Assembly (NCBI RefSeq): GCF_014174305.1
Contig: NZ_JABEQH010000023.1
Coordinates: forward strand, 1-56,652
Length of the DNA stretch: 56,652 nucleotides
DNA from: Gluconacetobacter johannae
Lineage (GTDB): Bacteria; Pseudomonadota; Alphaproteobacteria; Acetobacterales; Acetobacteraceae
Direction of reading: 5' to 3'
In this document: piece after piece, positions 1 to 56,652 of the stretch
Layout: each line of letters begins with the position of its first letter
How positions within the stretch are numbered: the stretch's first letter is position 1
Translations under genes and position numbers: made by a program
Notes under the pieces: model-generated
Database searches by the model: none
What the model saw: only the letters and a program-made list of their open reading frames with translations
What the model was told of the DNA's origin: nothing

Positions 1-179
1 GCCCCCCACGCCTGCGCCCCGCCCCAGGCCAGAACCCCGATCAGCCCGCCCATCAGAACAAGGATCAGCCAGCCCGACAGACGCACCACGCCCGAAAACA
101 CCGCGTCGCCGTCCATCCTGGCTGCATATCGCCCGGCGGGACCCTCGTCCCGGCCTGAGGACCGCGGCATCCGTTGCAT
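1..179 (-). CDS. pstC: Phosphate ABC transporter permease PstC, N-terminal fragment
   Basis: Only the first 59 or so codons are present; the gene runs off the left edge. The fragment has a polar N-terminus and then one strong membrane helix with the pattern GDAVFSGVVRLSG followed by WLILVLMGGLIG. From memory this matches the start of E. coli PstC (GDIIFSVLVKLAA..LMLGG), the permease that with PstA forms the membrane channel of the high-affinity phosphate importer. I chose the ATG at 179 because GGGA lies 9 bases upstream; ATGs at 188 and 116 are alternatives. The remaining helices are outside the window, so the family call rests on this short match. Confidence 0.6.
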   Translation of the reverse strand, partial: MQRMPRSSGRDEGPAGRYAARMDGDAVFSGVVRLSGWLILVLMGGLIGVLAWGGAQAWG

Positions 180-400
180 AATGTCCATTCCCGATGCCGT
201 CCGAACTTCCACCACCCATAGCGTCGCCCCCCGCGAGCTTCAATCAGGCAAGGCGGGAGGCGGAATTAAGTTTTTATGACATGCCCAAAGCCCTCGGGAT
301 GCTCCACCCTGTCCATGGGCGCGCATCCATGCCAAACGCAAAGGCCACCGCACCGGGAATGCCCCCCGACCCGCACCAGCAGCAAAGGCCCTACCGCACC

Positions 401-1471
401 ATGCCTCTCCCCCGGCGATCCCTTCTGGCCCTGGCGGCGGGCGGCGGCCTTGCGGCTGGCATCCGCCCCCCGCGCCCGGCCCATTCCATGCCGGCGCCCC
501 GGCGGGTCATCATTGATACCGACACCGCGACCGACGACGCGCTGGCGCTGCTGCTGGCGCTGAATGCGCCCAGCCTGACGATCGAGGCGATCACCATCGT
601 CGTCGGCAATGTCGAATTCGACCAGGAGGTCCGCAACGCCCTGTATACGTTGCAGGTCGCGGGCGCCGGCGGGCGCTTTCCCGTCCATCCCGGCACCGCC
701 CGCCCCCTGCTGCGCGAGACGCACCGGACCGCAACCTGGATCCACGGCCATGACGGGATGAGCGACAGCAACTTCCCCCCGCCCGTGCAGAAGCCCGAAA
801 CCGAAGGCGGGGTCGATGCCATGATCCGCCTGGTCCGCCGCTATCCCGGCGAGATCACCATCATTGCCCTGGGCGCCCTGACCAATGTCGCCATGGCCTT
901 CCTGCGCGACCCCGAACTGCCCCGTCTGGTGCGCGACGTCGTGTTCATGGGCGGCTTCCACGATTTCCACGGCAATGTCACCCCTGCCGCAACCTACAAT
1001 TTGTGGGTCGATCCCGAGGCCGCGCGGATCGTCCTGCGGTCGGGCGCGCGGCTGACGTCGGTGGGATTCGACGCCAGCGTCCGGGCCTCGGTGCTCGATG
1101 ACGGCGATTTCGCGCGCATCGCCGCCATGGAGACCGACCTCAGCCGTTTTTTCCTGCGTATCAGCCGCATGCGCCGCGCCTTCTGCAAGCAGCACCAGAA
1201 GATGGCCGGCCCCAACGAACCCGACGGGCTGACGGTGGCGGTCGCCGTCGATCCGACCATCGGCACATTGATGCTGCCCCGCGCGGCGGATATCGAAACC
1301 CAGGGCGACCTGACGCGCGGCATGATGGTGGTGGACGAACTGGACACCAGCGGCCGGCCGCCCAACGTCACGATGTGCGCCGATGCCGACACCGCCCGGT
1401 TCAAGGCCCTGGTCTTCGACGCCCTGCGCGGCGGCGTCGTCCAGGCCAGGGGCCCGACCGGCCGGAGCTGA
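401..1471 (+). CDS. Tat-exported nucleoside hydrolase (IunH/URH family)
   Basis: 356 aa protein that should hydrolyse the N-glycosidic bond of ribonucleosides to base and ribose. The N-terminal Asp cluster DTDTATDD (about residues 39-46), which binds calcium and ribose in this family, is intact, and HGHDGM and a later NLWVDPEAA motif also fit. The start at 401 gives a twin-arginine leader (PRRSLLALAAGGGLAAG), so the enzyme is probably periplasmic, acting in nucleoside salvage. The frame stays open upstream to 194, but that stretch is proline-rich and lacks family similarity. It is divergent from the pstC fragment and convergent with the c-di-GMP gene; no operon partner is visible. The exact nucleoside specificity cannot be read from sequence. 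Confidence 0.85.
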   Translation: MPLPRRSLLALAAGGGLAAGIRPPRPAHSMPAPRRVIIDTDTATDDALALLLALNAPSLTIEAITIVVGNVEFDQEVRNALYTLQVAGAGGRFPVHPGTARPLLRETHRTATWIHGHDGMSDSNFPPPVQKPETEGGVDAMIRLVRRYPGEITIIALGALTNVAMAFLRDPELPRLVRDVVFMGGFHDFHGNVTPAATYNLWVDPEAARIVLRSGARLTSVGFDASVRASVLDDGDFARIAAMETDLSRFFLRISRMRRAFCKQHQKMAGPNEPDGLTVAVAVDPTIGTLMLPRAADIETQGDLTRGMMVVDELDTSGRPPNVTMCADADTARFKALVFDALRGGVVQARGPTGRS

Positions 1472-1482
1472 GGCCCAGGACT

Positions 1483-4098
1483 TTACGAAGCCAACGGGAT
1501 GCAGCCCGCGGCCCCGTCGATAACATGCGGCTGGATGGCCGGGGCGCGGTGGGCCTGCTGCCAGGTTTCCAGCCAGGACGGCACCAACTCGGCCTGCAGC
1601 GGCCGGGACATCAGGAAGCCCTGGACCACCGGGCAGTCCAGGTCGTCCAGCAAGTCGAGCTGCCGCTTGGTTTCCACCCCCTCGACCACCACGGTCAGCC
1701 CCAGGCTGCGGCCGATGCGGACCACCGCCGTCAGGACGGAATGGACGTCGCCCGTCCGTTTCAACCCGACCAGGAAGCTGCGGTCGATCTTCACCTCGCT
1801 CAACGGCAGGCTGGCCAGGTTCGCCAGGTTGGAAAAGCCGGTGCCGAAATCATCCATCGACAGGCCGACGCCCAGCGCGCGGATCGCCCGGGCGGCGGCC
1901 ATCGTCCGCGCCTGATCCTCGATCATCATGCTTTCGGTTATTTCCACCGTCAGGCGATGGGGCGGAACGCCGTTTTCGGCCAGGATGCCCGCAATCACGT
2001 CGGGCAGGCCCGGATCGCGGAAATGCTGGGCCGACAGGTTGACCGACACCACCGGGATATCCACGCCCGCATCCATCCACGCCGCCATCTGGCGGCACGC
2101 GGTGCGTAGCGCCCATTCGCCCAGCGCGTCGATCAGGCCGCTCTCCTCGGCCAGCGGAATGAAGCGCGCGGGCGAGATGTCGCCCCGAACGGGATCATGC
2201 CAGCGGGCCAGGGCCTCCACCCCGTGCAGCTTCCCGGTTCGGGGTTCGACCTGCGGCTGGTAGGCCAGGGTCAGGCGGTCGGCCGCCAGGGCATCGCCCA
2301 GGGCCGAGGACAGGATCAGGCGGTCCTGCGCCTGGCGATTCATGTCGGCACAGAAGAAGCGATAGCAATTGCCCCCGGCCTCGCGCGCCTGCGACACCGC
2401 GATCTGGAGGTGCCGCAGCACCATGTCCACCGTATGGCCCTTGTCCCGGCCGGCGCAGATCCCGATGCTGACGGTGGAGGTGACCGGCATGTCGCGGATG
2501 GTGAAGGGGTCGGCCACCACCCGCAGCACGGCGCCGGCCAGCACCGAGGCCCGATCGACCGCCAGGTACCCCTCGCCGTCGATGCAGCAATCCCGGTGCC
2601 CCGGCGTCAGTCCGCAGCCGGTGACGATGGTGAACTCGTCCTGTCCGGCCCGTATCAGCAGTTCATCCGGACCCAGGACGGATTTCAGCCGCTGGGCCAT
2701 GGCGATCACCATCTCATCCGCCGCCGTGTGGCCCAGCGCGTCGCCGATGGCGCGGAAACGGTCAATATCGACCGACATCAGGGTCAGGCCGCACCAGCCC
2801 GGCCGCACCGTCCGCGTTCCCAGATGCTCGCGCAGCCAGGCGCGATTCGGCAGGCCGGTCACCGCGTCGTAATGCGCCAGCTGCGCGATTCGCGCGCGCG
2901 CCTGTTCCTGCTCCACGGCCAGGGAGCAGAGCTGCAGGCAGACATCGACCACCCGCCGATGCCACAGCGAAGGCTCGCGCTTCGCCTGGAAATACAGCGC
3001 CAGGCTGCCGGCCACCGTCCCGTCCCGCAGCCGGATCGGCACCGCCCAGCACGCCGCCAGCCCCTTCGGCCGCACCAGGGCGCGCAGGGCGGGGGTCCAG
3101 TGGGGATCGGCGTCGATATCCGTGGTCAGGACCTCCTGTCCGCCGTGGATCGCGGCGCCGCACGACCCGATCATCGGCCCGACACGCAGGCCCTCGACCG
3201 CATCGGCCAGCGCCTTGGGCAACGCGGCCCGGCCGGCCATCCAGGCCGTCCCGTCGTCATGGGTCAGGATGATCGACGCCGCGACATCCGGCGCCACCGC
3301 CTCGATCCGCTGGCAGATGAACTCCATGACTTCGGTGAATCCGGTGACCCCGGTCAGCGCCGCCATCACGTCGCGACGCAGGGCGCGCAGCTCCATCAAC
3401 GGGGTCTCGTCGGCCAGGATGACAATGGCCTCGCCCGTGTCCGCGCCGCCGGCCTCGTCCTCCTGCACCGGCGTGACCGACGTGCACAGCCAGATTTCCC
3501 GCCCCGACCGGGACACCGCACGCAGGTCGATCTCGAACCCGCGGCGACTCCGCAGATTGGCGCGGAATTCGCGCAGGGTGGCCATGTCGTCCTCGCGCCC
3601 GGACAGGATCATGGAGATGTCGCGATCGGCCACCTCATGCCGGTCGTAGCCCAGCATGCGGGTAAAGGCCGGATTCACGTAGGTGATGCGGTCCATGCCG
3701 TCCAGCATCATCACCCCGCGATCGGTGCGCCGGACAATGTCGGCCAGGCGCCGCGCGCGTTCGTGCTGCGCGACGTCGCCGGTCACGTCGCGCAGGCTCA
3801 CCACCCGGGCGGCCCCCTGGGCCTCGGTCACGATGACCTCCAGCCACAGATCGTCGCCGTCATGCCGCGCCAGACGGACCTTGCGCGCCTTGCGGTCGGG
3901 GGTCATGTCCACCCCCGGCAGCAGGGTATGGACGGCCCGGCCCGACCAGTCCGCGTGCCGCCAGCCCCCCAGGCACGCCGCCGCGTCGTTGACGAAGACG
4001 ATCATTCCCGCGCCATCGACCACGATGACACCACCGGCCATGGCGTCCAGCACCGACGCCGCAGGCAAGGGTCGATCGAACGACGGTCTGCCGGACAT
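1483..4098 (-). CDS. DosP-like PAS-PAS-GAF-GGDEF-EAL c-di-GMP phosphodiesterase
   Basis: 871 aa from the ATG at 4098, chosen because AGGAG lies 6 bases upstream; an ATG at 4188 would add 30 residues and has no clear ribosome site. Domains in order: PAS about 12-110, PAS about 120-230, GAF about 245-400, GGDEF about 408-585, EAL about 595-840. The cyclase signature is degenerate (AGQDEF at about 484-489 instead of GGDEF), so no c-di-GMP synthesis is expected. The EAL domain keeps EAL (about 628-630), NLSA, EITES, DDFGTG and VEGVET, so phosphodiesterase activity is likely. Layout and similarity recall E. coli DosP and the PDEA/DGC proteins that tune cellulose synthesis in acetic acid bacteria. 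The first PAS appears to lack the segment that carries the haem-binding His in DosP, so its sensory ligand is unknown. Confidence 0.9.
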   Translation of the reverse strand: MSGRPSFDRPLPAASVLDAMAGGVIVVDGAGMIVFVNDAAACLGGWRHADWSGRAVHTLLPGVDMTPDRKARKVRLARHDGDDLWLEVIVTEAQGAARVVSLRDVTGDVAQHERARRLADIVRRTDRGVMMLDGMDRITYVNPAFTRMLGYDRHEVADRDISMILSGREDDMATLREFRANLRSRRGFEIDLRAVSRSGREIWLCTSVTPVQEDEAGGADTGEAIVILADETPLMELRALRRDVMAALTGVTGFTEVMEFICQRIEAVAPDVAASIILTHDDGTAWMAGRAALPKALADAVEGLRVGPMIGSCGAAIHGGQEVLTTDIDADPHWTPALRALVRPKGLAACWAVPIRLRDGTVAGSLALYFQAKREPSLWHRRVVDVCLQLCSLAVEQEQARARIAQLAHYDAVTGLPNRAWLREHLGTRTVRPGWCGLTLMSVDIDRFRAIGDALGHTAADEMVIAMAQRLKSVLGPDELLIRAGQDEFTIVTGCGLTPGHRDCCIDGEGYLAVDRASVLAGAVLRVVADPFTIRDMPVTSTVSIGICAGRDKGHTVDMVLRHLQIAVSQAREAGGNCYRFFCADMNRQAQDRLILSSALGDALAADRLTLAYQPQVEPRTGKLHGVEALARWHDPVRGDISPARFIPLAEESGLIDALGEWALRTACRQMAAWMDAGVDIPVVSVNLSAQHFRDPGLPDVIAGILAENGVPPHRLTVEITESMMIEDQARTMAAARAIRALGVGLSMDDFGTGFSNLANLASLPLSEVKIDRSFLVGLKRTGDVHSVLTAVVRIGRSLGLTVVVEGVETKRQLDLLDDLDCPVVQGFLMSRPLQAELVPSWLETWQQAHRAPAIQPHVIDGAAGCIPLAS

Positions 4099-4855
4099 CG
4101 CCATCTCCTGCCCTGAATGCGGCCCAGGCATCGCAGCATGCTGCGTTTCCAGGGGCGTCCCCCGCATGGGGCACAGCACCGAAGCCATCTGAAATTCTAT
4201 CCGACTGTTTGAAGGTGAACAACCGCTATAACATATTTTTTACCTCCGCAATCTTCAATGGCGGATTTCACCTGGAATCCGCACATGGCAGCCATTCGTC
4301 AAGTATTTGTCAAGCTTGATATAACGCAATACCTGTCCGACAGGGTCCGCGCCCGCCCAAATTGTTACATAATATGCACACGCATAGCGCGAATATGGAA
4401 CGAACTGTTTCGCCCGACGCGTGCATCGGGCTATTTGTTACTTTATTATTACATAATGAAAAATTATCGCGCCGAGCGGCAATGTCCAGCGGGACGGGTG
4501 AATTCCATCTTTCACTTTCGTGATGATCGCGATGCGAACGCCACGACGGCGGGGACGTTTCCTGCAGCGCCGGCCGACTGATTTCATGCCTCCCTGTTTT
4601 GAACAATAATATCCGGGCCCTCCCTCGGCGGCGTTCCTTGGAACGCCGTCCTTTTTCACATGCGTCCGGGCCGTCGCGCGCCCCGCGTGCAGGGTGGTGG
4701 GAACCCAGGCCACCCCCGCCATGTTGCAGACAGAACGACCGGTCCCCGGCGTTCCAACATCAAGACGAGGGGCAAACCCCCGCAGAGGTCCAGTTGCAGC
4801 ACCCCCCGCCCCCCGCCATCGGCGCCGCATCCCCCGTGTCTCCGGAGGCACGGCC
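4099..4855. other. Long non-coding intergenic region, partly AT-rich
   Basis: About 750 bases between the divergent EAL-domain gene and the MFS transporter gene. The part from 4200 to 4480 is strikingly AT-rich for this genome and contains two copies of TTACATAAT, so it probably holds promoters for both neighbours. A terminator-like hairpin lies at 4629-4657, upstream of the transporter. A 107-codon open frame at 4258-4581 has no recognisable domain, poor codon usage and no convincing ribosome site, so I do not call it a gene. No tRNA, known riboswitch or CRISPR array is recognisable by eye. Confidence 0.6.
4629..4657 (+). terminator. Rho-independent terminator-like hairpin in a leader region
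   Basis: A perfect 9-bp inverted repeat (CGGCGTTCC / GGAACGCCG) with a minimal loop is followed on the + strand by TCCTTTTTC. There is no gene ending just upstream on this strand; the next + strand gene starts 200 bases downstream. It could therefore be an attenuator in the transporter mRNA leader or the end of an unannotated short RNA. Confidence 0.55.
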
Positions 4856-6256
4856 ATGACCGGCACAACCGCACACACGGCCCCGTCCGCCCTCGCGGCC
4901 CGCGCCGCGCCCGCCCTTGCGGACCATCATGTCCCGATCACCGACCTGCGCCGCGCCGCCTGGACCTGCGCGCTGGGCAGCGCGATGGAATATTACGATT
5001 TCGCGCTCTACAGCCTGGCCTCGGCGCTGGTGCTGGGGCCGCTGTTCTTTCCCCGTCACGGGGCGGCAGTGGGGCTGATCGCCAGCTTCGGCACCTATTT
5101 CGTCGGATTCGCGGTGCGGCCGTTCGGCGGCCTGCTGTTCGGCGCGCTGGGCGACCGGTACGGGCGCAAGTTCGTCCTGCTGCTGACGGTGACGCTGATG
5201 GGCGTGGCCAGCGCCTGCATCGGGCTGATCCCGACCTATGCCACCATCGGCATGTGGGCGCCGGTGCTGCTGGTGCTGCTGCGGATCATGCAGGGGCTGG
5301 GGGCCGGAGCGGAGCAGGCGGGCGCGTCGGTGATGATGACCGAATTCGCGCCACGCGGCCAGCGCGGCTTCTATGCCGCCATCCCGCTGCTGGGCATCCA
5401 GAGCGGATCGTTCGTCGCCGCCTGCGTGTATTATTTCGCCATCGCCACCCATCCCGACATCGTGCAGGGCTGGGGGTGGCGGGTGCCGTTCCTGCTGAGC
5501 GTCCTGATCCTGGTCGTGGCGGTCTACATGCGGATGCACCTCAAGGAATCGCCCGCCTTTACCGAGATGGCGAGCCACCACGCGCTGGAGAAGCTGACCC
5601 TGCGGCAGTTCTTCCGCAATTCCGGCCGGACCATCTTCTTCGGCATGGGGCTGCGGATGGCGGAAAACGGCGGGGCGTCGATCTATCAGGCCCTGTCGGT
5701 CAGCTATCTGGTCACCGCGGTGGGCATCGACGGGCGCACCGCCACCGCCGTGCTGATGAGCGCCACCATCGTGGGCGGCCTGGGCATCATGCTGGGCGGC
5801 ACGCTGGCCGACCGGTTCGGCCGGGTGCGGGTCTATCGGGCGGCCGCGATCATCCAGGGCGTGTCGGCCTTCCCGGTGTGGTACATTCTGGGGCAGGGCA
5901 ATTTCGTCGCGTGCGTGATCGCCATGAGCATCGGCTGGGGCATCGGCAACAACGGCATGTACGGCGCCCAGGCGGCGCTGCTGCCGGAAATGTTCGGCAT
6001 GGGCCACCGCTATGGCGGCGTGGCGGCCACGCGCGAGATCTCGGCCGTGTTCGCCGGCGGCATCGCGCCGCTGGTGGGGTCGCTGATTATCGGCACGGTG
6101 GCGCGGCACCATGCCGGGCTGCCCCATCCGGGCCATCCGGCCTGGGTGTGGCTGGGCGCCTATGTCTTCGTGCTGTCGGCGATCACCGTGGCCGCGACCT
6201 GGTTCATCCCGGACCCGATCAACCGCGACCTGCAGGATCATCGCGACATCCTGTAG
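4856..6256 (+). CDS. MFS transporter, metabolite:H+ symporter (MHS) family
   Basis: 466 aa, 12-helix secondary transporter of the inner membrane. The N-terminus has the MHS signature (ALGSAMEYYDFALYS) as in KgtP, ProP and ShiA, and the loop between helices 2 and 3 has GALGDRYGRK, the major-facilitator signature. The ATG at 4856 is preceded by GGAGG seven bases upstream, which decides the start. MHS members import organic acids, betaines or osmolytes with protons; the substrate here is not readable. The next gene on the same strand is a succinate-semialdehyde-type dehydrogenase 223 bases away, so the two might serve the same pathway, but co-transcription is uncertain. Confidence 0.85.
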   Translation: MTGTTAHTAPSALAARAAPALADHHVPITDLRRAAWTCALGSAMEYYDFALYSLASALVLGPLFFPRHGAAVGLIASFGTYFVGFAVRPFGGLLFGALGDRYGRKFVLLLTVTLMGVASACIGLIPTYATIGMWAPVLLVLLRIMQGLGAGAEQAGASVMMTEFAPRGQRGFYAAIPLLGIQSGSFVAACVYYFAIATHPDIVQGWGWRVPFLLSVLILVVAVYMRMHLKESPAFTEMASHHALEKLTLRQFFRNSGRTIFFGMGLRMAENGGASIYQALSVSYLVTAVGIDGRTATAVLMSATIVGGLGIMLGGTLADRFGRVRVYRAAAIIQGVSAFPVWYILGQGNFVACVIAMSIGWGIGNNGMYGAQAALLPEMFGMGHRYGGVAATREISAVFAGGIAPLVGSLIIGTVARHHAGLPHPGHPAWVWLGAYVFVLSAITVAATWFIPDPINRDLQDHRDIL

Positions 6257-6479
6257 GGCCAGGGTGTTTGCCGGGTTCGGGCGCGCCCGACCTTCCTTTT
6301 GCCATATTATCCGGCGCCCATGAGAGGACATTCCGTGGAACCGCCGCCCGCACGCCATCCATGGAAAAGAGGACGACCATGCACTAACACTCGCTGCGGG
6401 CCACGCGGCGGAGCCGGCCGGTTCCGCCCCCCCGGACGGTCCCGTCCGGTGCCACTTTGACGACATAAAGGCAATTGCA

Positions 6480-7871
6480 ATGGGTTATACCTCCAAAAAC
6501 CCTTATACGAATGAGGTCCTGGCGACTTTCCCCTCGGCGACGGATGACGAGGTGAAGACGGCCCTGGCGGACGCGCATGCCGCATTCCTCGCCTGGCGGG
6601 AGACCGGCTTTTCCCAGCGGGCGGCCGTCATGCGAAAGGCCAGCGCGATCCTGCGTGAGGAGGTCGAGCCTTTCGCCCGCCTGCTGACACTGGAAATGGG
6701 CAAGCTGTTCGCCGAGGCGAAGGCCGAAGTCGAGCTGTCGGCCCAGATCTTCGACTATTACGCCGAACATGCCGAAGCCCTGCTGGCGCCGGAAAAGCTG
6801 CCGGTGTCCGATCCGCGCTCGGGCGATGCGATGCTGGTGCATCAGCCGCTGGGCGTGCTGCTGGCGATCGAGCCGTGGAATTTCCCCTATTACCAGATCG
6901 CGCGGATCATCGCGCCGCAGCTTTCGGCGGGCAACACGGTCCTGCTGAAGCATGCGTCGAACGTGCCGCAGAGCGCCGCCGCCTTCGACGTGCTGATGAA
7001 GCGGGCCGGCCTGCCGGACGGCGCGTTCCGCAACCTGTACGCCACCCGCGGACAGGTCGAACTGATCCTGAACGACCCGCGCGTGCATGGCGTGGCGCTG
7101 ACGGGGTCCGAGGGCGCGGGCGCCGTGGTCGCGGCGCAGGCGGGTCGGGCGCTGAAGAAGGCGACGATGGAACTGGGCGGCGCCGACGCCTTCGTCGTCC
7201 TGGAGGACGCCGACCTGGAAAAGACCGTGAAATGGGCGGTGTTCGGACGCCACTGGAACGGCGGGCAGGTCTGCGTGTCGTCCAAGCGGATGATCGTGGT
7301 GGATGCGGTCTATGACCGGTTCCTCGAACTCTATACCGCCGGTGTCGCGGCGCTGCGCGCGGGCGATCCGTTCGCGGCCGAGACGACGCTGGCCCCCCTG
7401 TCCTCGGCCGGCGCCGTCGAGGAACTGCGCGGGAATATCGCCAAGGCGGTCGCCCATGGCGCGACCGCGACCGAGGTCGGCCCCCGCGTCCCGGAAACCG
7501 GCGCGTTCCTGCAGCCGACGATCCTGACCGGCCTGGCCGGGGACAACCCCGCCCGCTACTGGGAATTCTTCGGCCCGGTCTCGATGATCTTCCGCGCGAA
7601 GGACGAGGAGGACGCGATCCGCATCGCCAACGATACCCCGTACGGCCTCGGCGGCTCGGTCTTCACCGCCGACACCCGGCGCGGGGTCGAGGTGGCGAAG
7701 CGCATCGACACCGGCATGGTGTTCGTCAACCATCCCACCATGGTCAAGGCCGACCTGCCGTTCGGCGGCATCGCGCGTTCGGGCTTCGGGCGTGAGCTGA
7801 TCGGCCTGGGCATCAAGGAGTTCGTCAACCACAAGCTGATCGACGTCGTCGATATCGACGCGCCGTTCTAA
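6480..7871 (+). CDS. NAD(P)-dependent succinate-semialdehyde dehydrogenase family protein
   Basis: 463 aa aldehyde dehydrogenase of the Sad/GabD type, oxidising an aldehyde such as succinate semialdehyde to the acid in the cytoplasm. Catalytic residues are all visible: Asn134 (EPWNFPYYQ), Glu231 (MELGGADAF) and the nucleophile Cys265 (GGQVCVSSKRM). Length is typical of the short Sad-like group. The ribosome site is weak (AAGG ahead of the ATG). It stands alone, followed by a strong hairpin. It could also oxidise 2-oxoglutarate semialdehyde, the missing last step of the hydroxyproline module at 50-55 kb, but it is 43 kb away and that link is speculation. Confidence 0.9.
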   Translation: MGYTSKNPYTNEVLATFPSATDDEVKTALADAHAAFLAWRETGFSQRAAVMRKASAILREEVEPFARLLTLEMGKLFAEAKAEVELSAQIFDYYAEHAEALLAPEKLPVSDPRSGDAMLVHQPLGVLLAIEPWNFPYYQIARIIAPQLSAGNTVLLKHASNVPQSAAAFDVLMKRAGLPDGAFRNLYATRGQVELILNDPRVHGVALTGSEGAGAVVAAQAGRALKKATMELGGADAFVVLEDADLEKTVKWAVFGRHWNGGQVCVSSKRMIVVDAVYDRFLELYTAGVAALRAGDPFAAETTLAPLSSAGAVEELRGNIAKAVAHGATATEVGPRVPETGAFLQPTILTGLAGDNPARYWEFFGPVSMIFRAKDEEDAIRIANDTPYGLGGSVFTADTRRGVEVAKRIDTGMVFVNHPTMVKADLPFGGIARSGFGRELIGLGIKEFVNHKLIDVVDIDAPF

Positions 7872-7880
7872 GGCGCATCG

Positions 7881-7913
7881 CCTCGCGTTCGGGTCCTGGA
7901 CCTGAACGCGAGG
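7881..7913. terminator. Strong hairpin after the aldehyde dehydrogenase gene
   Basis: Ten bases before and after (CCTCGCGTTC / GAACGCGAGG) are perfectly complementary, extended by GGTCC/GGACC in the centre. It begins 10 bases after the stop codon at 7871. No U-tract follows, so it may work as a Rho-assisted terminator or mRNA 3' stabiliser. Shortly after it, CTCTGGCA is duplicated 15 bases apart. Confidence 0.5.
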
Positions 7914-8074
7914 CCCCACGCTCTGGCACCCTACACTCTGGCAACCCTGTTCCGGGCCGGTGATCCGACGGCCCGCCCGCCACGTTGTGACAATACGCAA
8001 CGAACCCGCGGCGCGCCCGTTCGTTGATGGCCTCCGGGGGCCGAATGTGCCGGGCCAGAACAAGGGACGCCATC

Positions 8075-8227
8075 ATGAGCACCATCCTGCTGATCGTCAT
8101 CGTGCTGCTGCTGATCGGGGCGCTGCCGTCATGGCCGTACAGCTCGGGATGGGGCTATTACCCCTCCGGCGGGCTGGGCCTGATCCTGGTGATCGTGCTG
8201 ATCCTGGTCCTTATGGGACGCCTTTAG
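8075..8227 (+). CDS. DUF3309 family small membrane protein
   Basis: 50 aa hydrophobic peptide: a first helix (ILLIVIVLLLIGALP), a short loop with the family hallmark SWPYSSGWGYYPSGG, and a second helix ending in ILVLMGRL. This pattern is characteristic of DUF3309, common in Alphaproteobacteria and of unknown function. The start at 8075 fits the usual family length; an upstream ATG at 8024 would add non-family residues. It is a monocistronic-looking gene between the aldehyde dehydrogenase and a glycosyltransferase. Confidence 0.85.
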   Translation: MSTILLIVIVLLLIGALPSWPYSSGWGYYPSGGLGLILVIVLILVLMGRL

Positions 8228-8362
8228 GGCCCTGATACAGGCGGTGGTTGCTGCGTCGTCCATCCATCAGAACGCCCGCGGACATGACCGGCCGGCGGCG
8301 CCGGCCGTGCCCAGGCTTTCGCCGGGCAGGCCAGGCAAATCCATTTTGACGACCAGACAGGA

Positions 8363-10477
8363 ATGGAGAAGTCCGTGCGCGGCGTAGATATCTCGATCAT
8401 TCTGAACGTCCATAAGGAACAGGACCTGTTCTATCCGGCCATCCGTTCGATCGAAGAGACCGTCGACCACGCCCGTCTGTTCAATATCGAATGTGAACTT
8501 GTCATTGTCCTCGACGCTCCGGACGAGAGGACCGCATCCATCGTGCGTGATTACGATTTTTCGACCTTCGGCCGCGTCGTGGTCGAGACTGTCGCCCTGC
8601 GTTCGCTGGGGCTGTCGCGCAACCGTGGCATCGACCTGGCCCGTGGCCATTATATAGCCACCGCCGACGCGGACGACCTGCTGTCGTATAACTATCTCCA
8701 TACCATGTACATGGCCCTTCATGCGTCGCCCGAAAAGGCCGCCGTCTTTCCCGAATATTATCAGGCTTTCGGGGGACAAAACTATGTCTGCCGCCTTTAC
8801 CCCCTGAAAAAGACGGGAGTCCGGCGCCTGGCCGGAAGCCACACTTACGTCTCCCGCCTGATGGCGCGCCGCGCGGACCTGAAGCGGATCAGATATCGCG
8901 ATTGTTCGTCGCACCGGCTTTATGCCTACGAAGACTACGACCTCAACCTGCGGCTGGTCGCGGACGGGTTCGACCTGCTGATTGCCCGCGACGTCGTCGT
9001 GTTCTATCGCCAGCACGACAGAAGCATCATGGCGTCACTGGGAGCGCCCGACAGATATATCGCGAACAATTCCGATTTTTTCGCTCCGGACATTTTCGCA
9101 AGGCTCATCGAAAAAGAAGATAGCGCGCAGGTCATATCCCAGATGCATCTGGATTTCGGCGACGACTGTCGAGAGTCATCCTATATTCAAAATCTTATTT
9201 CCCAAGCCAACAAAATCGAACCCGAGGTCCAGCCGCGCTCCCTGCGTGAGGCGACGTTCTTTACGAACGTCGGACAATCGGAAGCGTTCGGAAAGGCATT
9301 TTGGAATATTTTCCGACATTTAAAGGGAACGGATTATACAGACGTATTTTTCATGCCCTTCCTTTCCAAGGGCGGGGGCGAAAAATACATCATGCATTTC
9401 GTCCAGACGGCCATGCGCGACTATGGGCGATCCTGCCTCATACTCCTCGGCGAGCATCTGGATGCCGGCAAGCCTCGCCTTGACGTTCCGGACGGTATCG
9501 ACATCATCGACCTGCACGCTCTCCTGGGCACGGAGCAGGCGGACAAAATACCCGAACTGGCATTGCGCGTCGTTGAAAATGTCGCGCCCAACGCCAATCT
9601 GTTCATGAAAGCATGTCCTTTTTCAAATGCGTTCATGCAAAAATTTTCGTACGGCCTGACCCGTCACGCCATAATGTATTTTTACTTTTGTTCCTCCTAC
9701 TACATGTTCAACGGTACGCTTTATGAAGATGGATGGGATTACCGCTTCCTGTCCGATCATTCCAATGTCGTCACCTGCGTGATCTCCGATCATGAGGCGA
9801 ACCTGAAGGAACTGGATTGCCGCATCCCGTCGTACAAAGACCGGACGTTTCTTCTTTATACCCACAGCGGGATCACCAGGCCTTCGTCAAATTACGGGGC
9901 CGGAAAAAAACGCCTGGTCTGGGCCTCGCGTCTCGATCTGCAGAAGCGTCCCTCGTTGCTGTGCGCCATTGCAACCGAACTCGCGGCCCTCGGGGAAACG
10001 GTTGAAATTCATGTCTATGGGGATTCGATCCTCAATCACTTCGACCCGGCCTGCTTCGATGGGCACCCGAACCTGGCCTATAGAGGCTCGTTCAACGGAC
10101 TGGACAGCATACCGTTTGAAGAAAACGACGCCTTTTTATACACCTCTCTTTTCGACGGGCTTCCCAATGTTCTTCTTGAAGCGGCGGACATGCGTATTCC
10201 GATCATTTCGGTGGATGTCGGCGGCGTGTCGGAACTGATCGACGACGACAGCGCCTTCGTCGTTCGGAAGACCACCGACGATCGCGAGCTTGTCTTGCGG
10301 TATATCGAAAAAATCCGCTGCTTTCTCGCATCGACATCGGCCGAGATCCTGAAAAAGACAGGCCGCCTGCATGACCGGATGAAGGCGCAGCATGGCGTCG
10401 AAAGATACAGACAAAATGTTGGCGCATTCTACGCCATGCTGGCCGGGAATGCACAGGAAGGAGACCTGACGACATGA
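8363..10477 (+). CDS. Bifunctional glycosyltransferase: GT2 domain fused to GT-B (GT4-like) domain
   Basis: 704 aa. Residues about 5-230 are a family 2 GT-A domain (DISIILNVHKEQ at the start, acidic ADADD near residue 110 for metal and nucleotide-sugar binding). After a linker, about residues 320-690 look like a GT-B enzyme: GGGEK in the N-terminal half, and in the C-terminal half RLVWASRLDLQKRP and the nucleotide-sugar site LPNVLLEAADMRIPIISVDVGG. The protein probably adds two sugars to an exported polysaccharide. ATG 8363 has ACAGGA directly against it, while an in-frame GTG at 8375 has GGAGAA four bases upstream, so the real start may be 8375. It overlaps the next gene by four bases (ATGA). 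Base composition is less GC-rich than in the neighbours, suggesting transfer. Confidence 0.85.
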   Translation: MEKSVRGVDISIILNVHKEQDLFYPAIRSIEETVDHARLFNIECELVIVLDAPDERTASIVRDYDFSTFGRVVVETVALRSLGLSRNRGIDLARGHYIATADADDLLSYNYLHTMYMALHASPEKAAVFPEYYQAFGGQNYVCRLYPLKKTGVRRLAGSHTYVSRLMARRADLKRIRYRDCSSHRLYAYEDYDLNLRLVADGFDLLIARDVVVFYRQHDRSIMASLGAPDRYIANNSDFFAPDIFARLIEKEDSAQVISQMHLDFGDDCRESSYIQNLISQANKIEPEVQPRSLREATFFTNVGQSEAFGKAFWNIFRHLKGTDYTDVFFMPFLSKGGGEKYIMHFVQTAMRDYGRSCLILLGEHLDAGKPRLDVPDGIDIIDLHALLGTEQADKIPELALRVVENVAPNANLFMKACPFSNAFMQKFSYGLTRHAIMYFYFCSSYYMFNGTLYEDGWDYRFLSDHSNVVTCVISDHEANLKELDCRIPSYKDRTFLLYTHSGITRPSSNYGAGKKRLVWASRLDLQKRPSLLCAIATELAALGETVEIHVYGDSILNHFDPACFDGHPNLAYRGSFNGLDSIPFEENDAFLYTSLFDGLPNVLLEAADMRIPIISVDVGGVSELIDDDSAFVVRKTTDDRELVLRYIEKIRCFLASTSAEILKKTGRLHDRMKAQHGVERYRQNVGAFYAMLAGNAQEGDLTT

Positions 10478-11688
10478 CGTCTCATGATTATCGGGACATC
10501 AAAAACGCCATCCGGAGCGAAATCCGCGACAACGGGGCTCTCGTCGGAAGCATCGAGGCGTTTGCGGCAAAAAACGCCGCCTTCTACCCCGGCTATGGCA
10601 ATCTGGGCGATGCCCTGATCGCCGTGGGCACATTCGACCTGTTCGACGACCTTGGCTGGACGCCCTCCATCGTGCGGGGACGACAGGGCGATGTCTTTGA
10701 AGGGCATAGCCACATCGTGTTCGGCGGCGGGGGCGGCTGGGTCAGGGGATTGTGGGAAACCTATGCCGAAGCCGTTCTGCAACATCTGCGAAAAGGCGGA
10801 GAGATCCTGTTTCTGCCTTCCAGTTTTTCGGGGTTTGGGTCGGAATTTGTCCCGTTTTCCGATCAGGTGACCATCTTCTGCCGTGAGCGGCGGAGCGTCG
10901 ATCTGCTGCTGGAGCAGGGGGTTCCGCCGGAGCGTATCTTTCTATCCCACGACATGGCCTTCTATACCAGGGACACGCATTTCGCCGACCTGGACAGGGT
11001 GGGCCAGTATCCCTGCCTGAACATCCTGCGCGCCGACGAAGAATCCACACGCAGGACCCGACCGCGAGACTCCGTCGATCTTCCCCTTTTGTTCAACGAT
11101 ATTCAATGGGACTCATTGGAACACTGCCTTCCGCCTCTCCGTTCCGTCGCGGGGCTCCTGACCCAGTTCGCCAGCGTCAGGACCGACCGGCTGCATATGA
11201 CCATCCTAGCCTGCCTGCTGGGGCGGACAGTGGAAATGGAAGGAAACTCCTACTTCAAGAACCGCGCGGTTTTTGACTATTCGATATGCCGCTTTCCGCA
11301 GGCCTCCTTCCGGGACCGCGAGCGGGAGATCCGGCCTGAGGAACAGGGCGAGCAGGCCCGGACGCGGCTTCTGCGCGACACAATTCGCCGATTGAGCCTG
11401 GACCGGCAGGCGGAGCGGGAAAAGCTTGGTGGCGTGTTGCGCCAGAACGACATGCTGGTTCGTGCCGGCGAGGAACTGCGAGGGCAAATGCGCGCGCAAC
11501 TGCGCGATGCCGCCCAGGAGAAAGACCGCCTGCTTCGCGCGATCGAACATCTGGAGGAAATGTCCCTCGAATTCGACGAAATGAAAAAATCAAAATTCAA
11601 TCGCCTGAAAGAGCACTACTATACGCTGCTCGAAGTTCCTGGAATCGGTCGTTCATTGAGGACGATACGCAACAGTATTCTGCGCTAG
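10474..11688 (+). CDS. Polysaccharide pyruvyl transferase family protein with C-terminal coiled coil
   Basis: 404 aa, translationally coupled to the glycosyltransferase by an ATGA overlap. The first 280 residues match the pyruvyl transferase fold (GYGNLGDALI near residue 40, the glycine run GGGGGW, LPSSFSGFG, and RTDRLHMTILACLLG before the end of the domain). Such enzymes put a pyruvate ketal on exopolysaccharide sugars. About residues 280-385 are highly charged with heptad character (RDREREIRPEEQGEQ, LRGQMRAQLRDAAQEKDR), a probable coiled coil not usual for the family, perhaps for oligomerisation or attachment to the glycosyltransferase complex. Together the two genes look like a small exopolysaccharide-modification unit. 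Confidence 0.82.
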   Translation: MTSHDYRDIKNAIRSEIRDNGALVGSIEAFAAKNAAFYPGYGNLGDALIAVGTFDLFDDLGWTPSIVRGRQGDVFEGHSHIVFGGGGGWVRGLWETYAEAVLQHLRKGGEILFLPSSFSGFGSEFVPFSDQVTIFCRERRSVDLLLEQGVPPERIFLSHDMAFYTRDTHFADLDRVGQYPCLNILRADEESTRRTRPRDSVDLPLLFNDIQWDSLEHCLPPLRSVAGLLTQFASVRTDRLHMTILACLLGRTVEMEGNSYFKNRAVFDYSICRFPQASFRDREREIRPEEQGEQARTRLLRDTIRRLSLDRQAEREKLGGVLRQNDMLVRAGEELRGQMRAQLRDAAQEKDRLLRAIEHLEEMSLEFDEMKKSKFNRLKEHYYTLLEVPGIGRSLRTIRNSILR

Positions 11689-11694
11689 TCCGGG

Positions 11695-13038
11695 GTGGCC
11701 GTGGAGCGTCCGCCACATGTTGCAATCGTCGGCGGCGGCGCCAGTGGCGTGCTTCTGGCCTGCAACCTGGCCCGGCAGGCCAATTGCCCCGCGGTGACGC
11801 TGATCGACCCGGCGGACGAACCGGGTCCGGGGCTTGCCTACGCCACCCGGTGCCCGCGTCATCTGCTCAATGTCCGCAATGACGGCATGGGCGCCATGGC
11901 GGACGACCCGCACCATTTCCTGGCCTGGCTGCGCGCCCATGTCGATCCGCTGGCCCCGGCGGACGGCTTCACGCCCCGCGCGATCTTCGGGCATTATCTG
12001 CGTGCGCTGTATGCCGAAGCCGGACCGACCCATCTGCGCGGGCAGGTCGTCGACTATCAGCCCGAGGGCCAGGGCGGGCGTCTGACCCTGGCGGACGGGC
12101 GCCCGGTCAGGGCCGACGTCACCGTGCTCGCGACCGGGAATTTCGATCCTGCTCCGCTGGCCGCCATCGACGATGCGGTACGCGCGGCCGGCGTCTATCA
12201 TCACACGGCCTGGGACGACGCGGTGTACGGCGCGATCGGGCAGGGCGATCCGGTGGCCCTGATCGGCACCGGCCTGACCGCCGTGGATGTGGTGCTGCGC
12301 CTGCGCGACGGCGACCACCGTGGCCCGATCACGGCGGTATCCCGCCACGGCCTGCTGCCCAGCCGGCACGCCCCCTACGAGGCGGACGGGACGTCCCCGT
12401 TCCCCGATGACGTGCCGCCGACCGCGCGGGCCTATCTTCGCGCCTTTCGCGCGGCGCTGCGCCGGCATGTGCCCTGGCGCGCCATCGTCGACGGGCTGCG
12501 CCACCGGACCAACGATCTGTGGCGGGCGCTGCCCGAAACCGAGCAGCGCCGCTTCCGCCGCCATCTTCAGCGCCGCTGGGATATCATGCGGCACCGCATC
12601 GCACCGGCGATCGCCGCCGCGATCGACGCCGAACGCGCGGCGGGAACCGTGGTGATTTGGAAAGGACATCTGGACGCCGTCACGATGGAAGACGGCGCGG
12701 CCGTCGTGGCCTTACGGAGCGCGCAAGGTCCGGTGTCCGTTCGCGCGGCCCATGTCGTGAACTGCACCGGCCCCGACATGGATTATTGCCGGGTCGATTC
12801 CCCCCTGCTGCGCTCCATGCTGGCGCGGCGGGTCATCATGCCCGGGCGGCTGGGGGGCGGGCTGATCTGCGATCGCGACGGCGCGCTGGTGGATGGACAG
12901 GGGCGTGCGTCCGACCGGCTGTTCACGCTCGGCCCGGCCCGGCTGGGGGTGCTGTTCGAATCCATCGCCATTCCCGAAATTCGCCAGCAGGCGGCCGATC
13001 TGGCCGCGACCCTGGCGCGACGTCTCGCACTGCCTTGA
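11695..13038 (+). CDS. FAD/NAD(P)-binding oxidoreductase of unknown substrate
   Basis: 447 aa starting with GTG at 11695 (a second GTG follows at 11701). A Rossmann dinucleotide motif lies right at the N-terminus (VAIVGGGASGVLLA), then PGPGLAYATRCPRHLLNVRND, and a second nucleotide motif in the middle (VALIGTGLTAVDVVLRL). This is the FAD-NAD(P)-binding family (PF13454-like) whose members are poorly characterised flavoproteins. The gene starts six bases after the pyruvyl transferase gene and so may be co-transcribed, but its higher GC content resembles the rest of the genome and it may simply be the old neighbour of an inserted pair. No specific function can be assigned. Confidence 0.75.
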   Translation: MAVERPPHVAIVGGGASGVLLACNLARQANCPAVTLIDPADEPGPGLAYATRCPRHLLNVRNDGMGAMADDPHHFLAWLRAHVDPLAPADGFTPRAIFGHYLRALYAEAGPTHLRGQVVDYQPEGQGGRLTLADGRPVRADVTVLATGNFDPAPLAAIDDAVRAAGVYHHTAWDDAVYGAIGQGDPVALIGTGLTAVDVVLRLRDGDHRGPITAVSRHGLLPSRHAPYEADGTSPFPDDVPPTARAYLRAFRAALRRHVPWRAIVDGLRHRTNDLWRALPETEQRRFRRHLQRRWDIMRHRIAPAIAAAIDAERAAGTVVIWKGHLDAVTMEDGAAVVALRSAQGPVSVRAAHVVNCTGPDMDYCRVDSPLLRSMLARRVIMPGRLGGGLICDRDGALVDGQGRASDRLFTLGPARLGVLFESIAIPEIRQQAADLAATLARRLALP

Positions 13039-13051
13039 AACCGCCGGCCCA

Positions 13052-13789
13052 TCACGAATCATAGATCCCCACGAAGCGGGCATAGGCGTTTTCCAGATGC
13101 GTACGCATCGCCGCCGCGACGGCGTCGGGGTCGCGGGCGTGGAAGGCCTCGATGATGCGGGCATGTTCCACCAGCGCGTCCGTCGTGACCCGCGCGGACA
13201 GCCGCAGGCGGAACAGGCGCACATGGACGGCCTGCCGCACCAGGATGTCATGGTACAGTTCGTTCTGGCTGGCCTTCGCGATGGCCGCGTGGAAGCGGGT
13301 GTCTTCCTCGGCGAAACGGTTATAGGCCACCTGCGTGTCCGTGCTGAAGCGCTGGCCCATGCTGTCGGCGATGGCGGCGATGGCGTCGCGTTCGTCGTCG
13401 GACATCAGCACGGCGGCCTTGGCGGCGGCGGCGGGTTCGATCAGCAGGCGCAGTTCCGCCAGGTCGCTGAACTGCTTGCGCGTCAGTTGCGGGGCCGCCC
13501 GGTATCCCGACAGATGCACCTTGACGACCAGGCCCTGGGTTTCCAGCCGGCCCAGCGCCTCGCGGATCGGCGTCTGCGATACCTCCAGTTCGCGGACCAG
13601 GGCATCGACGCCGATGCGTTCCCCCGGCTCGATGTCCAGGGCCATCAGCCGTTTCAGCAGGATCTCGTAGACCTCGCCGGCCAGGCGGACGGGCCGGGGC
13701 AAAGGGCCGGCCGGCAGGGCCGCGGCATCCTGTCCCTCTGGCGGGGCGGACAGGGGAAACGGATCGGGTCGCGGCGGTCTCGCAAACAT
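13052..13789 (-). CDS. GntR family transcriptional regulator (FadR/FCD subfamily)
   Basis: 245 aa from the ATG at 13789; an upstream in-frame start at 13861 would run through the promoter region and is less likely. The N-terminal winged helix (about 40-100) contains GERIGVDALVRELEVSQTPIREALGRLETQGLV, typical for GntR. The C-terminal all-helical FCD effector domain (about 105-235) carries ELRLLIEPAAAAKA, RFHAAIAKAS and the His-containing HARIIEAF that bind metal and small carboxylates in this subfamily. It is divergent from the threonate/erythronate operon beginning at 13924 and most likely represses it until a sugar acid or its keto derivative is present. Its 3' end converges with the FAD protein. 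Confidence 0.88.
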   Translation of the reverse strand: MFARPPRPDPFPLSAPPEGQDAAALPAGPLPRPVRLAGEVYEILLKRLMALDIEPGERIGVDALVRELEVSQTPIREALGRLETQGLVVKVHLSGYRAAPQLTRKQFSDLAELRLLIEPAAAAKAAVLMSDDERDAIAAIADSMGQRFSTDTQVAYNRFAEEDTRFHAAIAKASQNELYHDILVRQAVHVRLFRLRLSARVTTDALVEHARIIEAFHARDPDAVAAAMRTHLENAYARFVGIYDS

Positions 13790-13825
13790 TTCTTGACATG
13801 CCCCCGTGAACTCAGCAACGTCCCC

Positions 13826-13850
13826 ATATCGTATATCCGATCGGATCGGA
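13826..13850. promoter_or_regulatory. Candidate operator in the divergent gntR / sugar-acid promoter
   Basis: The 134-base space between the divergent starts contains TATCGTATATCC followed by the perfect 12-bp palindrome ATCCGATCGGAT at 13835-13846. FCD-type GntR proteins usually bind short palindromes with a GTATA-like core, and TATCGTATA recurs upstream of the hydroxyproline genes at about 52627. The site is placed to control both directions. This is an inference from position and symmetry. Confidence 0.45.
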
Positions 13851-13923
13851 TCTGCGAACACAAAAAGAAAACAAGAAGAATGGTTGCGCCGTTATCGGGT
13901 CGTCGGATTCGGGGAAGCACCAC

Positions 13924-14868
13924 ATGAAGCACATCGCACTTGTCGGCTGTGGCCTGGTCGGGGGCTCGTGGGCCCTGGTGTTCGGCCGGGCAGGCTTCGA
14001 CGTCACGCTGTACGATCCCTCCCCCGCCGCCGTGCGGACCGCGCTGGACGTGGCGCGCGATGCCGCGGAGACGCTGGCCCGGCAGGACCTGCTGCATGCC
14101 GAGCGTGTCGAGGACGTGCTGGCGCGCCTGCACGCCGCCCCGTCACTGGCCGAGGCGGTGCGGGATGCCGACTATATCCAGGAAAGCGCGCCCGAACGCC
14201 TGGCGGTGAAGCAGGAACTCTATCGCGACCTGGCCGTGGCGGCGCGGCCCGACGCGGTGATCGCCAGCTCCACCTCGGGGCTGCCGGCGTCCGCCTTCAC
14301 GGCCGGGATCGCGGGCCGGTCGCGCTGCGTCGTCGCGCATCCGATCAACCCGCCACACCTGATCCCGCTGGTCGAGATCATTCCCGCCCCCTGGACCGAT
14401 CCATCGGTCGTGGCGCGCACCCACGCCCTGATGCGGGCGGTGGGCCAGGTCCCCATCCAGCTCAGCCGCGAAATCCCCGGCTTCGTGGTCAACCGCCTGC
14501 AAAGCGCCGTGCTGGCCGAGGGTTTTCGCCTGGTCGAGGACGGAATCTGCTCGCCCGACGACGTGGATGCCGCGATGTCGGACGGGCTGGGGCTGCGCTG
14601 GTTCTTCATGGGCCCGTTCGAGACCATCGACCTGAACGCCCAGGGCGGGATCGCCGATTACTGCCGCAAGCTGGGCCCGATGTACTACGATCTGGCGCGC
14701 GAACAGGCCGATCCGCGCCCCTGGGGCGAGGCGCTGGTCGCCCGCGTCGAGGCGGCGCGGCGCGGCAGGACGCCGGCCGCGGAGCTGGACGCGCGCAAGG
14801 CGTGGCGCGACCGGTGCCTGGCCCGGCTGGTGCGCGCCAAGAGGGAGATTGTGCAGGATCAGGAGTGA
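13924..14868 (+). CDS. CRYL1-like L-gulonate/3-hydroxyacid dehydrogenase
   Basis: 314 aa NAD-dependent enzyme of the 3-hydroxyacyl-CoA dehydrogenase superfamily. The N-terminal NAD motif GCGLVGGSWALVFGRAGF, then ASSTSG, the catalytic-region VAHPINPPHLIPLVE, and GFVVNRLQSAVLAEG with DGLGLRW and WRDRCLARL near the end all match lambda-crystallin (CRYL1), which oxidises L-gulonate at C3. It is the first gene of the run divergent from the GntR regulator and precedes a transporter and the ltnD-otnK-otnC-otnI set, so it probably oxidises a sugar acid or hydroxyacid rather than an acyl-CoA. The true substrate could be L-gulonate, a tetronate or carnitine-like hydroxyacid. Followed by a dispersed repeat before the next gene. 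Confidence 0.82.
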   Translation: MKHIALVGCGLVGGSWALVFGRAGFDVTLYDPSPAAVRTALDVARDAAETLARQDLLHAERVEDVLARLHAAPSLAEAVRDADYIQESAPERLAVKQELYRDLAVAARPDAVIASSTSGLPASAFTAGIAGRSRCVVAHPINPPHLIPLVEIIPAPWTDPSVVARTHALMRAVGQVPIQLSREIPGFVVNRLQSAVLAEGFRLVEDGICSPDDVDAAMSDGLGLRWFFMGPFETIDLNAQGGIADYCRKLGPMYYDLAREQADPRPWGEALVARVEAARRGRTPAAELDARKAWRDRCLARLVRAKREIVQDQE

Positions 14869-14872
14869 TGAG

Positions 14873-14918
14873 TCGGGCTTCGCCCGAGCCCACCAGGGCC
14901 TGAAGCCCTGGCCCCCGT
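14873..14918 (+). repeat. Dispersed composite palindromic repeat, copy A (short form)
   Basis: Reads GGGCTTCGCCC, then the spacer GAGCCCACC, then AGGGCCTGAAGCCCT and GGCCCCCG. Two small hairpins are joined by a conserved spacer, as in the other copies. It starts a few bases after the stop of the CRYL1-like gene, inside the presumed operon. Confidence 0.8.
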
Positions 14919-14997
14919 TCGATAGACTGCCTGCGCCGACGACAGACAAAAACAAGCCGCCTTCCGCGGTACAAGAACGTGTCGAAGGACTCTGGAC

Positions 14998-16356
14998 ATG
15001 AACGATCTGACGATGTCACGCGGCGCCGGCATCGGCGCCCCACCCCTTTCCGATGCCGGCGCGGAGGTGCAGCGCATGGCGCAGGCGCCCGATGCCCGGC
15101 GGCAACGGCGCCGGGCATCGGTCGGCAGCCTGATCGGCACCACCATCGAATGGTATGAATATTACATCTACGGCGCTACGGCGGCCCTGGTGTTCCCGCA
15201 TCTGTTCTTTCCCAGCCACAACCGGCTGGTGTCGCTGATGCTGTCCTTCGCCTCGTTCGGCGTCGCATTCCTCATCCGCCCGATCGGGGCGGCGGTCTTC
15301 GGGCATTTCGGCGACCGGGTGGGCCGCAAGACCACCCTGATCGTCACCCTGACCCTCAGCGGCCTGGCCACCTTCCTGATCGGCATCCTTCCGTCCTACG
15401 ACCGGATCGGCCTGTGGGCGCCGGCGCTGCTGGTGACGCTGCGGGTCGTCCAGGGCTTCGGCGTCGGCGGGGAATGGGGCGGGGCGGCGCTGATGTCGCT
15501 GGAATGGGGCGAGCAGGACCGGCGGGGGGCCGCCGGGGCATGGCCGCAGGTCGGCACCTCGATCGGGCTGATCCTGTCCACGTCGGCGGTGATGGGCGCC
15601 AGCCTGCTGACCGGCCCCGATTTCCTGGTGGGCGGGTGGCGCATTCCGTTCCTGCTGTCCGGGATACTGGTCATCGTCGGCCTGCTGGTGCGGCTGTCGA
15701 TCCGCGAGACGCCGTCGTTCGCCCAGGCCCTGCGGGAGAAGCGGATCGAGGCCAGCCCGGTGGGCACGGTGCTGCGCGGGTACTGGCGCGAAATCATCAT
15801 GATCGCGTTCCTGCGTATGTCCGAACAGATGCCGTTTTATATCTTCACCGCCTTCATCTTCGATTATGCCACCACCACCGCCCATGTCACCCGCACCTTC
15901 GTGCTGTCGGCGACGCTGGTCGCGGCGGTGATCGACATGATCCTGCTGCCGGTCTGCGCCGTGGCCGCCGATCGCATCGGCCGGCGAAGGATGTATTATA
16001 TCGGCTGCGCCGTACTGGTGCTGATGGCCTTTCCGTATTTCCGGATCCTGAATTCCGGCAATACCATGCTGATCTTCATCGCCATCGCGCTGTCGCTGCT
16101 GCCGCATGCGTTGCAGTACGGGGCGCAGGCGTCGCTGATTTCCGAGCAGTTTCCAGTGAATATCCGATATTCGGGCGCGGGGCTGGGCTACCAGATGTCC
16201 TCGCTGGTCGCGGGCGGCCCGGCGCCGCTGGTTGCGGCGGTTCTGCTGGCCTGGTCGGGCAGCGGCTACGCGGTGGCGGGGTACCTGGTCTTCGGCGGGG
16301 TCGTCGCGGCGGTGGCGCTGAGCCTGATGACGGATCGCAGCAAGGCCGCGATGTAG
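14998..16356 (+). CDS. MFS transporter, metabolite:H+ symporter (MHS) family
   Basis: 452 aa, 12 predicted membrane helices. The MHS N-terminal signature is clear (SLIGTTIEWYEYYIYG), followed by the loop FGHFGDRVGRK and RVVQGFGVGGEWGG. AAGGA lies about 11 bases before the ATG at 14998. It sits within the GntR-flanked sugar-acid gene set, 43 bases ahead of ltnD, so it very probably imports L-threonate, D-erythronate or a related hydroxyacid with protons. It is distinct in subfamily from the three ACS-type transporters further on. Confidence 0.87.
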   Translation: MNDLTMSRGAGIGAPPLSDAGAEVQRMAQAPDARRQRRRASVGSLIGTTIEWYEYYIYGATAALVFPHLFFPSHNRLVSLMLSFASFGVAFLIRPIGAAVFGHFGDRVGRKTTLIVTLTLSGLATFLIGILPSYDRIGLWAPALLVTLRVVQGFGVGGEWGGAALMSLEWGEQDRRGAAGAWPQVGTSIGLILSTSAVMGASLLTGPDFLVGGWRIPFLLSGILVIVGLLVRLSIRETPSFAQALREKRIEASPVGTVLRGYWREIIMIAFLRMSEQMPFYIFTAFIFDYATTTAHVTRTFVLSATLVAAVIDMILLPVCAVAADRIGRRRMYYIGCAVLVLMAFPYFRILNSGNTMLIFIAIALSLLPHALQYGAQASLISEQFPVNIRYSGAGLGYQMSSLVAGGPAPLVAAVLLAWSGSGYAVAGYLVFGGVVAAVALSLMTDRSKAAM

Positions 16357-16399
16357 GCCGCCACCTTCACCGGTCGTGAAACAGGAAGGACAGCACATC

Positions 16400-17329
16400 A
16401 TGAAACCCTCCATCGGGGTCATCGGCCTGGGCGCCATGGGGCTGGGCGTCGCGCAATCGCTGCTGCGGGCCGGATACGCCGTGCATGCCTGCGACATCCG
16501 GCCCGAGGTGCTGGCGGCTTTCGCCGCGCAGGGGGGTACGGCCAGCGCCACCCCCGCCGGCGTGGCCGAGGCGTGCGACATCGTCATCGTGCTGGTGGTG
16601 AACGCGGACCAGACCGACGCCGTGCTGTTCGGCCCCGACGGCGCGTTCGCCGCGATGCGGCCGGGCGGGCTGGTCATCGCCTGCGCGACCGTCGCCCCCG
16701 CCGCGATCGAGGCGCTGGAAACCCGGCTGCGCGCCGGGGGCGTGTGGCTGCTGGACGCGCCGATGTCGGGCGGGGCGGCGAAGGCCGCGACGGGCGAGAT
16801 GACACTGATGACCTCCGGCCCGCCCGAGGCCTACGACCGGGCGCGGGACGTGCTGCCGGCGATCGCCGGCCGGGTCTATCGCGTGGGCGACCGGGTGGGG
16901 CTGGGCACGCGGATCAAGATCATCAACCAGTTGCTGGCCGGGGTGCATATCGCCGCCGCCGCCGAGGCCATGGCGCTGGGCCTGCGCGAAGGGGCCGACC
17001 CGAAGACGGTGTACGACATCATCACCCACAGCGCCGGCAATTCCTGGATGTTCGAGAACCGCATGGCCCATGTGCTGGCCGGGGATTATACGCCGCTGTC
17101 GGCGGTCGATATCTTCGTCAAGGACCTGGGCCTGGTGCTGGACACCGCCCGCGCCGCGCGCTTTCCGCTGCCGCTGGCCTCGGCCGCGCACCAGATGTTC
17201 CTTCAGGCCGCCGCCGCCGGGCTGGGGCGCGAGGACGATTCCGCCGTCATCAAGATCTTTCCGGGCATTGCCCTGCCGGGCGCGGACCGCCCGGCCGGGA
17301 ACGGCAACGCAGGGGGAGCGGCGTCATGA
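16400..17329 (+). CDS. ltnD: L-threonate dehydrogenase
   Basis: 309 aa member of the beta-hydroxyacid dehydrogenase family. NAD motif GVIGLGAMGLGVAQSLLRAG at the N-terminus, substrate loop DAPMSGGAAKAATGEMT, and the catalytic Lys in RIKIINQLLAGVH are present. A strong AGGAAGGA precedes the ATG at 16400. LtnD oxidises L-threonate at C2 to 2-oxo-tetronate; the assignment to L-threonate rather than other hydroxyacids rests on the immediate downstream otnK, otnC and otnI, with which it overlaps by four bases (ATGA). Cytoplasmic. Confidence 0.87.
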   Translation: MKPSIGVIGLGAMGLGVAQSLLRAGYAVHACDIRPEVLAAFAAQGGTASATPAGVAEACDIVIVLVVNADQTDAVLFGPDGAFAAMRPGGLVIACATVAPAAIEALETRLRAGGVWLLDAPMSGGAAKAATGEMTLMTSGPPEAYDRARDVLPAIAGRVYRVGDRVGLGTRIKIINQLLAGVHIAAAAEAMALGLREGADPKTVYDIITHSAGNSWMFENRMAHVLAGDYTPLSAVDIFVKDLGLVLDTARAARFPLPLASAAHQMFLQAAAAGLGREDDSAVIKIFPGIALPGADRPAGNGNAGGAAS

Positions 17330-18639
17330 CGCAGGCCCACCGGCCCCTGCTGGGCTGCATCGCCGACGATTTCACCGGCGCGACCGACCTGGCCAGCACG
17401 CTGGTGGCGGGCGGGATGCGTACGGTGCAGACCATCGGGGTGCAGGACGATGCGAAGCTGGACGACATCGCGGCCGATGCGATCGTCGTCGCGCTCAAGA
17501 CCCGGACCGTTCCGGCGCACGAGGCCGTCGACCAATCGCTGGCCGCCCTGGCGTGGCTGCGCGCCAGGGGATGCCGGCAGATCTTCTTCAAATACTGCTC
17601 GACCTTCGATTCGACGCCGGCGGGCAACATCGGCCCGGTGACCCAGGCCCTGATGGCGGCCACGGGGACATCGCTGGCCATCGCCTGCCCGGCCTTTCCC
17701 GCCAATCAGCGCACGGTCTACAAGGGCTATCTGTTCGTGGGGGACGTGCTGCTGAGCGAGAGCGGGATGCGAAACCACCCCCTGACGCCGATGCGCGACC
17801 CCAGCCTGGTGCGGGTGTTGCAGGCGCAGACCGAGGCAACGGTGGGGCTGGTCGCGCATCAGGTGGTGGCGCGGGGGGCCGAGGCCGTGCGTGCGCGCCT
17901 CGCGCAGTTGCGGGCCGAGGGCGCCGGCATGGCCATCGCCGACGCGCTGGACGAGCGGGACCTGCTGGTGCTGGGCGAGGCCTGCGCCGACCATCCGCTG
18001 GTGACCGGCGGGTCGGGCATGGCGATGGGCCTGCCCGCCAATTTCCGCCGGCAGGGCCTGCTGCCGGCGCAGGACGCGACCGTGCTGCCCCGCATCGCCG
18101 GCCGCTGCGCGGTGCTGGCCGGCAGCGCGTCCGACATGACCAACCGGCAGGTCGCGCAGTGGCTACAGGACGGCCGACCGGCCTTCCGGATCGACCCCAT
18201 GCTGCTGGCGGCGGGCGAGCCGGTGGTGGCCCGCGCACTGGCTTTCGCCCGGCGCAGCATCGGCACGCCGCTGATCTATGCCACCGGCCCGGCCGATGAG
18301 GTCGCGGTGGTGCAGCGCCGCCTGGGGGTGCAGGCCGCCGGCGCGATGATCGAGCACACGATGGGCGACCTGGCCCAAGGGTTGCGCGAACAGGGCGTGC
18401 GGCATTTCGTGGTGGCGGGCGGCGAGACCTCGGGCGCCGTGGTCCTGGCGCTGGGGGTGGAGATGCTGCGGATCGGGGCGCCGATCGCGCCGGGGGTGCC
18501 GGCCACCGTCAGCCTGGGGCCGGACCGGATGGGCTTCGCGCTGAAATCGGGCAATTTCGGCGGGCCGGATTTCTTTGCCGAGGCCGTGGCGGCGCTGGCA
18601 GGATCGGACGCGGCGGACGCGATGAGGGTGGGATCATGA
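17326..18639 (+). CDS. otnK: 3-oxo-tetronate kinase (DUF1537 family)
   Basis: 437 aa four-carbon acid-sugar kinase. The N-terminal signature IADDFTGATDLAST and the C-terminal nucleotide-binding VVAGGETSGAVV are diagnostic for the DUF1537 kinases. It phosphorylates 3-oxo-tetronate at C4 using ATP, the third step of the L-threonate/D-erythronate pathway. Translationally coupled on both sides by four-base ATGA overlaps with ltnD and otnC, so the three proteins should be made in step. FPANQRTVYKGYLFVGDVLLSES also fits the family. Confidence 0.92.
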   Translation: MTQAHRPLLGCIADDFTGATDLASTLVAGGMRTVQTIGVQDDAKLDDIAADAIVVALKTRTVPAHEAVDQSLAALAWLRARGCRQIFFKYCSTFDSTPAGNIGPVTQALMAATGTSLAIACPAFPANQRTVYKGYLFVGDVLLSESGMRNHPLTPMRDPSLVRVLQAQTEATVGLVAHQVVARGAEAVRARLAQLRAEGAGMAIADALDERDLLVLGEACADHPLVTGGSGMAMGLPANFRRQGLLPAQDATVLPRIAGRCAVLAGSASDMTNRQVAQWLQDGRPAFRIDPMLLAAGEPVVARALAFARRSIGTPLIYATGPADEVAVVQRRLGVQAAGAMIEHTMGDLAQGLREQGVRHFVVAGGETSGAVVLALGVEMLRIGAPIAPGVPATVSLGPDRMGFALKSGNFGGPDFFAEAVAALAGSDAADAMRVGS

Positions 18640-19277
18640 GCGTGGAGGGCATGCGGCGCGAGGAGATCTGCCTGATCGGGTGGAACCTGCACCGGCGTGG
18701 CTATACGGTGGGCAGTTCGGGCAATATCAGCGTCCGCCTCGAGGACGGCTGGCTGGTCACGCCGACCGACGCCTGCCTGGGGCGGCTCGACCCCGCCGCC
18801 ATCGCGCGGATCTCGTCCAATGGCGACTGGATATCCGGCGACCGCCCGTCCAAGACGCTGGCGCTGCACCGGCGGATCTATGACAACCGCCCCGACTGCC
18901 ATGGCGTGGTCCACACCCATTCCACCCATCTGGTGGCGCTGACGCTGGCGGGCGTGCATGCGCCCGATGCCATCCTGCCGCCGATCACCCCCTATCAGGT
19001 GATGAAGGTCGGGCGGATTCCGCTGATCGCCTACGACCGGCCGGGGGCGCCGGCGGTGGCCGAGCAGGTGGGCGCGCTCGCGCGCCATGTCCGGGGCGTG
19101 ATGCTGGAACGCCTGGGCCCGGTCCTGTGGGGGGCCAGCGTCACCCAGGCGGCGGACGCGCTGGAGGAGCTGGAGGAAACGGCGCGCCTGTGGCTGATGA
19201 CCCTTCCCCGCCCCGCCCCGCTGGGGCCGGAGCAGCTTGCCGATCTGTGCCAAGCCTTCGGCGTGACCTGGCCCTGA
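18636..19277 (+). CDS. otnC: 3-oxo-tetronate 4-phosphate decarboxylase, class II aldolase family, with unusual active site
   Basis: 213 aa. It has the class II aldolase/adducin fold markers GSSGNISVRL, VTPTDACLG and the zinc motif HTHSTH (about residue 91-96). OtnC splits 3-oxo-tetronate 4-phosphate to dihydroxyacetone phosphate and CO2. Two positions differ from what I recall of the family: the Glu in PSKE, which binds metal or acts as a base, is Thr (PSKTLALH), and the third zinc His, normally in NHG before PVxxG, is replaced (ERLGPVLWG). Position in the ltnD-otnK-otnC-otnI run supports the role, but the activity of this copy should not be taken for granted. Confidence 0.8.
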   Translation: MSVEGMRREEICLIGWNLHRRGYTVGSSGNISVRLEDGWLVTPTDACLGRLDPAAIARISSNGDWISGDRPSKTLALHRRIYDNRPDCHGVVHTHSTHLVALTLAGVHAPDAILPPITPYQVMKVGRIPLIAYDRPGAPAVAEQVGALARHVRGVMLERLGPVLWGASVTQAADALEELEETARLWLMTLPRPAPLGPEQLADLCQAFGVTWP

Positions 19278-19313
19278 TTGTTTCGTGCGCCGACAGCAAG
19301 GATATCCCGCGCC

Positions 19314-20111
19314 ATGCCCGCCTTCGCCGCCAACCTGACGATGAATTACGTCGAATGCGACTTCCTGGACCGTTTCGCCGCCGCGGCCGCGGACGGGTTT
19401 CGCGGTGTCGAGTTCCTGTTTCCCTACGCGCATCCCGCGTCCGAGATCCAGGCCCGCCTGCGCGACAACGATCTGGCGATGGCGCTGTTCAATGCCCCGC
19501 CGGGGGACTGGGCGGCGGGCGAACGCGGCCTGGCCGCCCTGCCGGGGCGGCAGGACGAGTTCCGCCGCAGTATCGAGACCGCGCTGGCCTATGCGGCCGT
19601 CCTGGGCAACCGCCGCCTGCATGTGATGGCCGGCCTGTGCCCCGATGGGGACGCACGCGCCCGGCATCACGACGTCTATGTGGACAACATTGCCCACGCC
19701 GCCCGCCAGGCGCGCGACGCCGGCGTGACGATCGTGCTGGAAGCGATCAACACCCGCGACATGCCTGGATATTTCCTGACCCGCCAGGAAGACGCTGCGG
19801 CGGTCTGCGCCGCCGTGGGCGCGGACAATGTCCGGGTCCAGTTCGACCTCTATCATGCCCAGATCATGCAGGGCGACGTCGCCACCCGCCTGCGCGCGCT
19901 GATGCCGGTGATCGGCCATGTCCAGGCGGCCGGCGTGCCCGACCGGCACGAACCCGACGACGGGGAACTGGCCTACCCGTACCTGTTCCGCCTGCTGGAT
20001 ACGCTTGGCTACGCCGGCTGGGTCGGATGCGAATACCGCCCCCGTGGGACGATGCGCGCGGGGCTGGGCTGGATCGAACCCTGGCGCGGACGCAGCGCCC
20101 CCTCGCCGTAG
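19314..20111 (+). CDS. otnI: 2-oxo-tetronate isomerase (hydroxypyruvate isomerase family)
   Basis: 265 aa TIM barrel of the xylose-isomerase-like group. Metal/catalytic motifs are visible: [14 protein letters not shown] (Glu), [14 protein letters not shown] (Asp and His), and WVGCEYRP (Glu). OtnI interconverts 2-oxo- and 3-oxo-tetronate, linking the LtnD and DenD products to OtnK. The ATG at 19314 is preferred over an in-frame TTG at 19278 because it matches the family start ([14 protein letters not shown]); AAGGAT lies upstream. Last gene of the first sugar-acid run, followed by a degenerate repeat copy. Confidence 0.88.
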
Positions 20112-20120
20112 CACGACGCA

Positions 20121-20198
20121 TCGGGCGTTGCCCGAACTCACCGATCCATGACCGGATTCAAAAGACTGCCTTGGCGGGTTTCAGGACCGCGTCCCGAG
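20121..20198 (+). repeat. Dispersed composite palindromic repeat, copy B (degenerate)
   Basis: The left part keeps GGGCGTTGCCCGAACTCACC and the right part TTGGCGGGTTTCAGGAC with a remnant of the closing hairpin, while the central hairpins are lost. It lies between the convergent otnI and GNAT genes and so could serve both 3' ends. Confidence 0.6.
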
Positions 20199-20219
20199 GC
20201 ATGCCGTTTGCATCATTCC

Positions 20220-20696
20220 TTACCGCAAATCGACCTTCAGGCATGGAATAAATCGTCCGGGGATCGACCCTGATGCGACCTTGCCGGCATCCTGTGCCCC
20301 CATGCGCCGATAGAACGCCGCCGCACCGGGATCGGATTCGATGTGCATGGTCCGTGCGCCGTGCGTACGCGCGGCGGCGACCGCCCACGCGAACAGGCCA
20401 CGCCCGACGCCCAGATTCAGAAAAGCGGGATCAACAAAAAGTTTTTCGAGTTCCGCCGTTTCTCCATCAACCGTCAATCGCGCAACGCCGACGACAGATC
20501 CGTCATTTTCCGCCACATAGACCAGCGAGGACAGAATATCGTCCGGAGAAATTTCGAGTTCGCTCCGGCACGCATCCAGGAATGCCGCGTCATATCCCCA
20601 AACGGCTTTGGAACGGAGACACAACCCCGTCAGGCTTTCCGCTTCCTGAACCAGCGCCGGGCGTAGCGAAACCTCTTTTTGTCCCTTTTCCAGCAT
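20220..20696 (-). CDS. GNAT family N-acetyltransferase
   Basis: 158 aa. The acetyl-CoA-binding signature is present as LFVDPAFLNLGVGRGLFAWAV, followed by the terminal motif DPGAAAFYRRMGAQDAG. These proteins move an acetyl group to an amine of a small molecule or protein; the acceptor cannot be predicted. The gene is slightly less GC-rich than its neighbours. It converges with otnI, has no obvious partner and starts 95 bases from the divergent DUF1272 gene. Confidence 0.85.
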   Translation of the reverse strand: MLEKGQKEVSLRPALVQEAESLTGLCLRSKAVWGYDAAFLDACRSELEISPDDILSSLVYVAENDGSVVGVARLTVDGETAELEKLFVDPAFLNLGVGRGLFAWAVAAARTHGARTMHIESDPGAAAFYRRMGAQDAGKVASGSIPGRFIPCLKVDLR

Positions 20697-20791
20697 GGCG
20701 TTCCCATATCATCCGGCGGACACGCGCCAGCGTTTACGGACATCCGGATAGCTGTCAATGTCAGTCTCGGCAAACGGCGGAAGGGAACGAG

Positions 20792-21043
20792 ATGCTTGAG
20801 ATGCGGCCGAACTGCGAATGTTGCGACAGGGACTTGCCGCCGTCAGACATGGGCGCACTGATCTGCTCTTTTGAATGCACCTTCTGCGTAAGCTGCGCGG
20901 AGAACAGGTTAGGGGGACGGTGTCCCAATTGCGGGGGAAACCTCGTAGCAAGGCCGACTCGAGCCGATCACTTCCTCGAAAAATCACCCGCATCGACGAC
21001 GCGTGTCCTGAAACCCGAAGGATGCGCGCCGTCATTCGGGTAA
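20792..21043 (+). CDS. DUF1272 domain small cysteine-rich protein
   Basis: 83 aa with the DUF1272 pattern MLEMRPNCECCDRDLPP, then SFECTFCVSCAE and GRCPNCGGN. Seven or more cysteines in CxxC-like pairs suggest a zinc ribbon. The ATG at 20792 follows GGAAGGGAACGAG, a good ribosome site. Function is unknown across the family; it may bind metal or nucleic acid. It stands between the divergent GNAT gene and the convergent MFS gene. Confidence 0.85.
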   Translation: MLEMRPNCECCDRDLPPSDMGALICSFECTFCVSCAENRLGGRCPNCGGNLVARPTRADHFLEKSPASTTRVLKPEGCAPSFG

Positions 21044-21069
21044 GTCCATCCCTGCCCGCGACGCGCGGC

Positions 21070-22473
21070 CTACGACGATTCACGCGCAGGCACGCCAGGG
21101 TTCCACGCCGCCTTGTCGTCCCCCGTCCGGGCGCGGGTTGGCGTTTCACGCGCCAGCGCGGCTTCGTCGATCGGATCGCCGATCAGCAATCCATAGGCCA
21201 GCGCGGCCAGGATCGCGACGCCGGCCCCGGCCCACAGCGCCGTCCGGAACGATCCGGTGGCCTGCCCCAGCAGGCCGGTCACGACCGGGGCGAAGGCGCC
21301 CCCGATATAGCCGCCGCAATTCTGCATCGCCCCGATCGACGCCGTGCACCGGCCGGGCGCCGCCACGGGCGCCATCGCCCACGCCGTCGCAGTGCAGACG
21401 TACAGCAGGAACATCGCCACGCTGATGCAGCCGACGGCGACCGCGTTGCTGGCGACCTCCGCCGCCAGGATGGTGGCCCCGGCGGTGCCCAGCAAGGCCA
21501 CGATCATCGGATATTTCCGGCTGCCGACCGGCGAGACGCCGTGCCGGACCAGCATATCGACCAGACGGCCGCCGCACAGGCTGCCCGCGATGCCGAACAG
21601 GAAGGGAATGGCCGCGATCCATCCGGTGCGCGCGATGCTCATGTGCCGGTCCATCTCCAGATAGCCCGGCAGCCATGCATTGTAGATCCACAGCACATAG
21701 ATGCAGCCGAAGAACCCGGCCATCATGCCCCATGTCGTCCGGAACGCGAACAGCCGGCGCCATTCGCGCAGGCTGACCGGGCCGCGCCCGACCGCGTTCA
21801 CGTCGTCGCGCAGATACGCGCGTTCGCCTTCCGTCAGGGCGATATCCGCCGGATCGCGATGCAGCAGCCAGAACAGTCCGGCGAAGACCAGCCCCACCAC
21901 GCCCATGATCCCGAACATCCAGCGCCAGCCGAACGACAGCATCAGCACCGTCAGCAGCGGCACCGAAATCGCCGAGCCCAGTGTCGAGGCCGAATTCCAG
22001 ATCCCCGTCGCCGTGCCGCGCGCCGGAACGGCGAACCAGTCCCGCACCACCCGCGCGCTGGCGGGGGATTGCGGCGATTCCCCCGCCCCCAGCAATAGCC
22101 GCGTGGCGAACATCGCCCCGAAACCGGTCACCAGCCCGCCCAGGCATTGCGCCAGCGACCAGATCGCAAGCCCCGCCGACAGCACCCGTCGCGGCCCCAG
22201 CCGGTCCACCAGCAGGCCGGCGGGCAACTGCGCCAGCGCATAGGCCCACAGGAAGGCCGACAGCAACGCCCCCATCCCCGCGACCGAAACGCCCAGGTCG
22301 TGACGGATCAGCGGATTGGCGACGGCCAGGGTGGCGCGGTCCACGTAATTCAACGCGCCCCCGGCCACCAGCAGAACCAGCGCGAGGCGTCCGGTCCGGG
22401 CGAGGCGGGGCGTCCTCACCGTGACAATATCGTGAGTATCCCGCGCATGTGCGGGAGGCGGGCGGTTTTTCAT
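21070..22473 (-). CDS. MFS transporter, anion:cation symporter (ACS) family
   Basis: 467 aa, 12-helix inner-membrane carrier. The N-terminal helix motif LNYVDRATLAVANPLIRHDLG and WAYALAQLPAGLLVDRLGPR are typical of the ACS group that imports hexuronates, glucarate, galactonate and related sugar acids. AGGAAG lies shortly upstream of the ATG at 22473. It is divergent from a LysR regulator across a 328-base intergenic space, a standard arrangement for a regulator controlling a transporter. Its place between the otn and den gene sets suggests a tetronate or aldonate substrate. Confidence 0.85.
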   Translation of the reverse strand: MKNRPPPAHARDTHDIVTVRTPRLARTGRLALVLLVAGGALNYVDRATLAVANPLIRHDLGVSVAGMGALLSAFLWAYALAQLPAGLLVDRLGPRRVLSAGLAIWSLAQCLGGLVTGFGAMFATRLLLGAGESPQSPASARVVRDWFAVPARGTATGIWNSASTLGSAISVPLLTVLMLSFGWRWMFGIMGVVGLVFAGLFWLLHRDPADIALTEGERAYLRDDVNAVGRGPVSLREWRRLFAFRTTWGMMAGFFGCIYVLWIYNAWLPGYLEMDRHMSIARTGWIAAIPFLFGIAGSLCGGRLVDMLVRHGVSPVGSRKYPMIVALLGTAGATILAAEVASNAVAVGCISVAMFLLYVCTATAWAMAPVAAPGRCTASIGAMQNCGGYIGGAFAPVVTGLLGQATGSFRTALWAGAGVAILAALAYGLLIGDPIDEAALARETPTRARTGDDKAAWNPGVPARESS

Positions 22474-22801
22474 GACCGTTCTTCCTTGCCTGCCGGACGT
22501 GTCGCCGGCTTATCGGGGATCTGACGCCGCCCGTATGCGTTACGGTGCGGATGATGTCACATCCCGGATCGCAACGCCTCGTCAACGGAACAGATGCATT
22601 GAGAGCGTTTGATTCATGCCAGTCGATGAAAGCGACGAGGCTTTTGGCAGGAAAGGTCGGGCGTTGCCCGAACCCACCAGGGCCTGAGGCCCTGGACCCC
22701 GGTCGGGGATGGCGATACCTTGAGACAAGCTACTACGATTCTCTATGCCGTGTCGTTATGTTTCACAATATGGGTTACTACCCGCTAGGTACGGAAGACA
22801 G
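22474..22801. other. Divergent promoter region containing a repeat copy
   Basis: 328 bases between the divergent MFS and LysR genes. The part next to the LysR gene (22720-22790) is relatively AT-rich and probably carries its promoter; GGAAGA lies ahead of the LysR ATG. The middle is occupied by repeat copy C. No other gene or RNA is recognisable. Confidence 0.6.
22656..22711 (+). repeat. Dispersed composite palindromic repeat, copy C
   Basis: Contains GGGCGTTGCCC, GAACCCACC, AGGGCCTGAGGCCCT and GGACCCCGGTCGGGGAT in the same order as the other copies. It is the only copy lying between two divergent genes instead of at a gene 3' end. Confidence 0.85.
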
Positions 22802-23734
22802 ATGCGGCATCTTCTGACGCGGCTGAAATTCCGTCACCTGACGCTTGTCCTCAGCCTGGAGGAAAGCTGCAACCTGCACCGCACGTCGGACCTTCTGAAC
22901 ATGTCGCAGCCGACGGCGACGAAACTGTTGCAGGAAATCGAGCATACGCTGGGCGTGCCGCTGTTCGAGCGCCGGCCCAAGGGGATGGTGCCGACGCCCT
23001 TCGGCTCGCTGGTGGCGCGTCACGCCCGCCTGATGCTCAGCGACATCGGACGGCTTCAGCAGGACATTGACGAATTGCGGACCGGCATCTCGGGCGTGGT
23101 CCGCATCGGCACGGTCGTCGCGGCCATGCCCGATCTGGTCGCCCCGGCGGTCGGCCGCATCATCGGCGAAAACCCGCGGGTGTCCATTTCCCTGACGACG
23201 GACAACAGCGACGTTCTGCTGGTGGAGTTGCAGAACGGCCGGATCGACCTGATGGTCGGACGTCCGATCAGCCTTGTCGAAAACGAGGATTTGAACGTCG
23301 AAACACTGGAGGACGAGGACCTGCGGATCGTCGTGGGTCCGGACCATCCGCTGCTGGCGCGCGGCGATCTGGCCCTGCGCGACCTTGTCGGCGAACGCTG
23401 GCTGCTGCAACCGGGCACCAGCCCGATGCGGCGGGCGATCGACGCGGCATTCACCGTCGAGCGCCTGTCCTTTCCGCCGCATCCGGTCGAATCCGCGTCG
23501 GTGACCGCCACCATCTGCATGCTGGCGGAAACGTCGCTGATCGCGGTACTGCCGCACAGGGTCAGCGCCTTCTTCGTCCGCCGTGGCATCATCGCCGAAC
23601 TGCCGGTGCAACTGCCGCGCATCCTGCGCCCCTATGCGATGGTGACCTTGCGGAATCGCCCGGCCGGCAACGCACTGACCCGGATGATGGCCCTGCTGCG
23701 CGCCGGTGCGGCCGGGGACGGGACGGGTGGCTGA
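22802..23734 (+). CDS. LysR family transcriptional regulator
   Basis: 310 aa from ATG 22802 (GGAAGA seven bases upstream); an upstream ATG at 22745 would add 19 unlikely residues. N-terminal helix-turn-helix (SCNLHRTSDLLNMSQPTATKLLQEIEH and LFERRPKG), then the periplasmic-binding-like effector domain from about residue 95. The wording of the HTH resembles the GbpR/CbsR sugar-sensing LysR group. It is divergent from the ACS transporter gene and upstream of the denD operon, so it may regulate either or both in response to a sugar acid. Confidence 0.87.
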   Translation: MRHLLTRLKFRHLTLVLSLEESCNLHRTSDLLNMSQPTATKLLQEIEHTLGVPLFERRPKGMVPTPFGSLVARHARLMLSDIGRLQQDIDELRTGISGVVRIGTVVAAMPDLVAPAVGRIIGENPRVSISLTTDNSDVLLVELQNGRIDLMVGRPISLVENEDLNVETLEDEDLRIVVGPDHPLLARGDLALRDLVGERWLLQPGTSPMRRAIDAAFTVERLSFPPHPVESASVTATICMLAETSLIAVLPHRVSAFFVRRGIIAELPVQLPRILRPYAMVTLRNRPAGNALTRMMALLRAGAAGDGTGG

Positions 23735-23744
23735 AGCGTCACGC

Positions 23745-23860
23745 CTCAGGGCGCTGCCCTGAAACCCGCCAAAGGGCATCGCCCTTTGGAAACCCAGTCG
23801 TTTCATCCCTGATCGGGGTCCAGGGCCTCAGGCCCTGGTGGGTTCGGGCAACGCCCGATT
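23745..23860 (-). repeat. Dispersed composite palindromic repeat, copy D (full length)
   Basis: The full element: CAGGGCGCTGCCCTG, AAACCCGCC, AAAGGGCATCGCCCTTT, GGAAACCCAGTCGTTTCATC, CTGATCGGGGTCC, AGGGCCTCAGGCCCT, GGTGGGTTC, GGGCAACGCCC. Four short hairpins alternate with conserved spacers over 116 bases. It follows the stop of the LysR gene. Confidence 0.88.
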
Positions 23861-24019
23861 GCGCGCGCGGGTTCGCGTGATCGGATTTCGTAATCGGGCC
23901 TTCCCAAAACTCGATTTGTAATCACCCGCGCTCCGCGAAAGGATGCCCCCAACAGCAACAACAAAGCCTGCGGATGCGACGGCCGATTTCAGTCGCACGA
24001 CAGGCAGGGGAAGCATCCT

Positions 24020-25021
24020 ATGCATGTGCTGATTCTTGGCGCGGCCGGCATGATCGGGCGCAAGCTGGCCGAAGCCCTCGGCCGGGCGCCCGTCGTCGGG
24101 TCGCAAGCCATTACCCGCCTGACCCTGGCCGACGTCGTCCTGCCCGCCGCCCCGCCGGGGCTGGAGGACAGGACCGACTGCCGCATCGCCGACCTGGGCC
24201 AGCCCGGCGAGGCCGCGCGCATGGCGGCATTGCGGCCCGACCTGGTCTTCCATCTGGCGGCCATCGTCTCGGGCGATGCCGAGGCCAATCTGGAAAAGGG
24301 ATACCGCATCAACCTGGACGGCACGCGCGCGCTGTTCGACGCGCTGCGGCTGAACGCGGCGGACGGCGCGCGGCCACGGGTGATCTTCGCGTCCACGAAC
24401 GCGGTGTTCGGCGGCGACATGCCCGATGTGATCGGCGACGATTATCTTCTGACCCCGCAGACCAGCTACGGCACGCAGAAGGCGATGTGCGAACTGCTGC
24501 TGGCGGACTACACCCGCCGGGGCCTGCTGGACGGGATCGGCCTGCGCCTGCCGACGATCTGCGTGCGGCCGGGCAAGCCCAACCTGGCGGCGTCCGGCTT
24601 CTTCTCGAACATCATTCGCGAACCGCTGGTGGGGCAGGAGGCGATCCTGCCGGTGGGCGAGGACGTGCGCCACTGGATGACCAGCCCGCGTTCGGCCGTG
24701 TCCTTCTTCCTGCATGCGGCGACGCTGGACCCCGCCACGCTGGGCGGCCGCCCGAACCTGACGATGCCCGGCCTGTCGGTCACCGTCGGCGAACAGATCG
24801 AAGCCTTGCGTAAAATCGCCGGCCCACGGGCGGTGGCGCTGATCCGCCGCGAACCCGATCCGCTGATCCAGCGCATCGTCACCGGCTGGGCGCGGGCTTT
24901 CGACCCGGCACGCGCGCGGGCGCTGGGCTTCGTGGCCGAGGCCGCGTTCGAGGACATCATCCAGGCCCATATCGACGACGAACTGGGCGGCGAACAGCCG
25001 GGCCTGCGCCGCGCCTCCTGA
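24020..25021 (+). CDS. denD: D-erythronate dehydrogenase
   Basis: 333 aa extended short-chain dehydrogenase. NAD motif ILGAAGMIGRKLAEAL at the N-terminus, FHLAAIVSGDAEAN, and the catalytic Ser/Tyr/Lys as FASTNAVFGG and TSYGTQKAMCE. FFSNIIREPLVGQEAILPV and HWMTSPRSA are typical of DenD. It oxidises D-erythronate at C2 to 2-oxo-tetronate, which OtnI, OtnK and OtnC (encoded at 17-20 kb) convert to dihydroxyacetone phosphate. AGGGGAAG precedes the ATG. It is the first gene of a nine-gene same-strand run that ends at 34161. Confidence 0.9.
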   Translation: MHVLILGAAGMIGRKLAEALGRAPVVGSQAITRLTLADVVLPAAPPGLEDRTDCRIADLGQPGEAARMAALRPDLVFHLAAIVSGDAEANLEKGYRINLDGTRALFDALRLNAADGARPRVIFASTNAVFGGDMPDVIGDDYLLTPQTSYGTQKAMCELLLADYTRRGLLDGIGLRLPTICVRPGKPNLAASGFFSNIIREPLVGQEAILPVGEDVRHWMTSPRSAVSFFLHAATLDPATLGGRPNLTMPGLSVTVGEQIEALRKIAGPRAVALIRREPDPLIQRIVTGWARAFDPARARALGFVAEAAFEDIIQAHIDDELGGEQPGLRRAS

Positions 25022-25084
25022 CGCTTTCCGACCACAGAACGGGGTCAACCCGTCTTGCCCCCAAGGGGCCGGAGACAGTCCGAC

Positions 25085-26518
25085 ATGAGCATCACCCTTT
25101 CGCGGGCCGGCCTCGGGGCCGGCCGGGCGCCCGGCGTCGCGTCGCGGCCCGCCGCGCCGACCCCGACGCCGTTGCAGAACGCCATCCGCAAGGCGCGCGT
25201 CCGCCTCGTCCCCTTCCTGATCCTGATGTACATGCTGGCGTTCCTGGACCGCGCCAATGTCGGCATGGCCAAACAGGCGCTGGCCGGCGCCATCGGCCTG
25301 TCGCCCGCCGCGTTCGCGCTGGGGGCCGGCATCTTCTTCATCGGCTATGCGCTGTGCGAGGTCCCCAGCAACCTGATCCTCCACCGCGTCGGCGCGCGGC
25401 GCTGGATGGCGCGCATCATGGTCACCTGGGGGCTGGTCGCCGCCTGTACCATGTTCGTCCAGGGCGGCACCTCGTTCGTCGCGCTGCGCTTCGTGCTGGG
25501 CATCGCCGAGGCCGGGTTCTTTCCGGGCGTGATCCTGTATCTGACCTACTGGTTCCCGCCCGAAGAGCGCGGGCGCGTCATCGGCCGTTTCTATTTCGGC
25601 TATGCGCTGGCGCTGGTGCTGGGCACGCCGCTGTCGGGCCTTCTGCTGGGGATGGACCGGATCGGCGGCCTGGCCGGCTGGCAATGGATGTTCCTGATCG
25701 AAGGGCTGATGGCCTCGGCGGTGGGCGTGGTCACGCTGTTCGTGCTGCCCGACCGGCCGGCCGATGTCGCATGGCTCGACGACGAGGAAAAGCTGGCCCT
25801 GTCCACGGTGCTGGCCCGCGAGACCCGGCAGAAGGAGGCCGAGGGCGCCTCGAGCTTCCTGCATGCGCTGCGCGATCCGTGGCTGCTGCTGTTCACCACC
25901 ATCTATTTCCTGATGCAGATCGGCAGCTACGGCGTCGCGTTCTACCTGCCCGACCAGGTCAGCCAGCTTCTGGGCGTGGCGATCGGGCTGAAGGTCAGCC
26001 TGGTGTCCGCCCTGCCGTGGCTGTGCGCCGTGTTCTTCACCGCGTTCTGGCCGCCCCTGGCCTCGCGCGTCAACCGGCCGCGCGCCTTCTTCATCGTCAC
26101 CTTGCTGTTCATCTCGGGCGGTATCCTGGTGTCGGCCCATGCGCCGCCGCAGGCCGCCATCGTGATGCTGTGCATCGCCGCCGCCGGCATCATCTCGGCC
26201 CAGGCCATCTTCTGGACCTTTCCGACCGACCGCTTCGGCGGCACGGCGGCCGCGGGCTCGATCGCGGTCATCAATTCGCTGGGCAATCTCGGCGGGTTCG
26301 TCGCCCCCAACCTGCGGGCGGCGGCCGACCGCATCTTCCTCTCCCCCACCGCCGGCCTGCATGCGCTCAGCATCGCGGCGCTGCTGGGGATCGGGCTGGC
26401 GATGCTTCTGCCCGCCCGGGGGCGCCGGGTGATCGCGGCCGCCGATCTCGCCCCCGCCGACGATGCCCCGGCCGACGCCCGGCCCCTGCCCGTCGGCCCG
26501 CGCATCGCAACACCCTGA
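25085..26518 (+). CDS. MFS transporter, anion:cation symporter (ACS) family
   Basis: 477 aa with 12 helices. MYMLAFLDRANVGMAKQAL in helix 1 and CEVPSNLILHRVGARRWMAR are characteristic of the ACS group (phthalate, tartrate and sugar-acid carriers). GGAG precedes the ATG at 25085 by about 10 bases. It lies 63 bases after denD, which points to import of D-erythronate or another tetronate. C-terminal tail is proline- and alanine-rich. Confidence 0.87.
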   Translation: MSITLSRAGLGAGRAPGVASRPAAPTPTPLQNAIRKARVRLVPFLILMYMLAFLDRANVGMAKQALAGAIGLSPAAFALGAGIFFIGYALCEVPSNLILHRVGARRWMARIMVTWGLVAACTMFVQGGTSFVALRFVLGIAEAGFFPGVILYLTYWFPPEERGRVIGRFYFGYALALVLGTPLSGLLLGMDRIGGLAGWQWMFLIEGLMASAVGVVTLFVLPDRPADVAWLDDEEKLALSTVLARETRQKEAEGASSFLHALRDPWLLLFTTIYFLMQIGSYGVAFYLPDQVSQLLGVAIGLKVSLVSALPWLCAVFFTAFWPPLASRVNRPRAFFIVTLLFISGGILVSAHAPPQAAIVMLCIAAAGIISAQAIFWTFPTDRFGGTAAAGSIAVINSLGNLGGFVAPNLRAAADRIFLSPTAGLHALSIAALLGIGLAMLLPARGRRVIAAADLAPADDAPADARPLPVGPRIATP

Positions 26519-26559
26519 CTTCTTCCGAAATCGTCTTTCCTGCACAGGAGATTCATCCG

Positions 26560-27492
26560 ATGCCTGCAACCCTGCCCTGGAACCGCCACAACTGGCCGAT
26601 CGCGGCCGCGATGATCCAGTATCCGAACATCCTGCCCGACGGGCGATGCGTGCAGGATGTACCGGCCGAGGAGTGGGCGGCGACCCTGGCCGATGTCGCG
26701 GACGCCGGCTTCACGGAACTCGACCCCACCGATTCCTGGCTGCGGATCGCCGATCTGGGCCGCAGCCGGCTGGACGAATTCATGGGCGTGGTGCGCGACG
26801 CCGGGCTGACGATCCCCGCCATCTCGACCGCGCGGCGCAGCGTGATCGACGCGCAACATGGCGAGGAGTACCTGGATTATTCCCATCGGCTGATCGACGT
26901 GGCGGCGGAAATCGGCGCCGGGGCGGTGTCCTTCGGGCTGTTCCAGGCGCTGACGCCGGAACAGAAGCGCGCGCTGTGGTTCTGGACGGTCGATGGCTAC
27001 CGCGACCCAGACGACCGCGCGACCTGGGCCCTGGCGGTCCGCCGCCTGCGCGAACTGGGCCGGCACGCCGCCGACGCCGGCATCGAACTGTCGCTGGAGA
27101 TGTACGAGGACACCTATCTGGGCACCGCCGACAGCGCGGTCCGCTTCGTCACCGACATCGACCTGCCGAATGTGGGGCTGAACGCCGACCTGGGCAATCT
27201 GGTGCGGATGCACCGGCCGGTCGAACACTGGCGGACGATGATGGAGAAGGTCGCGCCCTTCGCCCGCTACTGGCACGTGAAGAACTATTTCCGCACCGAG
27301 GACGCGACCACGGGAATGGTCGTCACCGCGCCGGCGCCGCTGGAATTCGGCGTCATCAGCTATCGCGCGGCCATCCGCGAGGCGCTGGGGCACGGGTTCC
27401 GTAGCGCCTTCCTGGTGGAACATTACGGCGGCGACGGGCTGAGCGTCAGCGCCACCAACCGCGAATACCTGCGCCGCATCCTGCCGCGCTGA
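26560..27492 (+). CDS. Sugar phosphate isomerase/epimerase-type TIM barrel protein (possible sugar-acid decarboxylase or isomerase)
   Basis: 310 aa of the xylose-isomerase-like TIM barrel superfamily. Metal-binding residues typical for the fold are visible: Glu in IELSLEMYEDTY, Asp in LNADLGNLVRMH, His in ARYWHVKNYF, Glu in FLVEHYGGDG. AGGAG stands 10 bases before the ATG at 26560. It sits between a tetronate-type transporter and the tetrulose kinase. From memory, the 3-oxo-isoapionate decarboxylase OiaC of D-apionate catabolism belongs to this superfamily and feeds the same kinase and isomerases through L-erythrulose, so that role is possible here; a simple isomerase or epimerase is equally compatible with the sequence. 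Confidence 0.7.
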   Translation: MPATLPWNRHNWPIAAAMIQYPNILPDGRCVQDVPAEEWAATLADVADAGFTELDPTDSWLRIADLGRSRLDEFMGVVRDAGLTIPAISTARRSVIDAQHGEEYLDYSHRLIDVAAEIGAGAVSFGLFQALTPEQKRALWFWTVDGYRDPDDRATWALAVRRLRELGRHAADAGIELSLEMYEDTYLGTADSAVRFVTDIDLPNVGLNADLGNLVRMHRPVEHWRTMMEKVAPFARYWHVKNYFRTEDATTGMVVTAPAPLEFGVISYRAAIREALGHGFRSAFLVEHYGGDGLSVSATNREYLRRILPR

Positions 27493-27528
27493 AGACGCAT
27501 CACGGAAAACGCCAGGAGTACACGCGAC

Positions 27529-29241
27529 ATGACGCATATCCATAATGGGGCCGACGGCTTCGCGGCGACGGCGCTGGACGGGTTCTGCGACGTTCACGCC
27601 CATCTGGTCCAGCGTATCCGCGGCGGCGTGATGCGGGCCACCGCCACGCCCCCCGGCAAGGTCGCCGTGGTCATCGGCGGCGGCAGCGGCCATTACCCGG
27701 CCTTCGCCGGCTATGTCGGGCCGGGCCTGGCCGACGCCGCCGTGGCCGGCGACATCTTCGCCTCGCCCTCGGCCAGGGCGGTCTACGATGTCTGCAAGCG
27801 GGCGGATCGCGGCGGCGGCGTGGTGCTGATGTTCGGCAACTATGCCGGCGACGTGCTGAATTTCAACATCGCCGCCGAACGGCTGCGTCGCGAAGGGATC
27901 GACACGCGCATCGTGGCGATCACCGACGACATCGCCAGCGCGCGCGAACCGGCAAGGCGGCGCGGCATCGCGGGCGACCTGCCGGTGCTGAAGCTGGCCG
28001 CCGCCGCCGCCGAAGCCGGCCGGCCGCTGGACGAGGTGGCGCGGATCGCGCGCCACGCCAACGACCGCACGCGCTCGTTCGGCGTGGCGTTCGGCGGCTG
28101 CACCCTGCCGGGCGCCGAGGCGCCCCTGTTCTCGGTCCCGGCGGGGCACATGGCGCTGGGCCTGGGCATCCATGGCGAGCCCGGCATCGACGAGGTCGCG
28201 ATCCTGCGGGCCGGCGACCTGGCGACCCTGCTGGTCGGCCGGCTGCTGGACGACATGCCGGCCGGCGCGGGCACGCCTGTCGCGGCGGTGCTGAACGGGC
28301 TGGGCGGCACCAAGCAGGAGGAGCTGTTCGTGCTGTGGACGTCCGTCGCCGCCGGGCTGCGGAATGCCGGCCTGGACGCGATCCGCCCCGAGGTGGGCGA
28401 GTTCATCACCAGCCTGGACATGGAAGGGTGCTCGCTGTCGCTGACCTGGCTGGACGACACGCTGGAACCCCTGTGGACCGCCCCCTGCGACAGCGCCGCC
28501 CTGACGCGCGGAACCATCATCCCGACCACGCCGGCCCCGAAAATCGAGGACACCGCCGACCAGGCCGCCGCCTGGGCCCCGTCATCCGCCGCGTCGCGCG
28601 CCGCCGGGCAGGCGGTGGCCGAGGCGATGAGCCTGCTGGCGGCGACGCTGGACGGGGCCGAGGCGGAACTGGGCCGGATCGACGCCCACGCCGGCGACGG
28701 CGATCATGGCCGGGGCATGGCCTGCGGGTCGGCGGCCGGCGCGCGCGCCGCGCGGGACGCCGCGACCGAGGGGGCCGGGGCCGGCGACGTGCTGACGGCG
28801 GCGGCCGACGCCTGGGCCCACCGGGCGGGCGGCACGTCGGGGGCGTTGTGGGGCCTGGGGCTGCAAAGCGCCGGCCGGGCGATCGGCAACCAGGACGCCC
28901 CCTCGGCGGTGGGCGTGGCCCAGGCCGCCCGCACCGCGCTGGACGCCGTGATGCGGCTGGGCGGCGCGCGCCCCGGCGACAAGACGCTGGTCGACGCGCT
29001 GCTGCCGTTCGTCGAGACGCTGGAACGCGAGAGCGCGAGCGGCGCCGGGCTGGCGCGGTCCTGGCACGCGGCGGTCGGGGCCGCCACCGCCGCGGCCGAG
29101 CGCACCGCCGACCTGCTGCCGCGCATCGGGCGCGCCCGCCCGCTGGCGGCGCGCAGCAAGGGTCACCCCGACGCCGGCGCGGTGTCGCTGGCGCTGTGCG
29201 CCCGCACGATCCTGAAGATGATGGAGCATGAAAATGTCTGA
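27529..29241 (+). CDS. Dihydroxyacetone-kinase family kinase (DhaK-DhaL fusion), probable L-erythrulose kinase
   Basis: 570 aa, ATP-dependent type with both halves in one chain. DhaK half (1-335): [15 protein letters not shown] and the substrate-binding His in GIHGEPG. DhaL half (360-570): the ADP/Mg site [13 protein letters not shown] and GGTSGALWG. Kinases of this type act on dihydroxyacetone or on tetruloses. The next genes encode RpiB-like and triose-phosphate-isomerase-like enzymes, which is the gene context of L-erythrulose kinase (LerK) in the erythritol/threitol pathways, so L-erythrulose is the more likely substrate. The reading frame overlaps the following isomerase gene by eight bases. 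Confidence 0.85.
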
Positions 29242-29719
29242 CAGCCCGCGCACATGGCGCGTCGTCATCGGCAGCGACGATGCCGGCCTGCACTATCGTG
29301 CCGCCCTGGCCCGCGACCTGCGGCAGGACCCACGGGTGGCCGAGGTCATCGACATCGGCGTCGGCGACGACGAGCACACCGACTATCCCCACGTCGCCGT
29401 CCGCGCCGCCCGCATGATCGCCGACGGGCGGGCCGACCGGGGCCTGCTGATCTGCGGCACCGGGCTGGGGGTGGCGATCAGCGCCAACAAGGTGCCGGGC
29501 ATCCGCGCGGTCACCGCCCATGATTCCTACTCGGTCCAGCGCGGCGTGCTGAGCAACGACGCGCAGGTCCTGTGCATGGGCGAGCGGGTGATCGGGCTGG
29601 AACTGGCGCGGATGCTGGTGCGGGACTGGCTGGGCTATCGCTTCGACCGGCAATCGGCCTCGGCGGCGAAGGTGGCCGCCATCTGCAGCTACGAACCGGC
29701 CCCCGCCCACGCGCTGTAA
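29234..29719 (+). CDS. derI: RpiB-family isomerase, probable D-erythrulose 4-phosphate isomerase
   Basis: 161 aa from the ATG at 29234, which has GGAG seven bases upstream (an ATG at 29228 is too close to it). RpiB features: [16 protein letters not shown] at the N-terminus, and [23 protein letters not shown] with the active-site Cys. In the known pathway DerI (EryI in Brucella) converts D-erythrulose 4-phosphate to D-erythrose 4-phosphate for the pentose phosphate route. Overlap with the kinase gene and the nearby LerI-like gene support this over plain ribose 5-phosphate isomerase. Confidence 0.82.
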
Positions 29720-29758
29720 CACAGCCGGGCGACAGACATCGGACAGCAGGAACACGAC

Positions 29759-30730
29759 ATGACCATCCAGATCAGAAATGTCGCCGTCATCGGCGCGGGC
29801 TACATGGGGGGCGGCATCGCCCAGTCGCTGGCCCTGGCGGGGGTCGGGGTCACGCTGGCCGACGCCTCGCCCGACGCCACGGCTGCGGCGCTGCGACGCC
29901 TGCATGACGAGGCCGGGGCCTTCGAGCGCCAGGGACTGTTTCCGCCCGGCGCGGCGGGGCTGATCGCCGACAATCTGCGTGCCGCCGGCTCGATCGCGGA
30001 AGCGGTGGCCGACGCCGATTTCATCGAGGAGGCGGTGCCCGAGATCCCGGCGCTGAAGCGCGAGGTGCTGGCCCGGATCTCGGACGCGGCGCGGCCCGAT
30101 GCGATCATCGCGACCAACACATCCACCCTGCCGGTCCATACGCTGGCCGACGCGGTGCGCCACCCCCGCCGCTTCCTGACGGTGCATTTCAGCAACCCCG
30201 CGCCGTTCATCCCCGGCGTCGAACTGGTCTGCGGCGCGGACACCGACCCCGCGATCGTGCCGGCGATCCGCGAATTGCTGGCCCGCGCCGGGCGGCGCTG
30301 CGCGCAGGTGGCCGACACGCCGGGCTTCGTGCTCAACCGGCTGCAATATGTGCTGCTGAAGGAGGCGACCCTGATCGTCGAGGAAGGTGTCGCAACACCC
30401 GAGGACGTGGACACGCTGGTCAGCACCACCTTCGGCTTCCGGCTGCCCTTCTTCGGCCCGTTCGCCATCGCCGACATGGCGGGGCTGGATGTCTACGCCA
30501 ACTGCTTCCGCACGTTCGAGGAGGCCTTCGGCCCCCGCCTGGCCACCCCGGCCTCGCTGACCGCCCTGGTGGCCGAAGGCAGGTTCGGCACCAAGTCGGG
30601 CGCGGGCTATTCCGGCAGCTTCGACAAGACGCAGACCGACGCGCTGATCGCCTATCGCAACAAGGCCTATGCGCGGATGGGCCAGCTTCTGCAGGACCTC
30701 GGCCCCTCCCCCCTCCAGCGGAAGGAGTAG
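29759..30730 (+). CDS. 3-hydroxyacyl-CoA dehydrogenase family oxidoreductase
   Basis: 323 aa. NAD motif VAVIGAGYMGGGIAQSLALAG, catalytic region TVHFSNPAPFIPGVELV (the usual His is present as VHFSNP), GFVLNRLQYVLLKEA and a C-terminal domain with FGFRLPFFGPFAIADMAGLD. Paralogous to the CRYL1-like gene at 13924 but distinct. It lies 39 bases after derI and 4 bases before the lerI-like gene, so it belongs to the tetrulose operon; no acyl-CoA enzymes are nearby, so the substrate is probably a free hydroxyacid. Its reaction in this pathway is not described to my knowledge. Confidence 0.8.
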   Translation: MTIQIRNVAVIGAGYMGGGIAQSLALAGVGVTLADASPDATAAALRRLHDEAGAFERQGLFPPGAAGLIADNLRAAGSIAEAVADADFIEEAVPEIPALKREVLARISDAARPDAIIATNTSTLPVHTLADAVRHPRRFLTVHFSNPAPFIPGVELVCGADTDPAIVPAIRELLARAGRRCAQVADTPGFVLNRLQYVLLKEATLIVEEGVATPEDVDTLVSTTFGFRLPFFGPFAIADMAGLDVYANCFRTFEEAFGPRLATPASLTALVAEGRFGTKSGAGYSGSFDKTQTDALIAYRNKAYARMGQLLQDLGPSPLQRKE

Positions 30731-30734
30731 GGCC

Positions 30735-31526
30735 ATGTCCGATCCCTCCGCCCCCGGCCGGCCCTTCTGGGTGGGCACGAGCTGGAAGATGAACGGCCTG
30801 CCCGACGACGCCCGCAGCTATGCCGAACGCATCGCGGCGGTGGACGACTGGCACGGCGTCCTCCCCTTCGTCATGCCGCCCTTCACCGTCCTGGCCGATG
30901 TCGCGCGCCTGCTGCGCGACAGCCCGGTGCAGGTGGGCGGGCAGAACATGCACTGGGACGAGTCAGGGTCCTGGACCGGCGAGATCTCGGCCCCGATGCT
31001 GCGCCAGTGCGGCGCGACGATGGTCGAACTGGGCCATTCCGAACGACGCCGGCATTTCGGCGAGACCGACGAGACCGTCAACCAGAAAGTCCACGCCGCG
31101 CTGCGCCATGGGCTGACCCCGCTGGTCTGCATCGGCGAGACGCAGGCCGAACGGGACGGGGGCGTGTCCGACCTGGTCCTGGCCCGCCAGGTGCGCCTGG
31201 CGCTGCATGGGCTGACGGCGGCCCAGGCGGGCCGCGTGATGTTCGCCTACGAACCCGTCTGGGCGATCGGCGAGGCCGGACGCCCCGCCCCGCCCGCGCT
31301 GGTGGCGCAGGCCGCCGCCGGCATCCGGCAGGAACTGGACCGCGCCGCCGACGCCCCCGGCGCATCCCCGCTGCTGTACGGCGGCAGCGTGAACCTGGAA
31401 AACGCGGCGCCCTATGCCGCGCTGGCCGACATCGACGGCCTGTTCGTGGGCCGCGCCGCCTGGACCGCCGAGGGCTACGCCGCCCTGGCGCGCGCTGCCG
31501 CGCGCCCGCCGCGCCGGGGGCCATAG
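30735..31526 (+). CDS. lerI: Triose-phosphate-isomerase-like enzyme, probable L-erythrulose 1-phosphate isomerase
   Basis: 263 aa TIM barrel. WVGTSWKMNG carries the catalytic Lys, VELGHSERRRHFGE the catalytic His, and FAYEPVWAIGEAG the catalytic Glu; LLYGGSVNLENA is the phosphate loop. The form GTSWKMN, instead of GNWKMN, is what I recall for the LerI/EryH subgroup, which turns L-erythrulose 1-phosphate into D-erythrulose 4-phosphate. AAGGAG precedes the ATG at 30735, four bases after the previous stop. Together with the kinase and derI it completes the tetrulose-to-erythrose-4-phosphate route. Ordinary TpiA is the alternative. Confidence 0.83.
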   Translation: MSDPSAPGRPFWVGTSWKMNGLPDDARSYAERIAAVDDWHGVLPFVMPPFTVLADVARLLRDSPVQVGGQNMHWDESGSWTGEISAPMLRQCGATMVELGHSERRRHFGETDETVNQKVHAALRHGLTPLVCIGETQAERDGGVSDLVLARQVRLALHGLTAAQAGRVMFAYEPVWAIGEAGRPAPPALVAQAAAGIRQELDRAADAPGASPLLYGGSVNLENAAPYAALADIDGLFVGRAAWTAEGYAALARAAARPPRRGP

Positions 31527-31572
31527 GCGGCGACCCCGCGCGCTTCCCCCTTTCCGTTCGGAGTATCGCGCC

Positions 31573-32892
31573 ATGCCACGGCTACGATGGATCATGGTCA
31601 TCCTGTGCTTCGCGGCCACGACGATCAATTATATCGACCGGGCGACCGTATCGGTCGCGGCCCCCTTCATCGCGCGCGACCTGCATCTTGGCCCGGCGGT
31701 GCTGGGCGTGGTGCTCAGCGGCTTCTTCTGGACCTATGCGGCCATGCAGGTGCCGGCGGGCCTGGTGGTCGACCGGCTGGGGCCGCGCCTGACCTATGCC
31801 GTCGCCGTGCTGTGGTGGTCGTTCTTCACGGCCGTCACCTCGGTGGTCAACAGCGCGGCGCTGCTGTTCGGCTGCCGCTTCGCGCTGGGCGTCGGCGAGG
31901 CGGGAAGCTATCCGTGCAACACCAAGGTCGCGGCCCAATGGTTCCCCACCCGCGAACGCGGGCTGGCCTCGGGCATCTTCGACAGCGGGTCGCGCGCCGG
32001 GTCGGCGCTGTCGATGCCGCTGATCGCGCTGCTCATCAGCTTTACCGGCTGGCGTCTGGCCTTCGTCGTCACCGGGCTGGTGGGGGTGGCGTGGGTGGTG
32101 GCGTGGCTGCTGCTCTATCGCGATCCGGACCGCCATCCCGGCGTCACCGCGCGGGAACTGGCGGCGTTGCGGGCGGCGCAGCCCGCCGCGCAGGCCCAGG
32201 GCGCCCAGGCAGGGGCGGCGGTGCCGTTCCGCGCCCTGTTCCGCTACCGGACGGTGTGGGGGATGATGATCGGCTTCTTCTGCCTGAATTTCGTCTTCTA
32301 TTTCTACACCACCTGGTTTCCGACCTACCTGGTGCAGGCACGCAATTTCTCGCTGCATCGACTGGGCGTGCTGGGCATGCTGCCGGGCCTGGCGGCGGTG
32401 CCGTCCGCCTGGATCGGTGGCTGGACGTCGGACCGGCTGTACCGCGCGGGCTGGAGCCTGACCGCCGCGCGCAAGACCTGCCTGGTCGGCGGCATGCTGC
32501 TGTCGTCGGTCATCACGCTGTCGGCCTTTACGCGCAGCGACGCGCTGTGCCTGGCATTCTTCACCACGGCCTATGCGGGCATCGCCTTGGCCGGCGCCAA
32601 TATCTGGTCGCTGCCCGCCGACGTCGCCCCCAGTGCGGCGCATGTCGCCTCGCTCAGCGGCATCCAGAACGGGGCGGCCAACCTGTCGGGCATCCTGACC
32701 GCGACCATGACCGGCGTCATCCTCAAGATCACCGGCGGCTCGTTCATCGCGCCGCTGTGCATCACCGGCGGGTTCTGCGTGCTGGGGGCGATGACCTATC
32801 TGTTCGTCGTGGGGCCGATCGCCCCGTTGCCGCCGCTGGCCGGCAGAACCCCGGCGGCAGGTCGGGCGTTGCCCGAACCCACCAGGGCCTGA
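31573..32892 (+). CDS. MFS transporter (ACS family) whose C-terminus is encoded by a dispersed repeat
   Basis: 439 aa from ATG 31573 with GGAG about 10 bases upstream. Helix 1 motif ATTINYIDRATVSVAAPFIA, then VPAGLVVDRLGPR, are of the sugar-acid ACS group. After the last membrane helix the reading frame enters repeat copy E, which encodes the final residues [10 protein letters not shown] and the stop codon, so the repeat inserted into or replaced the original end of the gene. Within the tetrulose operon it probably imports the substrate that the neighbouring enzymes use. Confidence 0.86.
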   Translation: MPRLRWIMVILCFAATTINYIDRATVSVAAPFIARDLHLGPAVLGVVLSGFFWTYAAMQVPAGLVVDRLGPRLTYAVAVLWWSFFTAVTSVVNSAALLFGCRFALGVGEAGSYPCNTKVAAQWFPTRERGLASGIFDSGSRAGSALSMPLIALLISFTGWRLAFVVTGLVGVAWVVAWLLLYRDPDRHPGVTARELAALRAAQPAAQAQGAQAGAAVPFRALFRYRTVWGMMIGFFCLNFVFYFYTTWFPTYLVQARNFSLHRLGVLGMLPGLAAVPSAWIGGWTSDRLYRAGWSLTAARKTCLVGGMLLSSVITLSAFTRSDALCLAFFTTAYAGIALAGANIWSLPADVAPSAAHVASLSGIQNGAANLSGILTATMTGVILKITGGSFIAPLCITGGFCVLGAMTYLFVVGPIAPLPPLAGRTPAAGRALPEPTRA

Positions 32893-32916
32893 GGCCCTGG
32901 ACCCCGATCAGGGATC
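32861..32916 (+). repeat. Dispersed composite palindromic repeat, copy E, overlapping a gene end and a ribosome-binding site
   Basis: GGGCGTTGCCC, GAACCCACC, AGGGCCTGAGGCCCT, GGACCCCGATCAGGGAT in order. The first half is translated as the tail of the MFS transporter, whose TGA lies in AGGGCCTGAGG. AGGGA at 32910-32914 stands eight bases before the ATG of the next gene and is its best Shine-Dalgarno candidate. Confidence 0.88.
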
Positions 32917-32922
32917 AATGAC

Positions 32923-34161
32923 ATGACCGTTCTGTCCATTGTGCCGACACGTCCTGTGGGTATGTCGTCCGCCACGGCGGCGGCCGCGCCGGTCCCGCGC
33001 CTGTGGGGGCGCTATCTCAACCTCGATGATTTCGAGGCCGCCGCGCGCCATCGCCTGCCCCGCGCCATCTACGGCTATGCCAGCGGCGGCGCGGCCGACG
33101 GCGGGGCGGTGCGCGACAATCGCGCCGCCTTCGGCCGCTGGCATTTCGTGACGCGGATCCTGCGCGACGTGGCGTCGCGCACGCCGGCGCGCACCCTGTT
33201 CGGCCATCGCTATGACGTGCCGTTCGGCATCGCGCCCATGGGCGCCGCGGCGGTGGCGGCCTTCGATGCCGATATGCGGATGGCGCGGGCCGCGCGCGCC
33301 GCCAACCTGCCGTTCGTGCTCAGCGCCAATTCCATCACGCCGATGGAGGCGGTGGCGGCGGTCAATCCCGGCATCTGGTTCGCCGCCTACCTGCCGCCGG
33401 CCCCGGTCCATATCGACGGCATGCTGGCCCGCGTCGCCGCCGCCGGAATTAGGGTGCTGGTGGTGACGGTGGACGTCCCCGCCGGATCGAACCGCGAGGC
33501 CGAACGGCGCAACGGCTACACCATGCCCCTGCGCCCGAACGCGCGCCTGGTCGCCGACGGGCTGGCCCATCCGCGCTGGCTGCTGGGCACCGCGGCCCGC
33601 ACCCTGGCGCGCCAGGGGGTGCCGGTCATTTCCAACATCCGGCCGCGCGGGGGGCCGGGCCTGTTCTCGCGTCAGGTCAGCTTCATCGGCGGGGACGGCG
33701 CCTTCACCTGGGATCATGTGCGGCAGATCCGCCGGTCATGGCAGGGGACGCTGGTGCTGAAAGGGGTGCTGTCGCCCGCCGATGCCCGCCTGGCGCGGCA
33801 GCATGGCGCCGACGGCATCGTCGTCTCGAACCATGGCGGCCGCCAGCTGGACGGTGTGGCGTCGCCCATGGACATGCTGGGCGCGGTCCGCGATGCAAGC
33901 GGCGACATGGCGGTGCTGGTCGACAGCGGCTTCCGCCGGGGCGGCGACATCCTGAAGGCGCTGGCCCTGGGGGCGGATTTCGTGCTGATCGGCCGCCCGT
34001 TCCTCTACGCCGCCGCCCTGGCCGGCGAAGCCGGCGTGCGCCATGCGGCCGGGCTGCTGCGCCGCGAGGTCGACCTGGACATGGCGCAGCTTGGCCTCGC
34101 CACGCTGGCCGACATCGGCCCCGCGTGCCTGATCCCAGCTTTCCGAAAGACTGACGCATGA
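32923..34161 (+). CDS. FMN-dependent alpha-hydroxy-acid oxidase/dehydrogenase
   Basis: 412 aa member of the glycolate oxidase/L-lactate dehydrogenase family, oxidising a 2-hydroxyacid to the 2-oxoacid. YGYASGGA (FMN-site Tyr), FGIAPMGAAAVAA, VLVVTVDVPAGSNRE, GTLVLKGVLSPADA (Lys), the catalytic SNHGGRQLD (His and Arg) and RGGDILKALALGADFVLIGRP are present. The segment normally FQLY is FAAYLPP, so the usual Gln is replaced by Ala. Last gene of the denD operon, with its start site in repeat copy E. A tetronate or threonate-like 2-hydroxyacid is a reasonable substrate guess, with electrons to the quinone pool or oxygen. Confidence 0.85.
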   Translation: MTVLSIVPTRPVGMSSATAAAAPVPRLWGRYLNLDDFEAAARHRLPRAIYGYASGGAADGGAVRDNRAAFGRWHFVTRILRDVASRTPARTLFGHRYDVPFGIAPMGAAAVAAFDADMRMARAARAANLPFVLSANSITPMEAVAAVNPGIWFAAYLPPAPVHIDGMLARVAAAGIRVLVVTVDVPAGSNREAERRNGYTMPLRPNARLVADGLAHPRWLLGTAARTLARQGVPVISNIRPRGGPGLFSRQVSFIGGDGAFTWDHVRQIRRSWQGTLVLKGVLSPADARLARQHGADGIVVSNHGGRQLDGVASPMDMLGAVRDASGDMAVLVDSGFRRGGDILKALALGADFVLIGRPFLYAAALAGEAGVRHAAGLLRREVDLDMAQLGLATLADIGPACLIPAFRKTDA

Positions 34162-34170
34162 GATGTCCCC

Positions 34171-34296
34171 GCCAAGGGCGTTGCCCTTGACCCACCAAAG
34201 GGCAGTCGCCCTTTGGAAACCCATTCGTTATCAAATGATTGGGGTGCAGGGCCTCAGGCCCTGCCGGGTCCAGGGCAGAGCCCTGGCCGCACCCCG
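34171..34296 (-). repeat. Dispersed composite palindromic repeat, copy F
   Basis: AAGGGCGTTGCCCTT, GACCCACC, AAAGGGCAGTCGCCCTTT, GGAAACCCATTCGTT, then GGGGTGC, AGGGCCTCAGGCCCT and a variant last hairpin CAGGGCAGAGCCCTG. It lies between the convergent FMN-oxidase and ung genes. Its first hairpin differs from copy D but matches copy G. Confidence 0.85.
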
Positions 34297-34327
34297 CGCT
34301 ACGATAAGGGCCGCGCGCGGGACGCCT

Positions 34328-35020
34328 TCAGGGGGTATCGGGCAATTTCCAGTCGATCGGCGTCAGCCCGTTTCGGATCAGGAAGTCGTTGGCCTGGGAA
34401 AAATGCCGGGAGCCGAAAAAGCCGTTATGCGCCGAAAGCGGCGACGGGTGCGGCGCCTTCAGGACCAGATGCTTCGACGAATCGACGAAGGCGGCCTTCC
34501 TCTGGGCGTAGGCGCCCCACAGCATGAAGACGGCCGGCGTCTCCTGCGCGTTGACGCGGGCGATGACCGCATCGGTGAAGCGTTCCCAGCCCTTGCCCTG
34601 ATGCGATGCGGCGCAGGCGCGTTCGACGGTCAACACGCTGTTCAGCAGCAGCACACCCTGCTTCGCCCAATGCTCCAGATAGCCGTGGCGCGCCGGCGGG
34701 ATGCCGAGGTCGGCCTGCATTTCCTTGTAGATATTGACCAGCGAGGGCGGAACCCTGACGCCCGGCCTGACGCTGAAGCACAACCCGTGGGCCTGGCCTT
34801 CCCCATGGTAGGGGTCCTGCCCCAGGATGACGACCTTTACGGTCCCGAGCGGCGTCAGGTCCAGTGCGCGAAAATACTCGTTCCCCTTTGGGAAAATGAC
34901 CTTGCCGCTGTTCTTCGACGCGATCAGAAAATCCTTCAGCGTACGCATGTAAGGCGCATCGAATTCGGCCGCGAGCGCCTTTTTCCAGCTTTCGGACAAT
35001 CTGACCGTTTCTGCCGTCAT
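34328..35020 (-). CDS. ung: Uracil-DNA glycosylase
   Basis: 230 aa family 1 uracil-DNA glycosylase, which removes uracil from DNA to start base-excision repair. The water-activating loop [14 protein letters not shown] (Asp69), the Phe stack in LCFSV and the DNA-intercalating [13 protein letters not shown] are all present. The ATG at 35020 gives the normal length; an in-frame start at 35134 would translate repeat copy G. The gene is bracketed by same-orientation repeats F and G and is functionally unrelated to its neighbours. Confidence 0.97.
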
Positions 35021-35070
35021 TGCGGTTCTCCCTGGGGCCACATTTAAACCAGATGCGGCGGAATGCGAAG

Positions 35071-35183
35071 GCAAGGGCGTTGCCCTTGACCCACCAAAGG
35101 GCCTGGCCCTTTGGAAACCCAGTCGTTTCATCATGATCGGGGTCCAGGGCCTCAGGCCCTGGTGGGTTCGGGCAAAGCCCGAT
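35071..35183 (-). repeat. Dispersed composite palindromic repeat, copy G
   Basis: AAGGGCGTTGCCCTT, GACCCACC, AAAGGGCCTGGCCCTTT, GGAAACCCAGTCGTTTCATC, GATCGGGGTCC, AGGGCCTCAGGCCCT, GGTGGGTTC, GGGCAAAGCCC. Same order and orientation as copy F on the other side of ung. Confidence 0.88.
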
Positions 35184-35212
35184 CTTCCTTCGTTGCGCGA
35201 TGGGGCAGACGG

Positions 35213-37048
35213 CTATCGTTCCGCAATTCCCCGCAACGCCGTCAGCACGTCCGGCCTGATGTCCGGGTGTCGTTGGACATCGCGCAACACCTGCCGGGCC
35301 ACGCCCCGCGCCTGCTCGCCCTGGCGCAGCCAGGCCCTGAGAAAGACCCGCAGACGTACGCGCACGCCGGCGGGAAGGTCTTCGGAGCGGGCCGCGTCAC
35401 GCAGTTCGATCACCCACATGCCCAGCGCCATGGCGTCCAGGTGCCGGCCCATGTACCGCAGCATCTCGTCGCGGGGGACGTCGCGGCAGGTCCGCACCGC
35501 GCGCACCATGCTGTCGGCATTCGCCGCGAGCCACCGGGGGACCGACGATGCGTCATTGCCGCGCGCCAGGGCGCGCAGCCGCCGCTCCACCCAGGCCGCC
35601 GTGCGCCTCAGATGGCTGTCCGCCCTGAAGGGAAGCACCAGTCCGAAGGTCAGCCGTGCGAACAGAACGGCCGCCAGGAAGGCCAGTGCCCCGTTGAGAA
35701 ACGAGACCTCGTCATAACGCCCCAGGTTCGACGGGCCGAGCAGCACGGGAAAGAACAGGTTGAACGCGAAGGCATGATTGACCAGCCGGGACGTCCGCGC
35801 GGCCAGCCCGCCCGCGATCATGGGAACGAGCAGCAGCAGCACCAGGCATTCCGGCGACGTGACGGCCGGGATCACCAGCGCGACATACAGTCCCGCGACC
35901 CCCGCGCACCACATCGCCCCGCGATAGAACCCGGCGGACGCCAGCGCCGGGACCTCGCGCGTCGCCAGAAGCCCGTAGACCAGCGCCACGAACGACACGA
36001 AGGCCGGGCCGGCGGGCCATGCCGTCACCTCCCAGACCAGCCATGCGCCGATAATCCCCACCGCCGCCCGCAGGCCGTTATGCAGGGCCTCGATCGCCTG
36101 GCGCGGAGAATGGCTGCCGAACCTGAAAGGGTCCCGCGCCCGTGGCGACATGATCGCCTGGATATGCCGCCTTGCCGCGCCGAGATCCCGGTCGAGCGCC
36201 GCGCCCCGCACGCCGCTGCGCGCGCGGGCCAGCACCGCCAGCAGGTGGGCCAGCGCGGCGCGCGCGTGGTCGGCGCTTCGTCCCTGGCCCGCGCCCATTT
36301 CCAGCACATCGAATTCGACCCGCGCGTTGACCGCCACCAGATCGGCCAGAAGGCCGCTTTCCGCCTCGACATCCAGCCGGCCCGGCGGCGATGCCGTCAC
36401 ACCGGATGCCACCCTGTCGGCCAGCCCGCGCAGCCGGCCGGGCAGCCGTTCGCGCGCCGCCGCCCGGACGCCCGGCAGGAACAGCGCCGCCATCCCGGCC
36501 TCGCACGCGATGCCCAGCACGATATAGGTGCCCCGCGCCATCGCGACGTCGAAAACATGATCGGGCTGGCTGATGGCCCCGGTCGCGACGATCGCCGACG
36601 TGAAGCTCGTGACCAGCAGGCCGTAGCTGCGATACCCGTCAAAGAACGTCGCGCACCCGCAGCAGAGACCCATCCACAGCGCCAGCCCCACGAAGAACAG
36701 GCCGCTTTCCTGGGGAAACGCGGCAATCAGCGCCACCCCCGCGCAGCACCCCACCGCCGTGCCCACCAGACGCCAGCGCGCCTTGGACAGCGATTCGCCC
36801 CGCGACGCCGTCGCCACGACCCAGACGGAAAGCGGCGCCCACTGCGGGCTGTCCAGTTCCATCCACATCGCAATCAGAAGCGACAGTATCGCCGCCAGCG
36901 ACGTGCGGACGGCGAACCCCAGGTCGGCCGGCGACGGCGCCAGAAGCCACCGCCATGGCATGGTCCAGGGCCTGCCCCATGCATGGCCCCATGTCCGGAC
37001 CCATGTCCTGGCCCCGGAATCGGCCATTCTTCCCACCGCGCCTGACAT
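35213..37048 (-). CDS. FUSC family inner-membrane efflux protein (AaeB-like)
   Basis: About 611 aa from ATG 37048; TTG 37099 and ATG 37027 are possible alternatives. Two blocks of membrane helices (about residues 60-190 and 340-470) are separated by and followed by cytoplasmic domains, the FUSC layout. Typical segments: LGFAVRTSLAAILSLLIAMW, WAPLSVWVVAT, YGLLVTSFTSAIVATGA. Relatives such as AaeB export aromatic carboxylic acids; here the substrate is unknown and no AaeA-like membrane-fusion partner is adjacent. The N-terminus is oddly rich in Trp (TWVRTWGHAWGRPWTMPW), encoded by a short repetitive DNA stretch. Located downstream of a LysR gene on the same strand. Confidence 0.8.
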   Translation of the reverse strand: MSGAVGRMADSGARTWVRTWGHAWGRPWTMPWRWLLAPSPADLGFAVRTSLAAILSLLIAMWMELDSPQWAPLSVWVVATASRGESLSKARWRLVGTAVGCCAGVALIAAFPQESGLFFVGLALWMGLCCGCATFFDGYRSYGLLVTSFTSAIVATGAISQPDHVFDVAMARGTYIVLGIACEAGMAALFLPGVRAAARERLPGRLRGLADRVASGVTASPPGRLDVEAESGLLADLVAVNARVEFDVLEMGAGQGRSADHARAALAHLLAVLARARSGVRGAALDRDLGAARRHIQAIMSPRARDPFRFGSHSPRQAIEALHNGLRAAVGIIGAWLVWEVTAWPAGPAFVSFVALVYGLLATREVPALASAGFYRGAMWCAGVAGLYVALVIPAVTSPECLVLLLLVPMIAGGLAARTSRLVNHAFAFNLFFPVLLGPSNLGRYDEVSFLNGALAFLAAVLFARLTFGLVLPFRADSHLRRTAAWVERRLRALARGNDASSVPRWLAANADSMVRAVRTCRDVPRDEMLRYMGRHLDAMALGMWVIELRDAARSEDLPAGVRVRLRVFLRAWLRQGEQARGVARQVLRDVQRHPDIRPDVLTALRGIAER

Positions 37049-37142
37049 GGTCCCGCCCCGAAAAACGACAGGCTGCGGCGCGGCGGGGCGCGCGTCCAAG
37101 CGTTTGTCGTGATCTCATCATAACGACCGTTTATGAAGCGCC

Positions 37143-38048
37143 CTACAGCTTGAGCGCGTCGTCCAGCACCAGCCCGCAGGCGACCTCCCAGCTTCGCGCC
37201 ATCAGGGCCGTCACCACCGGCTGGCGCAGGCGTACCAGCCCCACCCCGGGCGTCGGGCAGGGGCTGAGACGCCGGATCTGGAGCGGGGCCACCGTCTCGC
37301 GTCCCGCCGGCAGCGCGGCCGTGGGCAGGATCGTCGCGAGGCGCCCCGCCTGAAGTTCGGCATGCAGCAGTTCCAGCGAATTCGTCTCCAGATACACCGC
37401 CGGCTCGCACCCGGCCTCGCGGAAACACGCATCGACGATCTGCCGGCTTCTCATCGACCGCCCGAGCAGGCACAGCGGCAGCCGCGCCGCCTCGTCCCAG
37501 CGGCAGGCGGTCCGGTTGGGCAGGCTGACCTGGGACGAGGCCGCAAGCACGAGCTGTTCCGCGTAGAGATGCCGGGTTTCAAACGGCCCGTCGGCAGGCA
37601 CCTGGTCCAGATACATCAGCCCCATCTGGATCCGCTGGTCGCCCAGGTCGCGCAGGATGTCCGCGCTGGCCGCGACGTTGACCGACAGGTGCAGCGCCGG
37701 CACCGCCGCCCGCAGGCTTTCCATCAGCAGCGGAACGATCTGGATGGCGGGCGGCATCGTGCCGATGGACAGGCTGCCCCCGGCGACTTCATGGGCGAAC
37801 TGCGCCTCCTGCCGCAGACCGTCCAGCGCCGCGATGCTCTGCTTCGCCCAGGCCAGAACCCGCTCGCCTTCGGCGGTGAAGCCGAACACCCGCCGGTTGC
37901 GGAGCACGACCGTGACGCCGAGTTCGTGCTCCAGTTGCCGGATGGCGGCGGAAAGCGCGGGCTGGGACACGCCGCAATGCTCCGCGGCACGGGAAAAATG
38001 CCGAAAACGGTCAAGCGCGACCAGATAGCTCAACTGACGTAGGAACAC
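37143..38048 (-). CDS. LysR family transcriptional regulator
   Basis: 301 aa. HTH at the N-terminus (FRHFSRAAEHCGVSQPALSAAIRQLE followed by VVLRNRRVFGFT), effector-binding domain from about residue 90 (GSLSIGTMPPAIQ). It resembles the CynR/OxyR-length group. The next gene on the same strand is the FUSC exporter about 95 bases downstream, so it may control efflux in response to an aromatic or organic acid. On its upstream side lies repeat copy H and then the cytochrome c gene, which is not divergent. Confidence 0.86.
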   Translation of the reverse strand: MFLRQLSYLVALDRFRHFSRAAEHCGVSQPALSAAIRQLEHELGVTVVLRNRRVFGFTAEGERVLAWAKQSIAALDGLRQEAQFAHEVAGGSLSIGTMPPAIQIVPLLMESLRAAVPALHLSVNVAASADILRDLGDQRIQMGLMYLDQVPADGPFETRHLYAEQLVLAASSQVSLPNRTACRWDEAARLPLCLLGRSMRSRQIVDACFREAGCEPAVYLETNSLELLHAELQAGRLATILPTAALPAGRETVAPLQIRRLSPCPTPGVGLVRLRQPVVTALMARSWEVACGLVLDDALKL

Positions 38049-38130
38049 ACGAACCGCCCGACCAAGGATGCCTTCGCAACCCTACCGCTTCGGGGCGGGG
38101 TCCCATAGGGGCCGCGTTACAGGGAAAGGA

Positions 38131-38205
38131 AGGTCGGGCGTTGCCCGAACCCACCAGGGCCTGAGGCCCTGGACCCCGGTCGGGGATAAACGACCGGGTT
38201 CCAGA
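38131..38205 (+). repeat. Dispersed composite palindromic repeat, copy H
   Basis: GGGCGTTGCCC, GAACCCACC, AGGGCCTGAGGCCCT, GGACCCCGGTCGGGGAT and then AAACGACCGGGTTCCAGAGG, a decayed beginning of the second half. It sits at the 3' end of the cytochrome c gene. Confidence 0.85.
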
Positions 38206-38235
38206 GGACTTTGCCGTACGATCCTACGGGCGGGA

Positions 38236-38652
38236 TCAGTGCGTCACGTGGGGCACGGGGCCTGCCATGGCCTTCACATCGTCCGCCGACAGCGTGTCGG
38301 CATAGCTGTTGCCGAAATGCGTGCGGACATAATTGATGACATTCGCGATCTGCTCGGGACTCAGCGTGCCGTTGAACCACGGCATCGCCCCGAAGCCGTT
38401 GAGCACCACCCCGGCGGGATAGGCCGAGATCGCCAGCTTGGGATTGCCGGCCAGCGCCGGAATGACCGCGGCCCCCTTGCCGCCCTTGCCGTCCGCCATG
38501 TGGCAGGCCTGGCAGACATGGCGATAGACCTCGGCGCCGGATTGCATGTCGCTTTTGCGCTCGCCCCCCGCACCGGGGGAATCGGCCAGGGCTGCGACCG
38601 GGAAAGCGGCAAGGCCCGCGATGACGAGCGCGCGCAGGATATGGCTGTTCAT
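38236..38652 (-). CDS. Periplasmic c-type cytochrome, probable electron acceptor of the adjacent amine oxidase
   Basis: 138 aa class I cytochrome c. Signal peptide MNSHILRALVIAGLAAFPVAALA, one haem site CQACH (47-51) and a later Met ligand in FGAMPWF. It begins two bases after the stop codon of the Tat-exported flavin amine oxidase, so the two are co-transcribed. Such pairing is known for nicotine oxidoreductase NicA2 and its cytochrome CycN, where the flavin passes electrons to the cytochrome and not to oxygen. The same is inferred here. Confidence 0.9.
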   Translation of the reverse strand: MNSHILRALVIAGLAAFPVAALADSPGAGGERKSDMQSGAEVYRHVCQACHMADGKGGKGAAVIPALAGNPKLAISAYPAGVVLNGFGAMPWFNGTLSPEQIANVINYVRTHFGNSYADTLSADDVKAMAGPVPHVTH

Positions 38653-38654
38653 GC

Positions 38655-40232
38655 TCAGGCCTCCTGCGCCCGCTTGTGAAGTCGCGTTATCGCATCGAGA
38701 GACGACAGGATCGCCCCCTCCTGCCAGCAGCCGAGGTACGAGGCGTGCTCGCCCGCCAGCACGATGCGCCCGTCCATTTCCGTCAGCGTGCGATAGTGCT
38801 GCCTGCGGCTCTCCTCGCTCCAGATGGCGCAGCAGCCCAGCGACCAGGGAATGCGGCTCCAGGCCACCGAGGCGCCGTTGCTGAACTCCTTGCGATATTG
38901 CGGATGCAGGACCGAGCCCTGCGCCAGGCCGGTCTCGATCCGTTCGGCGGGCGACATACCTGCGATGTCCAGGCCGGCCATGTTCTTGGTATAGGCGCCA
39001 AGCAGCACGCCCGGCCCGGATGAATGATAGCCGTAGCTGGGATAGGAAACCTGCGAGATCTCGCCGCTGGTAAAGCTTATGCCGCCATAGATGTCGTCGT
39101 CCTGCTCCCAGAACCGGCGCTTGAACTCCAGCCCCATCTTGATGTGCGAGGTATAGGGCACGGCGCCGATCGCGGCCTTCATGGCGGGGGCGACCTGGAC
39201 GTCGATCTGGCTCAGCACCGAAAGCGGGATGGTGCAGACGCACCAGTCGGCGGTCTCCTCCGAGACCTTGCCGCTTGCGGTATGTTCCCACGTCACGCGC
39301 ACGCCGTGCGGGTCCTGGGCGATGCGGGTGACGCGCGCATGCATGGTGATAAGGTCGGCGACCTGTCTGGCGAAGCCCTTGCCGATCATGTCCACGCCGC
39401 CGACCGGCTGGAACATCGTCGTCTGCATCTCGTAATTCATGAAAAATGCCAGGGACTGCCACATGCCCGGCTTGAACAGCTCGTGCCGGTCGAGCAGGTG
39501 CGAGGGCACGGGCGCGCCGTCCGGGCCGCCCCCCGGACGCTTTTCCCATCCCCGGCGCGTCGAGGTATGCACGCTGCTGGTGTAGCGCAGGTTCTCGTCC
39601 AGCAGGCCCCAGCCACGCATCGCCTCTTTCAGCTGCGCGCGATCGTCCGGCGTCAGTTCCTGATCGAGCGTGTGCCCATCAATTGATTTCGCCAGAAGCT
39701 CGGCGACGACACCGGTGAAGTCGCACGCGACATCGCGATAGCGCATCGGCTTGCCGCCGAAAGCCTCCGCGCTCTGGACGAACGCATTGTAATTGAGCTG
39801 GATGAACGGTTCCAGCGCGACGCCGAACTGTTTGCAATAATGCAGCAGGGCGCGATGGTGATAGGGAATGCGCCACGGACCGGGATTGATGTAGTTCCCC
39901 GGCGAAAACTCCACTTTCTGGACGGGCGTGCCCATTTCCACAACGCGGTCGCCGCCGCGCAGCGTCCAGTTCCGCCCGCCGGGGCGGTCCTGATATTCCA
40001 GGATGCGAACGGAATATCCCGCCTTGCGTAATTCGTAGGCGGCGAGCATCCCCGCCAGCCCGGCGCCCAGCACAAGCACCTTCGACCCCTTGCGCGCGCC
40101 GGACAGCGCCGGCGGCCCCGAAAATCGTGAATCGGCCGCGTGGCCCATGACCGTCATCGCCTGGTAGAGGGCCGCGGTTCCCCCCGCGAGACCAAGCGCG
40201 GTCAGAAGCTGGCGTCGGGTCTGTGAGGCCAT
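38655..40232 (-). CDS. Tat-exported flavin-dependent amine oxidase/dehydrogenase
   Basis: 525 aa. The twin-arginine leader TRRQLLTALGLAGG at the N-terminus sets the start at 40232 and implies folding with FAD before export. FAD motif VLVLGAGLAGMLAAYELRKAG (about 52-72) with RPGGRNWTLRGG, and the C-terminal flavin-contact region GEHASYLGCWQEGAILSS are those of monoamine oxidase/L-amino acid oxidase relatives. It oxidises a primary or secondary amine to an imine in the periplasm. The cytochrome c gene two bases downstream suggests electron delivery to the respiratory chain. A TonB-dependent receptor gene is divergent. The amine substrate is unknown; nicotine-like, polyamine or amino-acid substrates are all possible. 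Confidence 0.88.
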   Translation of the reverse strand: MASQTRRQLLTALGLAGGTAALYQAMTVMGHAADSRFSGPPALSGARKGSKVLVLGAGLAGMLAAYELRKAGYSVRILEYQDRPGGRNWTLRGGDRVVEMGTPVQKVEFSPGNYINPGPWRIPYHHRALLHYCKQFGVALEPFIQLNYNAFVQSAEAFGGKPMRYRDVACDFTGVVAELLAKSIDGHTLDQELTPDDRAQLKEAMRGWGLLDENLRYTSSVHTSTRRGWEKRPGGGPDGAPVPSHLLDRHELFKPGMWQSLAFFMNYEMQTTMFQPVGGVDMIGKGFARQVADLITMHARVTRIAQDPHGVRVTWEHTASGKVSEETADWCVCTIPLSVLSQIDVQVAPAMKAAIGAVPYTSHIKMGLEFKRRFWEQDDDIYGGISFTSGEISQVSYPSYGYHSSGPGVLLGAYTKNMAGLDIAGMSPAERIETGLAQGSVLHPQYRKEFSNGASVAWSRIPWSLGCCAIWSEESRRQHYRTLTEMDGRIVLAGEHASYLGCWQEGAILSSLDAITRLHKRAQEA

Positions 40233-40378
40233 GAAGCTGTGGTTCCTTGTCGGCAAAGAGATGTCCCGACCTGCAAAGATCGGGGATGGGTATCGAAAGA
40301 TCCCGTCCCGGCCACCTATAAGCATGACGTTTCCAACATGCAACAGAATGCATCTCTCCCCCGGAATGTATATGTTTG

Positions 40379-40394
40379 TGTATAAATTAATACA
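40379..40394. promoter_or_regulatory. Candidate operator in the amine oxidase / TonB receptor divergent promoter
   Basis: TGTATAAATTAATACA, an inverted repeat with TGTAT/ATACA arms, lies in the AT-rich centre of the 266-base region between the two divergent genes. Position suggests shared control of receptor and oxidase. No regulator gene is adjacent, so the binding protein is unknown. Confidence 0.35.
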
Positions 40395-40498
40395 TATTAT
40401 TTCTAAACGCGAATGGGTGTTACATTCCGAAACCGAAATGTCGTAACCGTGATGCCGTCCGGCGTCCGGCCCGGGATTTGACCATAAAAGGGTGTCAT

Positions 40499-43069
40499 AT
40501 GGCGTCACGACATTCATTGCTGCTCGCAACGGCTTGCTTCTTCGGGTGCACGGGTGCAGCGCTTTCCCCTTCTGATGCGGAACCGCAACGCAATTCCACG
40601 AAGCAGGCGAAGCATGCCGCCGGCACGCCCGCCGCCTACCACCCGCCCGCCGACGCCGGCGAGGCCGTCATCGTGACGGGAACGCACGCCACCAACCGAC
40701 ACGCGCGCGACAGCGCCAGCCCGATCACTGTCGTCTCGGCCGCGACGCTGCGCCGTTCGGGCCAGATGAACCTGGCCGACGCGCTGACGCGTACCTATGC
40801 CTCGATCAACATATCGGCCAAGGGCAGCGACACGGCCGCGCTTACGTCGTCGATCCGCATGCGCGGGCTCAATCCGAACCAGGTCCTGGTGCTGGTGGAT
40901 GGAAAGCGCCGTCACGTGACGGGCAATATCGTCCAGAACTCCGGCCCGCAGTTCGGCGCGACGCCGGTCGACCTGAACATGATCCCGGCCAACATGATCG
41001 ACCATGTCGAGGTGCTGGAGGACGGGGCCGCCGCGATGTACGGCTCGGACGCCATTGCCGGCGTGGTGAACATCATCACGAAAAAGCAGGATCACGGGCT
41101 GAGCGTCAGCGCCCAGACGGGCGCGAACGCCTATAACGGCGATGGCTGGCAGTATCAGGTCAATGCCGACGGCGGCCTCAAGCTGGGCAACGACGGCTAT
41201 GTCCATCTCAGCGGGCAGGTCTATCACACCGACCATTTCGTGGCCGGGGCGCAGGACCACCGCCTGCTCGGCTACTGGCCCACGGGCGCCAACACCACCG
41301 GCTATTATGCCGGCGTGGTGAAAAACGCCATGCGCGTGCCGACCGATTCCAACAAGATCATGAGCACGCCCGAGGAAACGCGCGAGAATCTCGGCATAGA
41401 TTTCGGCAAGCCCATCGCCGAGAAGGTCGATTTCTACGGCCAGATCACCTATGCCCACCGCCATGCGGAGGCCATCCAGAACTATCGCGTCCCGAGCATT
41501 GCGCCTTCGCTGTATCCTTCGGGGTTCTCGCCCCTCGAAACCATCGAGGAAAACGACTATGCCGCCCTCCTGGGGGTCAAGGGGCATGATTTCCTCGGGT
41601 TCGACTGGGACGTCAGCACGGTCTACGGCGCGGACGAGGATATTGTCGGCAACAAGCACACCGCCAACACGGGAATGCTCGGCACGACCTGCAATAACGG
41701 CAACGTCGCGAATGTCTCGACCGAAGGGTGCGGCTGGTCGCCCACGACGGTCCGTTCGCTGAGCTATCGCAATGCCCAATGGACCAACAACCTCGATGTC
41801 CGCCGCCGCATCAACATCTTCAACACGGTGCCGATGGTGCTGGCCTTCGGCGGCGAACACCGGCTTGAAACCTACGAGATCGTGGCGGGCAGCCCGCCGT
41901 CCTACCAGGTTGGCGGCACGCAGGGGTACGCGGGCCTCGGCCCGCAAAGCGCGGGATCATGGAGCCGCGACATCTGGGCGGCCTATATCGACGGCGATTT
42001 CCACCCGGTGAAGCGCTGGGACCTCGATTTCGCGGGCCGTTTCGAGCATTACACCGATGTCGGCAATGCCGAGAACGGCAAGGTCTCGACCCGTGTGGAC
42101 ATCACCTCGCGCATTGCCGTGCGCGGCACGATCAGCACCGGCTTCCGCGCGCCCACCATGGCCGAACAGCACTACAGCACCATGAGCGTGGGCCCCAACA
42201 GCTCATCGGGGCTGCTGCCCGTCAGCTCGTCCGCGGCCCGGTCGCTGGGCGCCAGCCCGCTTCAGCCCGAACGCGCGGTCAGCGCCAGCGGCGGGTTTGT
42301 GGTCGAGCCGGTCAGCGGCTTCCACGTCGAGGCGGACGCCTACCAGATCAACCTGCGTAACCGCATCGGCCAGGGCGGCAGCACGAAAGGGGCCGCGGCG
42401 GTCAGCGCCATCCAGGCGATGGGCTATGCCCTGCCCACCGACTCGCTGGATGTCGCCAACGTATCGACCTATTACTTCGCCAATGGCGCCAGCACGCGGA
42501 CGCAGGGGCTGGACATCAAGGCGGACTATACGTTCCACCTGCATCGCTACGGCAATCTGGCGCTGAGCATGGCGCTCGACCTCAACCGCACGCGGCTGCA
42601 TCACAACGGCCTGTCGCAGACCGGCGCGCCGCTGCTGAACGCGCAGACGATCGGCTATCTGACCACCGCCTATCCGCGCAGCAAGATCATCCTGAACCTC
42701 TATTACACCGTCGGAAACTGGGACGTGAACCTCCGCCAGACCCGCTACGGCGAGACGACGGACATGATGACCTACCAGGACTGGACCGACAGCGCGCTGC
42801 GGTGCCCGGCGGGCGGCGCGTTGCGCTCTTCCAATTCCTGCTTCGGCCAGTTCAAGAACACCCCGCGCTGGCTGACCGATCTGGAAATCGGCTATCGTCT
42901 GGACAACCACTGGCATTTCGCGGTCGGCGGCAACAATCTGTTCAATATTCGCCCGCGTCGCCTGCCGGACGTGCTCAACTCCCTGGGCGCCGCCGTCTAC
43001 GACCAGAACGCGGCGCAGGTGCCGATCAACGGCGGCTATTACTACGGGCGGATCAACGCGACCTTCTGA
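40499..43069 (+). CDS. TonB-dependent outer-membrane receptor
   Basis: 856 aa. Signal peptide (MASRHSLLLATACFFGCTGAALS); AAGGG six bases before ATG 40499 supports this start over the upstream TTG at 40478. Plug domain about residues 60-190 with EAVIVTGTHATNR (TonB-box-like region), RMRGLNPNQVLVLVDGKRR and VEVLEDGAAAMYGSDAIAGVVNIIT; the rest is a 22-strand barrel ending in a terminal Phe (RINATF) as required for outer-membrane insertion. It takes up a large or scarce ligand with energy from TonB. The divergent periplasmic amine oxidase and cytochrome suggest that the ligand is an amine-containing compound or is processed in the periplasm. Confidence 0.93.
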   Translation: MASRHSLLLATACFFGCTGAALSPSDAEPQRNSTKQAKHAAGTPAAYHPPADAGEAVIVTGTHATNRHARDSASPITVVSAATLRRSGQMNLADALTRTYASINISAKGSDTAALTSSIRMRGLNPNQVLVLVDGKRRHVTGNIVQNSGPQFGATPVDLNMIPANMIDHVEVLEDGAAAMYGSDAIAGVVNIITKKQDHGLSVSAQTGANAYNGDGWQYQVNADGGLKLGNDGYVHLSGQVYHTDHFVAGAQDHRLLGYWPTGANTTGYYAGVVKNAMRVPTDSNKIMSTPEETRENLGIDFGKPIAEKVDFYGQITYAHRHAEAIQNYRVPSIAPSLYPSGFSPLETIEENDYAALLGVKGHDFLGFDWDVSTVYGADEDIVGNKHTANTGMLGTTCNNGNVANVSTEGCGWSPTTVRSLSYRNAQWTNNLDVRRRINIFNTVPMVLAFGGEHRLETYEIVAGSPPSYQVGGTQGYAGLGPQSAGSWSRDIWAAYIDGDFHPVKRWDLDFAGRFEHYTDVGNAENGKVSTRVDITSRIAVRGTISTGFRAPTMAEQHYSTMSVGPNSSSGLLPVSSSAARSLGASPLQPERAVSASGGFVVEPVSGFHVEADAYQINLRNRIGQGGSTKGAAAVSAIQAMGYALPTDSLDVANVSTYYFANGASTRTQGLDIKADYTFHLHRYGNLALSMALDLNRTRLHHNGLSQTGAPLLNAQTIGYLTTAYPRSKIILNLYYTVGNWDVNLRQTRYGETTDMMTYQDWTDSALRCPAGGALRSSNSCFGQFKNTPRWLTDLEIGYRLDNHWHFAVGGNNLFNIRPRRLPDVLNSLGAAVYDQNAAQVPINGGYYYGRINATF

Positions 43070-43078
43070 TGCCGACGG

Positions 43079-43123
43079 AAGGCAGGGGCCTCGGCCCTTG
43101 CCGGGTTCGGGCAGCGCCCCGTT
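43079..43123 (-). repeat. Dispersed composite palindromic repeat, copy I (diverged short form)
   Basis: AGGGGCCTCGGCCCTTG followed by CCGGGTTCGGGCAGCGCCCC, the two-hairpin half of the element with several changes. It begins about ten bases after the receptor stop codon. Confidence 0.65.
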
Positions 43124-43178
43124 TGTCCCGACGGCCGGCGGCTGATACGGTGACGCCAGTCGTCTTGCCCGAGGATAC

Positions 43179-43673
43179 ATGCTGCTGATCCGCCCCCTGG
43201 TGCCCGCCGATTTCGATGCGGTCTGGCCGGTCCTGCGCGATGTCGTGCGCGCGCAGGAGACTTATGCGCTGGACCCCGAGATGGATCGCGATGCGGGATG
43301 GCGCCTGTGGGCCGAGACGCCGCGCGCGACGTTCGTGGCCGAACGCGACGGGGTGGTCCTGGGCAGCTATTACATCAAGCCCAATGCCGCCGGGCCGGGC
43401 GACCATGTGTGCAATTGCGGCTATATCGTCGCACCCGCCGCGCGGGGCCAGGGGGTGGCGGGGGCGTTGTGCGCGCATTCGCTGCGCGTGGGGCGCGAGA
43501 TGGGGTTCGCCGCCATGCAGTTCAATTCGGTCGTGGCCACCAACACCGTCGCGATCGGGCTGTGGCGGAAGCACGGCTTCGCCATCGTGGGCACGCTGCC
43601 CGGCGCCTATCGCCATGCCACGCTGGGCGTGGTGGATTGCCACGTCATGTACCGCAGGCTGGACGCGGCATAG
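43179..43673 (+). CDS. GNAT family N-acetyltransferase
   Basis: 164 aa. Starts LLIRPLVPADFDAVWPVL, has the acetyl-CoA motif YIVAPAARGQGVAGALCAHSL and the terminal NTVAIGLWRKHGFAIVGT. Such proteins acetylate small molecules or antibiotics; the acceptor is unknown. It lies 25 bases before nrtR on the same strand and may be co-transcribed with it. Confidence 0.86.
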   Translation: MLLIRPLVPADFDAVWPVLRDVVRAQETYALDPEMDRDAGWRLWAETPRATFVAERDGVVLGSYYIKPNAAGPGDHVCNCGYIVAPAARGQGVAGALCAHSLRVGREMGFAAMQFNSVVATNTVAIGLWRKHGFAIVGTLPGAYRHATLGVVDCHVMYRRLDAA

Positions 43674-43698
43674 GGGACGGCCAGGAGGGACGCCCGCC

Positions 43699-44583
43699 AT
43701 GCCCACGAAACTGATCGCCGTGCTGATCGCGGTCAGCGAGGACCGCCCGATGGTGCTGACGCTGGAGGGGGGGCGGGTGCTGCCCTCCGGCCCGCTGGAG
43801 GCCGGGCACCGGTCGTTGCAGACCGGCCTGCGGCTGTGGGTCGAGCGGCAGACCGGGCATGCGCTGGGCCATGTCGAACAGCTTTACACCTTTGCCGACG
43901 CGCCGGACAACGATGCCGGCGACGAGCGCAGCGTGCTGATTTCCTACCTGGCGCTGACCCGCATCCATCGCGGGGAGCATGGCTGGCGCAACTGGTACGA
44001 CTATTTCCCGTGGGAGGACCAGACCGCCCCCGACGGCCGCGCCCTGGTCGCGCGGATCGCGGCGCGGCTGGAGGACTGGGCCCGCGCCGCGCCGCCGGCC
44101 CTGGGCGCCGTCCGCCGCCAGCGCATCGCCCTGACCTTCGGGCTGGAGGGGCTGGGCTGGGACGACGAGCTGGTGCTGCAACGCTATGAACTGCTGTGGG
44201 AGGCCGGGCTGGTGCCGGAATCGGCGCCGCCCGGAGGGGCGGCCGTGCGGGGCCAGGACATGGCGGGCGACGGGCGGCGCATCCTGGCCACCGCCATGGC
44301 GCGGCTGCGCGCCAAGATCCGCTATCGCCCCGTGATCTTCGAACTGATGCCCGACAGCTTCACGCTGCTGCACCTGCAACGCACGGTCGAGGCGGTGGCC
44401 GGGCAGGCCATGCACAAGCAGAATTTCCGCCGCCTGATTACCCAGCAGGACCTGGTGGAGGAAACGGCGGAGGTCGCCCCCGACACGCGCGGCCGCCCCG
44501 CCCGGCTGTTCCGTTTCCGGCGCGAGGTGATCGGGGCGCGGCGGATAGCCGGATCGAAACTCCCCCTCACCCGTCCCGTCTGA
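43699..44583 (+). CDS. nrtR: NAD biosynthesis transcriptional regulator NrtR
   Basis: 294 aa. The N-terminal half is a Nudix-like domain that lacks a clear catalytic Nudix box (GGRVLPSGPLEAGHRSLQTGLRLWVERQTG), and the C-terminal part (about 210-290) is a winged helix with FELMPDSFTLLHLQRTVEAV and NFRRLITQQDLVEET. This is the NrtR arrangement: a repressor of NAD biosynthesis genes that senses ADP-ribose-type ligands. AGGAGG precedes ATG 43699. It is followed by a 16-bp inverted repeat, a 35-bp palindrome and nadA-nadB-nadC, its obvious targets. Confidence 0.92.
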   Translation: MPTKLIAVLIAVSEDRPMVLTLEGGRVLPSGPLEAGHRSLQTGLRLWVERQTGHALGHVEQLYTFADAPDNDAGDERSVLISYLALTRIHRGEHGWRNWYDYFPWEDQTAPDGRALVARIAARLEDWARAAPPALGAVRRQRIALTFGLEGLGWDDELVLQRYELLWEAGLVPESAPPGGAAVRGQDMAGDGRRILATAMARLRAKIRYRPVIFELMPDSFTLLHLQRTVEAVAGQAMHKQNFRRLITQQDLVEETAEVAPDTRGRPARLFRFRREVIGARRIAGSKLPLTRPV

Positions 44584-44625
44584 AAACGCGGTTTGCCGGC
44601 GATCCGACGCGCGTTTTCAGACGGG
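44575..44625. terminator. 16-bp perfect inverted repeat over the end of nrtR
   Basis: CCCGTCTGAAAACGCG at 44575-44590 pairs with CGCGTTTTCAGACGGG at 44610-44625 across a 19-base loop. The left arm contains the nrtR stop codon. No U-tract follows. It may act as a terminator or mRNA-end hairpin that insulates nrtR from the nad operon. The loop and right arm contain TGCCGGCGATCCGACGCGC, which recurs inverted after nadC. Confidence 0.55.
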
Positions 44626-44756
44626 ACCCGGTCCGATATCTCGCCCCCCATGGACGGCGCCTTTCCAGCCTGGCGGGCGGGCTGGTCACAACGCTGTCAT
44701 GTCGATGCCTCTTGACGCGGCGCGCGCGCGGGCCAATCACAGGGGTGAACTGATGT

Positions 44757-44791
44757 GGCCTAATTATACTCATAACGAGCATAATTAGGCC
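44757..44791. promoter_or_regulatory. Probable NrtR operator upstream of nadABC
   Basis: A nearly perfect 35-bp palindrome: GGCCTAATTAT at 44757-44767 and ATAATTAGGCC at 44781-44791, with further CTC/GAG symmetry in the centre. It ends 13 bases before the nadA ATG at 44805 and contains a TATACT that could be a -10 element, so a bound repressor would block transcription. Adjacent nrtR makes NrtR the natural ligand. Confidence 0.78.
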
Positions 44792-44804
44792 GAGGGAGCC
44801 GTAC

Positions 44805-45788
44805 ATGTCCGAGACCCTGACCGCCTCGCCCCGCCTCGAAGCCCTGTACGACCGCGTCGCACGGGTCGTCCCCCGGATGGAGTGGGAGATGTTCGCCGAC
44901 GATATCGCGGCCATCCTCGACCTCAAGCGCCGGCATCGGGCGGTGATCCTGGCGCATAATTACCAGACGCCGGAAATCTTCCACTGCATCGCCGACATCC
45001 GGGGCGACAGCCTGGCCCTGGCGCGCGACGCCCAGGGGCTGGACGCCGACGTGATCGTCATGGCCGGGGTGCATTTCATGGCCGAGACCGCCAAGATGAT
45101 GAACCCGGACAAGACGGTGCTGATCCCGTCCCTGCAGGCCGGATGCTCGCTGGCGGATTCGATCACCGCGGCAGACGTGCGGGCGCTGAAGCGCGCCCAT
45201 CCGGGCGTGCCGGTCGTCACCTATGTCAACAGCACGGCCGAGGTGAAGGCCGAGAGCGATATCTGCTGCACCTCGGCCAACGCGCGGCACATCGTCGAGA
45301 GCCTGGGCGCGCCCCGCGTCATCATGATCCCCGACGAATATCTGGCGCAGAACGTCCAGAAGCAGACCGGGGTCGAGATCATCACCTGGGCCGGCCATTG
45401 CGAGGTGCACGAGCGCTTCACCCCGCAGGACATCCGCGACTGGCGCCGCGACAACCCCGGCGTCGCCGTGCTGGCCCATCCGGAATGCCCGCCCGGCGTC
45501 GTCGCCGAGGCCGATTTTTCCGGCTCGACGGCGGCGATGTCGGATTTCGTGGCGCACGGCGCGCACGACAAGGTCCTGCTGGTGACCGAATGCTCCATGA
45601 GCGACAACCTGGCGGCCGCCCATCCCGCCATTGATTTCGTGCGGCCCTGCAACCTGTGCCCGCACATGAAGCGCATCACCCTGCCCGCCATCCGCCACGC
45701 GCTGGAGAGCCTGACGCACGAGGTCACGATCCCGGCCCCTCTGCTGGCGGGCGGACGCCGCGCGGTGGAACGGATGCTGGCGGCATGA
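44805..45788 (+). CDS. nadA: Quinolinate synthase A
   Basis: 327 aa cytoplasmic 4Fe-4S enzyme condensing iminoaspartate with dihydroxyacetone phosphate to quinolinate, the second step of de novo NAD synthesis. Cluster cysteines fit Cys114 (LQAGCSLADS), Cys199 (WAGHCEVHERF) and Cys285 (CNLCPHMK). VILAHNYQTPEI and VTYVNSTAEVKAESD are substrate-binding motifs. First gene of the nadA-nadB-nadC operon under the palindromic operator; its stop overlaps the nadB start (ATGA). Confidence 0.97.
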   Translation: MSETLTASPRLEALYDRVARVVPRMEWEMFADDIAAILDLKRRHRAVILAHNYQTPEIFHCIADIRGDSLALARDAQGLDADVIVMAGVHFMAETAKMMNPDKTVLIPSLQAGCSLADSITAADVRALKRAHPGVPVVTYVNSTAEVKAESDICCTSANARHIVESLGAPRVIMIPDEYLAQNVQKQTGVEIITWAGHCEVHERFTPQDIRDWRRDNPGVAVLAHPECPPGVVAEADFSGSTAAMSDFVAHGAHDKVLLVTECSMSDNLAAAHPAIDFVRPCNLCPHMKRITLPAIRHALESLTHEVTIPAPLLAGGRRAVERMLAA

Positions 45789-47344
45789 CCGACCTTGCCG
45801 CCCTTGCCGGGCGACCGGTCATTGCCGGGGCCGGCCTGGCCGGCCTGGCGACCGCCCTGCTGATGGACCGGCCGTGCGTGGTGCTGTCGCCCGCGCCGCT
45901 GGCCGCCGATGCCGCCAGCACCCTGGCGCAGGGCGGCATCGCCGCCGCAATCGGCCCGGACGACACGCCCGAACTGCATGCGCGCGACACGCTGGCCGCG
46001 GGCGCGGGGCTGTGTGACCCGGTGGCGGTGGAGGCCATCACGCGGGCGGGGCCGGACGCCGTGGCGGCGCTGGCCGGGCTGGGGGTGGCGTTCGACCGCC
46101 GGCCCGACGGCAGGCCCGACCTGCATCTGGAGGCCGCCCATTCCCGCCCGCGCATCGCCCATGCCAACGGCGACGGCACGGGGGCCGAGATCATGCGCGC
46201 GCTGGTCGCCCGCGTCCGCGCCACGCCGCGCATCGCCGTGCTGGAGGGCGCGGCCCTGCGCCGGGTGGTGGTCGCGGACGGGCGCGTGGCCGGCGTGCTG
46301 GCCACGCGCGCCGGGCAGGCGGTGACCATCCCGACCGCCGCCTGCGTGATCGCCACCGGCGGAGTCGGCGCGCTGTTTCCCACCACGACCAGCCCGGCCG
46401 GCGGGCTGGGGTCCGGCCTGGCCTGCGCCGCGCGCGCCGGGGCGACCCTGCGCGACATGGAATTCGTGCAGTTCCACCCGACGGCCCTGGACCCGTCGGC
46501 CCTGGATTCGGCGGCCCCGCACGCCGGCCACGCGCCGCGCGCGCTGGTCAGCGAGGCGGTGCGCGGCGCAGGCGCGCTGCTGATCGACGAGACCGGGGCC
46601 CGCTTCACCGACGAACTGGCCCCGCGCGATGTCGTGGCGCGGGCCATCCAGGCGCATCTGGCGGCCGGGCACCGCGTCCTGCTGGATGCCCGCGCGGCGA
46701 CGCACGGGCAGTTCGCGCGGCATTTCCCCGGCATCGCGCGGGCCTGCCTGGCCCATGGGATCGACCCCGACCGCGACCCCATCCCGGTCCGTCCGGCCGC
46801 GCATTACCATATGGGCGGCATCGAGACCGACCTGCACGGCCGGACGTCGGTGCCGGGCCTGTGGGCCTGCGGCGAGGCCGCATCCACCGGCCTGCATGGC
46901 GCCAACCGCCTGGCCAGCAATTCGCTGCTGGAAGCCTTCGTCTGCGGCGGCTTCGTCGCGTGCGACCTGGACGGGGCATCCCTGCCGCTCCCCGGCCCGG
47001 TGTCGGCGCAGGACATCGCCCCGCCCCAGGCGGCGCACCTGGCCGATGTGCGCGCGCTGGTCGGACGCGCCGCCGGCATCCTGCGCGACGCCGATGGCCT
47101 GCGCCGGGCGGCCCGCGCCCTGGCGCCGCATGTGCCGCATGACGACCATGCCCTGGTCGGCGCGCTGCTGTGCCTGACCGCGCTGGAGCGGCACGAGAGC
47201 CGGGGCGGCCATTACCGGACCGATTACCCGGACACCGCACCCGTTACCGTCACCAGCCGTATCACCCTGGCGCGGGCGTGGCCCACCCTGGCGGCCCTGG
47301 CCGCGCCCGTCGCCCGCCTTCCTTCAGGAGCCCTGATCTCATGA
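45785..47344 (+). CDS. nadB: L-aspartate oxidase
   Basis: 519 aa flavoprotein oxidising L-aspartate to iminoaspartate. FAD motif [18 protein letters not shown] at the N-terminus, TLAQGGIAAAIG, the catalytic-region EFVQFHPTALD, RPAAHYHMGGI and the C-terminal CGEAASTGLHGANRLASNS are those of NadB. Joined to nadA and nadC by ATGA overlaps, so the three enzymes of quinolinate and nicotinate mononucleotide formation are coupled. Confidence 0.96.
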   Translation: MTDLAALAGRPVIAGAGLAGLATALLMDRPCVVLSPAPLAADAASTLAQGGIAAAIGPDDTPELHARDTLAAGAGLCDPVAVEAITRAGPDAVAALAGLGVAFDRRPDGRPDLHLEAAHSRPRIAHANGDGTGAEIMRALVARVRATPRIAVLEGAALRRVVVADGRVAGVLATRAGQAVTIPTAACVIATGGVGALFPTTTSPAGGLGSGLACAARAGATLRDMEFVQFHPTALDPSALDSAAPHAGHAPRALVSEAVRGAGALLIDETGARFTDELAPRDVVARAIQAHLAAGHRVLLDARAATHGQFARHFPGIARACLAHGIDPDRDPIPVRPAAHYHMGGIETDLHGRTSVPGLWACGEAASTGLHGANRLASNSLLEAFVCGGFVACDLDGASLPLPGPVSAQDIAPPQAAHLADVRALVGRAAGILRDADGLRRAARALAPHVPHDDHALVGALLCLTALERHESRGGHYRTDYPDTAPVTVTSRITLARAWPTLAALAAPVARLPSGALIS

Positions 47345-48201
47345 CGCCGCTGCCCGATTTCATGCTCGAACCCCTGGTGCGCGCCGGCCTGCTGGAAGAT
47401 TTCGGCTGCGGCGGCGACCTGACCACCGACGCCCTGGCCGCGCCGGGCCAGATCCTGCACACCGCCCTGGTCGCACGGCAGGACGGCGTGGTGGCCGGCC
47501 TGTCGCTGGCCCGGCTGGCCTTCACGCTGATCGACCCCGCCGTGCGCTTCACGGTCGAACGCCCTGACGGCAGCACCGTCGCGCCCGGCACATGCATCGC
47601 GCGCGTCGTCGGCGCCGCGCCGGCGATTCTGGGCGGCGAGCGGGTGGCGCTGAATTTCCTGTCGCATCTCAGCGGCATCGCCACGGCGACGGCCGGAATC
47701 GTCCGCGCCGTCGCGGGCACCCGCGCGCGCGTCTGCTGCACGCGAAAGACGCTGCCGGGGATGCGCGCGATCCAGAAATACGCCGTGCGGGCCGGGGGAG
47801 GATCCAACCACCGCTTCCGCCTGGACGATGCGATCCTCATCAAGGACAACCACATCGCCCTGGCCGGCGGCAGCGTGCGCGCGGCCCTGGACGCCGCCCG
47901 CGCCCGCGCCGGCCATCTGGTCAGCATCGAGCTGGAGGTCGATACGCTGGACCAGTTGGCCGAAGCGTTGCAGGCCGGCGGCGCGGACGTGTTCCTGCTG
48001 GACAACATGACGCCCGCCCAGTTGCGCGACGCGGTGGCGATGGTGGCCGGTCGCGCCCTGACCGAGGCCTCGGGCGGCATCACCCCCGACACCGCCGCCG
48101 CCATCGCGGCGACCGGGGTCGATATCCTGTCGCTGGGATGGCTGACGCATACGGTGCGCGCCCTGGATATCGGGCTGGATTACGACAGCCGGGGCATGTA
48201 G
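47341..48201 (+). CDS. nadC: Nicotinate-nucleotide pyrophosphorylase (carboxylating), quinolinate phosphoribosyltransferase
   Basis: 286 aa. It turns quinolinate and phosphoribosyl pyrophosphate into nicotinate mononucleotide. Signature segments: LLEDFGCGGDLTTDAL, NFLSHLSGIATAT, CTRKTLPGMRAIQKYAV (basic substrate loop), HRFRLDDAILIKDNHI and VEVDTL, near the end EASGGITPDTAA. Last gene of the operon; the stop is followed at once by a 19-base sequence that is the inverse of one after nrtR. Confidence 0.97.
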   Translation: MTPLPDFMLEPLVRAGLLEDFGCGGDLTTDALAAPGQILHTALVARQDGVVAGLSLARLAFTLIDPAVRFTVERPDGSTVAPGTCIARVVGAAPAILGGERVALNFLSHLSGIATATAGIVRAVAGTRARVCCTRKTLPGMRAIQKYAVRAGGGSNHRFRLDDAILIKDNHIALAGGSVRAALDAARARAGHLVSIELEVDTLDQLAEALQAGGADVFLLDNMTPAQLRDAVAMVAGRALTEASGGITPDTAAAIAATGVDILSLGWLTHTVRALDIGLDYDSRGM

Positions 48202-48220
48202 GCGCGTCGGATCGCCGGCA
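48202..48220 (-). repeat. 19-bp sequence inverted relative to 44594-44612, flanking the nad operon
   Basis: GCGCGTCGGATCGCCGGCA is the exact reverse complement of TGCCGGCGATCCGACGCGC at 44594-44612. The pair brackets nadA-nadB-nadC. A related GCCGGCGATCCG also occurs near 50500, so this may be a second small dispersed repeat. Confidence 0.65.
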
Positions 48221-48242
48221 GGCGGCCTTGTGAGACAGCCTC

Positions 48243-49613
48243 TCAGGACGCCGCCCGGTCGTGGCGCAGGCCGGGCGCGCGTCCGGCGGCGATTTCCACC
48301 CGGTTGCGGCCGCGTTCCTTGGCGCTGTAAAGCGCCATGTCGGCGCGCGCCAGCGGATCGCCGGCGTGGGTGTCCCACGCGGTGATGTCCGAAATGCCGA
48401 TGCTGACGGTGAAGTCGATCGCCCGGCCCCGCACGATGGCCGGGTTGGCCGCGACCCTGCGGCGCAGCCTCCTGGCGAAAAGTTCGGCCTGCGCCAGGTC
48501 GGCGCCCGGCAGGCAGGCGGCGAATTCCTCGCCGCCCAGCCGGCCGGCGCTGTCGGTCACGCGCAATGTCGTACGCAACATCGTGGCGAAATGGCGGATC
48601 ACCGCGTCGCCGACCGTATGGCCGTATGTATCGTTGATGATCTTGAAATGGTCGATGTCGATCATCAGCACGGCCGCGCGGCTGTCGTCCCCCTCGCCGC
48701 CCGCCGCGTAGCAGTCGCCCTGGCAGGTCGCGGCCCGGCTGACGCCCTGGAAGGCCTCGTCCAGCCGTTCGGCGAAGGCGCGCCGGTTGGGCAGCTGGGT
48801 CAGATGGTCGATGCACGCCAGGTCCTTCAGTTCCTGTTCCACGCGCTTGTGCTCGGTCACGTCGACAACCAGGCCGTGCCACAGGATGCCGCCGTCCTTC
48901 TGGCGGACCGGGTGGGCGTCGATCTTCCGCCAGCGCAGGCCATGGACGGGCAGCAGCACGCGGAACGTGCAGTGCCACGGCGCCAGGTCGGCGGCCGAGG
49001 CCGCGCGCGTGGCACGGTAGAGATCCAGATCCTCGGGGTGGATGCGTGCTTCCAGCGGGGCGACGGTCGTGGCCACCTGCCGGGGCAGGAGTTCGAAAAT
49101 ATCCGCGATCCGCATGCTGGCATAGGACAGGCAGGCGGCGCCGTCGGCGGCCTGGCGGTACTGGAAGACCAGGCCGGGGATTTCGTTCGTCAGGTTGGCG
49201 ATCAGGTCCCGGCTGGTCCGCAGTTCCTCGGCCAGCAGGCGCATCGAGGTGATGTCGGTGGTCGTCCCCACCATCCGCAGGGGCCGGCCGGCGGCGTCGC
49301 GTTCGATGGCGCGGCCACGGCTGAGGACCCATTTATAGGCGCCGTCCTTGCAGCGCAGCCGGTGTTCGACCTCGTAGCCCGGACTTCGTCCCTCGAAATG
49401 GGCCTGCATGGTCGCCTGCACATAGGCCAGATCGTCGGGATGCACGCGGTCGTAGCTGTCCTCGATCCGGTTCGAGACCTCGTCGGGCCGATAGCCCAGC
49501 AGTTCGGCCCAGCCCTGCGAATAACGGATTTCCCCGGTGGCGATGTTGCGGTCCCAGATGCCGGTCCCACTGCCCGCGATCGCCTGGGCCATGATATCCG
49601 CGAAATCCTGCAC
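48243..49613 (-). CDS. PAS-PAS-GGDEF diguanylate cyclase
   Basis: 456 aa from GTG 49613; ATG 49592 is an alternative. PAS about 10-125 (TGIWDRNIATGEIRYSQGW, PDEVSNRIEDSYDRVHPDD), second PAS/PAC about 140-260, GGDEF about 275-445. The active site GGEEF is intact and preceded by the inhibitory-site RxxD (RVTDSAGRLGGEEF), so it should make c-di-GMP with product feedback. No membrane segment is visible, so the enzyme is cytoplasmic. The GGDEF domain carries an insert (about 305-325) with extra Cys and Gly after AFQGV. It converges with nadC and has no partner. The stimulus is unknown. Confidence 0.92.
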   Translation of the reverse strand: MQDFADIMAQAIAGSGTGIWDRNIATGEIRYSQGWAELLGYRPDEVSNRIEDSYDRVHPDDLAYVQATMQAHFEGRSPGYEVEHRLRCKDGAYKWVLSRGRAIERDAAGRPLRMVGTTTDITSMRLLAEELRTSRDLIANLTNEIPGLVFQYRQAADGAACLSYASMRIADIFELLPRQVATTVAPLEARIHPEDLDLYRATRAASAADLAPWHCTFRVLLPVHGLRWRKIDAHPVRQKDGGILWHGLVVDVTEHKRVEQELKDLACIDHLTQLPNRRAFAERLDEAFQGVSRAATCQGDCYAAGGEGDDSRAAVLMIDIDHFKIINDTYGHTVGDAVIRHFATMLRTTLRVTDSAGRLGGEEFAACLPGADLAQAELFARRLRRRVAANPAIVRGRAIDFTVSIGISDITAWDTHAGDPLARADMALYSAKERGRNRVEIAAGRAPGLRHDRAAS

Positions 49614-49709
49614 CTGCTCGACGTCCCCCCGGTACGTGTCGGCCCGATCATAACGACATGCGGCCGCCTACCGCAACGCCGCACGGCCCGCCATGGCAGG
49701 GAACACGGT

Positions 49710-50387
49710 TCAGGGAAGGTCTTTGTGGAGGTCTTCCATCGTATCGCGGATATGCTGGGCCACCTGTCGTTCCACCAGGTCGGCATCGCCCCCCAGCCAG
49801 GTCTCCAGCAGCGCCTGGTGGGCGATGTGGGCGCGTTCGTAGCGGTCCTCGGACCGCAGATGGAAGCGGATATACCGGTCGGCCAGGACGTTGATCCGTT
49901 CGACGAAGGACATCGTCAGCGTCCCGGCGCCGGGCTGGATCAGCGCCAGGTGGAAGGCGCGGTTGTAGGCGCCGGTATCCGGGTCGTCATGGCGTTCCGC
50001 CCGGCGCAGGCGGGTCAGGGCCATCCGGGCGGCGCTGTGATCGGCGGCGGTGGCCATGCGGCAGCCCCGGGCGGCGGCGGGCGGTTCCAGTTGCAGGCGC
50101 AGGATGAAGACTTCCTCGGCCTCGGCCGAGGACAGGGTGCTGACCGAGAAGCCGCGATTGGGATGGGACAGGACCAGCCCGTCCTGCTCCAGCCGGGCCA
50201 GGGCCTCGCGCAGCGGAATCTTGCTGACGCCCAGTTCGGTGGCGATCGTATCCTGGCGGATCGGATCGCCGTCCGGCAGGGCGCCGCTGAGGATTCGGTC
50301 GCGAATCAGGTAATACAGCTGATCCGAAATGGTCCGGATCGTCAGCGGACGGTCGGCGATCGCGGGCAGGGGTTTGCCTATGGGCAT
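49710..50387 (-). CDS. GntR family transcriptional regulator (FCD subfamily) of the hydroxyproline genes
   Basis: 225 aa from ATG 50387 (AGGAGG 12 bases upstream); an ATG at 50465 would add a poorly conserved extension. Winged helix about 15-80 (SDQLYYLIRDRILSGALPDG, ELGVSKIPLREALARLEQDGLV) and FCD domain about 90-215. It is the last gene of the leftward set formed by the deaminase, the epimerase and this regulator, and probably acts on the divergent promoter at 52593-52685. Confidence 0.87.
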   Translation of the reverse strand: MPIGKPLPAIADRPLTIRTISDQLYYLIRDRILSGALPDGDPIRQDTIATELGVSKIPLREALARLEQDGLVLSHPNRGFSVSTLSSAEAEEVFILRLQLEPPAAARGCRMATAADHSAARMALTRLRRAERHDDPDTGAYNRAFHLALIQPGAGTLTMSFVERINVLADRYIRFHLRSEDRYERAHIAHQALLETWLGGDADLVERQVAQHIRDTMEDLHKDLP

Positions 50388-50562
50388 GTGGGGAAGCAAC
50401 CTCCTGGCAGCGCGGAAAAACCGGAGCCGGCCCGTTTGCCATCGGGCCGGCCCCATTTTCATCAAGGGAGCCGAAAGCGTGTTTCGGAAGCGGGTCCGCC
50501 GGCGATCCGGGGCATCGCGCCCTGCGGGATACGACAGAATGACCTTGCCTGACAGACCCGCT

Positions 50563-50587
50563 TACAAAACAATTCTGACCGGTCAGA
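50563..50587 (-). terminator. Terminator-like palindrome at the end of the epimerase gene
   Basis: TCTGACCGGTCAGA (50574-50587) is a perfect 14-bp palindrome overlapping the stop codon; on the minus strand it is followed by ATTGTTTTG. It would separate the epimerase gene from the gntR gene downstream, which starts 195 bases further on. Confidence 0.5.
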
Positions 50588-51578
50588 CAATCTGGAAACC
50601 CTGCCAGAAGACGTCCTCGCGGTCGATCCAGATTGTGTTCAGGCCGGTCGAAATCGCGCTGCCGGTAATCAGGGGCACGATCGCCGGCCGGCCGGCGAGG
50701 TCGGTTTCGCAGTCGATCGCACCGATGAAACGGCTGCGGATGAAGCTGTCATGCGCGAAGCGGGCGCCGACCTTCAATTCGCCACGACCCCACAGATGCG
50801 CCAGACGGGCGGACGTGCCGGTGCCGCAGGGGCTGCGGTCGATGGCGCGATCGCCGTAGAACACGGCGTTGCGGCCCTGCCCCGGCGCGTCGCCCGGTTC
50901 GGCCCACAGCACATGGCTGACGCCGGCGATGGTCGGGTCCAGCGGATGGACGGGGTGGCAGGCGGCCCGCACGGCCGCGCGCACCCGCGGGCTGAGCTCC
51001 AGGATACGCTGCGCGCCCAGTTCGTCGAGGGTGCGATAGGGGCCCTGGGGTTCGACGATGGCGTAGAAATTGCCCCCGTAGGCGACATCGACCACCATCG
51101 GGCCGAATCCGGGTACGTCGATTTCGACCCCGGTCGCCGCGACATAGGCCGGGACGTTGCGGATGGTGACCGAGGTCACGCGCCCGCCCTCGGTCGTGTA
51201 GGAGACGCCGATGGTGCCGGCCGGGACCTCCAGCGTCAGGCGGCCGGGTTCACGCGGGACGATCAGCCCGTGCTCCAGCGCGAAGGTGACCAGCCCGATC
51301 GTGCCATGCCCGCACATGGGCAGGCAGCCGCTGGTTTCGATGAACAGGAGGCCGGCGTCGGTGTCCGGCCGGGTGGGGGGATAGATGAACCCGCCCGACA
51401 TCATGTCATGTCCGCGCGGTTCGAAGCACAGGCCGGTGCGGATCCAGTCGAAGCGGGCCAGGAAATCCTGCCGGCGTTCGCTCATGGACGTGCCGCGCAG
51501 CAGGGGCGCGCCGCCGGCGACCAGCCGGACCGGGTTGCCCGCCGTATGTCCATCGACGCAGAAGAAAGTATGACGCAT
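50583..51578 (-). CDS. 4-hydroxyproline 2-epimerase (proline racemase family)
   Basis: 331 aa. Both catalytic cysteines of the two-base mechanism are present: Cys89 in MCGHGTIG and Cys251 in DRSPCGTGTSAR. Having Cys rather than Thr or Ser at these positions favours the epimerase over trans-3-hydroxyproline dehydratase. It converts trans-4-hydroxy-L-proline to cis-4-hydroxy-D-proline, which the divergent dehydrogenase can oxidise. It is encoded 123 bases after the deaminase gene. Proline racemase is less likely given the context. Confidence 0.88.
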   Translation of the reverse strand: MRHTFFCVDGHTAGNPVRLVAGGAPLLRGTSMSERRQDFLARFDWIRTGLCFEPRGHDMMSGGFIYPPTRPDTDAGLLFIETSGCLPMCGHGTIGLVTFALEHGLIVPREPGRLTLEVPAGTIGVSYTTEGGRVTSVTIRNVPAYVAATGVEIDVPGFGPMVVDVAYGGNFYAIVEPQGPYRTLDELGAQRILELSPRVRAAVRAACHPVHPLDPTIAGVSHVLWAEPGDAPGQGRNAVFYGDRAIDRSPCGTGTSARLAHLWGRGELKVGARFAHDSFIRSRFIGAIDCETDLAGRPAIVPLITGSAISTGLNTIWIDREDVFWQGFQIV

Positions 51579-51701
51579 CGCGTGCCCCCTGGTCCGGATG
51601 GGATGGTCCGGCCGCTGGCCGGGCCGGTGTGCCCGAGGTTAGAAGAACGACCTGTCCACGATCATGGAGCCGCCATGGAACCCGCCTGCCCCGGACCGAA
51701 A

Positions 51702-52592
51702 TCAGCCACAGGGACGGGTGGCGGCGGCGCGTTCGACCATCGCCGTGACCGCCGCCCGGCGGGCGCCGGACAGCGGCAGGCGCGGCATGCGTACCCGCTC
51801 GCTGCCGCGTCCCATGATCTGTTCGGCCAGCTTGATGGCCTGCACCAGGTCGTGTTCGGCATCGAGGTGCAGCAGCGGCATGAACCAGCGATAGATCGCC
51901 AGCGCCCGTTCCATGTCGCCCTGGGCCAGGGCCGCGACCAGCGCCACGGATTCCTGGGGGAAGGCGCTGGTCAGGCCCGAGATCCAGCCCTGCGCCCCCA
52001 GCATCAGCCCTTCCAGGGCGACGTCGTCCAGCCCCGCCATCAGCACGAAGCGGTCGCCGAACGCATTGAGCAGGTCGGTATAGCGGCAGGTGTTGGCCGA
52101 GCTTTCCTTGACCGCCACGATCGTCCGGATCGCGGCCAGCCGTTCCAGCACCGGCAGGGTGATGTTCACCCGGTAGGCGGTGGGGTTGTTGTACAGCATG
52201 ATCGGCAGGTCGGACGCTGCCGCGACGGTGGAGAAATGGGCTTCGAGTTCGGCCTCGGTGGGGACGTAGACCATGGCGGGTAGCACCATCAGCGCGTCGG
52301 CGCCGATGCGCGCGGCGTCGGCGGCGAAGCGCGCGGCACGGGCGGTGGTCAGTTCCGACACGCCGACGATGATGGGCACGCGCCGGTCCACGACCTCGCA
52401 CGCCGCGCGGAGAAGGGTTCGTTTCTCCTCGGGTTCCAGCGAATTGTTCTCGCCGCAGGTGCCCATGACCACCAGGCCGTGCACCCCGTCGCGCACCAGC
52501 GCGTCCAGCACGCCCTGCGTCGCCGCGATGTCGATCGCACCATCCGCCGCGAACTGTGTCGTCGCGGCGGGGAATACGCCTGTCCACTTCAT
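51702..52592 (-). CDS. DapA-family lyase, probable 1-pyrroline-4-hydroxy-2-carboxylate deaminase
   Basis: 296 aa TIM-barrel of the dihydrodipicolinate synthase family. Schiff-base Lys in IVAVKESS, the assisting Tyr in LPIMLYNNPTAYRV, and VMGTCGENNSL are present. In hydroxyproline degradation this enzyme turns 1-pyrroline-4-hydroxy-2-carboxylate into 2-oxoglutarate semialdehyde with loss of ammonia. The assignment depends on its neighbours, the epimerase and D-amino-acid dehydrogenase, since the fold is shared by many aldolases. First gene of the leftward set. Confidence 0.85.
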   Translation of the reverse strand: MKWTGVFPAATTQFAADGAIDIAATQGVLDALVRDGVHGLVVMGTCGENNSLEPEEKRTLLRAACEVVDRRVPIIVGVSELTTARAARFAADAARIGADALMVLPAMVYVPTEAELEAHFSTVAAASDLPIMLYNNPTAYRVNITLPVLERLAAIRTIVAVKESSANTCRYTDLLNAFGDRFVLMAGLDDVALEGLMLGAQGWISGLTSAFPQESVALVAALAQGDMERALAIYRWFMPLLHLDAEHDLVQAIKLAEQIMGRGSERVRMPRLPLSGARRAAVTAMVERAAATRPCG

Positions 52593-52621
52593 CGTGCGCC
52601 TCGCTTGCTTTCGATTTTGTT

Positions 52622-52645
52622 TCGTTTATCGTATACGTGTCGATA
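52622..52645. promoter_or_regulatory. Candidate GntR operator in the divergent hydroxyproline promoter
   Basis: TTTATCGTATACGTGTC with the perfect 8-bp palindrome CGTATACG at 52630-52637. GTATAC cores are usual for FCD-type GntR regulators. It lies between the starts of the deaminase and dehydrogenase genes, and shares TATCGTATA with the region upstream of the sugar-acid operon near 13828. Confidence 0.5.
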
Positions 52646-52685
52646 TTGAAAGGACGAAATCATCCTGCCTTCGCCCCCTTCCGGC

Positions 52686-54014
52686 ATGAGCGACATGCCC
52701 GAACCCCTTGCCCCGACGCCCCCCCGGACCGCCATCGTCGTGGGCGGCGGGCTGGTCGGGCTGTGCTGCGCGCGGGCCCTGCGCGCGGCGGGGCTGGAGG
52801 TCACGCTGGTCAGCGAGCCCCGCTACGCGGCGCCGGCGTCCTCGGGCAATGCGGGGCATATCGCGACCGAACAGGTGATGCCGCTGGCGTCGCCGTCGGC
52901 GCTGGCCTCGGCCCCCGGACGGCTGTTCCTGCGCGGCGGCGCGCTGGATTTCGGCTGGACGCGGCCGGGGGCCTGGGTGCCGTGGCTGCGCCATTACCTG
53001 CAGGCCTGCCGCCCCGCCCGCGCCCAGGCGGGCCAGCAGGCGCTGCGGGACCTGCTGGCCGAGGCGCTGCCGGCCTGGCGGCGGATGACGGCCGAACTGG
53101 GCCGGCCCGACCTGCTGGACGAAGGCGGGCATCTGATGTTCTGGCACGATCCCCAGCGCGCCGGGCCGGGCATGGCGCACTGGCTGGCCGCCGATACCGG
53201 CACCGCCACCGTCCGCAAGCTGGACGAGGACGAATTTCCCAACCTGGACGGCGTGCTGGCCCATCGCCCCTGCGGCGCCCTGAAGCTGGAGGGCACCGGG
53301 CGGGTCACCATCAGCCCCGGCACGGTGATGAACATCCTGTCCGACACGCTGTATGGGGCGCAGGTGCGGCGCGTGGCCGCGCGCGCGGTGGGGCTGGCGC
53401 GCGACGACGCAGGCACGGCGGTGCATCTGACGGGCGGGGAGGTGCTGGTGGCCGACCGGGTGGTCATCGCCACCGGCGTCGGCAGCAAGGCGCTGTTGCG
53501 GACGGCGGGCCTGTCCGCGCCGGTGGTGGCCGAGCGCGGATACCACATCGAATGGGACCATGGCGGCATGCCCGCCCTGCCGCCGATGGTGTTCGAGGAA
53601 CGGTCGATGATCGTCAGCCGGTTCGGCGCGCGGTTGCGGACGTCGTCCTTCGTCGAGTTCACGGCCCCCGACGCCCCGGCGGACCCCCGCAAATGGCGCT
53701 ACCTGGAAGAGAACGTCCGCGACCTGGGCCTGCCGGTCGCCTCGGGCTTCAGCCACTGGATGGGGTCGCGCCCGACCCTGCCGGACTACCTGCCCGCCAT
53801 CGGGCCGCTGCCCGGCCTGCCGGGCGCGATCGCGGCCTACGGACACCAGCATCTGGGCCTGACGCTGGCGCCGCTGACCGCCGAACTGGTGTGCGCGCTG
53901 GCGACCGACATCGCCCCGCCGATCGCGCTGGCGCCCTTCCGGCCCGAGCGATTCAGCCGGATACGCCACGTCCAGCCCCTACAACCCGCCCTGGCGCAAC
54001 CGCCCCCGACATAA
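52686..54014 (+). CDS. FAD-dependent D-amino-acid dehydrogenase, probable D-hydroxyproline dehydrogenase
   Basis: 442 aa DadA-like flavoprotein. FAD motif AIVVGGGLVGLCCARALRAAG at the N-terminus and YGHQHLGLTLAPLTAELV at the C-terminus, with GFSHWMGSRPTLPDYLPAIG, are typical. In this set it should oxidise cis-4-hydroxy-D-proline to 1-pyrroline-4-hydroxy-2-carboxylate and pass electrons to quinone. The ATG at 52686 has no strong ribosome site; ATG 52695 is possible. It is divergent from the deaminase gene and 20 bases ahead of an amino acid permease. Confidence 0.86.
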   Translation: MSDMPEPLAPTPPRTAIVVGGGLVGLCCARALRAAGLEVTLVSEPRYAAPASSGNAGHIATEQVMPLASPSALASAPGRLFLRGGALDFGWTRPGAWVPWLRHYLQACRPARAQAGQQALRDLLAEALPAWRRMTAELGRPDLLDEGGHLMFWHDPQRAGPGMAHWLAADTGTATVRKLDEDEFPNLDGVLAHRPCGALKLEGTGRVTISPGTVMNILSDTLYGAQVRRVAARAVGLARDDAGTAVHLTGGEVLVADRVVIATGVGSKALLRTAGLSAPVVAERGYHIEWDHGGMPALPPMVFEERSMIVSRFGARLRTSSFVEFTAPDAPADPRKWRYLEENVRDLGLPVASGFSHWMGSRPTLPDYLPAIGPLPGLPGAIAAYGHQHLGLTLAPLTAELVCALATDIAPPIALAPFRPERFSRIRHVQPLQPALAQPPPT

Positions 54015-54034
54015 CCCCCGACACAAGGCGTTCC

Positions 54035-55645
54035 ATGCACACCCGCACCCCCGCCGCTTCCTCCTTCCCTGCCCCCGACGCGCCTGTCGGCGAAGCGCCG
54101 TCCGATCATTTCCGCCGGTCGCTGTCGCTGCTGGACCTGACGATGATCGGCTTCGGGTCCATCTTCGGGTCGGGCTGGCTGTTCGCGGCGTCGAACGTGT
54201 CGGCCATCGCGGGGCCGGCCAGCGTCGTCTCCTGGGGGGTCGGCGGGCTGGCGGTGCTGCTGCTGGGGCTGGTCTTCTGCGAACTGGGGGCGGCGCTGCC
54301 GCACGCGGGGGGCGCCGTGCGCTATCCGGCCTACAGCCATGGGCCGCTGCTGGGCTTCCTGATGGGGCTCATCACCGTGATCGCGTTTTCCAGCCTGATT
54401 TCCATCGAAATCGTGGCGGCGCGGCAATATGCCGGGGCGTGGATCCCCGGACTGACCCGCAACGCGGCTGGCGACCCGACCTGGGCGGGCTGGCTGGTGC
54501 AGCTTGCGGTGCTGGCCGGGCTGCTGCGGCTGAACCTGGCGCCGGTCCGCACCTTCGCGCTGTTCAACAACATCGTCACATTGTTCAAATTCTGCGTGCC
54601 GTTGCTGGTGATCGTCGTGCTGCTGGGCCACATGGATGCCGGCGCCTTCACCCGCCACGGCTTCGCCCCCGCCGGCGGGGCCGGGATCGAGGCCGCGATT
54701 TCCACCGGCGGCATCATCTTCGCCTATCTGGGCCTGACGCCGATCATCGCGGTCGCCAGCGAGGTCCGCGACCCGCAGCGCACCATTCCGCTGGCGCTGA
54801 CGGCGTCGGTGCTGATGGCGACGGCGGTGTACGTGCTGCTGCAGGTCGCCTTCGTCGGCAGCGTGCCCGACCGGCTGCTGGCCGGCGGGTGGGCCGGCAT
54901 CGCCCACATCCTGGCGCTGCCGTTCCATGACATCGCGATGACGGTCGGGGCGGTCTGGCTGGCGACGCTGGTGGTGGCGGACGCCATCGTCTCGCCCGCC
55001 GGGACGGGCAATATCTACATGGGCGCATCGCCCCGCATCATCTACGGCTGGGCGCGCGGCGGCACCTTTCCCGCCCTGTTCGCCCGCGTCGATCGCGGCA
55101 GCGGCGTGCCGCGCCCGGCCTTGTACCTGACCTTCGTGATGGCGGTGTTCTGGACGCTGCCCTTTCCCTCCTGGCAGGCGCTGATCGGCGTGGTGTCGTC
55201 GGCCCTGATGATGAGCTACGCCTTCGCGCCCATCGCCGCCGCCGCCCTGCGCCGCACCGCGCCGGACCTGCCCCGGCCGTTCCGCCTGTCGCGCATGGCC
55301 GTGATGGGGCCGCTGTCGTTCATCGTCGCGTCGCTGATCGTCTACTGGTCCGGATGGCAGACCGTGTCGTGGCTGCTGACCCTGCAACTGGTGCTGGGGA
55401 TCGGCTTCCTGGCCTGGTGGGGGGCCGCACGGCGGCCGGGCCATCGCGGGCAGGTGCGCCATACCGGCTGGGTGCTGGTCTATTTCGCCGGCATGGTGGT
55501 GCTGTCGGGTGTCGGCAGCTTCGGCGGCAGCGGCATCCTGCCGCATCCGCTGGACGATGCCGCCGTCGGGCTGTTCGCCCTGGCCATCTACCTGTGGGCC
55601 GAGCGCAGCGGCAGCCCGGCGTTCATGGAACAGGCCAGCCGGTGA
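54035..55645 (+). CDS. APC family amino acid permease
   Basis: 536 aa with about 12 membrane helices. The N-terminal substrate-binding motif of the APC superfamily is clear (LTMIGFGSIFGSGWLFAAS), and IIFAYLGLTPIIAVASEVRDPQRTIPLAL is the helix 6-7 signature. AAGG precedes ATG 54035. Co-transcribed with the D-amino-acid dehydrogenase, it most likely imports hydroxyproline or a related imino acid with protons. Confidence 0.88.
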   Translation: MHTRTPAASSFPAPDAPVGEAPSDHFRRSLSLLDLTMIGFGSIFGSGWLFAASNVSAIAGPASVVSWGVGGLAVLLLGLVFCELGAALPHAGGAVRYPAYSHGPLLGFLMGLITVIAFSSLISIEIVAARQYAGAWIPGLTRNAAGDPTWAGWLVQLAVLAGLLRLNLAPVRTFALFNNIVTLFKFCVPLLVIVVLLGHMDAGAFTRHGFAPAGGAGIEAAISTGGIIFAYLGLTPIIAVASEVRDPQRTIPLALTASVLMATAVYVLLQVAFVGSVPDRLLAGGWAGIAHILALPFHDIAMTVGAVWLATLVVADAIVSPAGTGNIYMGASPRIIYGWARGGTFPALFARVDRGSGVPRPALYLTFVMAVFWTLPFPSWQALIGVVSSALMMSYAFAPIAAAALRRTAPDLPRPFRLSRMAVMGPLSFIVASLIVYWSGWQTVSWLLTLQLVLGIGFLAWWGAARRPGHRGQVRHTGWVLVYFAGMVVLSGVGSFGGSGILPHPLDDAAVGLFALAIYLWAERSGSPAFMEQASR

Positions 55646-55652
55646 AACCCCG

Positions 55653-55689
55653 CCGCCGGGCGCATCCGGCGGACCGGCGCAACTTTTCC
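55653..55689 (+). terminator. Weak terminator-like hairpin after the permease gene
   Basis: CCGCCGG at 55653-55659 pairs with CCGGCGG at 55666-55672 over a six-base loop, eight bases after the stop. A short TTTT occurs further down, so it is at best a weak Rho-independent terminator. Confidence 0.4.
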
Positions 55690-55902
55690 ACGTGCCGGAG
55701 GTTAGGGCGAGACAGATCGTCCTTGATTGTCCCTTCCAGTTACAAAACATCGTGGCATTTTATGATGAAATAGAAACGTCCTGGCCGCCGTACAGGCGGA
55801 TGCCGGGCCTGCGGGCCAGCGCGTCCCGACCGCCGATGAGGGCCGGGCCATGAGGGAGTACCTATCCTGTTCCATCCGGTCGAAAGACGGAGCATGCGGC
55901 CC

Positions 55903-56421
55903 ATGACGACCCTCGCCACCCTGCCGCTGACGCGCATGCGCGTGACGCCCAACCTGATGACGACCGCCATCGGCACGATCCTGGTGACCTCCGAGATCGG
56001 CTCCGACACGCAGAGGATCGTGATCCGCACCCGCATGGTCACGGAGCGACAGGCGCGGCCGGGCCTGCTGATGGTCCAGGACAAGCTGTCGGGATATTTC
56101 GTGCCGGATGAGGACTGCGGCGCTTTCGTCCGCAACGCCCTCGACGCGACCGACCTGCTGATGCCCGTGCTGAAGGATATTTTGCCGGGCCTGCGCTATA
56201 TGGACAATGCCTGCGTGCGCGGCGACGTATGGCACCTCAGCGACGAATCCGGCACCCTGTTCGCCGGCGTCGCCGTCGGGTCGGCCCCGCTGGAAACGGC
56301 GATCTCGGGCTATGCCCGGATCGTCGACGGGCGCATCGGCGAGATCGTGGCCGCCCGCCGCCTGACCTATCTGGGCCGGCTGGACCTGACGGTGGCGCCG
56401 GGCATTCCAACCCTGGCCTGA
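55903..56421 (+). CDS. Hypothetical protein with a repeat-derived stop codon
   Basis: 172 aa, not recognised. GGAG at 55889-55892 stands ten bases before ATG 55903, which I prefer over ATG 55894. The product is soluble with no clear signal peptide or membrane helix and a mixed alpha/beta look. Features include TMVT-like basic stretch RIVIRTRMVTERQ, LKDILPGLRYMDN and GYARIVDGRIGEIVAARRL. The upstream 250 bases include an AT-rich part near 55735-55775 that could be a promoter. The last residues (PTLA) and the TGA run into repeat copy J, so the original C-terminus may have been changed. Converges with glnA. Confidence 0.6.
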   Translation: MTTLATLPLTRMRVTPNLMTTAIGTILVTSEIGSDTQRIVIRTRMVTERQARPGLLMVQDKLSGYFVPDEDCGAFVRNALDATDLLMPVLKDILPGLRYMDNACVRGDVWHLSDESGTLFAGVAVGSAPLETAISGYARIVDGRIGEIVAARRLTYLGRLDLTVAPGIPTLA

Positions 56422-56505
56422 GGCCCTGGACCCCGATCATGGATAACGGATTGGTTTCCAAAGGCCTGTGGCCTTTGGCGGGTTTCAGGGCAGCGCCCTG
56501 AGATT
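56410..56505 (+). repeat. Dispersed composite palindromic repeat, copy J
   Basis: GGCCTGAGGCCCTGGACCCC, GATCATGGATAACG, TTGGTTTCC, AAAGGCCTGTGGCCTTT, GGCGGGTTTC, AGGGCAGCGCCCT, GAG. The first hairpin is missing because the element begins inside the coding sequence of the hypothetical gene. Lies between two convergent 3' ends. Confidence 0.85.
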
Positions 56506-56548
56506 CTTGCGAAATGCGACCTTCGCGCCTATGGGGCGACACCCCACG

Positions 56549-56584
56549 AAAAAGGGCGCCGGCCCCTTGCGGTTCCGGCGCCCC
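56549..56584 (-). terminator. Rho-independent terminator of glnA
   Basis: On the minus strand GGGCGCCGG and CCGGCGCCC form a 9-bp stem around a 12-base loop, followed by TTTTTCG. It lies about 20 bases after the glnA stop codon. Confidence 0.85.
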
Positions 56585-56605
56585 GATCGGTGATCCGTGG
56601 GGGGA

Positions 56606-56652
56606 TCAGACCGAGTAATACATCTCGAATTCCGCCGGATGGGGCGTGTGTT
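56606..56652 (-). CDS. glnA: Glutamine synthetase type I, C-terminal end
   Basis: Only the last 15 codons are inside the window. The encoded end NTPHPAEFEMYYSV is the highly conserved C-terminus of bacterial GlnA, which makes glutamine from glutamate and ammonia. The gene continues beyond the right edge. It is followed by a good intrinsic terminator. Confidence 0.9.
   Translation of the reverse strand, partial: HTPHPAEFEMYYSV

Follow-up and report, generated by a model that had tools for sequence, protein, structure and literature searches.

A gene block in Gluconacetobacter johannae joins an L-threonate operon to a putative operon leading from a sugar acid to L-erythrulose

Results

A block of about 21 kb in Gluconacetobacter johannae (NZ_JABEQH010000023.1, GCF_014174305.1), lying within the 56,652 nt that were analysed (the window), is best explained as a pair of neighbouring catabolic operons that travel as a single unit. 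Operon A would be the Otn route, and operon B would lead from a sugar acid through a 3-oxo acid and L-erythrulose to erythrose 4-phosphate; we give this explanation as a whole a probability of about 0.5. The genes of both operons are ordinary in kind and are listed in Table 1 together with the predicted limits of the operons. Family and profile searches found every gene named in the initial annotation in its place, and its counts of four MFS transporters, two 3-hydroxyacyl-CoA-dehydrogenase-like enzymes, one GntR and one LysR regulator were right. The starts of ltnD and otnI were re-set to 16400 and 19314.

Table 1. Features of the gene block, with positions in the window and family or profile matches (score and cut-off where available)
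Feature	Position	Strand	Match or content
GntR/FCD regulator of operon A	13052..13861	-	PF00392 + PF07729; divergent from HCD1
Operon A	13,924-20,111		HCD1-MFS1-ltnD-otnK-otnC-otnI; GntR divergent
HCD1, 3-hydroxyacid dehydrogenase, lambda-crystallin type	13924..14868	+	NF004783, 437.8 bits (cut-off 347)
MFS1, metabolite/H+ symporter-like	14998..16356	+	PF00083/PF07690; TIGR00883, 394 bits, under cut-off 443
ltnD, L-threonate dehydrogenase	16400..17329	+	NF043037, 459 bits (cut-off 350)
otnK, 3-oxo-tetronate kinase (DUF1537)	17326..18639	+	NF043035, 611 (350)
otnC	18636..19277	+	NF043034, 267 (cut-off 250)
otnI, 2-oxo-tetronate isomerase	19314..20111	+	NF043033, 395 (325)
MFS2, galactonate-type transporter	21070..22473	-	PF07690; TIGR00893, 264 bits, under cut-off 395
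LysR regulator upstream of operon B	22745..23734	+	PF00126 + PF03466
Operon B	24,020-34,161		denD-MFS3-TIMb-Dak-rpiB-HCD2-tpi-MFS4-FMN; LysR upstream
denD, D-erythronate dehydrogenase family	24020..25021	+	NF043036, 362.6 bits (cut-off 325)
MFS3, paired with denD	25085..26518	+	PF07690
TIMb, xylose-isomerase-like TIM barrel	26560..27492	+	PF01261 (AP_endonuc_2)
Dak-type kinase (LerK-like)	27529..29241	+	NF011049, 712 bits (cut-off 492)
rpiB (DerI-like sugar-phosphate isomerase)	29228..29719	+	TIGR02133, 200 (168)
HCD2, 3-hydroxyacid dehydrogenase, 3HCDH family	29759..30730	+	PF02737 + PF00725
tpi (LerI-like, L-erythrulose-1-phosphate isomerase type)	30735..31526	+	NF000722, 334 (293)
MFS4, galactonate-type transporter	31573..32892	+	PF07690; TIGR00893, 305 bits, under cut-off 395
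FMN 2-hydroxyacid dehydrogenase/oxidase	32923..34161	+	PF01070; under lactate dehydrogenase cut-offs

The whole block was recovered as collinear in Gluconacetobacter tumulisoli, where it matches positions 13,049-34,131 of the window, with the GntR gene as an end gene, while the flanks are different. Pieces longer than 2 kb show 87-93% identity, and the match is interrupted at about 20.1-20.7 and 23.8 kb. On neither side does a match at E 1e-20 continue into the flanking DNA that was retrieved. Because the collinearity ends at both flanks, the limits of the block are real and not due to chance. The block is a unit, and its genes are identified at the family level.

In operon A, the contiguous genes ltnD, otnK, otnC and otnI (16400-20111) all exceed the curated cut-offs of their NCBIfam equivalogs, and these assignments identify the operon as the known pathway from L-threonate to dihydroxyacetone phosphate (DHAP). 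LtnD would convert L-threonate to 2-oxo-tetronate, which OtnI would isomerise to 3-oxo-tetronate; OtnK would phosphorylate this compound and OtnC would then decarboxylate it to DHAP. The Otn steps are established for relatives in the excerpted parts of PMC12540250. D-erythronate could enter the same route through DenD of operon B.

Two enzymes remain without a place. HCD1, whose best solved relative is lambda-crystallin (3ado, 7.8e-75), is a possible direct 3-dehydrogenase of a tetronate. It is present in Ga. tumulisoli but was not seen in the otnK regions of the 15 other Acetobacteraceae genomes fetched, three of these regions being shorter than 20 kb. In the three regions fetched for its relatives (41 records matched) the neighbours are HisD/SDR genes or a 3-keto-5-aminohexanoate cleavage protein. 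The FMN enzyme has (S)-mandelate dehydrogenase (6bfg) as its best solved relative. Any role for either enzyme would be conjectural, and the substrates of the block's transporters are likewise presumptive.

Within operon B, HCD2, TIMb and Dak are coupled in their occurrence. TIMb was found in 14 of 150 Acetobacteraceae genomes, and the set of genomes with HCD2 is identical (12 of 102 genera; nominal Fisher 5.6e-20). A LerK-like Dak kinase, defined by a cut of our own choosing (>400 bits), occurs in every one of these genomes and also in 5 of the 136 others (nominal Fisher 6.5e-16); both p-values are too small, since the genomes are related. In nine of the genomes a TIMb copy is located no more than 5 kb from HCD2, which is not the case in the other five (G008, G022, G046, G071 and G126; in G008 HCD2 is about 11 kb from the second TIMb copy), so linkage alone cannot explain the co-occurrence. 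No other pair in the operon is as tightly coupled as TIMb and HCD2; RpiB and Tpi accompany HCD2, TIMb and Dak in part of the taxa.

Gene order varies around this core. TIMb-Dak-tpi-HCD2 is found in G086 and G056, with no rpiB in these operons, TIMb-Dak-rpiB-HCD2 in G009 and Dak-rpiB-tpi-HCD2 in G071, while Arthrobacter has the single run GntR-TIMb-Dak-rpiB-HCD2-SDR-MFS-tpi. Where rpiB accompanies Dak in G009, G053, G071, Arthrobacter and Streptomyces, it is 65-71% identical. Streptomyces has TIMb-Dak-rpiB with a nearby permease, read by eye as GntP, and an LtnD-like protein (36%). In Rhizobiales a TctCBA transporter and PdxA stand beside TIMb-Dak, and HCD2 was not found there in the loci examined. 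Both tpi and rpiB are present in only 3 of 63 named TIMb-Dak loci outside Gluconacetobacter in the sampled stretches. In several other genomes of acetic acid bacteria a LerK-like kinase has a locus of its own, which also carries rpiB, tpi or both and an ABC transporter recognised by eye.

Of 51 rows, 41 form a clade that includes the window Dak and is split from the other ten Daks by a branch with 100/100; at the family level this kinase is probably of the L-erythrulose kinase type. The best solved relative of Tpi is 11ef, an L-erythrulose-1-phosphate isomerase (245 bits), followed by triosephosphate isomerase (176). By sequence, the two proteins are of the LerK and LerI kinds. RpiB scores below the curated DerI cut-off (NF051858, 148 bits vs 240); since the short name of that model points to Rhizobiales, the miss makes the name DerI less secure and not the likely role. 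The LerK, LerI and DerI steps are established for relatives, as described in part of PMC10733421.

TIMb has no entry of its own in a plain list of open reading frames because a longer frame in the same phase (25354-27492) begins far upstream; an overlapping frame in the wrong phase (26463-27404) has no family match. The Pfam search with TIMb used the sequence from residue 2 onward. No NCBIfam model matched above its cut-off, and no OiaC model was among its NCBIfam matches. The protein is 50% identical to 5tnv (TM 0.94), and E180, D210, H239 and E287, invariant in 35 aligned sequences including that of the window, are taken to be a complete metal site. Database labels are generic: 'sugar phosphate isomerase/epimerase' for TIMb and '3-hydroxyacyl-CoA dehydrogenase' for HCD2.

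The closest solved chain to denD is 2hrz (3.5e-136), and a LysR gene also precedes denD in five other loci of acetic acid bacteria (L004, L006, L012, L016 and L142). In ten named loci of this group denD, MFS3, TIMb, MFS4 and FMN are present but Dak is missing from the sampled stretches. The DenD reaction is described in part of PMC10580937, yet the partner enzymes vary from genome to genome.

Discussion

We suggest that operon B imports a second sugar acid, whose 3-hydroxyl HCD2 would oxidise with NAD+ to give a 3-oxo acid. TIMb, a metal-dependent barrel, would then convert the oxo acid, or the tetrulose left after loss of CO2, to L-erythrulose. Dak would phosphorylate this to L-erythrulose 1-phosphate, which Tpi would turn into D-erythrulose 4-phosphate by shifting the carbonyl; RpiB would then form D-erythrose 4-phosphate. 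A sugar acid is proposed because of the TctCBA and PdxA neighbours in Rhizobiales, and a C5 acid (a pentonate or a branched one) would be the simplest substrate because loss of CO2 leaves four carbons. The reactions of HCD2 and TIMb and the C5 substrate are the presumptive part of the scheme.

The initial annotation had proposed merged C4 routes. A tetronate module does adjoin a tetrulose-phosphate module, but the view that TIMb and HCD2 lack a route is not supported: they share the same 14 of 150 genomes, and even in the distant Arthrobacter they accompany Dak, rpiB and tpi. Its figure of at least four unplaced enzymes falls to two. Its suggestion that periplasmic erythritol oxidation feeds the block is weakened, as the partners of TIMb-Dak in Rhizobiales and Streptomyces look like sugar-acid systems.

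The chemistry of TIMb is presumptive. Decarboxylation is not its sole reading because the metal site is kept and because the nearest named folds and profiles after 5tnv include D-psicose, D-tagatose and L-ribulose 3-epimerases. TIMb could therefore be a tetrulose 3-epimerase, in which case the product of the dehydrogenase would decarboxylate itself to D-erythrulose and TIMb would provide L-erythrulose for Dak. PdxA-type enzymes release CO2 themselves, and their presence beside TIMb-Dak in Rhizobiales fits this reading, as do the four invariant residues. It is nevertheless doubtful, as the other solved folds shown besides 5tnv have only 11-19% identity and also include isomerases, a hydratase and IolE. 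It overlaps our preferred explanation and only fixes the step of TIMb. Quite unlikely is a route for C4 acids only, in which DenD, perhaps with the FMN enzyme, gives 2-oxo-tetronate, TIMb acts like OtnI, loss of CO2 gives dihydroxyacetone, and Dak and Tpi lead to glycolysis, an erythronate route free of OtnK. Of the 14 genomes with TIMb, 10 have denD adjoining it, and seven of these ten lack an OtnK match; since DenD is a C4-acid enzyme, a C4 acid may be the true substrate there. The pair denD-MFS3 also occurs in a genome without a TIMb match (G132), in the same stretch as otnC and otnI. However, this route would leave RpiB without a task although RpiB stays with Dak in five taxa, Tpi is nearer to LerI than to triosephosphate isomerases, TIMb and OtnI have no BLAST match at E 1, and denD was not found at Rhizobiales TIMb-Dak loci in the sampled stretches.

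D-apionate pathways use ApnL, ApnO and OiaC/OiaK/OiaX, and OiaC was reportedly described as 3-oxo-isoapionate decarboxylase by Carter and colleagues in 2018. If TIMb were OiaC, operon B would be a branch from apionate to L-erythrulose with LerK, LerI and DerI, and with ApnO replaced. The OiaC reaction yields exactly the substrate of LerK. In the Rhodospirillales MAG L012 the gene after LysR-denD-TIMb-MFS encodes a protein with 43% identity to the lactonase candidate, a Shinella protein named for its place in a cluster with an annotated OiaX, and in L026 TIMb has a partial OiaX relative at a distance of about 9 kb. We consider this reading unlikely. PF16896, which we take to be the ApnO family, is present in the Shinella OiaX cluster but has no match in the host genome; 6 of 17 TIMb-bearing genomes or records match, including the Shinella plasmid, against 0 of 14 control genomes. 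The lactonase candidate has no host match at E<=1e-20 and is found in 9 of 150 genomes but in none of the 14 with TIMb. Shinella pShin-03 carries TIMb-Dak at a different locus from the OiaX cluster, and D-apionate has no oxidisable 3-hydroxyl on which HCD2 could act. A variant ery locus with TIMb as EryC is very improbable, even if ery loci combine EryC with TpiB/EryH and RpiB/EryI (PMC3599248 and PMC5992420, in excerpt). At E<=1e-3 TIMb has one match per genome, its own ortholog, in S. meliloti 4H41, S. medicae USDA1037 and Ensifer sp. LCM 4579; a published table gives the first two species as EryC-positive, a listing that refers to the species and not to these strains. The proteins of the block include neither an FGGY kinase nor an FAD dehydrogenase of the EryA/EryB kind.

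A more speculative reading, less likely than not, is that operon B represents an undescribed route, distributed from Acetobacteraceae to Actinomycetota, in which a 3HCDH-type enzyme oxidises C3 of a C5 acid and a metal-dependent, xylose-isomerase-like barrel leads through L-erythrulose to erythrose 4-phosphate and the pentose phosphate pathway. Such a route would parallel, in bacteria and for C5 acids, the conversion of L-gulonate to L-xylulose in animals, and its first dehydrogenases (HCD2, PdxA, LtnD-like and DenD) would be interchangeable. In the proposed scheme two enzymes with generic database names would share one pathway. Many sugar acids are set free by acetic acid bacteria, and to our knowledge little is known of how these are taken up again. 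An answer on the substrate of HCD2 and TIMb would apply widely because many rhizobia have TIMb next to Dak, and a soil Arthrobacter has both along with HCD2.

Comparison with known systems

The ery locus of Brucella and Sinorhizobium has Tpi and RpiB partners like those in the window, but the block lacks EryA and EryB, and TIMb is unlikely to be EryC. L-erythrulose is a possible intermediate common to operon B and the D-apionate pathways, from which the host differs by having no match to the ApnO family or the lactonase candidate; the window OtnK reaches 117 bits with the OiaK model, where 700 are required. The LerK/LerI/DerI pathway has its origin in M. smegmatis. Here too a Dak-type kinase, a LerI-like TIM and RpiB are in one operon, but no EltD-type tetritol dehydrogenase was recognised among the proteins of the block, which has HCD2 and TIMb instead, and RpiB is below the DerI cut-off. 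The Otn pathway for L-threonate and D-erythronate is represented by all five enzymes (LtnD, DenD, OtnI, OtnK and OtnC) above curated cut-offs, and the kinds of genes resemble the clusters of Sinorhizobium, R. etli and Brucella. In contrast to the known pathway, denD is located in the neighbouring operon and an additional HCD1 heads operon A.

Layout and boundaries of the block

The block holds 18 recognised genes in window 13,052-34,161, and every gene listed for it in the initial annotation is present. Gene order and short gaps suggest that the genes form two operons; a consensus scan for promoters and terminators gave no excess over shuffled sequence. The limits proposed for the block also stand: Ga. 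tumulisoli DNA is collinear with window 13,049-34,131, with pieces longer than 2 kb being 87-93% identical, and in the fetched DNA the Ga. tumulisoli flanks on both sides have no match anywhere in the window. GntR, HCD1 and MFS1 are also present in Ga. tumulisoli, as is DNA related to the small DUF1272 gene (81% over 324 bases). Relatives of its sequences place the host in the Acetobacteraceae. Among the matches listed, the closest named relatives of TIMb are those of Gluconacetobacter azotocaptans (96% identity) and Ga. tumulisoli (94%). The block is patchy within Gluconacetobacter because TIMb was found in 3 of 14 genomes, the present one included.

Features of the block and of the remaining window. 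HCD1, lambda-crystallin-type 3-hydroxyacid dehydrogenase; HCD2, 3HCDH-family enzyme; TIMb, xylose-isomerase-like TIM-barrel enzyme; Dak, LerK-like kinase; tpi, LerI-like; rpiB, DerI-like; FMN, FMN 2-hydroxyacid dehydrogenase/oxidase; MFS1-MFS4, transporters
Feature	Position in window	Remark
Operon A: HCD1-MFS1-ltnD-otnK-otnC-otnI	13,924-20,111	GntR divergent from it
DUF1272 gene, small	about 20,792-21,043	between operons A and B
MFS2		between operons A and B, orientation opposite
Operon B: denD-MFS3-TIMb-Dak-rpiB-HCD2-tpi-MFS4-FMN	24,020-34,161	LysR upstream
Corrected starts	ltnD 16,400; otnI 19,314; MFS3 25,085; TIMb 26,560; tpi 30,735; MFS4 31,573	
19-bp perfect palindrome CCAGGGCCT-N-AGGCCCTGG	22677-22695, 23820-23838, 32882-32900, 35144-35162, 38154-38172	
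GntR, proline-racemase family, DapA family and DAO family, consecutive	49710-54014	looks like a hydroxyproline catabolic cluster

With a search pattern that has a 5-base spacer, the palindrome occurs at 47 places in the 3.63-Mb genome compared with 0 for the reversed pattern. The two copies flanking LysR fall in some 120-150 bp which the Ga. azotocaptans DNA, where aligned, does not have, and for that reason they resemble REP-like insertions.

Operon A and HCD1

The initial annotation had the region merge two C4 routes. This stands for operon A, which is the known C4-acid route, but not for operon B, probably a conserved route from some sugar acid to erythrulose phosphate. LtnD, OtnK, OtnC and OtnI each score above their NCBIfam cut-off. 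PMC12540250 gives the conversion of L-threonate by way of the 2-oxo, 3-oxo and 3-oxo 4-phosphate compounds to DHAP as an established route, and PMC10580937 has DenD as an entry enzyme into the Otn route.

By analogy, HCD1 could make the 3-oxo acid of OtnK directly from tetronate and so bypass OtnI. The most similar solved protein is lambda-crystallin, which we take to be L-gulonate 3-dehydrogenase. Relatives of HCD1 were matched in 41 plasmid records, and the neighbourhoods of three were inspected: two have adjoining HisD and SDR genes with sugar ABC genes near, and one has a 3-keto-5-aminohexanoate cleavage protein. These neighbours fit HCD1 as a producer of 3-oxo acids. It does not appear to be a standard member of otn operons, since it was not found around otnK in 15 further genomes of the Acetobacteraceae, where three of the stretches covered are shorter than 20 kb (6.1, 11.6 and 16.9 kb). 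A role in CoA-ester beta-oxidation is not favoured for either HCD1 or HCD2 because the block is without a recognised CoA ligase, thiolase or acyl-CoA dehydrogenase, and because sugar-type genes accompany HCD2 in other genomes.

Conservation of operon B

In a sample of 150 Acetobacteraceae genomes, own genome included, TIMb was found in 14 genomes and HCD2 in the identical 14 (12 of 102 genera) at thresholds of E<=1e-60 each. The nominal Fisher value for this co-occurrence is 5.6e-20, which exaggerates the significance since the genomes are related. In the searches for HCD2 and other genes, only the best first-look candidates were scored, with a ceiling of 14 in each genome in the case of HCD2; additional weak copies may therefore have escaped. 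HCD2 lies at most 5 kb from a TIMb copy in 9 of the 14 and farther away in G008, G022, G046, G071 and G126; in G008 the distance to the second TIMb copy is about 11 kb.

Any Dak match was found in 59 of the 150 genomes and one above 400 bits in 19, the latter being our own cut for a LerK-like kinase, with weaker matches excluded from the count as generic dihydroxyacetone kinases. LerK-like Dak is present in all 14 TIMb-positive genomes and in 5 of the 136 others (G001, G053, G060, G132 and G135). The 19 include G132, whose Dak is truncated at a contig edge, and G126, whose Dak match has two in-frame stops. In G126, a 2.0-Mb genome, the matches to TIMb, HCD2 and denD do not reach full query length, that of denD covering part only. 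The gene set may be in joint decay there, given the stops in Dak and the partial denD match.

The genes are arranged as TIMb-Dak-tpi-HCD2 without rpiB in G086 and G056, as TIMb-Dak-rpiB-HCD2 in G009 and as Dak-rpiB-tpi-HCD2 in G071. Arthrobacter sp. StoSoilB13 has GntR-TIMb-Dak-rpiB-HCD2-SDR-MFS-tpi in a run (identities: TIMb 55, Dak 51, rpiB 70, HCD2 57, MFS 46 and tpi 40%), and in Streptomyces sp. NBC_01445 TIMb, Dak and rpiB are followed by a permease (GntP by eye) and a LtnD-like protein. Rhizobiales have GntR-PdxA-TctCBA-TIMb-Dak, annotated in three regions and found by BLAST in L022, L026 and L043; HCD2 was not found in the examined stretches of the Rhizobiales TIMb-Dak loci.

The comparison of loci covered 80 named ones out of 555 relatives of TIMb counted, and in the DNA stretch examined Dak was found in 65 and denD in 16 of these. 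Both are present only in the two Gluconacetobacter loci, and neither in a single locus whose contig ends there. Outside Gluconacetobacter only 3 of 63 Dak loci have both tpi and rpiB in the stretch examined, thus a complete tail at a single locus is found in just some taxa. Beside TIMb-Dak-tpi-HCD2 in L132 and L133, reading by eye gave DapA-family-like proteins in both and a UxaA-like protein in L132, which would fit a sugar-acid setting.

Reaction of TIMb and substrate of operon B

TIMb has a TIM-barrel fold like that of xylose isomerases and shares 50% identity with 5tnv, an M. smegmatis protein in complex with Mg (Foldseek TM 0.94, model pLDDT 89). The matches after 5tnv include ketose 3-epimerases, UlaE and IolE. 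Residues E180, D210, H239 and E287 are invariant across 35 aligned sequences and presumably form the metal site, judging from epimerase structures. The step might be decarboxylation of a 3-oxo acid, epimerisation of a tetrulose or isomerisation of an oxo acid. An identification of TIMb as EryC is improbable on indirect grounds, since a search of three Sinorhizobium/Ensifer genomes gave its own ortholog as the sole match.

The partners found elsewhere (TctCBA, PdxA, LtnD-like, DenD and HCD2) point to a sugar acid as the substrate of operon B, and a C5 acid with loss of CO2 is the simplest fit because the tail enzymes act on C4 sugar phosphates. What speaks against a C5 acid is that denD adjoins TIMb in 10 of the 14 TIMb-positive genomes, seven of these ten being without an OtnK match; DenD there therefore supplies a non-OtnK step. 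OtnK was found in 4 of the 14 compared with 87 of the 136 others. The host is unlikely to use D-apionate through the ApnO route known elsewhere because PF16896, which we take to be the ApnO family, and the lactonase candidate from Shinella both had no match in its genome; the positive control, a Shinella plasmid, matched PF16896 within its cluster of OiaX, another D-apionate pathway enzyme. A branched acid is possible given L012, a Rhodospirillales MAG locus where a lactonase candidate lies beside LysR-denD-TIMb-MFS. Just 3' of TIMb in that locus (L012:10946-14182), a single open frame of 1078 aa combines an MFS-like portion with one that shares 43% identity with the lactonase candidate of Shinella, through either a fusion or an assembly slip.

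Origin of operon B and comparison with the L-erythrulose pathway

Operon B looks like a mosaic in which head and tail were joined under one LysR, as judged from a tree for Dak and from identity for the remaining genes. TIMb and denD are nearest to operons of the LysR-denD-MFS3-TIMb type in acetic acid bacteria (TIMb 69-79%). Dak (60-68%) and rpiB (65-71%) are nearest to Dak-rpiB/tpi-HCD2 operons of other genera, which are also among the nearest for HCD2 (68-74%). The tpi gene is 54-59% identical to tpi of other LerK loci compared with 40-44% to those of G086, G056 and G071.

The tree was built from 51 Dak sequences, a diverse pick of those collected with the window sequence entered twice. The window Dak falls inside a well-supported clade of 41 of the 51 rows, together with the kinases that accompany TIMb in Rhizobiales, Arthrobacter and Streptomyces and with LerK-like kinases of other acetic acid bacteria; the branching inside is settled only in part, and the clade includes some long rows. 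One of the 10 rows outside the clade is TIMb-linked (Tropicimonas, on a long branch). RpiB scores above the TIGR02133 cut-off and missed the DerI model with 148 of 240 bits. The best solved relative of Tpi is 11ef, an L-erythrulose-1-phosphate isomerase (245 bits), followed by triosephosphate isomerase (176). In the pathway described in PMC10733421, LerK, LerI and DerI convert L-erythrulose to D-erythrose 4-phosphate.
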